NCBI GenBank assembly: GCA_964035545.1
Contig: OZ037773.1
Location: 10,542,251-10,606,250 of the forward strand
Direction of reading: 5' to 3'
DNA: 64,000 bases
Source: Bugula neritina
Taxonomy: Eukaryota; Bryozoa; Gymnolaemata; Cheilostomatida; Bugulidae
Both the position numbers and the translations under genes were made by a program. The notes beneath the pieces were generated by a model, which saw only the letters and a program-made list of their open reading frames with translations, was not told the origin of the DNA and did no database searches. Below, piece by piece: positions 1 through 64,000 of the stretch. Position 1 is the first letter of the stretch, and each line of letters opens with the position of its first letter.

Positions 1-11
1 ATAATAACAAA

Positions 12-614
12 CTAAATAAAGGGGGTTTGAAACACCCTGATAGCAGTGGAGCTGCAATACAGAGACAATAGCTTAAAAGTGCTGCATGGATTATACTATA
101 AACAAGGGTGGGCTTACTATTAGCAAGTATAGATAGTGTATAGATGGAGCGTAGATAGTGTAGACAGAGTATAGAGAGAGATTATAGATATAGCATAGAC
201 ACAGTGTGAATAGAGTATAGATATAGTATGGACAGAGTATATACAGCGTGTAGACACAGGGCTAGCACACTCACCTGTCTCCGCTGAGAATCCCGCTGTT
301 GACAAGAACCTCTTCAGCTGAACTCAGTTTACTTTTCTTAACAGCCAACGAAGAGATCTGTGCTCCTCCTTCATCTGAACTACTTTCATCTGATGATTCT
401 ATCGTCTTTCTTTTATTCTAAAGAAATAATGTATTTTACCTTCAATTATATCTTAATGACAGTTGAATCACTGATAACTGTGACTGTATTTAAGTGACTT
501 CTAGTTAAATCACTGACAACTGTGACTAGAATAATTGAATCATTAAACCTGTGCTCTGCTACGCCGAGGAGGAATATTTTCCTTGTGGCTATCTTGACTA
601 GATTCCACATCCAT
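12..614 (-). CDS. Small KEN-box protein, three coding exons, possibly complete (82 aa)
   Basis: I do not recognise the family. Coding exons on the minus strand are 614-549, 417-275 and 51-12; all borders are GT-AG, phases are 0 and 2, and the total is 249 nt with a TAG at 14-12. A noncoding 5' exon probably ends at 1103 (AAG then GTATAC) and splices to 635; it has an in-frame stop and no ATG, so I start at the ATG at 614 in good context. The protein begins MDVESSQDS and carries KENIPP at residues 11-16, a KENxxP form of the APC/C degron. A Ser/Asp/Glu run (about 30-38) and a basic KKSK (49-52) follow. Two E2F-like sites lie just above the 5' exon. KEN box and E2F sites together suggest a nuclear protein made in S phase and destroyed at mitotic exit; this is inference. 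The last exon could instead splice at 36 and continue outside the window. Confidence 0.5.
52..274. repeat. Degenerate tandem repeat filling an intron
   Basis: The last intron of the KEN-box gene is mostly variants of a 13-20 base motif such as AGTATAGATATAG. Confidence 0.5.
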
Positions 615-635
615 AGCAGGAGAAGTTTCTAGAAC

Positions 636-3058
636 CTAAGAACACAACATAAGAGCTAAACTGATATCAATACTTGAACTCTGAAAAAAATTAAATTAAA
701 TTAAACTATTTAAATAATTACTATTACTATTAGTATTAGTATTAGTATTAGATTTACTTTTAGTATTACTATTACTATTAGTATTACTAACACTATTCAC
801 TATTGGTCTAAATCAGTGCATAAGTTAACGTCAGCATAATTTAAACAATTGTTAATAGTAAACATATTACTAATTTAATTATAGTCATACTGACAAAGAT
901 AATCATGATTATCAAATGAATATGAACATGAGTAAAGTTAATTGTAACTCAAACTGAAACTGTAACTGAAACTGTAACACTAACTGTAAGCATAACAATT
1001 AACATAAACATCATTAAGTAAGAGTAAAAGTAAGACTAGGAGTAGATAATCATAATATTTGAAGGATAATTAGTAAACGTATTATAAAGTGATAAAGTAT
1101 ACCTTGACGTGGAAGTCACAGGATGATTATAAATGTGATATAATTCAAATTGTTTCAGAATCACACCTCAGGATTTCATAAAGAAATTTTCTAAATTGGC
1201 GGGTTGGCGCAATAAACGTCACAAACTTATGTCTAACTTTATGTTTCCGCTTTGCTTTTTAAGCTTGTAAATTGACAAAGCTTTCAAAAAAATCTTTTGA
1301 ATGTAGTATCTTTAATTAATATTCTCAATCAAATTATTAGCTACAAAAGCCTTCTATATTTTTTCTAAATAGTATAGATAGAGAGTAAGTAAAGTTGCAT
1401 TAGACTTTAAAAGCGCACTTTGTAATCGGGGCTATAAGTGAGGACCCCAACATTATAATGTGCTCAAAAATTTCACGCCTTGAGCTATTCTATGAAAACT
1501 TACCGAGAAAAGTTAAAAATTGAATTTTGCACCGCTACTTTCACAACAGTTGCAATGAGTTACTATCAAAATGACAATTACAATCACAATGAGTTAGACA
1601 GACTTGCATTAACTGGTTGAATACAACCATTGCTATTGGTATAATATTAAGTAACAATCATTGGTCATTGATGCTATTAGTATTGCAGTACTAGTAGTAG
1701 TAATTCACTAATTGAGTAACACTAACTCAGTTACTGTTAGTGTTAGTGTTAGTGTTAGTGACTGTAATCAGTAATGACTGCTGAACTTAGTCTTAGAGTT
1801 AGACTCAGACTGTCAGTGTCATTTTGATTTTGATTGTCAATGTCATTGACTTTGAGTAATTGTTATACTATGTAAATATATCAATAAATATAATACTGAT
1901 TTTGGTAGTGATATTCATAATCATACTGTAACTGAGTCTCATACTCATACTGATACTGATGATCATACATGATACTTGAGTCATAGTGAATGTGATACTG
2001 ATACAAACAAAGTGATAGTTGCTGGGAGTGGGACGATTTTATTTTCATTTCACCAAACTTGAACTCCAACTCTAAAGCAGCAGTAGACGTAGTAGTGGCA
2101 GTAGCCAGTATCACTATGAGTATGATAGTATGAGTATGACTAATTCTAAAAGATGTTCATTACTTTATGCATTTACATGGTGATGGTGCGTATCATCGTA
2201 ATGATAATGATAAAGTAAAAATTATTGTCAGAATGGTGATCAGTTTATGAGAACTGATAGGCATTAAATATAATTTAACTTTGCCTTTGATGATTTCCTA
2301 ATTTTGATTCAACTTGAAAATAAACTAAATCTACAATTAAGACTAAGAGTAATACTAAGTCTAATAGTAATACTAAGTCTAATAGTAATACTAAGTCTAA
2401 TAGTACCACTGTAGTACTAATAACTATCAGTCCTTTTATTTCTACAACCACTTATACTACTAGAACTAGTACTAGTAGTATTATATTTACAAATTATAGA
2501 GTTAGTAATAAGTGGATATTGCTTTTTATTTATTACTTATTATCTACAGTGTACTAATATTAGTACTAGTAATATTATACTTATAGTTATGTCTATAGTA
2601 ATACTAATAGTTATACTCAATCTCATAGTTAGTGACAAACATTTAGGAAACTAGTCAAAACTTTTTCCTAAAAATGAGATTAAATGTCAATGAATGTAAT
2701 GAGTAGAAAGTAATTTGCTGAGTAGCACTAATAGTAATATTGTCTCAATATCAAACTCTGCATGAATAGGATATTTAGTTTCCTCACCTCCATCCAAATG
2801 CACTACGAACAGTTTTTTTTAGGTACTCTTGGCATTTTATTTTAATTTTAATTTCTTTTTTAGTTTTGGTTTTCAATTATGTGTGAGAAAGATATCCAAT
2901 GTAATTGAAAGGTCATGTTCAAAGAAAAATTCTACTAGACACTGGTGAATCGTTCAACTCATTGACTTTGATTTTCAGTTGGTTATCTCAGTCTTACTCT
3001 TATGTAATAAGACTCTGTATTGAATTGATAGTAACACATTGGAGTTGATTCTGTGGAG
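636..3058. other. Head-to-head intergenic region
   Basis: It separates the minus-strand KEN-box gene from the plus-strand PWWP gene and must hold both promoters. Only the noncoding exon at about 1103 and the E2F pair were recognised. The rest is AT-rich with short degenerate repeats: ATTAGT at 716-790, TGTTAG at 1736-1760 and an 18-base unit (ACTAAGTCTAATAGTAAT) at 2338-2404. No convincing coding exon was found. Confidence 0.5.
1195..1211 (-). promoter_or_regulatory. Paired E2F-like sites
   Basis: TTGGCGGG directly followed by TTGGCGC, close to the E2F consensus TTTSSCGC. They lie about 90 bases upstream of the inferred 5' noncoding exon of the minus-strand KEN-box gene. Confidence 0.4.
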
Positions 3059-6000
3059 ATGAGTAAAAAGACTTTCAAAGAGGGAGAAGTTGTGTTTGCG
3101 AAGGTCAAAGGTTACCCTCCATGGCCTGCGCAAGTGAGTAATTGATTTATAAGTGACGTCTTCTTTCAGCTAACAGTTGAACTGTAAGTTTATCTCCTAT
3201 TGGCTCCTTTTATATGTCAAGTGGTTGACATGTCAAGACAGTGTCTGGTTGTAGCTATATGCAGTCTATAAGATAGGTGGGAGGAGACTTCTTATATAGA
3301 TCGTATAGGCTCCACCCTACTGAATACCTCTCCTCCTTGTTTTGTAGGTTATCGCTGCAGCTAAAGGAAAATATCCCGTCCTCTTCTATGGCACCAATGA
3401 GAGGTTAGCTTGTTGCTACCCTAATTAACAGTTTGTTAGTTATAATAGTCTATCACTGAAGTATACTAATGTAGTGTATAGTAAAGTAATGTATTGTATA
3501 GTAAAGTAATGTATTGTATAGTAAAGTAATGTATTGTATAGTAAAGTAATGTATTCTATAGCAAAGTAATGTATTGTATAGTAAAGTATTGTATTGTATA
3601 GTAAAGTAATGTATTGTATAGTAAAGTAATGTATTGTATATTAAAGTAATGTATTGTACAGTAATGTAGTGTATTGTATAGTAAAGTAATGTATTGTACA
3701 GTAATGTAGTGTATTGTATAGTAAAGTAATGTATTGTATAGTAAAGTATTCTATAGTAAAGTAGTGTATTGTATAGTAAAGTAATGTATTGTATAGTAAA
3801 GTAATGTATTGTATAGTAAAGTAATGTATTCTATAGCAAAGTAATGTAGTTTATAGCATAGCATTACATAATAAAGTAGTTTATTTGGAGTTGTTTTTCT
3901 TCCTAATTTCAGTGCCAATTGCAAGCCTCAGGATCTCTTCCAGTTTGCAGACTTTGAAGAGAAGTATGGGAAGAACAGTAAGCCAGCCTTTCTGAAAGCT
4001 ATGAGTGAAGCAAGAGATGTCATAGCTGGGGTTTTCAACAGTAATTCCGGCGGAACTCGTAGTCGGGTGAGGGAGATAACTCCTAGAATAGAGTACTAGA
4101 GTGAGACAACTCTAAACTCCTTCTGAGCTCAGTTAGTGTTTCACAATACATACCTTCTCTTCTATGTTGCCATGGAAACACATCTACTTGTTTATATAGA
4201 GATCAGAGACCAAGTCCTCAGCCAATCAAAAGACAGCAATATCAGCCAATCAGGTAGAAGAAAGTGAATCAGAAGACGAAGAACCTCCCAAGAAGAGAGT
4301 GAGCAGATAGTTATTATATACCTAATATATGTAGTATATGCAGTGTGTATAGTGTGTATACAGTGTGTAGTTAGTATATACCTGCTATATATTGTGTGTG
4401 TGCAGTGTGTAGTGTATGTACAGTGTGTAGTTAGTATATACAGTATGTATAGTATGTACAGTGTGTAGTATATACAGTATGTATAGTATATACAGTGTGT
4501 AGTTAGTATATACAGTGTGTAGTTAGTATATACAGTGTGTAGTTAGTATATACAGTATGTATAGTATATACAGTATATAGTTAGTATATACAATGTGTAG
4601 TATATACAGTGTGTAGAGTATGTACAGTGTGTAGAGTATGTACAGTGTGTAGTATATACAGTGTGTTGTGTGTTTTAGACGAAGGCCGTATCAAAGGCAA
4701 ATAAAAAGACACTCGTCACAAAAGCTGCTAAGAAAGCGCCAGCTTCTAGAAAGTCTAGTCGGAAAACTGTTAAAAAGTTAGTTGAGATTTATCCTTTCAA
4801 TGCTATGTTCTATGTATTATATTAAGTATACTATAATGGGTATACTAATGTCTGCATGCTCTTGTAGTGATGATGAGTCAGAAGAAGAGGCGGATGGAGC
4901 AGAATCTCCCCAAAGGGGTGGATCCAAGCGAGGAGGTAATAAACAGGGTTACATATTCTATTTATAGCCCCCTCCACTGAGATAGTATAAACTCTTGTGT
5001 TCTGTGTTACACATGAGAATGTAATGTAGGATCTACACGTCTGTCAGGTGATAGAGAGGAGGGGAAGAGTGACGTGGAGAGTGACGCCGCGTCTGCTGCC
5101 TCTCAACAGAGTGAGTCGGCAGCAAGTGAGAGAGACAGCGACGCTGACTCTGTGGAAGCTGTGCCAGTCAAGAAGACCAGAGCTAAAGCTGCGTCTAGAA
5201 AGTCTCCAGTGAAGAGAGGACGGCCAGCTAAGAAGGTTGACTCCTCGGAGGATGAGAAAGAGGCTGAGAAATCAGACGACAGTGTCTCGGGTAATCCATT
5301 GTTCCAGAATTATTTTAGAATGTTGATTGTAATAAAATGTACTTAGTAACTCAATGGAATATAGACTTTATAGTATGCACGTTGTAAGTATGTACGTTGT
5401 AAGTATGTACGCTGTTAGTATGTACATTGTTAGTATGTATATTATAAGTATGTACATTATAAACTTGTATGAAATAGTTTGTAAATTTGTAAATTGTCAA
5501 CATTGAACCAGTTGTTACTGAAAGAGCCAATCACTACTGGAGTAATACAGAGTAGCCAATCAGTACTGGCGTATCATAAAGAACCCAATGAAATTCACCC
5601 AATCATTCACGGTGTGTTTCAGATGCCGAGTCAGCAAAATCTAGTAGCAGCTCTGAATCTCATTCTTCGAGTTCTTCTAGCAGCAAGTCGGGGAGTAGCG
5701 AGTCCAGCCAACCTTCTACTGAGAAGGACAGAGAAGATGAGGCTAGGTTGCCTGCAGGGGTGGAGGAAGGAGATAATGATGAGGGGGAGTTGCCGACAGG
5801 GGTGGAGAAAGGAGATAATGATGAGGGGGAGTTGGCTGCTCCTACAGGGGTGGAGAAAGGAGAGGATAAAGAGGGGGAGTCTAAAAGTAAGATTCTAATT
5901 GCAGCATCTTATTCGGTGTTTTATGAGTTTATAGCATTTAATGTTTAAGTTTGAGCAATTTCATCTGTTATACATGTATTTCATTATAATATATTATGCT

Positions 6001-9000
6001 ACATTTTAATACAATATATCACATTATAATATAATATATTACATTAAAACACAATATATTACATTATGATACAATATATTACATTATAATACAATATATT
6101 ACATTATAATACACTTCAACAGACTATCTTCTCTCAGAATAAAGCAGAGTTCTTCTCTTGGAGGTAATTTATCTGTTGACTCTGTATAGAATATTCCGAT
6201 ATATTGTAGAGCTGAACAGTGACAACACGGCACCAGGTGCACTCGGTGGTGATGGGGAGTCGGTGACAACAGAGTCTAAGGAGGTTGTCACCAGTTTACC
6301 AGGTATATATACTCACATGTTACCAGGTATATATACTCTCTCATGTTACCAGGTATATATATACTCTCACATGTTACCAGGTATATATATTCTCTCACAT
6401 GTTACCAGGTATATATATTCTCTCTCATGTTACCAGGTATATATATTCTCTCACACGTTACCAGGTATATATATACTCTCACATGTTACCAGGTATATAT
6501 ATTCTCTCACACGTTACCAGGTATATATATTCTCTCTCACATGTTACCAGGTATATATTCTCTCACACGTTACCAGGTATATATATTCTCTCTCATGTTA
6601 CCAGGTATATATTCTCTCTCATGTTACCAGGTATATATATACTCTCACATGTTACCAGGTATATATATTCTCTCTCATGTTACCAGGTATATATTCTCTC
6701 ACATGTTACCAGGTATATATATACTCTCATATATAATATATTCTCTCTACAGGGGAGTCTAAAGATGACTCAGATAATCAGAATGCGTCTGCTACCAACT
6801 CGTCTGCAGAAGATGATGATGTCATCCACTCGAGCAGAGCTCACAAGTCTCACAGTAAGAACGCTGTCCTCAGTGAGTCAGACAGTGAGGAGGAGACTAA
6901 ACCTAAGGTGGGTGGGGCTACGGATGTTATTGGTTACAGTGTCAGCTTTGGCAGTGTATTGGCAGTGTTTTGATAGTTTGTGGATAAGAGTTCTGTGACC
7001 TCGTGGTTTGGCTAGTTATTGATGGGCAGAGCTTAATAATTTGAGCATATGGTGTTTCTGCTTTGTACCCACTTAGTCGGTGGCGCTTACTGAGTTAAAC
7101 TTGGGGGGTGTGGCTTACTGAGTTAAACTTGGGGGTGTGGCTTAGTGAGATAGACTTGGTGGGTGTGGCCTAGTGAGTTAAACTTCGTGGGTGTGGCTTA
7201 GTGAGATGGACTTGGTGGGTGTGGCTTAGTGAGTTGAACTTGGTGGGTGTGGCTTAGTGAGTTAAACTTGGTGGGTGTGGCTTAGTGAGTTGACTTACTC
7301 TGCTACTCTCATGTACAGAATTGTCTGGCTGTTCCTTACCAGGAAGAAGAGAAAGATTTGGAGCAGCTGTTGGCGGAGAGGAAACAGGAGCATCAGGAGT
7401 TGAAGTTGAAGAGACGACAAGAGAAGTTAGAAGAGCGAAGGCAGCGTCAGCTTCAGAGAGAGAAAGAGCAAGAAGAGGAGAGGAAAGCGAAGGAGGAAAA
7501 GAAAAGACAGCATCATATGAGTGAGTGGCGTGAGCTTCACACAGCTGACACTACTTGTCACTTCTAACACACCTGACACTCCTGACACTACCTGACACAC
7601 TCCTGACACTTCTAACACACCTGACACACTCATGACACTACCTGACACACTCCTGACACACTCCTGACACACTCATGACACTACCTGACACACTCCTGAC
7701 ACACACCTGACACTACCTGACACACTCCTGACACACACCTGACACACTCCTGACACACTCCTGACACTTCTAACACACCTGCCACACTCCTGACACTACC
7801 TGACACTCCTGGCACACTCCTGACACACACCTGACACACACCTGACACACTTGGCACATGTGACACAACTGACACTAATTGCTTTTTATTTTATTTTATG
7901 GTATCTTCTTATAGAGTTGAAGACGGAGAAGAAGTTAAGAGAGTTAGACGATGTGATAAAGAGATCGTTGGCAGTCAGTACGAAGGTAACACAATGTCTC
8001 TTCTACTCCTAAATATTAGCATCTATCTATCTAGTACTACTAGTGTTAGTACTACTAGTGTTAGTGCTACTAGTGTTAGTACTACTAGTGTTATTAGTGA
8101 GTAGTAAGTGAAATCAAGCACCTGTTGTAGGATGTTGACAAGTGTCTAGAAGCTATGAAAGAACTGAATGGTTTGGAGATTATAGCCTCCATGTTGGTGA
8201 AGTATCCAACCATCATTGATACTCTGAAGAAGGTATGTGTGCTTCTGTAATACCATTCATATGTGTACTCATGTAATACCATTCCTATGTGTACTACTGT
8301 AATACTATACTTACTCTGTGTACTCATGTAATACTATACTTACATAGTGTACCTCTGTAGTACTATACTTACTCTGTGTACCTTTGTAATACTATATTTA
8401 CTCTGTGTACTCATGTAATACTATACTTACTCTGTGTACCTTTGTAATACTATACTTACTCTGTGTACTCATGTAATACTATACTTACTCTGTGTACCTC
8501 TGCAGTGCCGGAAGTATAAAGCAGACGTCAAGGTGATGTCACAAGCCGACTCTCTCTGTAATAAACTCAAGTCTATCGCCAGCAGTGACAAGTCCGCTCT
8601 CTCTGCTCTCAACAAGCAGAAGTCTGACAAGCAGAAGGAGAAGAAGCCCTCTGGTGGCGAGAAAGTAGTAACACAGACGTCAAGTGGTGAACATTCAGTC
8701 TCAGTGCCTCCTCCGGTCACAGAACCTGTTGGTGCTAAAACTGGTGACACCATGCTGGAGCCCAGTGTTGGTGCTAACAGTACAGCTGCTGAGACTAATG
8801 AAGTAGGGACTGATGCTGTTCAGCCAATGAAATCGGAGGAAAGTGTAGTAACTGAGCCAATCAGGGAGCCAGCTGAAGATGGCACGGCCATAGATGACAA
8901 ATCAGAGCAGGTGCTTTCAAATATGCAGGCTGCATTAGTGACCACCCATGTAGAGAATATAGAGAATGACTCAGATAAAGTGAATACTGACAATAAAACC

Positions 9001-9804
9001 GATCACACAGACCCTCCTCTCATCCAATCAGCAGACAATACTGATGAAACTAGCCAATCACAAGAAGGTACACATGCGAATCACACAGTGGTTGGTTCAG
9101 TCAGTGATTTAAAAGTGATGGTGAAGGATGAGCTGCCATCTGAGGACGTGCTGACTGCTGGCATACAGGCACTGATAGCTAAGACTCAGGAGTCCACCGC
9201 CATACTCGACCAGGTCATCAAACAGAAGAAGGTACTTAGTTCTTGTATGTACTGACTACTAGTACTACTAGTACTACTACTACTACTACTACTACTACTG
9301 CTACTACTACTACTACTACCACTACTACTACTAGTACTAGTACTACTACTATTGCTACTAATACTACTTGTACTAGTACTACTACTACTACTACTACTAC
9401 TACCACTACTACTACTAGTACTAGTACTACTACTATTGCTACTAGTACTACTTGTACTACTACTACTACTACTAGTACTACTACTACTACTGCTGCTGCT
9501 ACTGCTGCTGCTACTGCTGCTACCGCTGCTATACTAATCCTGTAATCATGTATTATTGTTCCATCAGGATAAGAGATCTTCTTCGAGCTCATCTCGTAAA
9601 AGAAGAAAGATAGACTCAGGTTTACATCAGTATGAGTCATCTCGGAGTTCGAATGCCCCACACAAACCGTTGCCGAGTTCTAAGTCTACTGTGGCAGCTA
9701 CTAGCCTCAGTTCTTCTACTAAATCAGTTGACAGACCAACTCACACTAGTAAGAAAGTAGCGGAGTTAGATGACATGGACATTCATGATCTACTCGGTAT
9801 CTGA
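3059..9804 (+). CDS. PSIP1/HDGFL2: PWWP + integrase-binding-domain chromatin protein (LEDGF/HDGFL2 family)
   Basis: Fifteen exons: 3059-3133, 3348-3403, 3913-4066, 4200-4298, 4679-4776, 4868-4935, 5030-5290, 5623-5886, 6210-6302, 6753-6907, 7319-7520, 7915-7985, 8131-8232, 8506-9231, 9568-9804; 758 aa with all phases matching. Residues 1-95 are a PWWP domain (EGEVVFAKVKGYPPWPAQ), which in this family reads methylated histone H3 Lys36. A long acidic and basic disordered middle follows, with RGRPAKK AT-hook-like text and a coding minisatellite in exon 8 (three copies of a 14-residue GVEKGDNDEGEL-type unit). A charged helix lies at about 318-380. The IBD lies at about 383-470 (DVDKCLEAMKEL, then IIDTLKKCRKYK), the helical hub that in LEDGF binds MLL/menin, IWS1 and POGZ motifs. 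A Ser-rich tail ends DDMDIHDLLGI. It is probably the single ancestor-type copy of vertebrate PSIP1 and HDGFL2. Exon 7 has two in-frame acceptors (5030 or 5048). Confidence 0.93.
3463..3866. repeat. 20-bp minisatellite in PWWP intron 2
   Basis: About 19 copies of GTATTGTATAGTAAAGTAAT with scattered substitutions; occupies most of the intron between exons 2 and 3. Confidence 0.9.
4318..4668. repeat. Degenerate ~20-bp minisatellite in PWWP intron 4
   Basis: Copies of GTGTAGTTAGTATATACAGT and shorter variants run up to the acceptor of exon 5. Confidence 0.85.
5368..5462. repeat. 15-bp minisatellite in PWWP intron 7
   Basis: About six copies of GTACGTTGTAAGTAT. Confidence 0.8.
5985..6112. repeat. 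20-bp minisatellite in PWWP intron 8
   Basis: About six copies of TTACATTATAATACAATATA. Confidence 0.8.
6289..6737. repeat. Splice-donor-containing array in PWWP intron 9
   Basis: Fifteen further copies of TTACCAG|GTATATATA follow the real exon 9 donor, spaced 23-27 bases. The first seven bases of each copy repeat the exon end. All three plus frames are largely open through the array. Confidence 0.9.
7084..7292. repeat. 28-bp minisatellite in PWWP intron 10
   Basis: About eight copies of a unit containing GTGGCTTAGTGAGTTAAAC. Confidence 0.85.
7550..7872. repeat. Degenerate CTGACAC repeat in PWWP intron 11
   Basis: Irregular ACACCTGACACTCCTGACAC units fill most of the intron. Confidence 0.85.
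8028..8102. repeat. 15-bp repeat in PWWP intron 12
   Basis: Copies of TACTAGTGTTAGTAC. Confidence 0.75.
8240..8504. repeat. ~30-bp repeat filling PWWP intron 13
   Basis: About eight copies of a unit with TCTGTGTAC and GTAATACTATACTTAC; the last copy forms the polypyrimidine side of the exon 14 acceptor. Confidence 0.85.
9250..9535. repeat. (ACT)n trinucleotide repeat in PWWP intron 14
   Basis: Imperfect ACT repeat with a higher-order duplication of roughly 90 bases. It reads as poly-Thr or poly-Val open frames, which are not genes. Confidence 0.9.
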
Positions 9805-12051
9805 TTAGTCAACATCCATCCATTCACTATGCTACTGGAATATAACAGAACTGGTTTTACTATGTAATACTATACCAACTGCTGTATCTAACTCACTCAG
9901 CACTTTAACTGGTTGTAAATGTGTATTGAATAGTCATTCTACATTCTTGTACATATCTATGTGATTGCCTGCACACTTTGTATATACTATTGTACTATTA
10001 AGTTTCAATGATTTATATTTTGGCTGCTTTGCAATGATTGTTATGAATATTAATAAAATAAAATGTATAAATGACTGAAACTTGTTTACCTAGTGATGTT
10101 TATCAGCAACTGCTATAAATGTTGGCAGTTGCAATTCAAGAGAATAATTATCTAGACTATAATTTCTAGTTCCAAGCCATGCTATAACCTCTCTCATGTG
10201 TTAGTCTCAGTAACCATAAATATGCTTACTGTATGAGACTACAGCCTTAGCAACCGCAGATTTTTGTCTTTGAGTAATCCGATTTTGGCAAAGCAACTCC
10301 TAACTTTTAGTGAATATTGTAACGTAATAAATGAAAAAATGATTTCATTTGAGGTCATTTTATTGCACAGCAATGTACAGAATAAAATTTACACTGCAGC
10401 AAATGTCATTTGGTTACATGTTGTGTGCCATCATGTGCAATACCATAATCTTAGATCATATATTATAGAGTATTACTAGAATACATTATAGAATAATATA
10501 CTAGATATATATAGAGAGTAATATACTAGATAGTAGATATATAGAGAGTAATATACTAGATAGTAGATATATAGAGAGTAATATACTAAATATATATAGA
10601 GAGTAATATACTAGATATATATAGAGAGTAATATACTAGATAGTAGATATATAGAGAGTAATATACTAGATAGTAGATATATAGAGAGTAGTATACTAAA
10701 TATATATAGACAGTGATAGGCAGCAGAGACAATGCAGTGTCATGATGTCAGTCAGTACTAATGATTGGTTGTAAAGACGATAATCTCTTGATAAGGCATG
10801 TGTTTCCTTTACTATTGAAGTATTTTATTGAATTTCTATTAATAATCAGTTATGAAGATTATAATAAAGAAGGCAGAGAGTAGAAGCTTCCTATCATCTA
10901 TACCGTGTGCAGTAGTGAAAGACAGCAGTACGATACCACCTGCTGTCAGTGTCAGAGAAGTTACCTACTGTCAGTATCAGAGAAGTCACCTGCTATCAGT
11001 GTCAGAGAAGTTACCTGCTGTCAGTGTCACACAACAATCATCTACTGTCAGTGTCACACAACAATCACCTACTGTCAGTGTCACATAGCACCTACTAGAC
11101 TAGGCCTGTCAGTTCTCCTTCATCATCTGATACTACTGAATATGTCTAAACATATAAACAGGTAATATTACAGCTTGCTCTTTATTCTCTCAATATAATA
11201 TATTGTTCAGCCACAGTGAAGTCTTGTGGTGATGTGTTTGTATTTTATGTCACAAGTATAATTTTCACTCTGAAAATCTAATTTCTACCATTCTATACCA
11301 ACTGGTTTATCAGACTAGTACATACTTATATTAACTTATAAAATATATATGCATTAGTATATAGTTCTATTGCCTCTAAGTTATAAAAGCAGGAGATATA
11401 ATATTTTTTCACTGCTATATATTGACACTGATACTTATAATAACAAAGCTGGGGAATCAAGCTCAATAGCTGAAGCAATGCAGTTTGTATGCTGAATATA
11501 AGATATATTATTGTTGTTTCAACTTGCTGTTCACTAAGTAAAGATGTAACTAAAATTATTTCTTCTTTTATTGCAAGTGATTTTTGCTTCACAAGAGTTG
11601 TACAAGGGATTTTCTGTGCAATGTTACCCAGCAGTTAGTAAAGGAGTTTATTCCATTGAGATATGTGCTGAGAGAGACAACTCCTGACACGGCTGCTGTA
11701 CCTTTACTTTATCTGCTTGCTTACTGTGAACAGAGTAACTAATGGCTGCTTTTACTTCTACAGATCTGTTCTACCAACACTTACCTTCACAATACATTTA
11801 GCTTACTTATATTATGACAATATGATGACCTAATAAATAACTCTAATATTATTTATCTGATTTATTAATCTAGCTACAACTTTTATGTGAATTCTAAATT
11901 TTTTATTTCAATTGAACCCATTGATTGCTATAACTATATATATTGTAAAATTTAGTAAGCAATTAATCTCCGAATCTGCATTCAGTCTTTGTAGCCCTAA
12001 GACCCACGGCTGTTAGCTGCTTGTTGTGGGTGGACACTCTACACTTCGACT
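9805..12051. other. Intergenic region between PWWP and potassium channel genes
   Basis: Holds the 3' UTR and AATAAA of the upstream gene, a 26-30-bp array at 10482-10706 (AGAGAGTAATATACTAGATA) and a 22-24-bp array at 10930-11088 (CTGTCAGTGTCACACAACAA). No supported gene. Confidence 0.6.
10052..10057 (+). terminator. Polyadenylation signal AATAAA of the PWWP gene
   Basis: Lies 248 bases after the stop codon, followed by a second overlapping AATAAA. Confidence 0.6.
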
Positions 12052-15000
12052 ATGAGCACCCAGAATGGAGGCTGCTACGTAGTGTATAAGTTGGGAGAAG
12101 GCAACTTCCGGTTCATGATTATACTGCTAGTTCTCATCTTCTATATGCTGACTGGAGCCCTGATATTCCAGTGAGTGTTGTCTCCCCATTCTCTAACCTT
12201 CCTTAGTGTGAAACTTCAGGCACCTTTGATGTTAGAAGAACTTTGATTGGCTATGAACTTGAAGCTTCTAAGTTGCAGTTTTGTTGATCAGCTAAAAGCT
12301 TTTTGACCTAAAAGCATTTCATTTTTCAACAATTTCTGTGTATGAAAAGTAAATACTAAAGTAACTGTTTGAATTATCGACCTGTAGCTTCTTCTATGAA
12401 CAGCTTTCAGCTGTATGTTCATTAAAGACAAAAGATTCTCCTGAGTTACCTGAACTTAATCAAAATCTACCTTGTACATAGATTCTACTTGAATGTTGAA
12501 ACACATTTTGTTTTAACGAATGGAATCGCATAATACTTTAGTAGATCGTTAAACTCTGTGGCGAGGTCATTCACCTGACAGTCATCATGTTCATATGACA
12601 TGATAATATATCTGTATCATTAGAGAGTAGAAGTGTTGACAATGTACCTTAAGAATGTTCTAATTATAAACCAACTCACAGTTCAACAACTCCTTTCTCC
12701 AATAACCAAGTAGATAATATGTTGTTGGGAGACCACATGGTCATATCTTCTCCCAACATCCTAGTATAGAATGCACTAGAGAGATAATATTCCCCTGACA
12801 CTCTCTGGATCAGCTGTAGACTCTACTCTATGCAGCTCTAAACTCTGTAGAATACTGCATAGATAGCTAGAAGTATAAACTCTGGCAAGTTGCAGGTATA
12901 AACGCTAGCAAGTTGAGGGTATACACTCTAGCAAGTTGAGGGTATACACAGTAGCAAGTTGGGGGTATACACACTAGCATGTTGGGGGTATAAACAGTAG
13001 CATGTTGAGGGTATACACACTAGCATGTTGGGGGTATAAACAGTAGCAAGTTGGGGGTATAAACACTAGCAAGCATTATGTAAAGTATAGCAGAGACTTT
13101 AAAGTACAATAACTCAGAGTTTGAATGGTGAATGTCAAAAAGTCAAACCACTTCGCAAGAACACTGCTCTCTTAACACTATACTCATCTTATTTTCTTGG
13201 CAAAAATAAATAATAAATTTTAAACTCAATAATTTAAGGTGTTTTAATAATAGTTTGACCTCATTATCTTATTGATTGTGCTGAGGTTGCCATAGCAGGG
13301 TTTTCTTAAGGAGTGTTTTGCTGGGCTGTATAGGCTATTGATGAGCTGTATATCCACTTGGGGAAAGATTCATGCTGAGAAATCAACTGGACACTAAGTG
13401 CACTTGATATGCTGTCAACACTTTCTAGAATATTCCATGAATATGATTGGCATGAGTGTTGCTAACATATGGAAGGAGTTCTGGTGTGTATCATACTTGA
13501 AGAGCTGAAGTTTTACACTCCTATCTATTCTGTATGAATATACTCCACACTAGAGAGAGATACAAACCTGGTACTTAATGTACATGACCCTTCCCCACAT
13601 AGTAAACACTCGTGGTCTGGTCACGTGTTGCTGGGTGTCGGATGAACACATGTTTATGTATACTCAGTGACACTCAGGGTTCCTACTAGATATGCAGTTC
13701 CATACTTTGACAGTATAAATAATTATAAATGAAAACCAACTGATTAGATTCCTTTGTATTATGGTATTATGTTGTGTGTTGCATCATGTTGTAGTAACAG
13801 CTAAGAGATGTTCAGTATAATAACAATCTCTGTGTTTGTTTCAGAGCCATCGAGCAGCAGAGAGAGAAAGAAGAACGTCAGAACTATATCCTCTCCAAGC
13901 AGCTCTTCCTCTACAAGTATCCTCTCATCAACAAAAGTGACCTTGACACTCTACTCAACTTACACGAGGAGGCCGCTGCCAACGGTCATCTGGAAGACAG
14001 CGTTGAGCGGTGGAGCTTCTACGGCTCTCTCTATTTTATATCCACATTGGTACTTACCATAGGTAGGTGCTTACCATAGGTAGGTATCTCTGTCATATAT
14101 TACTTACCATAGGTAGGTATATCTGCTCTAATACTTACCATAGGTAGGTACAACCACTACATTACTTACCATAGGTAGGTACTTACCATAGGTAGGTATC
14201 TCTGCTGTAGTAAGTACCCACAGAAGGTTATTCTCAGTTCACTAGTTTTGGATCTTACTGTGTTTTCAGTTATTTTAGTTGTAAGACTACATACTTCCCC
14301 TTTTCAAACCCTCAACATTTTAAACCTTGACCTTCTTTACTTCCTCTTAGGTTTTGGAATGACGTTCCCCATAACAAAAGCTGGGAAACTTGTGTGCATT
14401 ATCTATGGGTTCTTTGGATGTGTTCTCAGTGTGTTGACCTTTAACCTCTTCCTTGAGCGAATCATCATCATGTGGACGGAGATCATTAAGAAGTCGTGTC
14501 ACCTGTTCAGAAAACTGAAATCAGTTGGAGGTAATAAAGTTTCGGCTATGAATAGGTGAGCAAATGTTACTATCCCTCTTGATCTCTCCTGGTATACTGT
14601 ACAATAATACTGTTATACATCCCTTGATCTCTCCTGCTATACTGTACAATAATACTGTTATATATCCCTCTTGACCTCTCCTGGTATACTGTATATATTG
14701 TTATATGTCCCTCTTGATCTCTCCTGGTATACTGTATATATTATTATATATCCCTCTTGATCTCTCCTGCTATACTGTACAATAATACTGTTATATATCC
14801 CTCTTGACCTCTCCTGGTATACTGTATATATTATTATATATCCCTCTTGATCTCTCCTGGCATACTGTATATATTATTATATATCCCTCTTGATCTCTCC
14901 TGGTATACTGTATATATATTGTTATATATCCCTCTTGATCTCTCCTGGTATACTGTATATATTGTTATATGTTGGTACCACCAACTATTTTGTGTGTTTA

Positions 15001-16805
15001 CTTCATAGGTTGCTTTGACTTCTTTTCGCGTTTTCGAGTTTGTAATGATTTGCATCAACTTAAATTTAGAAGTGGGCTGACAACTTCTGTAGCTTGAGAT
15101 CTAGAGTTGTAATATACATGTATGTTGTTTAATATGAGCTAGACATATCTGACTCTAGAACCACGGCTAAGAGAAGTATAGATATGAACGCAGCATGATG
15201 TATCACTTGAATCATGTAGGTAGTAGTTGCATATGACCTTGCATTGTATAGATATATAGTCTGAGTTAAGTACAGATTGCAGTACACACACTCCACAGAG
15301 ACTGCATCTCAGACTATCTTTGTCATCAAACTCTCGTATGAATTAGCATCAAGCAACCTATTCACTTTCAAGTTACAGAAGAAGTGAACTAAAATTTCCA
15401 GTTTACTACCATCATAGAGTAGTCTGCATTGAAAACTTTCCAAATTTATGAGGTCGCTCTCACAGTACTACTACCCACAGTACTGCTACTCGCAGTACTA
15501 CTACTACTCACAGTACTACTACTATAATAGTAGCTAGAGTCAGCAGCTGAATTGATGACCTCACTTCCTGTTTAGCAGTGTTGAAGAAGAAGAGAAGGAC
15601 TGGAAGCCGTCTATATTGAAGCTGATAGTATTGCTGACCTTCACAATGACCTTCATCACGCTGTCTATGACACTTCTGCTCACTTACACGGAAAATTGGA
15701 AGTTCCTCGAAAGTTTATATTTCTGTTTCATCACGTTTGCTACGATAGGTGAGAGATACATATATAGTCTGTATATATAGTGTACAATAGGTGAGAGACA
15801 CATCCCTGTCTGTATATACTGTTATTTAGTGTTATATATAGTGTATAATATAGTGTGTATATAGTATATATACAGTATATTATAGTTAATATACTGTATA
15901 TAATATAGTGTATATAATGTATATACTGTATATAATATACTGTATATAATATAATGTATATAGTGTATATAATATAGTGTGTAATATTATCCTGTTTGGT
16001 AGGGTTTGGAGACTTGGTCTCCCACCAGCAGACAGAGTATAGACTAAGGTCCCAGGCTGCCTACAGTGCCTTCAACATAATACTCATATTCATTGGCTGC
16101 GCCTGCATGTACAGTCTACTCAACGTCCTCTCTATACTCATCAAAGAGAGGCTCATAGACTCCATCCAGTTCATGACCAGGAAGCTTCCCAGCTGCTACT
16201 ACGACCCGAATCTCAAGGTCGTTGCAAAGAGAGGCAGAAGACATAATGTCAGTTTTGATATCACGTCCAGCGAGACTGAAACGACGACTCCTCGATACGT
16301 GTGGTCTCGGGGTAGTAGCATCTCGTCCCACACTCAGTACAGACAGAACATTGACAATATAGCCTTAGAGGCAAGGAGCAAGCATGTTGACACAGTGAGT
16401 GTGTTGAGTGAGTACGACAAGTGTGTGGTGGCCATAGACGCCCCTCAAGATGATGCTGGAGTTGTCCCCACTAAGCACCAGCTGGAGGTAACCAGGAAGT
16501 CTGTTCACAATCTCTCTCCCGAGCACAACAGACACAGTCTCTGGTCCACTCAGGGCAGTCCTACAAAGTTCCGGAACAAGTCTGCAGACGGAATAGAGGT
16601 GAATCAGAAAAGAGGCGCCCGAAAGAGTTTACATAAACGGGAGACGTACATTGACCTACATCACCTCAATCAGCTGTCTAAGAGCAGAGCTAGCAGACCT
16701 AAGTCTAAGACTTCGTACGCCGCAAAGGTCGGGGGGATGAACATCGTCACCTCAACTCTCCAGGAAGTGATCTCACCAGACTCCTCAGAGTCCGAGTTAG
16801 AATAG
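12052..16805 (+). CDS. KCNK13: Two-pore-domain potassium channel, THIK type
   Basis: Five exons: 12052-12170, 13845-14062, 14351-14555, 15579-15748, 16003-16805; 504 aa. K2P subunits dimerise to make plasma-membrane background K+ channels. TM1 is at about 20-39 (FMIILLVLIFYMLTGALIF). The extracellular cap follows, then pore 1 with filter TIGFGMTFP (GFG at 113-115) and TM2/TM3. Pore 2 has filter TIGFGDLVSHQ (GFG at 238-240), then TM4 and a long cytoplasmic tail rich in Ser, Arg and Lys that ends SESELE. GFGM in pore 1, GFGDLVS in pore 2 and NVLSILIKE after TM4 are hallmarks of KCNK12/13 (THIK). A phase-1 intron cuts the first Gly codon of the filter in both pores. Polyadenylation is probably at 17432. 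The gene converges on ERO1. Confidence 0.93.
12886..13078. repeat. ~22-bp minisatellite in channel intron 1
   Basis: About nine copies of a unit like AGCAAGTTGGGGGTATAAAC. Confidence 0.85.
14049..14206. repeat. Splice-donor-containing repeat in channel intron 2
   Basis: The real exon 2 donor CTTACCATAG|GTAGGT is followed by five more exact 16-base copies, irregularly spaced. The exonic half encodes the Leu-Thr-Ile-Gly run of the pore 1 filter. Confidence 0.92.
14572..14972. repeat. ~43-57-bp minisatellite in channel intron 3
   Basis: About nine copies of units with CCCTCTTGATCTCTCCTGG and TATACTGTATATATT. Confidence 0.85.
15742..15985. repeat. Donor duplication and TATA-rich repeat in channel intron 4
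   Basis: The exon 4 junction AC(G)ATAG|GTGAGAGA is duplicated once about 44 bases downstream. TATATAGTGTATAAT-type repeats follow up to the acceptor at 16002. Confidence 0.75.
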
Positions 16806-17238
16806 ATCCTCTCTCGTGTTGGTGCTCTATAGTATATGTGTCATGTGTATGATACAGTAAACACTGTCAACCACTTGCTACTGGTGTCAAGTTTATTATA
16901 ACATAGTTAGTTGGCTACAGGGAGAGAATTCTTCAACCACCCAAAATGTGAAGATAACTCCTAATATTTCAGCCTATTGCCCCTTACAGCAATGATTTTC
17001 ATTATTTTTAAAAAGTTTATTTTGTTGAATCTTTGTATTTTTTAGGTAATAATAGTTATATCGACTTTTTAAAAATTGCCCAAGAGCTATATGAATGTCT
17101 TCTATAGCATTTTATATCATGTGCCTTCTAGATCTATGGTTTGTTATAGATTAGTTACTTCTGAAAGTCTCCCACTTGAATACATTGTAAGACCTGTAAG
17201 CAAGCTTTGTATTTCAGTTGCTATACAGTAACTATCAG

Positions 17239-17295
17239 CACGTGGTAGCTATGGTCACGTGGTAGCTATAGTCACGTGGTAGCTAAGGTCACGTG
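17239..17295. repeat. Four phased CACGTG palindromes (17-bp period)
   Basis: CACGTGGTAGCTATGGT repeated, with CACGTG at 17239, 17256, 17273 and 17290. It lies between two convergent genes, probably in the channel 3' UTR. CACGTG is the classic E-box core for bHLH-zip factors. Confidence 0.85.
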
Positions 17296-17431
17296 GTAGC
17301 TGTGAACTGTATGTAATGTAAGCTGGGCTTCAGTTCATAATGAATACAAAAGAAGTACCATGAATATCTGATGTACTATTAATTAATATATTGGTCTTGT
17401 ACATGTGATATCAGACTAATGTAATCTTTAC

Positions 17432-17437
17432 AATAAA
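17432..17437 (+). terminator. Candidate polyadenylation signal of the channel gene
   Basis: AATAAA 627 bases after the stop codon; the first good hexamer on this strand. Confidence 0.4.
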
Positions 17438-17519
17438 CAGGTAAACTTTTGGTGATACTTAGGAAGTAAAATGGAGGGTTTATAGAAGTAAACACAAATA
17501 TAAAAATACTGTTAATTAT

Positions 17520-17525
17520 TTTATT
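17520..17525 (-). terminator. Candidate polyadenylation signal of ERO1
   Basis: AATAAA on the minus strand, about 470 bases beyond the ERO1 stop. With the channel signal at 17432, the two transcripts would end tail to tail within about 90 bases. Confidence 0.4.
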
Positions 17526-17930
17526 TCATTCATCGATGAAAAGATAACAAATAAATAAAATATGATATTACTATACAGACTGGTACGTCTAAAGTTGAGT
17601 TAGCCTCCCACCTCTAAGGAAACAGCAGGAATCGAATAAATGGTGACAACACACTAAGAAGTTGTACAGTAAACAGACTAGTAACTTCAATAGATAGAAG
17701 AGTAGTCAATATCTTTGGATAAATTACAGGATAAATTGGTAGAAATGATAAAAATTCGGTAATTAATTAAGAGAGTGAGTAAGTAGTGCATGTAATGAGC
17801 TGCCAGCATTGCATAGTCTAACTACACACTCTGTTTAGTAGGTAGGAATTGTTTTCCCATGCTGGGAAATGTTAGAGAATTGGGAATCACACAGTTTGTG
17901 ACTAGTTAATACACAGTAGGGAGAGTAACG

Positions 17931-17988
17931 TCTGCATGGAGTAACATCTGCAGAGAGTAACGTCTGCAGAGAGTAACGTCTGCAGTAA
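17931..17988. repeat. ~16-bp repeat in the ERO1 3' UTR
   Basis: Four copies of GTAACGTCTGCAGAGA just after the stop codon (minus strand). Confidence 0.8.
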
Positions 17989-17995
17989 AACAAGC

Positions 17996-20900
17996 TCAAG
18001 GAAGCAGCTCCCTGAAACCTTCTATATACTTTATACTAGTAGACAACCTGCAAAGAAGTAACATATCTCAATATATGTTATGAGAATACAAATGGATAAA
18101 ATGGATATGATATGAGAATACAAATGGATAAAGTGGACATGGTTGTATCACAGTTTACCTGCCGAATGCATTAAAGAGGGAGACAACTTCTACTCTGTTG
18201 AGACGGAAATCACTCTTACTATCATCAGTTAGAATAGACTGGGGACCCATATTCTCACCAGAGAAGAGTATTTTGAGGGCTGTTCCCATGCCCCGTACCT
18301 GTAAGAGAAGAAAGCAGCGGGTTTCAGTATAATATTCAGTCTCTCGCAGTATAAACTCTCCCAAGTCTCTACGCAGAGAGAAAAGCCTGCAGTGATGTAT
18401 AAAGACTGTGTTCCAACCTGTAACTTGCCCCACAGTTTGCACTTGTCACATCCCACACAATCCATTATTCTAGAAATGTTTAGGAACTTCAGTCTAAACT
18501 CTTCCTTCAACTGACTGGCTTCACCTTGAAACAGTTTCGACTCGTCAAAGTGATGAGGAAATTGCCTACAGGAATAGAATCTAGTAGCTGTGATATTACC
18601 AGGGTACACTTTAGTATCTAGTAGCCCTGATATTACCAGAGTACACTATAGTATCTAGCAGGTGTGATATTACCAGGGTGCACTATACTATCTAGTAGAT
18701 GTGATATTATCAGTGTACACTATAGTATCTAGCAGGTGTGATATTATCAGGGTACACTATAGTATCTAGCAGGTGTGATATTACCAGGGTACACTTTAGT
18801 ATCTAGTAGCTGTGATATTACCAGAGTACACTATAGTATCTAGTTGGTGTGATATTACCAGGGTACACTCACGTTATGGTATCTAGTAGCTGTGATATTA
18901 CCAGGGTACACTCACGTTATAGTATCTAGTAGCTGTGATATCGCCATATTGGTCTCCCGGTCAACGACTTCATCTCCCGTGTAGTACAGTTGCTGGACAA
19001 ACAGACAGACAAGAGTCAAAGTGAATCAGTGAAATACTTTTTACTTGTTTCTACCAACTCAAAGAATAACGGTAAAAAAAGTGAGTCCACCCCCCTCATC
19101 CCCCCCCCCCCCCCCCCCCCCGGGATGTGTGCACTCAGCATATCAACGGGATTAGACACTCAGAGGGGAGGATTAGACACTCAGAGGGGAGGATTAGATA
19201 CACAGAGGGGAGGATTAGACACTCAGAGGGGAGGGTTAGATACACAGAGGGGAGGATTAGATACACAGAGGGGAGGATTAGACACTCAGAGGGGAGGATT
19301 AGATACACAGAGGGGAGGATCAGACACACAGAGGGGAGGATTAGACACACAGAGGGGAGAATTAGACACTCAGGGGGGAGGATTAGACACTCAGAGTTCG
19401 TTCAGCATATCCTGTCAACTGACAAGTAAGAGAGACAGATAGCTGATACGGGAGGGGGTGGTGCAACACTCCTGGGATACGCATATCTGATGAGAGGAGG
19501 GGGTGGTGTTACACTCCTGGCACACAGTATCTGATGAGAGGTGGATGACTTACTTTCTTGAGATAGGGGGCTGCCTTTGCCAGAGCCCTGAGCTCTACAA
19601 GGTACGTAAAGTAAAGGTTGCGCAATCGCAGAGGTCCTTGTTTGTTGGTTCTTTTAGGGTCAAACCTCTTGTAGAACTCATTGGGGTTCATTTTCCATTC
19701 ATCTTTCCCGAGTACAGTTTCACCTAGGATATAGTATAACATCACCTAGGATATAGTATAGTATCACCTAGGATATAGTACAGTATCACCTAGAATATAG
19801 TACAGTATCACCTAGGATATAGTATAGTATCACCTAGGATATAGTATAGTATCACCTAGGATATAGTATAGTATCACCTAGGATATAGTATAGTATCACC
19901 TAGGATATAGTATAGTATCACCTAGGATATAGTATAGTATCACCTAGGATACAGTATAGTATCACCTAGGATATAGTATAGTATCACCTAGGATATAGTA
20001 TAGTATCACCTAAGATATAGTATAGTATCACCTAGGATATAGTATAGTATCACCTAGGATATAGTATAGTATCACCTAGGATACAGTATAGTATCACCTA
20101 GGATACAGTATAGTATCACCTAGGATATAGTATAGTATCACCTAAGATATAGTATAGTATCACCTAGGATATAGTATAGTATCACCTAGGATACAGTATA
20201 GTATCACCTAGGATATATTAAACAACAACAACTTACGAGGAAAGAAGTAATTAGCCGACAGGTGGGTGTTTATACTCGTGTGAAGACCAGAGACCATCCG
20301 ATAGAAAGTCCTTTTCTCCAGACACATGGAAGCTGCAAGTAAAGTGAATAACTGTAGAAAACTTACAAACTATTTGAAGACTAGTTATATTATCATATAT
20401 ACTTTTTATCAACATATTAGTAAACACATAAGTTAAAGTCAGACTGATTCTTAACAGGAAATGTTAGAATAACAGGAAATAATTTTGGTAACCATCAACT
20501 GAAATCAAGAGTGTAAATCACAATGAATATAAATCACAATGAATAAAGATTAGTTATAGCAAAGCAAATGTTGTAAGAAGGATAAATCAGAGAGTTTACA
20601 AGAGCAATTGATTACAACATAAAGGAGTAAGACTTACTAGTGAGTCATACTAGTGAGTCGTACTAGTGAGTCGTACTAGTAAGTCATACTAGTACGACTC
20701 ACTAGTACGACTCACTAGTACGACTGGTTTACAAATGCGCAAGTCCTAAGCTGTTAGTCTCGGATCTTTCAGCGGCTCTTGGGACATGAAGGTAAATAAT
20801 TCCAGTATCAATACAAGACAGCAGTGAGAGAGAGACAAGTTAATCTGTGATTACTAACTGCTTAGGACTTGGCGACTGTTGGGAGACAAGTGTTACACTT

Positions 20901-23900
20901 ATAGCACAGGATTTACCATAAAGAGTGGTTGGGTCACCTTCAGGGAATAGTGAGAGATAATAATATTAATAATACTAATAGCAGGGGTGGATAGTATTAG
21001 TAGCAGGGTTATATTAGTAAGGAGTGGATAGTACTAGTAGCAGGGTTATGCCAGTAAGGAGTGTATAGTACTAGTAGCAGGGTTATATTAGTAAGGGGTG
21101 GATAGTACTAGTAGCAGGGGTGAATAGTACTAGTAGCAGGGTTATATTAGTAAGGAGTGGATAGCACTAGTAGCAGGGTTATATCAGTAAGGAGTGGATA
21201 GCAGTGATAGCAAAAGGGGTGTTGCTGTACACACTTACTGGATACAAAATGAGATCTGAAATCTGCATATAAAATTACCAGAACACATACATTATGTTAT
21301 AACAGAAAGAACAGCAAGAAAGGTTACGATTAGAGTCAGCATTGACTTAGTACATGAAGATACAGATGCTGGCTGCATGGAAATACAGATGCTGACTGCA
21401 TGGGGTTAGTGGTAAGTAACTCTGAGTGAACACAGCAAAAGACTGAATGTAGTGCAAGGAGTGCGAAAGGGGGAGTGCGAGGGGCAAAGTAGGGAGCGTT
21501 TTATCAGAAGTAGAGACAGAAACATGGAGACTAACCTGAGGGTATTCCAAAGGTGGCTTCTTCACCTGCCCTGTAATACATTATGTATACACAGTATATA
21601 TACAGTATATAATACAGTATGTAATACAGTATATATACAGTATATAATACAGTATGGCAGGAGTGGATACAGTATATATACAGTATGGCAGGAGTGGATA
21701 CACAGTATATACAGTATGTCAGGAGAGGATACAGAGTATAATAGAGTATGTCAGGAGTGAATACAAGACTACCTTTCATTGAAACAGTTTTCATTGTAGA
21801 TTGAGTTCCATATTTTGTGGGCATCAGAACCAGCATAGGCTGTGTACCTCTCAGGGTTTAGTAGTAAGTTGACATACTCTAGAGTGGGTGACGTCTCATC
21901 TGTACAGATACAGAACCAAGGCTAAGTTGTAACACATATTCTACAAGTTCTATATAATACACTATACACATATTCTACAAGTTCTATAGAATACACTATA
22001 CACATATTCTACAAGTTCTATAGAATATACTATACACATACTCTACAAGTTCTATAGAATACACTATACACATGTTCTACAAGTTCTATAGAATACACTA
22101 TACACATATTCTACAAGTTCTATAGAATATACTATACACGTACTCTACAAGTTCTATAGAATATACTATACACGTACTCTACAAGCTCTATAGAATATAC
22201 TATACACGTACTCTACAAGCTCTATAGAATATACTATACACGTACTCTACAAGCTCTATAGAATATACTATACATGTACTCTACAAGCTCTATAGAATAT
22301 ACTAGAAGCTTTACTCACCATCCAACTCACAGAAGTTATTCTGAGACGCATCATGCCGACTCCAACCCTCGAATGCTTCATTGCTCTCTTCACTAAATCC
22401 AACAACAACAAACATTGAGTCTAAGAAGAGGTCATTTAACCTGCTTCATACTGTGGAATAGTCTCCCCCAGACTATGAGAGGACAACAACAGACACTGTA
22501 ATATATTATACTGTCTCACCTGATAGTCTCATATTATACTGTCTCACCTGATAGTCTCATACTATACTGTCTCACCTGATAGTCTCATACTATACTGTCT
22601 CACCTGATAGTCTCATATTATACTGTCTCACCTGATAGTCTCATACTATACTGTCTCACCTGATAGTCTCATATTATACTGTCTCACCTGATAGTCTCAT
22701 ACTATACTGTCTCACCTGATAGTCTCATACTATACTGTCTCACCTGATAGTCTCATACTATACTGTCTCACCTGATAGTCTCATACTATACTGTCTCACC
22801 TGATAGTCTTATCTACTCTACTCAGCTCCATCTCCGTCTCATCAGCTGCACCACAGCCTGAGTTCTGAGCTGAACTGCTGTATTTCTTAGCAGCATCCAT
22901 GTGGGTCGATTTGGACTCCTCCCCACTCCCATTCTTCAGCCCGTCTGGGATCTCATCCTAGGAATAAATACAACCTTGCACTGTGTGTCAGTTGTATAGT
23001 GACAACCTTGCACTGTGTGTCAGTTGTATAGTGACAACCTTGCACGGTGTGTCAGTTGTATAGTGACAACCTTGCACTGTGTCAGTTGTATAGTGACAAC
23101 CTTGCACTGTGTGTCAGTTGTGTAGTGACAACCTTGCACTGTGTGTCAGTTGTATAGTGACAACCTTGCACTGTGTGTCAGTTGTATAGTGACAACCTTG
23201 CACTGTGTGTCAGTTGTATAGTGACAACCTTGCACTGTGTGTCAGTTGTATAGTGACAACCTTGCACTGTGTGTCAGTTGTATAGTGACCACCTTACACT
23301 GTGTGTCAGTTGTATAGTGACAACCTTGCACTGTGTGTCAGTTGTATAGTGACCACCTTACACTGTGTGTCAGTTGTAACACAAGAGGCGACAAGACATA
23401 GGATATCTACCAAGTAGACTATAGTGCAGATGATGTAGACTACCAGCACTACGGGGACTACCAGCACGTTTATGAGTGATTATAATATAATAAGATGGTA
23501 TTATTTTGATAATCAACGTGTCTAGCTACAAAGAGATGAGTAGAAGGAAGTCACATGACACACCCAGATGCTGGCACTACACACAACACAATAATCTTAT
23601 ATTATAATATATCTCAACTATCTTAAGAGCATAGCCTTAAAGACTCACCTCTGAACATAGCCTTAGAGACTCACCTCTGAATGTAGCCTTAGAGACTCAC
23701 CTCTGAACATAGCCTTAGAGACTCACCTCTGAACATAGCCTTAGAGACTCACCTCTGAACATAGCCTTAGAGACTCACCTCTGAACATAGCCTTAGAGAC
23801 TCACCTCTGAACGTAGCCTTAGAGACTCACCTCTGAATGTAGCCTTAGAGACTCACCTCTGAACATAGCCTTAGAGACTCACCTCTGAACATGACTTCAC

Positions 23901-24615
23901 GCCGCAGTCTTTCAGCATACAATGACCTTTAGCTGACCAGAACTTGCATGGAGCTTGTAAGTCGACCTAAAAGAGAAGTGATGTCATATCCTGAGATAAA
24001 AGTGATGTCATATCCTGAAACAGAAGTGATGTCATATCCTGAGACAGGAGATGTACAATTTAGTGTGTCTGTATACTCACATGGTAGTATTTGAAGTAAT
24101 CTTTCTCAAGCACTGTTACTAGCTTCTGGTGAATATGATTATTGTTGAACTCATCTACACTTTCTACTGTGCATGAGCAGTCGCCGATCTCTCCACCAAG
24201 CTACAATGCCGTCAGCAAATTATTATGATGAAAATAAAACTAACATTGAACTGTAGATAGACATTAACAGAAGTAGTAGGGAGTGTTGGGAGGAAGTCTC
24301 ACAACTCAGTTGTGAATACTGACAGTTAGTAAATAGATCACATGACCTTTCCATATGCCAAAAAACTGCAGAAGGGAATTACATGTATGTAAACTACAGG
24401 CTTAACACCAGGGAGTGTTTTACTCACAAACGTCAGGCACGCAGAGATGGCTGAAGGTCACACAGGCATGTATTAGAAGACAAACTAACCTTACAAAAAC
24501 ACGAACTTTCTCCGGTATTTGTGCTCTTAAGAAATTCAGCACCGAGTGCGGGGCTGATGAGCTGGCAGGTGGCGATTCCACCAATAATCAAAGCAACTGA
24601 AATAGTTTTCCTCAT
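17996..24615 (-). CDS. ERO1: ER oxidoreductin 1 (thiol oxidase), 468 aa
   Basis: Thirteen exons, minus strand: 24615-24490, 24200-24081, 23966-23883, 22957-22800, 22392-22319, 21899-21773, 21570-21536, 20332-20237, 19723-19554, 18992-18916, 18565-18418, 18298-18159, 18047-17996. Phases all agree; 468 aa matches vertebrate ERO1A. ERO1 is an FAD enzyme of the ER lumen that re-oxidises PDI and passes electrons to O2, giving H2O2. A signal peptide ([15 protein letters not shown]...) is followed by [13 protein letters not shown]. The outer shuttle pair is Cys98/Cys103 in HCMLKDC, with Cys108 next. A cysteine in NSGCGAAD may be the regulatory one. FAD-region landmarks include [13 protein letters not shown] and [15 protein letters not shown]. 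The inner pair is CVGC at 392-395, followed by KCKLWGKLQ and LFNAFGR. Exon 7 is only 35 nt and weakly conserved, but the aligned length to human is exact. In-frame upstream ATGs exist; I chose the one starting the signal peptide. Confidence 0.95.
18570..18940. repeat. Junction-derived 36-38-bp array in ERO1 intron 10
   Basis: About nine intronic copies of the end of exon 10 (up to 26 exonic bases, including GATATCACAGCTACTAGATA on the minus strand) plus flanking intron. The nearest copy also keeps the CGTGAGTGT donor; distal copies have lost it. Confidence 0.92.
19100..19121. repeat. Homopolymer of 22 C
   Basis: Uninterrupted C run inside ERO1 intron 9, followed by GGG; the minus strand is poly-G. 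Confidence 0.9.
19144..19400. repeat. 21-bp G-rich minisatellite in ERO1 intron 9
   Basis: Twelve copies of ATTAGACACTCAGAGGGGAG plus one base. The plus strand has a GAGGGGAGG block in each unit. The open frames in it are artefacts of the repeat. Confidence 0.9.
19452..19542. repeat. ~50-bp duplication in ERO1 intron 9
   Basis: Two copies sharing GGAGGGGGTGGTG, ACACTCCTGG and ATCTGATGAGAG. Confidence 0.75.
19721..20218. repeat. 22-bp acceptor-like array in ERO1 intron 8
   Basis: About 22 copies of CACCTAGGATATAGTATAGT plus two bases. On the minus strand each copy reads ATATCCTAG|GTGA, like the real exon 9 acceptor and its first four bases. Confidence 0.9.
20643..20725. repeat. Near-perfect 38-bp palindrome
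   Basis: Arms 20643-20680 and 20688-20725 are reverse complements with one mismatch around a 7-base spacer. They are built from repeated GAGTCGTACTAGT. The palindrome lies in ERO1 intron 7. Confidence 0.9.
20741..20870. repeat. 18-bp inverted repeat with 94-bp spacer
   Basis: AAGTCCTAAGCTGTTAGT (20741-20758) and its complement with one mismatch (20853-20870), directly beside the palindrome in ERO1 intron 7. Confidence 0.75.
20965..21205. repeat. ~37-bp minisatellite in ERO1 intron 7
   Basis: About seven copies containing AGTAGCAGGGTTATATTAGT and GGAGTGGATAGTACT. Confidence 0.85.
21578..21765. repeat. Degenerate repeat in ERO1 intron 6
   Basis: CAGTATATATACAGTAT-type units and GGCAGGAGTGGATACAGTAT units fill the intron. 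Confidence 0.8.
21930..22312. repeat. ~34-bp minisatellite in ERO1 intron 5
   Basis: About eleven copies of a unit containing TCTACAAGTTCTATAGAATA. Confidence 0.9.
22503..22812. repeat. 28-bp splice-donor array in ERO1 intron 4
   Basis: Minus strand: eleven copies, including the real one, of AGACTATCAG|GTGAGACAG. The first ten bases repeat the exon 4 end. Confidence 0.93.
22968..23378. repeat. 32-bp minisatellite in ERO1 intron 3
   Basis: About thirteen copies of a unit containing CTGTGTGTCAGTTGTATAGT and GACAACCTTG. Confidence 0.9.
23636..23892. repeat. 26-bp splice-donor array in ERO1 intron 3
   Basis: Minus strand: ten copies, including the real one, of ATGTTCAGAG|GTGAGTC. The exonic half encodes the Cys-Ser-Glu end of exon 3. 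Confidence 0.93.
23968..24054. repeat. ~25-bp triplication in ERO1 intron 2
   Basis: Three copies of GTGATGTCATATCCTGA. Each holds TGATGTCA, one base from the CRE/ATF palindrome. The intron is only about 114 bases long. Confidence 0.8.
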
Positions 24616-26731
24616 TGATTCTTCATTCGCGAAAACCATAAGACTTAATTTCTGAATAAATTTAATATCAATATTAGTTGCACAGGTAGGCTTAGAGTAC
24701 ATAAGCCAAATTTTAGCAAAAGAAACATTTGTTACCATAGCTTCAGCACAATAAATCTGTAAAATGTATTAGTAAACTTAGTAAATAATACTACACAAAA
24801 CTTGACACTAACTGGTAAAACCTAGTTTACCTATTTTAATTTCAACATTGTCTCTTGGAAACTGTTTTACCGAGCAACTTAAAATAGCCAGCCTAATTTA
24901 ACTTACAAAATGAAATTCAAATTGATTAACAAGCAACCACAATGACAATCAGCAACTACATAGTGATAGTACTAGTACATAAACTTATATCATAATCATA
25001 TCAAATTATCATGAAGACTTGGCCATTCACTAGTCATGCTTTACTTTTACTCACAGACATACTACTACTTAGTTATACTGGATCAACATGATACTGAGCC
25101 TGATACAGTATGAGTAACACTATCAGTATGACTATCACTATGACTATCAATATGAATATGAGTATGACTATCAGTATCACTATGAGTATGACTATCACTA
25201 TCACTATGAGTATGAGTGTGAGCATGTACTGGTAGCATGTGAATAATCTAAATATTTCAGATACTAATAATGATAGTAATACAGCGCACATTACTTGAGT
25301 TTAAAAAAATATAGTCAGGCAGAATCTTAATTCGCTTGTTGACACTAATTACTTATTAGTATATATCGTGTATGATCACTATCACGTTTACTAGAGTTTT
25401 AGTTTATATACCTATTTTTGTTTGGGCGAATTATGTTGAATACCGGACACATTCGCGCTTCTAGCACAAGCATTCTAAATTATAACTATTAAAGGCGTAA
25501 TTTTTATTTAATTAACATTTTAGTTTAAAATTAAATTAAATTTAATTATTAAATAATAAATTTACAAATATTTAATTTTATTGCAATTAAAAAATATGTT
25601 TTATTGCTCAGCGAACTAATATTATTAGAAATCGAAACTAATACACGTGTAACTCAAAGAAATATCTAATACACAATATTGAAAAGTCGTGATTGAAGAC
25701 TTTGTAGATAAAACATCGTACTCGACCGAAATATTGCCGTATAAATAATGCAGTTTTTCAGTCTAAAATTCTGGTCCCGTATACACGCCTTGACCTTTGG
25801 GTTCAGACGAATTGCATTCAACTTCTGCTAAAACTAAAAGTGAATCACTATAACTAATAACTGTCACTATGGCTGTGAGTGAGTATGTGTCATCTCGAGG
25901 GTCTGTAAGGTATATAACTAACATTTCACTAATCAGTACAATTAGTATACAACATTTTAATCGGTATGTGAGAGTATTGGTAGTATATTTACTCAAATGT
26001 GTAAGTAAATATTAATTTGCAATTAGAATTTAGAAATAAAAAGCAATAATCATAATGATAGTGAGGGGTAGTGTATGCTCCCCATGTTAAAGCTGCTGAG
26101 GGTCATCACTGTTGAGGACTCAGGCTTTGATGCAGTTGCTGAGGCTACATGAGTTGATGAGAAGGTAAACCTTTGTATAAAAGAAATAAAAGACATTATC
26201 ATTATGGTGATTATGAAACAGTTTATAATAATAATTATAAATAGGTACTGGTTGGGTTGAGTTTGAAGTAAAAATGAGCAGAGAAAATTATTTGAATGTA
26301 AAAGGGAGAGAATTGCACTAAGAATCTAAATTGGGGGTAAAAGAAGCGCAGGTGGATAGAGGTGCAAGTGGGAGAGCAGTTATGCTGCATATAATCGTGA
26401 CGCTGATGCAACCATTAATGTTACTATGGCTACCATAAATACAAATAGATTACTTGTGGAAACTGATGGCATAATAATTAACTTCCCTTGTGTTTGAAGC
26501 TATCATCCATGTTAAAAGTTTTAGCCATGGTCAATAAAAGATCATCAATTATTTTCATTTATTGATTTTATCTTGTAGTCATAAAAGAAATTGGGATTCA
26601 TCTACACCCTTGGGAATGCCATCATATGAATATTTATGGCGCATTGGGGATTTCTCTTCTATGATATTGCAAACATCAGTTTCACCTCAGAGTAGCTCCT
26701 GAGTGCCAGTTTAGTGGTTTGTTGTGTGACG
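24616..26731. other. Head-to-head intergenic region between ERO1 and the Ly6 gene
   Basis: Contains both promoters but no recognisable TATA box or ER-stress element. A degenerate ACTATCACTATG repeat lies at 25085-25225, and 25490-25620 is very AT-rich. An ATG-to-donor stretch at 25869-25909 was seen but has no continuation. Confidence 0.5.
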
Positions 26732-28938
26732 ATGGTGACTGGTATATCTCATCTCCTACTCCTAGGTAAGTTATTATAAACTTACTCATAGGTAAGTTAT
26801 TATACACTTACTCTTAGGTAAGTTATTATAAACTTACTCCTAGGTAAGTTATTATACACTTACTCTTAGGTAAGTTATTATACACCTACTCCTAGGTAAG
26901 TTATTATAAACTTACTCATAGGTAAGTTATTATACACTTACTCTTAGGTAAGTTATTATAAACTTACTCATAGGTAAGTTATTATACACTTACTCTTAGG
27001 TAAGTTATTATACACTTACTCCTAGGTAAGTTATTATACACTTACTCCTAGGTAAGATATTATATACTTACTCGTAGGTAAGTAGTTGGAGTTGTGTCAA
27101 CCTAGCCTGAGTTATGTTAGCAGCAATGTATGACGAAACAGAAGTTGTGTTACCAGAGTTTGTAGCCTAGCAGAGTTGTGTTCTCAGCTGTGAATAACCT
27201 AGTTGGAGTTTTATTGCCACTATTTGGTAGGTTTGCTGTTTCCTGGGCCCGTGCAGCTGCTCAAGTGTTATACGTGTGACAGCAGAGACAACAGTAGATG
27301 TCTAGACAGTTATATTCCGTACTCTTTTCACAAAGAGTCATGTCCGGTTGATCCTCATCAACATGTTGGCTGTTCCAAGAAGAAACAGAGTCTGCGGGTG
27401 TCTGGTATTCATACTTCTACAGGTATTCATATTCTACAGGTATTCATAGTCTACAGGTATTCATACTTCTACAGGTATTCATACTCTACAGGTATTCATA
27501 TTCTACAGGTATTCATATTCTACAGGTATTCATACTTCTACAGGTATTCATACTCTACAGGTATTCATATTCTAGAGGTATTCATATTCTACAGGTATTC
27601 ATATTCTACAGGTATTCATATTCTACAGGTATTCATACTCTACAGGTATTCATATTCTACAGGTATTCATATTCTACAGGTATTCATATTCTACAGGTAT
27701 TCATATTCTACAGGTATTCATATTCTACAGGTATGCATGTTCTACAGGTATTCATATTCTACAGGTATTCATATTCTACAGGTATTCATATTCTACAGGT
27801 ATTCATACTCTACAGGTATTCATACTCTACAGGTATTCATATTCTACAGGTATTATATAATGTTGTAGTTTGGCGAGGTTGTAATTGGGTGTACAACAAC
27901 AGCCACTGTCTGCATGGAGATAGACTTAGAGAGGAAGTAGAACAGGATTCTGGGACAGTGGCTACCATCTTCACATGGACATGTTCTTGTACATCAGCTG
28001 ACTATTGTAATGGTTCAGCTACCAGCTCCGTGATGTTACTTCCTCTGATAGCAGGTGTTTATATACCGTATGCTGCGTATATATTACTATTATACTTTGT
28101 GTAATATATTACTAGTATACTCTGTGTAATATATTACTAGTATACTCTGTGTAATATATTACTAGTATACTGTATATATTACTAGTAAACTGTATATATT
28201 ACTAGTATACTGTATATATTACTAGTATACTGTATATATTACTAGTATACTGTGTATATTACTAGTATACTGTATATATTACTAGTATACTGTATATATT
28301 ACTAGTATACTCTGTGTAATATATTACTAGTATACTGTATATATTACTAGTATACTCTGTGTAATATATTACTAGTATACTGTATATATTACTAGTATAC
28401 TGTATATATTACTAGTATACTCTGTGTAATATATTACTAGTATACTGTATATATTACTAGTATACTGTATATATTACTAGTATACTGTGTATATTACTAG
28501 TATACTGTGTATATTACTAGTATACTGTGTATATTACTAGTATACTGTATATATTACTAGTATACTCTGTGTAATATATTACTAGTATACTGTATATATT
28601 ACTAGTATACTGTATATATTACTAGTGTACTGTATATATTACTAGTGTACTGTATATATTACTAGTATACTGGATATATTACTAGTATACTGTGTATATT
28701 ACTAGTATACTGTATATATTACTAGTATACTGTATATATTACTAGTATACTGTATATATTACTACTGTACTGTATATATTACTAGTATACTGGATATATT
28801 ACTAGTATACTGTGTATATTACTAGTATACTGTATATATTACTAGTATACTGTATATATTACTAGTATACTGTATATATTACTACTGTACTGTGTATTTG
28901 CAGGAATCTGGGTGACTAATATGCTGTTTGGAATATAA
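26732..28938 (+). CDS. Ly6/uPAR (three-finger) GPI-anchored protein, quiver-like
   Basis: Four exons: 26732-26765, 27231-27404, 27869-28054, 28904-28938; every junction is phase 1; 142 aa. The N-terminal signal peptide (MVTGISHLLLLGLLFPGP) is itself split by intron 1 and leads into LLKCYTCDS, the usual first strand of a Ly6 domain. Cysteines follow the three-finger order: CYTC, RC, ESC, VGC, then RGCNW, SHC, and TCSC...DYCN at the end. After NGS comes a hydrophobic C-terminus (VMLLPLIAGIWVTNMLFGI), as expected for GPI attachment. The layout and the RGC(N/G)W block resemble the quiver/sleepless and Boudin group, which modulates channels or septate junctions; which role applies here is unknown. 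If intron 2 is retained, the exon 2 frame stays open through the whole repeat and ends at the TAG of the acceptor. Confidence 0.87.
26753..27083. repeat. 26-bp splice-donor array in Ly6 intron 1
   Basis: Thirteen copies, including the real donor, of TACTCCTAG|GTAAGTTATTA. Nine bases are exonic. Confidence 0.93.
27405..27850. repeat. 17-bp GT...AG array forming Ly6 intron 2
   Basis: About 25 units of GTATTCATATTCTACAG, some 18-19 bases. Every unit starts with GT and ends with a pyrimidine-rich TTCTACAG. All three plus frames are open. Confidence 0.93.
28080..28893. repeat. ~20-bp minisatellite in Ly6 intron 3
   Basis: About 40 copies of TATATTACTAGTATACTG variants, interspersed with CTGTGTAA versions; higher-order blocks are visible. 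Confidence 0.92.
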
Positions 28939-29686
28939 TTTGGCACACACAAACCTCTGGAATTATAAATGATGTCACGAATATATTTATTCATCACAGG
29001 ACATGTTATACAGTTGAATGATAGAGATACAGTGATTTCAGTTCACTAGAGACATTAGCCATCTAACTGAAAGTTACATAATGCTTTCTCTGCTAGCTTT
29101 TGCAGTAATAATGCTATAATATAACATAATTTTAAATTAATTTTTTAAGAATTTACAGAAAAGCCAGTATCCTTTTCTCTTATAAAGACTTTCATTTCTT
29201 GATTCTCTTTTATTGTTAAAACAACATTTCTTGGAGCTTCTATTTTCTATTGAGTGTAATTTATTAATAAAATTACTGAAAGCCAAGCCTGTGGTATGTA
29301 GGCTGTAGCCTGGGGTGTCTGTTGAATACCAACTGTGTGTGTGAAGACTAGTGAGGTTCCCAGGGTTTGTGTCCCTTCTTGCATGAGGAATTTGAAGGGG
29401 AATACTTGGTTGGGAATAAGACAGATGTGCAAGTCCTTGTCCCTCATTCTTCTCAAGTATTTCTAAAATAATGACTTTTTACGGTACAAAACTAGCTTTT
29501 ACGACTCAGCCATGCTTATATTTTGACCTTGAAAATGTGTTTTATTGTATGATTGTAAAATTTATCTTGACATTAAAATTGGACTTCTGACAAAAAAGAT
29601 AAGCCATTGTCATATAAAACTCATTGGAATCACCAAAACACCTCAGAAACTGTTTTGTCTGCATCTTCGAAAGTTCTTCTTTTAAA
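28939..29686. other. Intergenic region between Ly6 gene and phospholipase B
   Basis: Probable Ly6 3' UTR with AATAAA at 29266-29271, and the phospholipase B promoter. Nothing else recognised. Confidence 0.5.
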
Positions 29687-32600
29687 ATGGCAGCTTTTTT
29701 CAAACTTATTTTCATATCCATGGCTTTGGTCACCTTTTCTGGTAAGTGTTATCTTCTCCTGTTAAACTATCCTCTCTCTCGTATCTACATTGAACAACTG
29801 TAATGTAATAATGGGAAATTCCTTTACTATTTATGAAGTTGTTTGCCCACTCAATTTTTTTTCCAGGTACAGATGGCCGGCCCACTAGCTCCTCACTCCA
29901 CGGCTCCTTCAAGCGTTACGTCACATTACTAAAGAAGATCAACGACTCTCCCGCTCTCAGAGCAGAGTGGAGCAAGCATGTTCAAACCATTCGGGAAGAA
30001 CCTGTATGTAACTTATGAGTTTAAATCCAACTTGCAAAATAAAAAATCATTTGTGTAGATTTACAGTCTATTATTATTTAAAGTTTCCAACTCAAGTTAC
30101 CTGTAGTAGTTTGTTAGGGTACAACACAGCAATGTGTATAGTAGGTCTGCTTTAAACTCTTATCTTATTGTGTCATAAAACTTGCCTGTTGGATTATAGT
30201 AATAGTGTAATTCTTCATAAGATAGCAGCACTTTGTTGGTAACTGCAGCTTTTTTATCCTGAAACTGGGAATTTTAGTTACTAAAGTATATTACACGTAC
30301 AGTGACCTAGTATATTGCTACTTACAGTATATTGCTACTTACAGTATATTGCTACTTACAGTATATTACTACTTACAGTATATTGCTACTTACTGTATAT
30401 TGCTACTTACAGTATATTACTACTTACAGTATATTGCTACTTACAGTATATTGCTACTTACAGTATATTGTTACTTACAGTATATTACTACTTACTGTAT
30501 ATTGCTACTTACAGTATATTACTACTTACAGTCTATTACTACTTACTGTATATTGCTACTTACAGTATATTGCTACTTACAGTATATTGCTACTTACAGT
30601 ATAATACTACTTACAGTATATTGCTACTTACAGTATATTGCTACTTACAGTATATTGCTACTTACAGTATATTGCTACTTACAGTCTATTGCTACTTACA
30701 GTATATTGCTACTTACTGTATATTGCTACTTACAGTATATTACTACTTACAGTATATTGCTACTTACAGTATATTGCTACTTACTGTATGTCTGTTTATG
30801 TAGGCTTTGCACGACTTTCAAGAGAATGGAAAAAAATTTGCTCTGAGTTGTGAAAATGCTGGGCGTTCACCCTCAAGGCCAACATCAGGTCAGACTTCTG
30901 TATTACTTTGAGTATGAATTATATTACTTCAAGTATGAATTATATTACTTCAAGTATGAATTATATTACTTCAAGTATGAATTATATTACTTAGTCTGGT
31001 TTCTGTAGTTCATAGACTGAGAGCAGGAGATATTGATGTGGTGGCTGCCATGGGAGACTCCCTCACTGCTGGTAACGGAGCCTTAGCCTCGACTATCTTC
31101 GGTTGTCTCACAGAATATAGGGGGCGCTCTTGGAGGTATCCACCCTACTAGTGACTAGTGACTATATACTATGTACAGTGTAGTACTGCTATACATTACA
31201 CTGTATGTTTATATATTTCTTCAAGGGATAATGTAGCATAATTTGTTTTATTTGACTGTTACAGTATAGGAGGGGACCTAAGCTATGAACAAGGGGTTAC
31301 CACCCTCCCCAGTAAGTTATCCACCCCCTTATTTAAGACGTGTCCGGTATTTAAACACTTGTTGCTATGTCACCACTGTTGCTATGTAAACACTGTTGCT
31401 ATGTAAACACATGCTGTTGCTATGTAAACAGCTGTTGCTATGTAAACACTGTTCCTATGTAAACACATGCTGTTGCTATGTAAACAGTTGTTGCTATGTA
31501 AACGCTGTTGCTATGTAAACACATGCTGTTGCTGTGTGCTGCAGATATCCTGAGAAACTTTAATCCAGCGATCAAGGGATTCTCAGTGGGACGTGGAGAC
31601 GAGAATTCCTCTGGTGCCAAGATGAATGTAGCTGTTGCTGGTGCTATTGCGCAGTGCGTGTTACACTAGTATAGTATAGTATAGTATACAGAGTACTTAG
31701 TATATATAGAGTATAATATACAGAGTACTCAGTATATATAGAGTATAGTATACAGAGTACTTAGTATATACAGAGTATATATAGAGTACTTACAATATAC
31801 AGAGTGACTGTGTTTACAGAGACATGCCCACTCAAGCCATAGAGCTGGTGAAGCGTCTTCATGATGATTCTGGCGTTGACTTCAACAATGACTGGAAGAT
31901 GGTGACTCTGTTTATTGGAGGGAATAATCTGTGTGACTATTGCAATGACTATGTGAGCTGTATTACCTCTTGTGATTGGTTGATAGATTGCATGCTGTCA
32001 TGTGATTGGTTGATGGTTTGCGTGCTGTCACGTGATTGGTGCATCAATCTTGTGATAGTAAAATGTGTTTTATTGGTCACATTTCCCTAGAACGCCCACT
32101 CAGCCGAGACCATGATAGCTAATGTGAAGGCAGCTGTGGACTATCTCTTCGACAACTTGCCGAGGACATTCGTGAACCTGGTGGAGATCTTTGATATCGC
32201 TCCTGTGGCTAACCTCGGCAACGGGTTCATCTGCGGCCTCGTTCACAAGTATGTGAGTCAACATGTGTGACATGTTTACTCAGTACTGTGACATGTTTAC
32301 TCAGTACTGTGTGACATGTTTACTCAGTGCTGTGTGTGACATGTTTACTCAGTGCTGTGACATGTTTACTCAGTACTGTGACATGTTTACTCAGTACTGT
32401 GTGACATGTTTACTCAGTGCTGTGTGACATGTTTACTCAGTACTGTGTGACATGTTTACTCAGTGCTGTGTGACATGTTTACTCAGTGCTGTGACATGTT
32501 TACTCAGTACTGTGTGTGACATGTTTACTCAGTACTGTGTGACATGTTTACTCAGTACTGTGTGTGACATGTTTACTCAGTACTGTGTGTGACATGTTTA

Positions 32601-35364
32601 CTCAGTACTGTGTGACATGTTTACTCAGTGCTGTGTGACATGTTTACTCAGTGCTGTGACATGTTTGCTCAGTGCTGTGACATGTTTACTCAGTGCTGTG
32701 TGACATGTTTACTCAGTACTGTGTGACATGTTTACTCAGTGCTGTGTGACATGTTTACTCAGTACTGTGTGACATGTTTACTCAGTGCTATGTGTGACAT
32801 GTTTACTCAGTACTATGTGACATGTTTACTCAGTGCTGTGACATGTTTACTCAGTGCTGTGGCATGTTTACTCAGTACTGTGTGACATGTTTACTCAGTA
32901 CTGTGACATGTTTACTCAGTACTGTGACATGTTTACTCAGTGCTGTGTGTGACATGTTTACTCAGTACTGTGTGACATGTTTACTCAGTGCTGTGTGTGA
33001 CATGTTTACTCAGTGCTGTGGCATGTTTACTCAGTACTGTGACATGTTTACTCAGTACTGTGACATGTTTACTCAGTGCTGTGTGTGACATGTTTACTCA
33101 GTACTATGTGACATGTTTACTCAGTACTGTGTGTGACATGTTTACTCAGTGCTGTGTGACATGTTTACTCAGTGCTGTGTGTGACATGTTTACTCAGTAC
33201 TATGTGACATGTTTACTCAGTACTGTGACATGTTTACTCAGTACTGTGTGACATGTTTACTCAGTACTGTGACATGTTTACTCAGTGCTGTGTGTGGGTG
33301 TGGTCACGGTGCTGACGCCAACACCGAAGAGCTCACTGCTCTGTCCGTCGCCTACCAGAAGGCTGTAGAGGATCTCGTGGCGAGTGGCAGATACGATGGG
33401 AAAGACGACTTCGCAGTTGTGAGTCAGACATTCTTCAAGGAGACCACGCCTCCTCCGAAGGTATTGACTTTGTCACCTCCTCTCTCATTGGATAACTCTC
33501 TTCTCCTCTCTCATTGGATATATCTATTGTATTTACTCGTATTAATATTTTAGGCGAATGGAGACCCTGATCTCTCATACTTTGCACCCGACTGTTTCCA
33601 TTTTAGTTCCAAGGGACAGAATACTGCTGGTAAAGGGCTCTGGCTCTCTCTGGTGTGTTTTTCTTGACTTCTGCATATTACACTTACTATATATCTGTAT
33701 ATTACACTTACTATATATCTGCATATTACACTTACTATATATCTGTATATTACACTTACTATATATCTGTATATTACACTTACTATATATCTGTATATTA
33801 CACTTACTATATATCTGCATATTACACTTACTATATATCTGTATATTACACTTACTATATATCTGTATATTACACTTACTATATATCTTTATATTACACT
33901 TACTATATATCTGTATATTACACTTACTATATATCTGTATATTACACTTACTATATATCTGCATATTACACTTACTATATATCTGCATATTACACTTACT
34001 ATATATCTGTATATTACACTTACTATATATCTGTATATTACACTTACTATATATCTGTATATTACACTTACTATATATCTGTATATTACACTTACTATAT
34101 ATCTGCATATTACACTTACTATATATCTGCATATTACACTTACTATATATCTGTATATTACACTTACTATATATCTGTATATTACACTTACTATATATCT
34201 GTATATTACACTTACTATATATCTGTATATTACACTTACTATATATCTGTATATTACACTTACTATATATCTGTATATTACACTTACTATATATCTGTAT
34301 ATTACACTTACTATATATCTGTATATTACACTTACTATATATCTGTATATTATTACATTTTCTGCAGATTGAACCTGTTGGCCGGAAGCCGAAGGATTGG
34401 GGACTTGATCAGGCAGTTGAGTGTCCCAAAGTAAGTATAGAGTAATATATGATATACTGTATAGTATAGAGTAATATATGATACACTGTATAGTATAGAG
34501 TAATATATGATATACTGTATAGTATAGAGTAATATATGATATACTGTATAGTATAGAGTAATATATGATATACTGTATAGTATAAAGTAATATATGATAT
34601 ACTCTATAGTATAGAGTAATATATGATATACTGTATAGTATAGAGTAATATATGATATACTGTATAGTATAGAGTAATATATGATATACTGTATAGTATA
34701 GAGTAATATATGATATACTGTATAGTATAGAGTAATATATGATATACTGTATAGTATAGAGTAATATATGATATACTGTATAGTATAGAGTAATATATGA
34801 TATACTGTATAGTATAGAGTAATATATGATCTACTGTATAGTATAGAGTAATATATGATATACTGTATAGTATAGAGTAATATATGATATACTGTATAGT
34901 ATAGAGTAATATATGATATACTGTATAGTATAAAGTAATATATGATATACTGTATAGTATAGAGTAATATATGATATACTGTATAGTATAGAGTAATATA
35001 TGATATACTGTATAGTATAGAGTAATATATGATATACTGTATAGTATAGAGTAATATATGATATACTGTATCGTATAGAGTAATATATGATATACTATAT
35101 AGTATAGAGTAATATATGATATACTGTATAGTATAGAGTAATATATGATATACTGTATAGTATAGAGTAATATATGATATACTGTATAGTATAGAGTAAT
35201 ATATGATATACTGTATAGTATAGAGTAATATATGATATACTGTATAGTATAGAGTAATATATGATATACTGTATAGTATAGAGTAATATATGATATACTG
35301 TATAGTATAGAGTAATATATCTCTATTTTAGACGGAGTTTTTACCAACTCGAAAGAATTATTAG
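29687..35364 (+). CDS. PLB1: Phospholipase B (GDSL/SGNH lipase), single catalytic unit
   Basis: Twelve exons: 29687-29741, 29867-30003, 30804-30888, 31009-31135, 31265-31311, 31545-31653, 31820-31952, 32091-32248, 33286-33460, 33554-33652, 34368-34430, 35332-35364; 406 aa, phases consistent. PLB1 enzymes cleave both acyl chains of phospholipids at the cell surface or in secretions. A signal peptide starts [23 protein letters not shown] blocks are visible: block [12 protein letters not shown] with the nucleophile Ser; block [14 protein letters not shown], where most relatives have GGND; block V DCFHFS with the Asp and His partners. NVAVAGA supplies the usual Gly block. Vertebrate PLB1 has four such units and a C-terminal membrane span; here there is one unit and no membrane segment, since the last exon encodes only [11 protein letters not shown] secreted single-unit enzyme is the simplest reading. 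Confidence 0.93.
30309..30795. repeat. 17-bp minisatellite in PLB1 intron 2
   Basis: About 28 copies of TATTGCTACTTACAGTA-type units. Each holds an acceptor-like TACTTACAG, and all three plus frames are open. Confidence 0.92.
30903..30992. repeat. 21-bp repeat in PLB1 intron 3
   Basis: Four copies of TATTACTTCAAGTATGAATT. Confidence 0.8.
31355..31540. repeat. ~17-bp repeat in PLB1 intron 5
   Basis: About nine GTTGCTATGTAAACA units. Confidence 0.8.
31663..31805. repeat. Degenerate repeat in PLB1 intron 6
   Basis: AGTATATATAGAGTATAG and ACAGAGTACTTAG units fill the intron. Confidence 0.75.
31960..32045. repeat. ~28-30-bp triplication in PLB1 intron 7
   Basis: Three copies containing TGTGATTGGTTGATAG and TGCGTGCTGTCA variants. 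Confidence 0.7.
32258..33297. repeat. Acceptor-containing array in PLB1 intron 8
   Basis: More than 40 copies of GACATGTTTACTCAG|TGCTGTGTGTG variants (TGCTG or TACTG). The last copy supplies the real exon 9 acceptor and its first 11 coding bases. Confidence 0.93.
33668..34352. repeat. 24-bp minisatellite in PLB1 intron 10
   Basis: About 28 very homogeneous copies of a unit with TATTACACTTACTATATATC. The 24-base period keeps frame, giving a spurious 295-codon open frame of an 8-residue repeat. Confidence 0.93.
34431..35322. repeat. 29-bp minisatellite forming PLB1 intron 11
   Basis: About 30 copies of a unit with AGAGTAATATATGATATACT, starting inside the donor (GTAAGTATAGAG) and running to the acceptor; very few substitutions. 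Confidence 0.93.
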
Positions 35365-35523
35365 AGCCTGGAATGTCCAACTCAATATTATTACGTAATA
35401 TCTTTTGATTATTATAATTGCTTTTTCTTTCTGATGAAGCTAACAATTTTTTTTTCAATTGTCTATGTCCGGGTTCATTAAAGTTGCGACACTTCATCTA
35501 TATGCAAGTGATATTTTCTTCTT

Positions 35524-36362
35524 TCAGTTGCTCACAAGTTGGAGTTGTCACTCCTCACATAATTGTACACAAGTTGGAGTTGTCACTCCTCACATAATTG
35601 TACACAAGTTAAAGTTGTCACTCCTCACATAATTGTACACAAGTTACCCCCTGTTCACACATTGCCGCATGTAAACCGTAACAGCACAAACAAAATGGCG
35701 CTGCTGTTACATTTTGTCAACGGGCGGGCGTTCAAACATTGACGAGAATTACAACGCATGACGCTGAGTTATGACCAATCAAAATGAGGTTAATTCTTCT
35801 CTGCAGTGACTTGTACTCCTTTGGATATTATTTACAAATTATTCACATTCTTTTCAAAAGATGTTATATAAATGCTATTGACTAGATAAGAGCAATTAAA
35901 TGAAAAATCTTTTTTTAAATATATTTGATTTTTAAAATAGTTGTGCAAACTTATTTAAATAATAAATATTTAAGCCGTCTAAATAATTTTTAAGTTTTTA
36001 GTTTGTGTACTTTTGTGATTAGGGAAAGCTAGATTTTTAAGCTGAGTTTAATTCAAACAAGCCGGGTAAAGATTTTTTAATTCTTTAAAGCTTTTGAATC
36101 AGTTAAATTGAATCAGCAATAAGCAATTAAAATAAACTAGCGAAAATGCTCTTTAAATTTTAGTACCAGATCAACTCTAGCCAATGGGAGCCCGCCGTGA
36201 TTTTTCGAATCAAGCACTGCTTGATCAACGCTGCAGCGTATACCGGGTACGATTCAGCTCGGATGTTAACAAAGATGGTGGATATTTGCTGTTGCGGCTT
36301 ACGGTGCGGCAATGTGTGAACAGGGGGTTAGAGTTGTCACTCCTCACATAATTGTACACAAG
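35524..36362. repeat. 35-bp tandem repeat split by a transposon
   Basis: Three full copies of a unit with GTTGTCACTCCTCACATAAT, plus a fourth whose halves lie on either side of the insertion at 35647-36327. Confidence 0.92.
35647..36327. mobile_element. MITE-like element with TTA target duplication
   Basis: 681-bp element with terminal inverted repeats starting CCCCCTGTTCACACATTGCC. They match exactly for about 23 bases and imperfectly to about 45. The flanks are TTA on both sides (35644-35646 and 36328-36330), and the surrounding tandem repeat shows the empty site. There is no transposase frame inside. The 3-bp TWA-type duplication points to the PIF/Harbinger superfamily. Confidence 0.85.
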
Positions 36363-39300
36363 GCTGCTGTGTTGCTTTCTTTAACTGCTGTTATGTGTAG
36401 TTGAAGCAGTTCTTGCTTTGAATTTATTCAACATGCAAAAGTGACTCCATTTATCCAGCTGCAGTAGAATATTTATTAACTAGCGTATAATTATTGAACT
36501 TGTCACCTCAGTCATTGCAAGACTGGATTAACTTCTAAGTATAGAATGGTCAGTCATGTAAAGTGTTGTGAAATGTATTTAAATAGTAATTGTAGCTTAT
36601 AGCAATAAAGTATATGATTCTGTAATATGTATAGTATATATAATCTCATGGATTATTTGTATTTATTGTCTTACCCTGTATAAGCTTACATAAGTATAGA
36701 TATTTACAAGATGTTATTTCCTATATAACAGAGCTTTCATCATAGAAAGAAACTCTAAGATGCTAGACTTGTGAAGAAACTAACATGTATACATAGTCTT
36801 ATATTTTCAACCACATACCTCACCCAATGTGCTCATTATTGGCCTTAGAGCTTGTTTTATTAGAGTTGCCCCACTTTCTCAAAACCATATTAAAGGCTTA
36901 CAACTGTAAACCTTCCACATTGTCTTGTTGAAGATTATTTATTGAAACACTAAATCTTTCTAATAATGTTGCTGGGAAGGCAGAGGACCGATGGTCTTAG
37001 TATCTAATAATGTTGCTGGGAAGGCAGAGGACCAATGGTCTTAGTATTTTAATACTCGAAGCAATGCTTAATCTTCGGATATGAAATACTGGTGCTTTAT
37101 GTTTAACTGCTGCTCACCGACAGACTGCAGGCAGGCAGCGTATTTGCCTTCACTAAATGACCTTCTGCTACATCCATAGTTATTCTCCACAATATATATC
37201 TAGAAAGTACCTGTTTGAAGAGGCCGTTGTTCCCATGAACATAACTCATGGCATAACATGACATTGTGTAGCAGCGTACCAGAGAAACTGGGTACAACAA
37301 CAGCGTTGCAGTAGGTGCACTTGTAGAACATGACGTAATGTTACATATATTCATAACAATCTCTATCCTAACTCGGGGTCACTCAGTGCAAACTCTCTCC
37401 ACTCATATCGCACTATTTTATTACCTTAATAACGCCAGCTATGATCACGTGAGAGACTCATAGCTCTACTTGCTCAACACTGAGGTGTTATTGTCAAAAT
37501 ATGTGGTGCAGTAACAGTTTATCTATATTTAATTGTCAAAATATCAGTTCACTGATTTGCATATGGTGTATTCTAGCAATGATTCCCCATTGAGCACATC
37601 CTGTTCAGCTTCATTTAGTAATCATTGATTTTTTATTTGTGGTCTATAAATATTTTTCTGTCTGTAATATTGTGATAAGATATAAGGCAATATATATCAT
37701 ACTATAATATGCATCATAATATGTATATACAGCGTATAACCTCCATTCTCTATACTGCAGCATCTCTTTAACAGATGAATGAACTGTAAATTCCTTTTAT
37801 TCCACTTTGCTACAAACATGCCTCGCTTTTGAGTATAAATACTTCATTTCAAAGCTGTTTCAATTACTCAGTTTTTTCAGTAAAAATAGTGTTACAAGTG
37901 CCTGCCAGCACCTGTTGTGAGGAGTCAGTGAGGGCATTTGTGTGCAGCACAATCCAATGCACTGAAATACCCAAAGAATTCTACCACCAATACAACCACC
38001 TAGTTTCTCCAACCACTTCCACATATTCTCTGCATTCTCCTCACCAGAAGTGCACAGTTCCCAGATCTTACCATACATTCCGGTCACAATGGATACTTAC
38101 TGGTGGAAGGGGTGGATTTAAACTTTCCAGATGGTGAAAAGGGGGTTACACATTAAGCACTACTCTCTCATGTAAATATAATAGAATCGGGCTACATAAG
38201 TTTAAACTATGAACCATAATATGCATAGCTTTGAAAATTAACCCTCTAGAAAGATGGATGAATACGCTTGAGGTAAAATGTCATCATCTGGTTTTATATT
38301 TTAAAATTGAGGTTATATTTGAAAGCTGAGCCTTCCCCAGGATCTCCTGGTCAATCCACTCACTTCTTTCAAATCTATTTTTAGAAGTTATTAATTTCCT
38401 GGAGTATTAATAGAGTTGTGGAGCACACAAAGGGGGTTCAAGCTCAACCAACCTGTCACCAAGTGCTCTTAGTGCAGGCACACTACTCCCCAACTTTGGT
38501 TTAAAATGTTCAGATTTTTCTTGTTTTTGAATAGATTCTGCTAAATGGAAACAAAAGGAATTCAAGTGGCATGCCATATCTCCTATTGTTTCAGAATTAT
38601 AACTGCCACATTATAATCACTAAGCATAGCTAAGTTGCTGCAGCGCACTGGGTATAACCAAGTAGTAAACACATCATACCATTGTTCAGCGGAGGGTTGG
38701 GCCCACCACAACCTTAGTTATATCAACTGATAAATTACAGTAAAACTAATTATATCTTCATTTGCAATTAAATAAATTCTCTTCTTTATAGTAAAGCAGG
38801 CAATTGTTCCAAGAGTGGGTTATTGAATAGAAAATGGTTCACAAACATGCATACATTATCCAGAGTAGGCAGAGAGAGGTACAGAGTAGGCAGATAGAGG
38901 TACAGAGTAGGCACAGGGGAGGTCCTGACCGGCCTTCAGTATCTCTAAGTCTCCTTGTACAGAGAAATTGAGCTCTAGAGGCAGCTAGTAGACTATGACA
39001 AGGCAAAACAATGACCTCTCTCTGCACTAACTATCGTGGGAGTATTACCCTGGCAGAGGTTTAGGGAGAACAACTCCTACAAACTACTCGATGTATACAT
39101 AAGCTACATATAATATATAACTAATACAGTAATCTTTGGCAGTGCTTACTACTTAACAGCCATAAACACCACAAACTCATTTGCTCTTTCTAGCTAATTG
39201 AGGTACCCCCCCCCCTCTTCACAGTTTTATAATTGAAAATGTATGGAATCTATAGCTGTGGGTGTAGCGTTTGTCAGAGTGACAATAATTTAATAAGCTA

Positions 39301-41745
39301 TCCGATATTTATTTTTATATAGCCCATCAACGCTTCCACTGTGTTGTCTCTAAATTATACTTACTTCAGTTGACATGGAACACATCACAGGGTGTGTCCC
39401 CTGTTTTTGACGTCAGCTTTTATACAGGAGTTTGGAATAAAGTTCTCCTTTGACCAAAAACCTGTCAACTGTTGGGTCTTCCTCAAGTTTAGCAACTTCC
39501 ATGAATACTTATGACTAGAGAGAGTATATTATACTATACTATACTGAAGTATATACTAGAGAGAGTATATTATACTGTACTATACTGAGGTATATACTAG
39601 AGAGAGTATATTATACTGTACTATACTGAGGTATATACTAGAGAGAGTATATATTATACTATACTATACTGAGGTATGTAATAGAGAGAGTATATTATAC
39701 TATACTATACTGAAGTATATACTAGAGAGAGTATATTATACTATACTATACTGAGGTATATATATATATAACTTATAAAGAGAGTATATTATTACTGTTG
39801 GTTAGCATACTAGAAAGAGGTGACCTGGTGCACTAGAGTAGTGAGTGAGTAGGCTGAGGTCGGGTGGGTTACCACGCCTGCCCTCTCCCTCCTAGATTAC
39901 TGTCTATGGCATTACCACACCACACCTGCACTATCTCACTGCACACTAGTCCTAACTTATAGCCATTACTTTATTTTAATTCTTTTTAATTTCATTGCCC
40001 TGAGCATTGGTTATTATTTATTATCCTTCAGCTTGGAGATGAATAACTGTGGGATATTCACAATAACAAATTATTTTATAATTTACTCTCTACCCCTTTC
40101 TGATGGATTACTAATACAAGTGACATTCTTATGAATAAATTTAATTAAAGGATTTTTGTTTAGAATATTGAATAGCAGCTCATTATACTGAAGTAGCCGA
40201 AACGGTTATGACCTTGTTTTGCAGTCATATAGTATTTGTTTCGAAATGATTGTCTTTCCAGCCAGACTGTTGTTTTAGAGCTAGTTTGAGATCTAATGCA
40301 AATTAGCTTGCGGCTTCCTCATTGTCAGTTGAGTGATACGAATTACTTGAGAATGAAAAACATCGCAAGCTGTGGTAGCACTGTTCTTTGTTTCAAACTC
40401 ATAAAATAATACGTGCGTTTGACGAGAGTGCAATTAAACCGCACCAATCGCATTGCGGTTAGATGTGTGTGGATTTTCGGCTATAATATCTCGTGGTTTC
40501 TGTGGTAAAGTTTTATTTGCTACATACTGAAAAGCTATTTACAATGTGGTAGCATCTATTCAACTTTGTTTACTGCATTTAGAAGCTTTAGATGTGATAA
40601 ACAGGGTTAACTGATATCTACAAAGTCACATAGACATAAACAATTGACAGCAGCTCTGAGAAGCAGCTCTGTATCGAACTCAGTCTGAGCACTAGTTACT
40701 CACTGAACTACTAGTCACTCACAGTATTACTAGTTACTCACTGAACTGATAGTCACTCACAGTATTACTAGTTACTCACTGAACTACTAGTCACTTACAG
40801 TATGTACTACTCCTATTGTTAATATTCAAGGTCAGATAACTCTTGTTTATTTCAAGTGGAATGTTTGATATTTGAGATTGAGTCTATAAACTCATTTAGA
40901 CTAATCAGTCTCTTCTCATGCTGCTAGACGCAGAGTAGCACAACACTGACAAGAAATCCAGAACTCAGGCAGCATCAACCACCATGCCAAGAGGTGCTGC
41001 TCCACCATATAACATGTAATCAAGTGCCTAAAGCTGTATTTCTGACCTACTTCAGGCAACTACCCTGAATCAAGTTGCCTGGATGACATTCAGTTTATAG
41101 TTCCATGCCACTTGGCTATTCATGCGGTAGTTTTAGCTTCTGGTTAGTTTTTGGTGTTATTCACTCTAAATTTAGTGGGGGTTGCCAAAAGTTTGTAAAA
41201 TACTGCATTAATATTCAATTTGGGGTGAATTGCAACATACCACAGCTCTCAGCCTACGGGCAATCATGGAAGTGGATTGGGTTGCCCACCAGCCCCTCCT
41301 ATATTCTAACTACTACTGCAAATCCTAGTTTTTTAATTAAATCTTTTTCCTGAATAAATCAGCTGTTCTTTATGACCCTTGATTTTGACCCCACCGTCGA
41401 GTTGGTAGATTATACAATTTTATGTCGCAGTTTGCTTTGAACACAGTAGTTTTATGCATGTTAAATATTCTGTGTTAACAATGCATGACTGTAGGAGTGG
41501 AAATAACCTGCATATAGAATTGAGTTATCATTCCTTAACCGCTTGTAGTCTGCATTGTGTATGGAATGTATCTTTATACAAGACAGGGTATTTGTTCACA
41601 CACACAATACAATTTTATTGTATTTCAATAAATATTACTGAATCAGTACAGAGAGAATGCAGCAGAATTCTCTTGCATAATAATTAGGAAAATCTAGAAA
41701 ATACTTTGGCATGGAAGCAGTGAAGTAAAGTAGTAATGCATAGAA

Positions 41746-41754
41746 AATAAATAA
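41746..41754 (-). promoter_or_regulatory. AU-rich element nonamer in the ZFP36 3' UTR
   Basis: On the minus strand this reads TTATTTATT, the optimal TIS11/TTP binding site, about 365 bases after the ZFP36 stop. More ATTTA text lies near 41891-41900, and AATAAA on the same strand at 41614-41619 would place both in the 3' UTR. Confidence 0.5.
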
Positions 41755-42118
41755 CAAAACAATATAAAGAAAAAGTTAACAGATTGTAAACTGCCCTTAG
41801 TTGACAAGGGGCGGCTAACTCTACACTTAGTTGACTGTAGCAGCTAAATCAAGCAGAATAAACAATAAGTGAAATAATAATAGCGTATAAAAATAAATAT
41901 TAATATTTAAGAATACGTAAAAACAATATATACAGTTATAGAAGTTTGTAAATTGGTAAAACGGAGCAAGTCGCAGTTAAAATGTATATACAGAGTGAAG
42001 GGGAAGACAAGAGCTGTTGTGTTGATTGCACTGGTCAGTATTGCATAGCCAAAAGTGATATAAATGTTAAATATTGCACTGGGATATGATTTCAAGAGCA
42101 TCCGTCCACACACGTTGT

Positions 42119-43504
42119 CTAAAAGCGTAGTGAGTTAAGTAGAGCACTAAGGTCAAGGGCAAATGACTGTTGGGTGTCTAAGCAGAGGTCATCGGAGTGA
42201 GGAGGGGTGGAGGGCGGCGAGGGGAAGCTCTTGGAGCTCATGTCGCTGGAGAAGCTGGATAGACTGGGAGCAGGAGACAAACGGGAGCAAGAGTTGGGGG
42301 TGAAGGGGTCCTCCACAAGGTAGTTGGGGGAGTGTGAGGGGGAGAGATCGCCGTAGATGGAGCTGGCAGGACTGGAGCCCTTGGAGTTGGTGTGGAAGTC
42401 GGTGTGGACAGAGCCAGAGAAAGGCTGCTGGTTGTTGAGTTGGAGTACCGAGGGTCTGATGGCCTGCGTCATCTGGGGAGCTCTGCGCTCATCTTCCTCG
42501 TGGATGAAGTTGCATCTGATGCCATAGGAGCAGATGTTGGTCGTGTGGTAAGTGCGGCACAGCTCGGTCTTGTATCGGGGGTGTCTGTTGAGGTATCTCA
42601 GCTCACCATCTCCGTGGGCATACTGACACTTGGAGCCGTAACGACAACGGCCAGTTTCCTCAAAGGATCGGCACTTTTCTGTCTTGTAGCGGCTGGCGGA
42701 TTCAGCGGCACTGGAGATTGAATTGTCAGATTTAGAGCTGTCTCGGCGTTGGAGGCTGGCACAGCTCTGGGAGTTCTGAGTCAATGGGAAAGACTGGGGG
42801 GCTGCAGCGAGTCCTGGAGGCAGACGCATGTTACCATCGAGACTTCTGTTGGTTGGATATGAGGGAACGTCGCTGAGAGATCTTTGAGCTAGGGGTTTAG
42901 GTTGGTTTGTGAGGTGATTGTTGCGAGTAGAGACTGACTGAGATCTTGCAAGTTGTAGCTGAGCTGCTAAATACGCATTCTGCTGTTGGATCAGCTGCTG
43001 AGTCTACAAATATCAAATTGATAGATATTAGTCATTGACAAATTACCATTCTATCATTCAATTTTAATGAAACTAACTCGATGGCATATTTAAACAATAA
43101 TATACTAACAGCTTGCACTTGATACTAAAAATTAATTATTCTTTTGACTTTACTGATATACTATGCCGAATACGACTATCATTATCACTATGACTATGCA
43201 CTTGCATTGCAATATTTTGACTCAGTTTTCTACCATTACTAACCCACAAGTTTCATTATTTTCAAAGTGATATTAATAGTTGGATTAAGTGCTACAAACA
43301 GTTAATTAGTACAGCAACATCAAGATGATGAGTACAGACTGCAGTAGCGATGCCGGCCACCAACTAAAAGAATAGTTATAGTAATATCAATTAAAATTAA
43401 AAACTGTAACTAGGCTAATAGTAATATTTGTATGAACCAACCTGTTGCTGAAGTTTGTAGAAGGTCAAATCCTGCATAGTATTTCCAATATTGAATCCGG
43501 TCAT
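42119..43504 (-). CDS. ZFP36: TIS11/tristetraprolin-family CCCH zinc-finger mRNA-decay protein
   Basis: Two exons on the minus strand: 43504-43442 (21 codons) and 43003-42119; 315 aa. The family binds UAUUUA elements in 3' UTRs and recruits the CCR4-NOT deadenylase, shortening the life of the mRNA. Two CCCH fingers of C-x8-C-x5-C-x3-H lie at 132-151 and 170-189, each led by RYKTE(K/L)C, with the family's 18-residue linker. The N-terminus is Gln-rich. RSLSDVPS at about 62-69 fits the 14-3-3/MK2-type phosphosites of relatives. The C-terminal part is Ser/Pro-rich. The tail is [12 protein letters not shown] rather than the RRLPIFxRIS NOT1-binding tail of vertebrates. The single intron after a short first exon is the normal family layout. 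A TATA box and a GC box sit upstream, as in immediate-early genes. Confidence 0.95.
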
Positions 43505-43613
43505 TATGTCCGTAAGTTACAGTAAAATAATTGTGTGAAATGTTGATTGTTGTAGAATGGTTTACTCTGCTAGTCCCAACTTGTAAGTAGTTTCGTTGCA
43601 TTCAACTCTTGAT

Positions 43614-43657
43614 TTTTATACCAACATAGCCATACTGCAAGCGACTAGGCTCCGCCC
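43614..43657 (-). promoter_or_regulatory. ZFP36 core promoter: TATA box and GC box
   Basis: TATAAAA on the minus strand at 43620-43614, about 110 bases above the start codon, with a GGGCGG at 43657-43652 further up. Confidence 0.6.
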
Positions 43658-43983
43658 ACATGTATTCCACAAACATTTTGTTCCCGCCTCGCCTGTGTGA
43701 ACTACAATAACAAGCCCTCGGCTCCAATAGTTAAGCCTAGTTCTAATAAGTTGCAATGCGGGCTAACTTTTGTTTCAACTAAAAATTTATAATTCGCTCT
43801 TGCAATGTTGTGCATCAAGTTTACCCATACTGACTTAAAAACTTCAATTATTGATTGTGAGATTTTAATAAAATAGAAAAGTGAAGTATAATAAGACAAA
43901 CAGAAAGCTTTTAGCAAAGCAATCCCTCTATTGCCAAGCCTGTCATGTTCTAAAAATAGCGCATGCGGCACTAGCGCGCAGTC

Positions 43984-43991
43984 TGACGTCA
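43984..43991. promoter_or_regulatory. Perfect CRE palindrome TGACGTCA
   Basis: About 370 bases above the ZFP36 TATA box; such sites are common in immediate-early promoters. Use here is inferred. Confidence 0.35.
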
Positions 43992-45164
43992 GCGTGTTAT
44001 CGGCATTTCGCAACCCTTGTTTATCCATAACAATGGCTATAATTACTGCAGGATATACAATGTAAAGAATGTGTTTTGTACAGTGCCTCGGAAAGGAAGA
44101 AAACAGTATAAACTATGAGTCGTGTTTACAGGTAATTGACAGTGTTTGTAAATAACTTAAACCGGAAATGTAGTTTGTGCAGGTAAATAAATACATGGCT
44201 CTAAATTGTGGTGGTATAACGCTGTGGACTGACAAAAACACACTGCATGCTTAACAACATTTGAATGAAAATGTCTCACTTTCAGTGACTAGAAGATGAA
44301 GTTGAGTGGTGGCCTGTGGATAAACTGCTGTTATGTAACAGTATTAATATAAATAATATTATAGAGTGTAGACAGCACAAGTTGAAGTACCAGCTTATTA
44401 ACTACTGGTATTCCTAGTAAACCATACTTGGCTAACTAACTAGCAACTAGCAACTAACTAGCAACTAGCAACCAACTAGCAACTAGCAATTAGCAAAACT
44501 ATACCTACACCATATCTACACCATATCTACACCATATCTACACTATATTACATGTACATATATATTCTGCAGTATATTATTTATAGAGACTGGTAACACG
44601 GAGGACTAAGTGTCACATAACTGCGGCTATAAGGCACTTGCAATGTAGAAATAGTTTTGCAATATCCAATGTGAGTAATTGACTGTGTCATTACCTTATA
44701 TGGTGGTGAACCAAGAAGTTAGCTTCTCTGTCTGTCTGTCTGTCTGTGCGTCCACCAGAAGCCCTGACAGGATCAAAGCACCTTTCACTGCAATTTAACA
44801 TGAACTTTTGTGTGATCAACTGTCATTATATCCACCTAATTCTCCCTATCTCTCATAACATCTACCAAATTACTTCTTTAATCTGTTGACAACAATAACA
44901 CACTGAAACATAGTGCTGAATCCTTTCTACCCCCTTATAGAGAGAGAGGGAGGGCGTCAGCCCCCTCCTTGTCTCCTGGTGTCGTGGACTCACCAGTCCT
45001 ATTTTATGTGGATGTTGTTTGCACGACATCATCCAATGTATCATGTTAGATATGCCTAATTATCCACCAGGGGATGGGAAGAAAAAATATTACTTTAGTC
45101 CAGTTTAGCAGCTCAGTTTCCATTCCTCACAGACACTTTACTCAGTTCTAAGAAAGTTGGAGTA

Positions 45165-45612
45165 AAGTTGCGTTTATACCTTCACGATTTTCGGTCAAAA
45201 TTTCAATTTGGCCGGGTTGAAATTTCTCCGAGTTGCATTGCATTGTAAAAGCCACTCGTTGAAATTTTGTACTGTGATAACTTAATCGGCCAATTTTAGA
45301 ATAGGAGTAATAACTCCTTGTAAACATCGTTATTTAGTTATTACTTTGGCGATTAGACAAAGTACTTATACGGTTTTAATTATATAGCCTACGCCTTCTC
45401 AATTATCGCTTTTATGCTTTCCGCTTCACTAATTCACGACGTTTACAAAGGGCATCAAATAGCTATTATGCGAGTCAAATTTCAATTTCAGAAAGTGAGC
45501 AACCGCATCAATATGATTTCAACGAGTTTAAGTTTGACTGTAAAGGGGTACCCGGAAAAGCATTATTAACTTAAACTCGGTACTTTTTTCAGCAGAGGTA
45601 TAAACGCAACTT
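45165..45612. mobile_element. MITE-like element with TA flanks
   Basis: 448-bp element with inverted ends AAGTTGCGTTTATACCT. TA lies on both sides (45163-45164 and 45613-45614), as expected for Tc1/mariner-type insertion. No open frame inside. Confidence 0.7.
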
Positions 45613-45787
45613 TAGAAAAAAGTACCAAGTGTTGGTGTAATCTTGAACCTTTTGCTTAGCTTGTAACGTAATTTATTGTAATTTATCATAAAATAGTACG
45701 AATATAATACAATAACATGTAACATGACATAAAATAGCATTATGCAATAGAACATAACTTGATATACAATAATGTTAATAAGTTACC

Positions 45788-45860
45788 TCAGTGCTAAATA
45801 TAGCGACACTGTCAGCATACAGTACTAAATATAGCTACACTGTTAGCATACAGTACTCTG
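45788..45860. repeat. ~35-bp duplication
   Basis: Two copies with AGTGCTAAATATAGC and ACTGT(T/C)AGCATACAGTACT. Confidence 0.7.
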
Positions 45861-46569
45861 GGAATACCAGAATTACTTTCTTTACTTTGGAGGAAATAAG
45901 ACAAGTGGGTGTTTATTGCGCAATGTAATGGCGGCAGTTTCCTCTCTGCCGTCACATTCTGTTGACTGTGACTTGGCAAGGGTGAGCCTACCAGCATGTG
46001 ACTAAATATAGCAGCTGTGTAATAGCATAACGTTATCAAAATATTATATAGCATGACTTAACTCCATCATAAATAGTTTTGTGTTTATAGGTCAAAGTAA
46101 ATGACTATATTTAATCAGACGCAGGCAGCAGAGTCAGATAAGGAAGCAAAGGTCAAAGGATGGCAGCAATATAAGTGAAATTTGATCAGCATAGAGACAG
46201 CATGGCTATTTGTACAGGTGTCTAATAATATGCTATAATATTCAACTAGTTCTATGAGAGATAACTGGCTATAAGAGAAAATATTAAAGTATGGAGAGAG
46301 TATTTAGTCGTGGGGCAAGGAGCAGAGTGGTTGGCTGTTAGCCAATGGTAGTCTCAGCATACCAGAGTTGTGTCTTAGTGTCTCGCTTAGACTTGCTTCT
46401 TGGTGTCTTCCCACTTGTTGCCTAAGTCCCCTTGTAATCTCTCCTTATAATGAAGAGACAACCAGGGACCCCATGCTAGGCTGAAGCCGGACATGGCAAT
46501 ATGCGATTATTGATTAATAAAGAGGTGTTGACTCACAAAACTGCTTATTATATTATTTGTTATTGGAAA

Positions 46570-46912
46570 ATAAATTGTTTATATGCTCATTCTACATAAC
46601 AGCAGGTAGAATAGGGTCTATATATACTCATTCTATATAACAGCAGGTAGAGTAGGGTTTATATGCTCATTCTACATAACAGCAGGTAGAATAGGGTTTA
46701 TTATATATGCTCATTCTACATAACAGCAGGTAGAGTAGGGTTTATATGCTCATTCTACATAACAGCAGGTAGAATAGGGTTTATATATGCTCATTCTACA
46801 TAACAGCAGGTAGAGTAGGGTTTATATGCTCATTCTACATAACAGCAGGTAGAATAGGGTTTATATATGCTCATTCTACATAACAGCAGGTAGAGTAGGG
46901 TTTATATGTAAA
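46570..46912. repeat. ~38-42-bp minisatellite
   Basis: About nine copies with CTCATTCTACATAACAGCAG and GTAGAATAGGGTTTATAT. Confidence 0.9.
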
Positions 46913-47777
46913 CTGTATGTTGAGTATTATTCTTTTGTAGCATCTTCTACACACCTGCAGTTGAAGTCCCGCAGTGAATGAGTGACATATGGAGTCATAT
47001 GGTGATGAATGTTGTTTTTATTAGACTTTCGGTAACTTTGAAATTCTTCCCCTTTAGTTGGTATTTATAAAATGTTTACCCTCAAGGATTGCAGAGAGAG
47101 AGAGACTAATGACGAAACCACGAGTTGCGAAACCAGCCTGAAGGGTGTAGATCTACGAGAGGATTGCAACAGGAGAGAAGTTGTCAGGTAATTTATTACA
47201 GAGACTTTAGCCGAGTTGGACACTGGATACAGGATCTAGACTATACACTAATTAAATGTGATTCACTCACTACAGCTGACTTCTATTAAAGGTACTGCTG
47301 CTGTTGGGTGTAATCTGGGTAAATATTTAACACGAATGGAATGTGCAGAAAATTGACCTTCAATCACATGATTATGTAAGACTTTGTAATACAATACAAG
47401 TATGCGGCTCTCACATCAACTCTCAAGTCTGGTCTCAATCAACTTACTCAAATTAATCAATGATTACTTCACATTCTCAGCAGTAGAAAGTTATCGGAGA
47501 CGTCAGTCCTGTTGGAAGCCCACCAGTAACTTTTAGGAACACCGTGTGTTGATGTCTGAGCTCCTCCACCTGTGGAAGGCAGCAAAGTCATTTAGACAGC
47601 AGCGTGTGGTCGGGTGTCCAATAGGAAGAGAAGAAAGTTATTTGATTAACAGCGAGTCTAGTAAAAACATTTGTTGTTGAATTGCTCAGCCGATTATGTC
47701 AGCTTAGACAACTTTTGGCCAGCCAGATGTGTTTGAGATGGAGTTGTTGATCTGTGAGCAGATGCTACGTGTTAGTC

Positions 47778-47998
47778 TTGATGGTATCATAGGGTGTCAT
47801 ATGGGGTGTCACATAGGGTATCATATGAGGTGTCACATGGTGTGTCACATGGGGTGTTACATAGTGTGTCGTATGGGGTGTTACATGAGGTGTCACATGG
47901 GGTGTTACATGGGGTGTTACATGGGGTGTCACACGGGATGTCACATGGGGTGTCACATGGGGTGTTACATGGTGTGTCACATGGGGTGTCACATGGTG
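47778..47998. repeat. 12-bp minisatellite
   Basis: GTCACATGGGGT units, about 18 copies, open in several frames on both strands. Confidence 0.85.
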
Positions 47999-48364
47999 TC
48001 AGAGTTAGCCTTTATTTGAATAGTTATACCTTCAATTTTGGAAGACATGAAACTTTACCTCTTCGGAGGTTCTCTGAAGAACAATTTCCAGGGTAGAGAT
48101 AAGTTTGAAGATATTTATCAGAGTGATTACATAACACAGTGAGTTCTCATGCCTGAGGACAGAAGTCCTAGACTAATTGGTCAAGATAAGTCTGTAATAG
48201 CTCATCAGTAACCATGGGGACATGATAACACAGGATTAATTGGACTCATTACTCCTAATAGTTGACACATGAAACACTATTTTGGAGTATTACGTGAGCT
48301 TCTCCCTGACTCAGTGATTCTTTAGGTAGACTGAAACTCTGTGCAGTCTACTTTCATATTTAAT

Positions 48365-48975
48365 CCTAATATATATGTACATCTAGTATATATGTGTGTG
48401 TAATATATGTACATCTAGTATATATGTGTGTGTTATATGTGTATGTAATATATATGTACATCTAGTATATATGTGTGTGTTATATGTGTATGTAATATAT
48501 ATGTACATCTAGTATATATGTATGTATTATATGTGTATGTAATATATATGTACATCTAGTATATATGTGTGTACATCTAGTATATAATATGTATGTAATA
48601 TATATGTACATCTAGTATATATGTGTGTGTATTATACATTTACATTTAGTATATATATGTATGTAATATATATGTGTTTATGTGCATGTAATGTTTGTAT
48701 ATATATGTGTGTAACATATGTGTATATATGGGTGTGTAATATACATGTATTAGTAATATATATGTATAAGTAATATATATGTATTAGTAATATATATGTA
48801 TTAGTAATATATATGTATAAGTAATATATATGTATAAGTAATATATATGTATAAGTAATATATATGTATAAGTAATATATATGTATTAGTAATATATATG
48901 TATAAGTAATATATATGTATTAGTAATATATATGTATAAGTAATATATATGTATTAGTAATATATGGGTATTAGA
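48365..48975. repeat. Two adjoining TATATG-rich arrays
   Basis: First half: ATATGTACATCTAGTATAT units. Second half (48735-48975): GTAATATATATGTATTA units of about 17 bases. Confidence 0.85.
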
Positions 48976-50569
48976 AAGCAGGGGGGATAAAACCTCCCCA
49001 TTTCTAGGAGGCTGAGTCATATCTTTGTCTCGGAACAGAAGATATGATGAGTTTCTATCTTCTGCTGTGATTCAGACTACAAAGAAGGATATTCAGTCAT
49101 TCTGCTCTAGTAGAAGGAAATCTCAGTGCAATGTCGGCAGAAATGTGTGGGCCGTTGACTAACCACCCGTCATTAGACTAAGTTCAAACAGTTCATCTCC
49201 CAATCAATCATATATATAAATATGTTTGAAGGGTGTTTGCCAAGTTATTAGTTTGTGAATTCAATATGATCCAGGGTCGAGGCAATTAGATGCTCACAAG
49301 AGATATTGTGTTGATATTTACCAGTGCATTCACTGATTCATCCTCCACTCTGTTTGATGTTCAACAGATTTATGTACTGGTTGAGTCTCATTAGGCCAGA
49401 ACTCGGCAACACTCACTGGACCACCACCTTCCCCCCCCCACCCGTGCACTGAGAACACATACTTGGGGTTTAGGCTACGTTTGTTGTGCTTACACTTGTG
49501 GTAGTAGTGACTGACACTCACAATGAATATAAACTAGATGGTGTAAAAATATAGGTTTATTCAAATCCATTTTTTGCTCTGCTAGTATTTTTTGCAGTTT
49601 TATCACCAGCTAGTGTCTGGGTTCACTGCTAAACCCCAAGTCATGCCGATAGTATAAATTAATACCCATTATTAGTCAGTGATATGGACCTGTGAGTAGA
49701 AATTCTGGTTTTTTAATAATGTTTATCTGCTTTTATCACACTGCGGCTTGACTGAGGTGTCTACTGCAAACCACACGCCACAAACCACCTTCTAAACCAG
49801 CCTTGTCAAAGGATGTGCCATGCAGAAGAGATATAGTTACACAGTAACTATGGTGGCTGATGAAACCACTGGAGTAGCAATACCCTGATGTGACAAGCTC
49901 ACTGCTTCATCTAGCTAGCCGAATATCAATCCTATTATTAGTGCAGGATTATTTGATACTGCAACATAAACACCCTTCTCTTCATCTCCTTTGTCTTTCT
50001 GCCATATCTTCCTTCTTCAATCAAACACCATCCTAAGAAATGTGAAACTCCCATAACTCTGGTGTCTTTTAGAAGGTGAAATTGATACTCCATCCTCTTA
50101 CATAATTACTGCCTCAGTACAATGCCGCTGCTCTATCACAATGCCACGCTGCTCTAGTGTCAACTGTACATCCTGTGTAACTTACCGCCAATAAGTTAGT
50201 TACAATGGTCAAGTAGACTCGAGTGCAAACCAAGTACTCCTCTACAGCTCCAGAATATCAAATACTGTGTAGGACATGTCAATATGTTATGAGAATTGAT
50301 ACTTTTTAAGGAGTGGAATGTCTGCATAGGATTTGCTTTCTTGTATTTATTCAAGGGTTGAGTGTTGATGTACACTTATCCCTCAATCCAGCTGGTATGT
50401 TTCTGTTTGGCTTCCACTTGAAGCCAATGAATATGTAAATATTTATAGTATAAATTTATTCATAAACAATAATATATTAATTCATGACGAAATTCTAATT
50501 TTTACCAGTGTGTAGTAGTCGCTGTAATTATTTATATTTTTGTACTGGCAAAAAATATAATGCTAGCAC

Positions 50570-50712
50570 AGTCTATGTTATATAAACAGCTAGCACACTC
50601 TATGTTCTATAAACAGCTAGCACACTCTATGTTCTATAAACAGCTAGCACACTCTATGTTCTATAAACATCTAGCACAGTCTATGTCATATAAACAGCTA
50701 GCACACTCTGTG
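50570..50712. repeat. 27-bp minisatellite
   Basis: Five copies of a unit with CTAGCACACTCTATGTTCTA. Confidence 0.85.
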
Positions 50713-51324
50713 TTATGTTTTTTACAATAGAAAAGGGTGCAGTGTTACATCATGTTTGCTAAGCTAATTTCTTTATTGACACTGATAAAATCTTCCTTTG
50801 TGAGCAGAAGATGTATTAAATAAGAGCGTATTAAGTAAACAGAAGAAGGCCGTGTGAGATTGAAAGAGGTAATGAAGATGAGTAAGATAGGAGAGGGTGC
50901 TGATTAGACTGGTTTACATAATACAGTGTGCCGGGTGCCTCCGGAACAATGTCTTATCTGAGCCCGTCTCCTCCAGCCTACTGTTTGTATATTTGTTCTG
51001 CTGAACCAGCTTATAGTGTTACACCGAGTCCCTCATTGTCCTCCCTGTGATTCAGCTCTCTCTCTCAGACAACCGCAATTCTGTCTGCTCAGTTATAAAT
51101 TAGTTTTTAATTGATTATAAATTGATGTCTAGCTTGCGTCACGTTACAGGAAGGTGTGAAGTTGAGAAGATGACAAAATTCCTCATTTATTGCTGCTTCA
51201 TTATAAACTATTCATTGTCGTTTTATATTTGCTTATTTTTAGTATTTATTTGAAATAAAATGTCCTTTATTTATATAACTGTTAGATTCATGAATATGAA
51301 AATTAATCTGTTTACTTGTTACAA

Positions 51325-51480
51325 TCTATAGTATATAGTATAGTATAGTATAATATAGTATAGTATAATATAATATAATATAGTATAGTATAGTATAGTA
51401 TAGCACAGTTATATAGTATAGTATTATAGCATAGTATAGTACAGTATATTATAGTGTTGTATGGTATAGCATAGGTAGAT
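51325..51480. repeat. TAGTA/TATAG simple repeat
   Basis: Imperfect pentamer run TAGTATAGTATAATATAG. Confidence 0.8.
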
Positions 51481-52634
51481 ATAGCGTAGATATAGTTTAG
51501 TGTAGGTATTTGTTGACCTAGATCAGATAATGCTATCAACACAAATCTACAGCTACTGGCTTTTTTCTTAGCCATAAACTAACCCTAATTATTTTTGACT
51601 GCTTTAAATTTATGTTAGTAATTTAATTTTCTGCAAAACAGTTGATAGCCGGATTCTACGGAGTTATCTTGGTGATTCACTACTATTCAGATGTTATTCT
51701 CATTTTACTTTATCTGATTGACAACTCTTTATGTTATCTTTTGTTTACAAGAGCTTCGAATGCCTGCATACTGTGCGTGTATTGAGACTGTAGATTGTAG
51801 ACTGTAGAGAGTATTGAGGCGCGAATACCAGCGTCAAACAATCCGACCATTATCATAGTGGAGGAGCTGCATATGTACACTGTGGATGTGTACACTGTGG
51901 TTACGGCTATTGTGGGCCTGTGGTTACCGCTATTGTGGGCCTCTAGACCTGTAGCACCTCCTTCCAATAATAAACATAACCGTATCTTCATTTATGAATT
52001 CAAATTCTCATATCCTCAAAGTCAAGGTTGAATATTGTAATATTATACTGTATTGTTATTATATTTTACGGTATTGTTATTATAATATTGTATTGCAATA
52101 TAATATTATATTATAATATTATACAATAAACTAGGCTACAATGTAGTCTATTGCATTCTCTTATTTTATACATAATACAATAAAATATTGTATATGTTAT
52201 ATTGTATTTATATTTTATATAATATAGCACAATTTACAGCATACTACATATAATGTATTATTATTTTGTGAAAACAAGAAATTTGTAACAGTAAAGGAAA
52301 ATGATAGCTACAAGATGTGTTGTATTCATAGCTGTCCTTAAAATAAAAGTTAGTCAACAAAATATTTTTCATACTTTCTCCATAAAAGAGAAACAAAAAA
52401 GTTGGTAACTTATAAAATAGACACACACATAGAATATATATAACATACATCTCTCTGTCATTTGAATATTGGTAGAATTTGATGTAAAATGTAGAATTTT
52501 GTAACGCTGAGTCAAGATGAAAATATTTCGTCATCACTTGAAATTAGACATTATAACAACTGTCCTGTGTCGCAATGCATTGAAGATAGATGATGGATTT
52601 CACAACGTTTGTTTGTAGCTTTCTATTCCCAGAT

Positions 52635-52785
52635 GGATAGTATGTAATACCAGCACAGTATCACATATTACTATAATATATTACCAGTGTCACATATTAC
52701 TATATTATAATATAACCAGTATCACATATTACTATAATATATTACCAGTATCACATATTACTATATTATATTACCACGCAGTATA
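52635..52785. repeat. ~29-bp repeat
   Basis: About four copies with CCAGTATCACATATTACTAT. Confidence 0.75.
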
Positions 52786-53989
52786 TTATATTCAGAATGT
52801 CAATTTAGTTTCATGTCATTGATAATACTTTGCCCAAATAAAGCAATTCATCAGATTTGATGTGTTCCTATTTTTGTTTTTTTCTTTGTTCGTTTTTAGG
52901 ATTATAAAAGAATCAGCTGGTACTTGAAATTACAATACTTTTATTAGGAGTCAAGGTTTGGGGGTGAGTTAGGACTCCTTCTAATCCTCTCTCTTGCTTT
53001 ATGATTTCAACTACTGCTTCAAGTACTTGCTATAAATTAATGTACCAGCTAACATTGAATAGTAAAATATTAATACAAAGTTTAAAGATATTGTGAAACA
53101 ATTCTCCTTCAAGTAGTAATTTAATTCTTTCCATCAGTGAAAGCTATTTAAGTGATGTTTTTATGATCATCAATTTACATAAGTCAGTGTTAAATGACAT
53201 CAGCCAGCATGTGCTCCAAGTTGCCTGTATATGCTGTATATGACATTGCTAGCTAAGTGCTCTCTCTATATAGGTATGATGACACTGGTGTGAAGTGCTC
53301 AACCTGACACTCTACAGGTGATTTACTTACTCGCACAATTTGTAACAATATAACAACAAAGTGCAAACAATGTTGAATCAGGGAATATCTAGTATATCTC
53401 TCGTAGCAGTATTTGTTCAGCATTAACAGGATTTACTTACCTTATACAAGCTATTGGAATACAAATGGCTTTTTTGATACTTTTTAAAGGAATTTGAGTA
53501 CCAATTTATAAGTTAATTATAGACACAACACTTGAACACCAAACTACTCGATGGTGCCGAAAAGGTACCTGATGTTACTACAACATATATAGTGGGCATA
53601 TAGTGAGCGTATAGTAAACCTAATATAATGAAAATACTATAGTGGACATATAGTGGACATATAGTGAACATATAGTGAAAGTACGTGACCGTATATATAG
53701 CAGTGTTTGATATAAGAGTTGGACACAGGCCATATCTCTAGCCTTGGCTATGCGTTTGGCAGTTGGGTTTGGCAGTTGGAGCTCTGAATAGCCAGCCTGT
53801 TTCATGGAATGCACCGCCATCACCTCATACTGTTTATTCAATCAAGCGTCAACTGCTGGAAATATATATGACTGGGAGAACTGGTTTAATGCTATAAAAA
53901 CATTCTAGTTTTTGCTTTTTTGACAAAAAGTTGGCTGCATACAGTGCAGTATGCTATTATCATAGCAGCTGTGATTAATGTTGTAGATC

Positions 53990-54155
53990 ATTTATACTAC
54001 TTAGAGTTAGTGGTAGCAGTAGTGATAGTATAGTAGTAGCAGCAGCTGCAGTACCAGTAGCAATATATCAACACCAATAGTAATAGCTGGAGTAGTTAGT
54101 ACTAGTAGTGATAGTACTAGTAGTGATAGTACCATTAGTGATAGTACTAGTAGAG
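53990..54155. repeat. AGTAGTGATAGTACT repeat
   Basis: Degenerate 15-18-base units. Confidence 0.7.
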
Positions 54156-56021
54156 TGGTATAGGGTTGAGGAGTGGCAGTAGCACTAGGGTCTTCTAGAA
54201 GTGGAAGTATAGTAGTGGCAGTAAAGATATATTCTTTTATTCAGACTAGAGTTTGTGTTGCAGTTAGAGAGACTGGACACCTCGTGGACGTACCCACGTG
54301 TTGCTCAACAAACACTCGCTACTCTCTTATCTCAGCTACTTCATCAGGCTCACCCATCCCCTGTAAAGTGTGGCAATTAACATCCTATCTCTCTGGTCTA
54401 CATCACTCATGACTAGTCTAATATTTGCTCACAGATACTAATACCCTCCCCGATAAGGCCAGCATGATTCTTACAAGTCCCCTAAACTTTTGGTAAGGAC
54501 TGTGTTGGTATGCCCCTTACTGCTGAAGCATAGCCTTAGACTGAGAGCCTGTGTAGAAGCTGGGGGACTGCGGTGTACTACATACCCCCAATAGAAGGCC
54601 ACTCCAGGCCTCAAGTGCTGTGAGAATTGTCAACATAGCAGATAGCATTATGTACCCTCTTGAGCTCAACTGTCTTTACAAATTTACCTTTCGAGATTAA
54701 TTGCACCACTCTAGAATAACCAAGTGTTGATTTCTCAATAAAATGAAAAGCTATTTGTTTTAGCAATCTTATCTTCAACTCCACTTGAAGATGTGCAAAA
54801 ATATAATATTATTTTAATAAATTTTTTGTTTGAAGTGAAGTCAAACATTAATCAAGTTACGTTTATCAGCTTGATCTACTTGGCACTCTACCAAAGTATC
54901 TCTCTTCGGATCTCCGATCCTCCTTTTTAGATACTGAATGGTGGAATCTATTTGCAGAGCTTCATCCTGGTCTGAAATTCTACCAAACAAAATTAATTCA
55001 AGTTTAAAAGGCAGATTTCAGTCAGAAAAGTCTTGCCAACTGTTGAGTGTAGACTTATGAGTGATATGTGCGCGAGCTGGGGTCTCCAACCACTGGTTGA
55101 CCTATTCTGGTACAGTCTCTGCCTAAGGAACTTGGCAGTTTTTGCCCATTTAGATAAGGCACTAGTCCAGTAGCCAGAGAGGCTAAACTCTGCGGCTAAT
55201 ATTGATTTCCCTGATCTGTGGAGCATGTCTCACTCCTTCCTCGGTGAAGATCTTTCATAACTCTTCTCTTTCATTACCACACTGGGTGAAAAAACTACTC
55301 TGTCAACATACTTTATTGCCTGAGTCTGTGAAACACATAAAAAGTTTTATTTAATTTCCACTCTTTGATAGAATTTGTACCACATCTGGGTTTCTGGAGG
55401 TGAACCACCAAAGGCGTAATCTATGTATATATTCCCACTGGTTCTGCCATTCTACCTTCTACAATAAATCACATTTCCTCATTTATTTCACACCATTACA
55501 ATCATTAAAAGCAGCCCCTTAAAGTGGAAAAAATCCCCCCTCCCCCTTACAGCACACTAATCCCTCCTCTCCTCCTCCTGACAGCAAACACTTGATGTTT
55601 GCTGTTAGAGCTGATAGAAATCCCCTGACCAGACTGTTAGTCTAAGTATCAACGCTGTATGTAACTAAGGAGGTGGGGTGGGTCACTGCCCAAACTCTAG
55701 TAATATTATGTAATTTGCTCACCATTCAACCAGCAATTCATCATGTTGGTGTTATAGTAAGAATTCGCTCTCTCTAGGTGACACTTGACAATGAATATTA
55801 ACTGAATATTGAGCAATGGGGACTGCCATGGAAACAGCTGGTAATTTCATGCTAATTCTATGGTTCGCAGCCAGCAACTTCAGAATAACTCAGCTTTCAT
55901 TGTCCAATAATTGACTTTTTATTTTGATTTATTCATGAAATGAGGATATATTGTATAGCTGAGATATTTATGAATATTTTGCATTAGAAATGTGCCAACC
56001 TTTTGATGGTGTGAGAGGAGT

Positions 56022-56285
56022 ATAGGTGGCTAGTCATATGACCTACAACCATCACTACCTCAGTCACTCTCTATATGCCATATGACCTGCAACCATCACT
56101 ACCTCAGTCACTCTCTATATGCCATATGACCTGCAACCATCACTACCTCAGTCACTCTCTATATGCCATATGACCTGCAACCATCACTACCTCAGTCACT
56201 CTCTATATTCCATATGACCTACAACCATCACTACCTCAGTCACTCTCTTTATGCCATATGACCTACAACCATCACTACCTCATCA
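56022..56285. repeat. 45-bp minisatellite
   Basis: Six copies with CATATGACCTGCAACCATCA and CTACCTCAGTCACTCTC. Confidence 0.9.
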
Positions 56286-56827
56286 CCATCTAAAGTTTTG
56301 GCCTGAAAAGTCAAACTTGAAGTCCATATTTTAGAAATTTTAATATGAAAACCTTAAAGTAATGATTATGTTACAAGATATTCCCAGGTACATCAAGTGG
56401 AAGCTGAAGAGAGGATAGTGTGATGAGAATACTAGGTAATATATTTTCTGTTTTTTAGATTCAACAGTTGCCAGAATACATAAACATACAGGCAGTACAG
56501 CTGGTGATGTAAGTGGAATACCAGTTGGCTGGTTTGCTAAGACATAAAAAGTAACATCAAAGGAATTATTTTGTTATATCATAGTTTAGCTGAGATCTAT
56601 AAGTCCTCAAGGCTAAACGGACACCTCCCACCCTCCCTTACTTTCAAAGTAACCCGGACATAGCAATAGAGGTTTAGGCTGAAAATAAATTAGTTTTATC
56701 ACCAATCTGGAGACTTCAATCAACTCATGAGAAGATTTGAGGAAACTCCAGTATTTCAAACAGGAGATGAGATAGGCCAATAGGGTGTCCAGAATGTTAC
56801 CTGCACTTCTGCTATATGCTGGACAGC

Positions 56828-56881
56828 CGCTAAACCCCCTCCAAACCCCCTCCAAACCCCCTCCAAACCCCTTCCAAACCA
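56828..56881. repeat. 11-bp CCTCCAAACCC repeat
   Basis: Five copies; pyrimidine/purine strand bias. Confidence 0.8.
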
Positions 56882-57898
56882 CCAGAAAATATTATACTGG
56901 ATCTCCTTGTTAACCCCCAGAAAACCCCCTTTAAACCTTTAGCACACCCTGCAAGTCATTTCTCAGCTCATTGTTGTTCTGCATTGCAACCAATCAGCCG
57001 AATAAGAAAGGCAAATATTTTGACAATAGCTGCTACTCTACAGGCCTTTGTGTGTGTTTACATATATGTGACTAATGGAGCTCAGGAAAATAGAGAGAAA
57101 TAACAACTTAGTGTCACAGTGTTTCCAATTTGTTTATTTGTTTACAGAGCAAATTGGTAACATACAGCCTGAAGCCCTGCACAGTGTGCGTGCATTGCGG
57201 GAGGTGTAACATGGCCCTCAGCCTGATCTATGTTGGCAATGATTTCAGACACTAGATAAAATCTTGTTGCTAATGTATGCCTGTATTATGTGAATATAGG
57301 ACTTCTGGTGTGTCTATTATATTATCATTTCTTGCCTTACATTTCCTCTAGCCAGCCTAAATAGAAAAGTCACTTTCTGTTGATTTTCTCAATTGCATAA
57401 CTTAGTAATAATAATGCAATCTTATTTCTTACTCATCACTGAACAGACCATTGTTTCTATGACAATAAGATGTAAACAAGAAGTTGAAAGGCCAAGGTCA
57501 ATTAAGATGTTTCATTGAATTGCTATTTGTATAAGTTATTATTTATCATAACTAAGAAGTGTCAATCAGTCATCAGTCACAAAGAGTATACTCAACTTTA
57601 TCTTCTGTAAACAGTTACACAACTAGTGTCAATATAGCAATCACTTCTGTCACCTTGTGAGCAGCCCATCACATGGCAGGATCTCTTCTCTCACTCCTCT
57701 GACTCCTTCTTTAGGATTATGTTACTGTACAGTGTAGATGGTTCAATTTTTAAAATATTGTTTTGTTGTAGATGTAGATCGACATTTTGTGCAAAATGTA
57801 GCAATATTTCACTAAAAATTACCATTTCTTCAAGCGAGAACGCTTGCAAATTTATGAATTAGTAATATAAACCTATAAATACATTTAATACGTCATGT

Positions 57899-57971
57899 GC
57901 CTCGATAGCGCAGTAGGCAGCGCGTCAGTCTCATAATCTGAAGGTCGTGAGTTCGATCCTCACTCGGGGCA
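57899..57971 (+). tRNA. trnM-CAU: Elongator tRNA-Met (CAU)
   Basis: 73 bases. The acceptor stem GCCTCGA pairs with TCGGGGC. The anticodon loop is CTCATAA with CAT. The A box AGCGCAGTAGGCAGCGC and the B box GTTCGATCC are intact. The sequence is nearly the animal elongator tRNA-Met. A run of seven T begins two bases after the discriminator A and serves as Pol III terminator. No intron. The 3' CCA is not encoded, as expected in a eukaryote. Confidence 0.97.
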
Positions 57972-59700
57972 TATTTTTTTATAACTTATTAATCAAATTA
58001 TAATAATGGTATAAACTATAATAAATAGTAATATGCTTTAAAATATTTATTATGTTATGCAATCATTTATAACAATTGTTCTTTACATATTATATGACTA
58101 AACTATGACACTTATATTTTAATCATAATAGCAGAAGGGTGTTGCTTTGAAAAAACTCTACTGTTCTTCATAGAGTAGAGTTTAGCAAAACGCTCTTGAA
58201 AATTCTTATCTGTAGGGTGTATATTGAATGGTTGGTTATAAATATGCGCTTTAAACAAAAAACAATTGGGTTTTTAAGACCAAAACCATATATATGGGAA
58301 GTGGAAAACTATGGAGGTTGTACGGAAGAATATAAATGGAGACTAAAGTTTGCAGACCGAGTTGTGTGTGACCAGACTAGCTGGAAGAAGGAGATGTGTT
58401 TACTATAACGTGATGTACCGTAGTAATTGGCAGCTACACACTACCTTTATACAGCTGCTGGTATTTCAACACAAATAGGGGAGTCAAAGAGCAATGCACG
58501 AGGAAGTATGCTATTATTATAGACTGGCAACAGAACCAGTAGCTACAGGGTAGGATTTACTAGACTCCCCCTCTACCCCCCCCCTGCCCTCTCCTCTATC
58601 ACCTTTCCCTTCCCCCTATGCTACTTTTGTACATCTCTACAAAAGATTAGAGCTGTGCAAACATGGAATAAAAAGTCATTTCATTATTATTACCATTCAT
58701 GAAACTACTGTATAAATATTTGATGTAAAGTTGCAAGGCTTTTACATTATGTAATTTACAGGGCAGAACTTGCAGCTTACAATATTGTGTTTCAGCATTT
58801 CTTTTTCTGGGAGTAAACCCTCCACTGAGGGTTACATCTAGATCCGCCACTGAGGGTTACATCTAGATCCGCCACTTAAGGTTATAAGTTCCATTACAAC
58901 CCGGATCTAGAGTGAATGCCATGAAGTGCATCTATTTTCTACACTGTGGGATGAAAATCTGGTGAATAATTGATGCAACAACTAATCAGCTTGTTTGTCG
59001 TCTTCCCATGATTCACTGCACATTTGTGGTCTCTGGGCACTTCCAACCAAACTGATTACTTAGAACTGTAATTACATGTGATTACAGAGATCCTGCTCAT
59101 TGATGTCTTATTCCTAACACTTAGAAATGTAATTACCTTTGATTGCAGATGTCCTGCACATTGAAGTCTAATTTCCAATTAGTTGATTTTGGGAGTTGCC
59201 ATTCTGCAGAATTTTCCAGAAGGAATTAGGTTTAGATGGTGACCAAGTAAGACATGTCCAAAGGGTGAGTTGTTAGTGGAGTACACAGTTGTATGGTGGA
59301 GGCAATTCCTCACAGCACTGGTGTGTACAGTCACGCAGTAAATCCTTCATATAGATTCCTAGTATAAGCATATAATTATAGTGAGTATTAGCATAGATAG
59401 TGAGTAAAAGCATAGATAGTGAGTATAAGCATAGATAGTGAGTATAAGCATATATAGTGAGTATAAGCATATTAGTGAGTATAAGCATATATAGTGAGTA
59501 TAAGCATATGCATACTAATTTGTTTGAGGCTACCAAAGTGAATCATTTAACTTTTTACTACAAAACTCAGAAAGCTTGAAGATTAGGAATTGTCACTAGT
59601 ATGGGACAAAATAGCTGATATTCGATAGGCTGGCCCTAGATGCGCACCATTGCCACACATGATCTGAGACAAGGTCCTCAGGCTAGGAAAAGCTGTAAAC
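57972..59700. other. Intergenic region after the tRNA
   Basis: AT-rich, with a ~32-bp duplication at 58815-58875 (CCACTGAGGGTTACATCTAG) and a ~19-bp array at 59375-59508 (GTGAGTATAAGCATAGATA). The open frame at 58196-58408 is not recognisable. Confidence 0.5.
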
Positions 59701-60044
59701 ATGGCGGAAGTGATGGTGAACCGATTACCGCAGAAACTGGTAAAAATATTTAGAGAAGAGCCAAGATGGGATATTTATAGGCATAGTTGTAAGTGGCAGT
59801 AGTGTTTGATTCACCACACATAGTAGGGCAATCAGTGCAACTATCTACATAGTAAACAACAGTAAATAATAGCGTAGTGCTTCACATCTACTAACTTCTT
59901 TTTCATTAACAGCAAAAAACCATCAACTGGTTTAGCAATGCCGCAGGATTGGTCGGAAAAGAGTGCAGAAATTTTATAAATATACCAGAAACCAAAACAA
60001 ACTTCAAAGTTTTAATGGTTTTTGTAAAGCTTCCGTCATGCTAG
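59701..60044 (+). CDS. Probable small two-exon gene (56 aa), unrecognised
   Basis: Exon 1 is 59701-59739 and exon 2 is 59913-60044, joined in phase 0. The start AACATGGCGGAAGTG overlaps a YY1-type ATGGCGG and an ETS GGAAGTG, the pattern of many animal housekeeping first exons. The donor is CTG|GTAAAA. The acceptor has a clear CTAAC branch-like motif and a pyrimidine run ending TTAACAG. The product starts MAEVMVNRLPQKL, continues QKTINWFSNAAGLVGK and ends VKLPSC. AATAAA follows at 60160-60165, 116 bases after the stop, so the transcript could be complete. An alternative donor at 60024 (TTT|GTAAAG) could extend it. I cannot name a family; small mitochondrial or membrane-associated proteins are possible. 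Confidence 0.45.
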
Positions 60045-63000
60045 CATCTCTAGGGTTTGTTAGCTTGGGCAAGTTGCCAAAATATCTCCCCATACAAAGG
60101 ATAATGATTATAAAATGAAAACAAGGAGATGGTAGAGTACAACTACGAGTGTTGTTGAAAATAAAGCTTCTATTTGGCGGTTGAAGCCTCTTGGCGTGAA
60201 TTAATTGCTGCGTGACATTGGAGATGACGAAGCTGGTGTAGTCTTGTATTGGCGGGTGAATTGTTCGCTAGGCCATCTGTCAGCTAGCTGCTGTATTGTA
60301 CTCTGTTTTCTATACTATATACTCCATACTGGTAACTCTGCACATGCTCTGTAGACAAAGACTTTTCACAAATTGTATCTATCAGTTTTGGTGTGAGGCT
60401 CTCCTAGGGCTATGTTTCAGTCTGAGTTCACGGGCTACATTGTTTGAGGTATGCTCACAGGTTGATGTCCTTTTAGTGGCTACAGACGGAGCCAATACTC
60501 ACCGCATATCCTTCTCATGGTTTTACTTTACTTTATCTTCATCCCTGCATTATCCCTCATCCCTGCTTTATCCCTCATTATTGCAACAGAGGTGTTTTAT
60601 TTGAGAGAGTTTTTTGTCCTTTGCTGCGGTCTACTTGGTTCCATAAAACTGATTATCTTGGTGTTTGGGGCTATAATTATGTAATCATTCCTGCTACCTC
60701 CATGGATTCTTTGCTTTATGCATCTGTATATGCAAGCAGACACTTGCAGGGTTATAACATTGTAGATAACTTATTTAATGTTTTCTGCAGCTGAGGATAT
60801 GGTGTGGCGAGGCAATACCAACCATTAGCTGGTGGGTAGTATATGGTACGAAGAGGCTGCTATTATGTTGTGCTGTGTGAACTACTTCAATGGAAGATGG
60901 TGATTCTGATAACAGAAGTGGTACTGCTTAATATACTGGAGTTGCTGGACTCTGGGTGATTATATAATACGGTATGTGGGAGTTGCGATACTTGATGATT
61001 CAATCTGTTATTATTTAAAGACAACACTCTGATGATAAAGGAAAATCATTTCAGCTTCACATGACTTGCATTCAGCATTGAAAGATTTAACATGTTTACT
61101 ATTAATATAAACTATAAACATAGGCCAATCAGATGCAGTGTTTTAATATCGGCAGCCAATCGGAAGCGTGGGAATTTGAAGCAGGTGTTTCAAGGCAGAC
61201 GAGCATAAAGTGGGCACAACAGGTGAATTCCAACAGTTTGAATGCGAAATGATGCTGAGAACATAAACCGTAATCTAAAGCCTATCTTTAGCCATAAAAC
61301 CACAGCAACCACAATGTTTGCCTGTAAGGAGCCTATGAACGTTCACCCCACTCTAACAACCGCAGCCGGAGACCCCATTGGCTAGCCCCTAGAGAGCTCT
61401 AATATCCCTGGTTTGGTTTTATCGGCCCATCAACAAATTGTATACAAAGTGACTCTTAAATTACTTGACTAACAAAGTTGGCAAATAGTACAAAGAGGTG
61501 ATTGTCGTGGGGAAAATATAATTCTACAACCACATTATAAGACACGCGTGGGTAAATGAAACACAACAAGAAAAACATCGTTTAAGTCAATCTTAGTCTG
61601 ACTGATTGACTGAACCTATTATTTAGTTATTGTTGAATTTGTTGATGGCAATCTGCAGGAGTTGAATTCGTCTCCCATCTTTCCTGTGTGCAAACAAATC
61701 AATTTATTTTAAATAATTTTGTTTTTATTTTAATGCCACCAAGTCTATGGCTGAAATTACTGAGAAATTCCCCAGTAAAAGTCTATTATTGGCCACACTG
61801 TGAGGTTTCATGGCCACACTGTGAGGTTTCATGGCCACATTGTGTGGTTTCTAGTCACAACATATTTGAATAACACAAAAAATATTATTTCAATAAATAT
61901 TCATGGAATAATAAGAGAGCACCAAAAGTTGGCTGCGATTGTGGAATACATTATATTCTGTTTATTCCATTCACTGTGACTCATATATTTTGGCTGCAAT
62001 ATTTTGGGCATAACTTAGCACTAAGTTTGCTTAATCTTGCATGAAATATTATCAACTCTTCCAAAGCTAAAATATGTAATAATACTTTATAATACGGCCT
62101 TGTCAGATTGAGAGTGTGCCAGAAAGAATAAATACCTCGGTTAGAGTTTATTCAGGGTTGACTTTAAGTTGAGACTTTAGCCATTACTAAAGGGACAACA
62201 GTGTATAGATATTAGGTATAGTAGTGTTGGTGTACCAGTAATATACCAGTAATATATTAGTAATATATCAGTAATATACCAGTAATATACCAGTAGTATA
62301 TCAGTAATATACCAGTAATATATTAGTAATATATCAGTAATATACCAGTAATATACCAGTAGTATATCAGTAATATACCAGTAATATATCAGTAATATAC
62401 CAGTAATATATTAGTAATATATCAGTAATATACCAGTAATATATCTGCAATATACCAGTAATCTATCTGCAATATATATTTAATACACCTGTAATATATG
62501 ATCAGGAATATATCTGTAATATGCCAGTAATATATATATCTCAGATACCTGTAATATATATTTCATATACCTGTAATATATGATTAGTAATATCAACACA
62601 ACTAACAAAAAACACACAACAAACTAATGTCAACTATAATCTAGTTTTTATGCTAATCCTTCAACATCTGTGCATAGCTGAGGGGATTATGGAGGTCAAC
62701 CTGTAGACAAACTTGCAATGTTGCAAAAAATAGATTCATATTATTTCATCCAACTTGATATTTCCTCACTATGATTCAGCATATTGTTCTCGGCTTGGTA
62801 AAACACAATGTAAATAAACAGACTACCTCGGACTAAACTCAGACTACCTCGGACTAAACTCAGGCTATCTCAGAATATCTCAGACAACATATAAAAAGGA
62901 GTATATGGTCTGTAATTGGATTAATTAGAATATTTGTGTAGAGATGTGAGAAAGTGTCTGCCTGGACTAATTAACTGTCATATATATTATCTAAATACGA

Positions 63001-64000
63001 GTACATGAGAGGCGCTAAGCTCGTGTGAGTTTAGGGTAGATAACTCCAAGATTGAAACCTGAGGGGATGCTAAATTAGCTGTAATTATACACACATATGA
63101 ACTGAAATGGAGAGCCTTGTCAACAAATTAATACAATGCTTCAAACAGACACAAGTATTTTCAACATAGCGGCTCTTTGTTACACGCGGTGCTGCCAAGC
63201 AGCGTTTGAGTGGCTGCAACTAATAGGATGACTAATGAATGCCAATTATAGACTCAATGTGACAGCAGAGTGTAGAATGCTGGAGGTCAACATACTGATA
63301 CTAAACACTCAGGCCAAGTTCTATCAACATTACAACTCATGGAACTGATATAAGAATCTAAACCTTTCAGTAACTTTGTTTCCTGTGCCAATGTATGTGT
63401 GAATTGTGTTATGCAGTATAGTAATCAATTTCAAGAGAAACTCAAAGTTTTTGTTGAATGAAATCTTAAAAACAACATATTAGTTTAGTTACCCAAATTC
63501 TTACAAAGTACATATAGAGCTGGGAGTTGTGTGCTCATAAGACTGCAGCTGTTAGAAGCAGTTAGTTTTATGACATTAAAGTAATAGACTGAAACTAAGA
63601 CTATCTACATGAAGGGCAGCAGAGGAATATCACTCTATATTCCGTTCCTATTCTAACGAGTTTGCGGTATATGTGAGTTGTGTTCACTATGTTCTCAACA
63701 CTTGTAGTGTAATAACAATATTACAATCTATTATTATACTTGGTAGCAACAGTTATACAGTGATGGATAAAATAAATATATATAGAGAGAAAAATGGTCA
63801 ACTGCACAACACATGACCTGTCAACAGCCTGTCACAGCTCTGCAGGTGCTGCAAGGTACTGCCAGGGTATTATTTTTAAACTGTCAGTTTGTCTCTCACA
63901 GGCAGTTAAAGTTCTTCACTGTTGGGCTGAGCCAAAACTTAGTGGGTTGTGATGTGAATTAATTATACTAAGACAAAGACTGTATATTAAGACTGTATTA
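60045..64000. other. Gene-poor right end
   Basis: Contains AATAAA at 60160 and a cluster of three CCAAT or ATTGG boxes (61130, 61157 and 61376) that could mark a promoter without a recognised gene. Short repeats are at 61785-61850 (23 bp, TGGCCACACTGTGAGGTTTC), 62228-62460 (11 bp, CAGTAATATAC) and 62818-62866 (21 bp, GACTACCTCGGACTAAACTC). No gene supported. Confidence 0.5.

Follow-up and report, generated by a model that had tools for sequence, protein, structure and literature searches.

Splice-junction-spanning minisatellites in introns of a repeat-dense region near a chromosome end of Bugula neritina

Genes and introns of the interval

The window, a stretch of 64,000 nucleotides of chromosome 9 of Bugula neritina (C9, 10,542,251-10,606,250), has the right end of that chromosome at a distance of 274 to 338 kb. 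Within positions 3059-35364 of the window, to which all feature coordinates below refer, we modelled five protein-coding genes, one fewer than the six of a preliminary description of this DNA: a PWWP/LEDGF gene (15 exons), a two-pore K channel gene (K2P, 5 exons), an ERO1 gene on the minus strand (12 exons, the model being incomplete at its 3' end), a Ly6-like gene (LY6, 4 exons) and PLB1 (12 exons). Models came from a simple gene finder, after which we curated the exons, taking into account homology, splice signals and reading frame; those of ERO1 were placed with tblastn. Pfam supported three of the genes (PWWP, LEDGF, Ion_trans_2 and Lipase_GDSL were found), the identity of ERO1 was backed by homologs, among them a match at 64% identity in the bryozoan Watersipora subatra, and the Ly6 assignment was made by eye. 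Together with a CCCH zinc-finger gene beyond the interval, which contributed one intron, these genes gave a set of 44 introns, all of them GT-AG, the acceptor of ERO1 intron 4 being afterwards corrected from homology. A search of the window with Rfam returned one tRNA, at 57899-57971.

Genome-wide searches covered 215.8 Mb in 295 contigs, a few small scaffolds being absent; the published B. neritina assembly, tzBugNeri2.1, has 216.0 Mb in 320 scaffolds and an alternate haplotype (PMC11480708). We also analysed a sample of 15 stretches, each 10 kb long and chosen at a round coordinate; almost all are interior, and the one nearest to an end lies 1.0 Mb from it. Eight of these (L039, L040, L041, L043, L045, L047, L048 and L050) supplied 65 introns from ab initio models. 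Stretches with transposon-like or unsure predictions (L042, L046, L049 and L052) or without a predicted gene of 100 aa (L044, L051 and L053) were left out. Predictions that were antisense or unsure were also discarded on L039, L041 and L048, and so was any intron with a flanking exon piece of fewer than 12 bases.

Nine introns repeat their own exon/intron junction

We searched each intron for a second copy of its own junction, scoring the two sides apart and accepting a net score of at least 5 on the exon side and at least 4 on the intron side. Nine of the 44 introns were found to repeat their own exon/intron junction, seven at the 5' border (PWWP 9, K2P 2, K2P 4, LY6 1, ERO1 3, ERO1 4 and ERO1 10) and two at the 3' border (PLB1 8 and ERO1 8), an asymmetry that is a hint only at such small numbers. 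When exon edges were swapped between introns, about 0.45 cases in total were obtained, with means of 0.34 at the 5' and 0.11 at the 3' border (2000 permutations; p ≤ 0.0005 and p ≤ 0.004, respectively). At a stricter exon score of 10, five 5' and two 3' introns remained. Across the nine introns there are 112 junction copies, each with its GT or AG kept (12-base word, at most one mismatch). The preliminary description had named eight introns with junction-bearing repeats and proposed a comparison of border matches with shuffled pairings; all eight were recovered, ERO1 8 being the one that it lacked, and the matches stand well above the shuffled expectation.

Arrays were those listed by Tandem Repeats Finder (TRF). 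On the plus strand, intron 9 of the PWWP/LEDGF gene (6303-6752) carries an array at 6296-6729 with 15.9 copies of a 28-bp unit that includes the 5' junction; all 7/7 exon-side bases match, and 15 junction copies occur within the intron at one mismatch or less. Intron 2 of the two-pore K channel gene (14063-14350, plus strand) adjoins an exon that encodes the pore motif TIGFG. Its 5' junction recurs in a row of 17-bp units at 14049-14198, listed also as 31-bp units at 14070-14181, with 12/12 exon-side bases and five junction copies. Intron 4 of the same gene (15749-16002, plus strand) has a single extra copy of the 5' junction at a shift of 42 bp (15741-15803; 7/8 exon and 12/13 intron bases). 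It is the weakest case, and we kept it in the nine even though the extra copy is not part of the intron's TRF array. In Ly6-like intron 1 (26766-27230, plus strand) the 5' junction is repeated within 12.6 copies of a 26-bp unit at 26757-27083 (exon side 11/11, 12 junction copies). The longest row of copies belongs to PLB1 intron 8 (32249-33285, plus strand), where 45 copies of a 23-bp unit at 32264-33294 repeat the 3' junction, again with 11/11 exon-side bases, and 41 junction copies are retained.

The remaining four cases lie in ERO1, on the minus strand. Intron 3 (22958-23882) has 10.1 copies of a 26-bp unit at 23630-23892 and intron 4 (22393-22799, with the corrected acceptor) has 11 copies of a 28-bp unit at 22503-22809; both repeat the 5' junction with 10/10 exon-side bases, in nine and ten junction copies, respectively. 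In intron 8 (19724-20236) the 3' junction is repeated by 23 copies of a 22-bp unit at 19711-20217 (exon side 12/13, 18 junction copies). The clearest case is intron 10 (18566-18915), in which 9.6 copies of a 37-bp unit at 18574-18941 span the 5' junction and reach 26 bases into the exon; 25 of these bases recur, and the junction word is kept in just one inner copy.

Further arrays and the properties of their units

Other introns of the interval hold arrays that do not span a border. On the plus strand these include 39 copies of a 20-bp unit in Ly6-like intron 3 (28077-28897), 28.5 copies of a 24-bp unit in PLB1 intron 10 (33670-34352) and 30.6 copies of a 29-bp unit in PLB1 intron 11 (34434-35320), the last starting 3 bp inside the intron. 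Ly6-like intron 2 consists almost entirely of 26.6 copies of a 17-bp unit (27404-27858, plus strand), with one exon base involved. Tandem repetition also occurs in coding sequence, where exon 8 of the PWWP gene contains 42-bp units (14 codons) repeated in frame at 5736-5834 on the plus strand. At least 50 bp of array is present in 33 of the 44 introns, so that the earlier statement that nearly every intron has its own private array stands for the privacy of the arrays and goes too far in "nearly every".

To compare units between arrays we took a random quarter of the window's unit pairs. Only eight of these 559 pairs reached 85% identity or more, against two with shuffled units, and they were mostly short units. 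Units are thus private to their arrays, as the preliminary description had argued in favouring local duplication over transposition, and the sampled pairs gave no sign of an element shared across introns, such as an introner or a transposon giving rise to introns. The 112 array units of the window and sample together do resemble each other in vocabulary, which is strand-symmetric: TA, GT/AC and AG/CT steps are frequent in it, and AA/TT, GA/TC and CpG are scarce. TAGTA/TACTA is 8.3-fold and GTATA/TATAC 6.6-fold enriched, and AAA, GAA and CpG are depleted. Units are also somewhat hairpin-prone (mean z of -0.65, p = 8e-5, n = 88), with a z of -0.61 relative to dinucleotide shuffles (p = 0.01) and of -0.22 for random genomic 60-mers.

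Array density and position on the chromosomes

Border copies were found in three of the 65 sample introns, one strong and two weak, with 0.27 and 0.21 obtained from swapped edges; of these three introns, two are free of arrays. The window is therefore richer in such copies than the sample (9/44 versus 3/65, Fisher p = 0.013; 1/65 with the strong case alone, p = 0.001), and per array-bearing intron the figures are 9/33 and 1/13 (p = 0.24). Arrays make up 60.7% of intron bases in the window versus 6.5% in the sample, and 24.4% versus 2.6% of all bases, which marks the window as a dense domain. Window bases outside the gene models are 10.6% array. Most of the difference in border copies may come from array density, although numbers are small. 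The growth of introns by such repeats had been called a genome-wide habit; as a uniform property of the genome, that is not supported, given the contrast in intron array share and border copies between window and sample.

We searched the genome for tandem copies of the 5' splice-site motif MAGGTRAGT at 15-45 bp spacing and found 1433 + 991 (2424) places, versus 31 + 27 (58) for the reversed pattern. Single copies were not enriched (9 versus 10 reversed in 266 kb). The reversed pattern was at first taken as a decisive control and has been downgraded, as the strand-symmetric unit vocabulary itself favours AGGTAAGT over its reversal and splice-like words are not sense-biased. The array vocabulary alone yields a 2.5- to 14-fold ratio (the third-order figure includes motif-bearing arrays) versus the 42-fold observed, and so accounts for part of the tandem MAGGTRAGT excess. 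The residue could reflect a real preference for, or capture of, real splice sites. On the wider matter of end enrichment, two words unrelated to splicing gave few counts, 14 + 2 versus 3 + 6 and 1 + 18 versus 1 + 0.

Tandem clusters of AGGTAAGT lie towards the chromosome ends. Seventeen of 22 were within 3 Mb of an end, compared with 24 of 122 gene places (7tm_1 and kinesin genes, hand-picked so that each gene or near group counted once). The cut at 3 Mb was set with the data in view, and the KS test (p = 8e-5) needs no cut. On chromosome 1, for which the clusters derive from the 100 of the 2424 places that were listed and are complete to 33.5 Mb, eight clusters fall in the first 3 Mb, six between 3 and 29 Mb and ten between 29 and 33.5 Mb, that is, 2.7 and 2.2 per Mb at the ends versus 0.23 in the interior. 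The 26 gene places of that chromosome are distributed 3, 18 and 5 over the same segments. Array coverage at 45 loci fell with distance from the end (Spearman -0.31, p = 0.035), with 7.9% in the five loci under 3 Mb from an end versus 1.9% in the other 40, a difference driven mainly by one locus, L034. Telomere-repeat patterns were found at 0 and 1 places in a search that skips simple repeats, and chromosome ends are here the ends of contigs. A far-reaching extension of these data, and in our estimation something of a long shot, is that each chromosome of B. neritina ends in belts where introns are continually rebuilt from their own exon borders by tandem duplication, roughly ten times as often per Mb as in the interior. 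Hundreds of genes would in that case bear ladders of identical decoy splice sites, 10 to 40 in each, and introns that collapse to under 35 nt would have been born from arrays.

Individual loci add some detail. L034 (C2, about 0.156 Mb) is a GPCR locus near a chromosome end and, with 38% arrays, the densest of the 45 loci outside the window, and L048 (C3, 10.00-10.01 Mb) is an interior hot spot, with arrays over 13.4% of its length, both inside and next to a predicted MPP-like gene. Some of the 22 AGGTAAGT clusters are plain AGGT/AAGT microsatellites (L004, L008). Around position 1500 of L008, on the minus strand, a coding-looking exon is followed by a likely 5' splice site (GTAAGTAAGT), right at which the AAGT/AGGT microsatellite starts. 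No coding exon is seen just upstream of the cluster in L001.

Placement and origin of the arrays

In our placement model a unit of length u is set at random over the collapsed intron length c, the length left after cutting the array down to a single unit, and at small c many units straddle a border. Collapsed introns have a median length of 112 bp. Under uniform placement 13.8 of 41 arrays would be expected to span a border, and nine introns were observed (P(≤9) = 0.047), K2P 4 included in spite of the position of its copy. Between the borders, 8 of 33 window arrays lay in the outer quarters, where half would be expected (KS p = 0.13), compared with 8 of 12 in the sample (p = 0.19; KS p = 0.07) and 16 of 45 in both combined (KS p = 0.25). 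This test took the largest array of each intron, and ERO1 3 hence entered with its non-spanning array. In 44 arrays from window and sample introns, 5' splice-like words were stronger than in shuffled or reversed units, and they were not stronger on the sense strand of the gene (sense 1.39 versus antisense 1.67); ERO1 10 fell outside the limits of the strand test, which took the other array of ERO1 3. Since uniform placement suffices, border positions are not favoured by the window's arrays and there is no sense bias, seeding at splice sites is not required, and the proposal of the preliminary description that duplication started there is not borne out.

Duplication that starts preferentially at exon/intron borders, for instance at AGGT, would make junctions hot spots of array birth throughout the genome. 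It would account for the junction copies in nine introns, for the part of the tandem MAGGTRAGT excess that vocabulary leaves over and for the outer position of most sample arrays, and we nevertheless regard it as unlikely. The placement tests do not support it: spanning arrays do not exceed the uniform expectation and window arrays are few in the outer quarters. The splice-like words lack the sense-strand bias and border copies are scarce in the sample. Some introns might instead have been created outright by tandem duplication of exonic sequence, as in the AGGT duplication model, the array then being the intron itself, and border duplications that made new introns have been published for human (PMC2812944) and potato (PMC4974935). 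Five array-bearing introns of our set (PWWP 9, PLB1 8, LY6 2, ERO1 8 and ERO1 10) would fit such a birth, as they collapse to 18-33 nt once the array is reduced to one unit. This is below the workable size of an animal intron, so that simple growth of these introns needs either an added deletion, in which unique intron sequence was lost, or an array-first origin. However, a comparison of array and intron coordinates shows that each of the nine spanning arrays takes in a single border, and a duplication supplying both splice sites was accordingly not found among them. The intron at the channel pore, which we take to be old and conserved, also counts against birth by duplication, and we consider it quite improbable.

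The exon bases in the units could also have come from the arrays, if exon borders had moved into pre-existing arrays and adopted splice sites supplied by the repeat. Such a shift is conceivable for PWWP 9 and LY6 1, and at ERO1 8 the border residues vary, with gaps in two of the ten homologs shown. At five of the nine borders, however (PLB1 8 and ERO1 3, 4, 8 and 10), the exon bases that recur in the array align without a break to the two closest homologs, and therefore copying there ran from exon to array. The border residues are best conserved at PLB1 8, ERO1 4 and ERO1 10, where the homologs seen carry them, and weakest at ERO1 8; PLB1 8 reads VHNAVCGCG where its two closest homologs read VHGAVCSCG, and AVC recurs in animal PLB1. 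K2P 2 and 4 encode the pore motif, which we presume to be conserved. A shift of borders into the arrays is thus very improbable as an explanation of the nine cases. That the arrays were mis-assembled is hardly credible: tandem arrays are generally difficult to assemble, but tzBugNeri2.1 was built from PacBio HiFi reads at about 132-fold with a QV of 53.7 (PMC11480708), and the units within one array differ from each other and are not perfect copies.

Probably, then, local tandem duplication striking at random positions gave rise to the private intron minisatellites, including the nine that repeat a real splice junction, within a repeat-prone domain close to the chromosome end. A short segment anywhere in this domain would be duplicated by slippage or break repair, favoured by its mildly hairpin-prone words, and unequal exchange would then enlarge and homogenize the array, as a feature of chromosome-terminal domains. 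A duplication wholly within coding sequence would survive only if it kept the frame, as the 42-bp repeat of PWWP exon 8 does. An intronic or border-straddling duplication would survive because splicing at the outermost site removes all extra copies and so hides them. In compact introns, many duplications would straddle a border by geometry alone. We infer the choice of the outermost site from the conserved continuity of the proteins.

Relation to known boundary repeats

The closest parallels are the amphioxus "mirage" minisatellites of Adh3, globin, troponin C and PGBD5, which are tandem repeats across an exon-intron boundary, 5' or 3', with AG/GT retained in many of the units; splicing of these genes is reportedly normal, and the authors link the repeats to possible intron gain (PMC3087553, PMC3902484). 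The Bugula repeats likewise have units that span exon-intron boundaries, affect both 5' and 3' borders and keep AG/GT in many units. The nine introns are mirage-type minisatellites in another phylum, real and well supported. They differ from the amphioxus mirages in that nine cases occur in five neighbouring genes, with a spacing of about 17-42 bp and up to 45 copies, and in that their surroundings, close to a chromosome end, are dense in arrays; they are known here from genomic sequence.

Internal tandem repeats at exon-intron boundaries in human segmental duplications have been proposed to give novel introns through cryptic splice sites (PMC2812944). They share with the Bugula arrays the minisatellite-size units at boundaries; the human case concerns recent primate paralogs with transcript support, whereas the Bugula repeats are genomic observations in conserved genes. 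The intron gain in potato RdRp also involved a duplicated segment that crosses an intron-exon boundary, and differs in that the Bugula arrays lie at one border of existing introns (PMC4974935). In the open literature, searched by titles and abstract openings and with subscription journals mostly uncovered, we found no report of such repeats in a bryozoan. A term search in the accessible text of the Flustra foliacea genome paper gave zero hits each for "tandem repeat" and "introns" (PMC13326412).

Minisatellites cluster subtelomerically in other genomes. The rise of array density towards the ends in Bugula resembles this, as measured from splice-motif arrays and a small sample and relative to contig ends.

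With these results, border-spanning mirage repeats, which have been reported in lancelets, are extended to a bryozoan, and the local cases are numerous enough to test their origin. The placement test indicates that border copies in compact introns need no special seeding, which bears on AGGT duplication as a driver of intron evolution. PLB1 8 and PWWP 9, with 41 and 15 junction copies, offer natural experiments in which the spliceosome would have to choose the outermost of many identical sites.

Further observations

The perfect 5' site MAG|GTRAGT was absent from all 109 introns of the window and sample (of which the 65 sample introns come from ab initio models), with GTRAGT present in 29 and MAG in 40 (hypergeometric P(0) = 1e-7). 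This may reflect avoidance of full U1 complementarity or an unusual compensation rule. Within the sample, L046 contains long predicted open frames that resemble a Gypsy-type retrotransposon. Kinesin matches on several small contigs (C213, C189, C210, C52, C281, C292 and others) contain TAA and TAG codons in frame at many places and TGA at few, a pattern that we take to resemble a ciliate genetic code and that makes ciliate contamination among the unplaced contigs probable.
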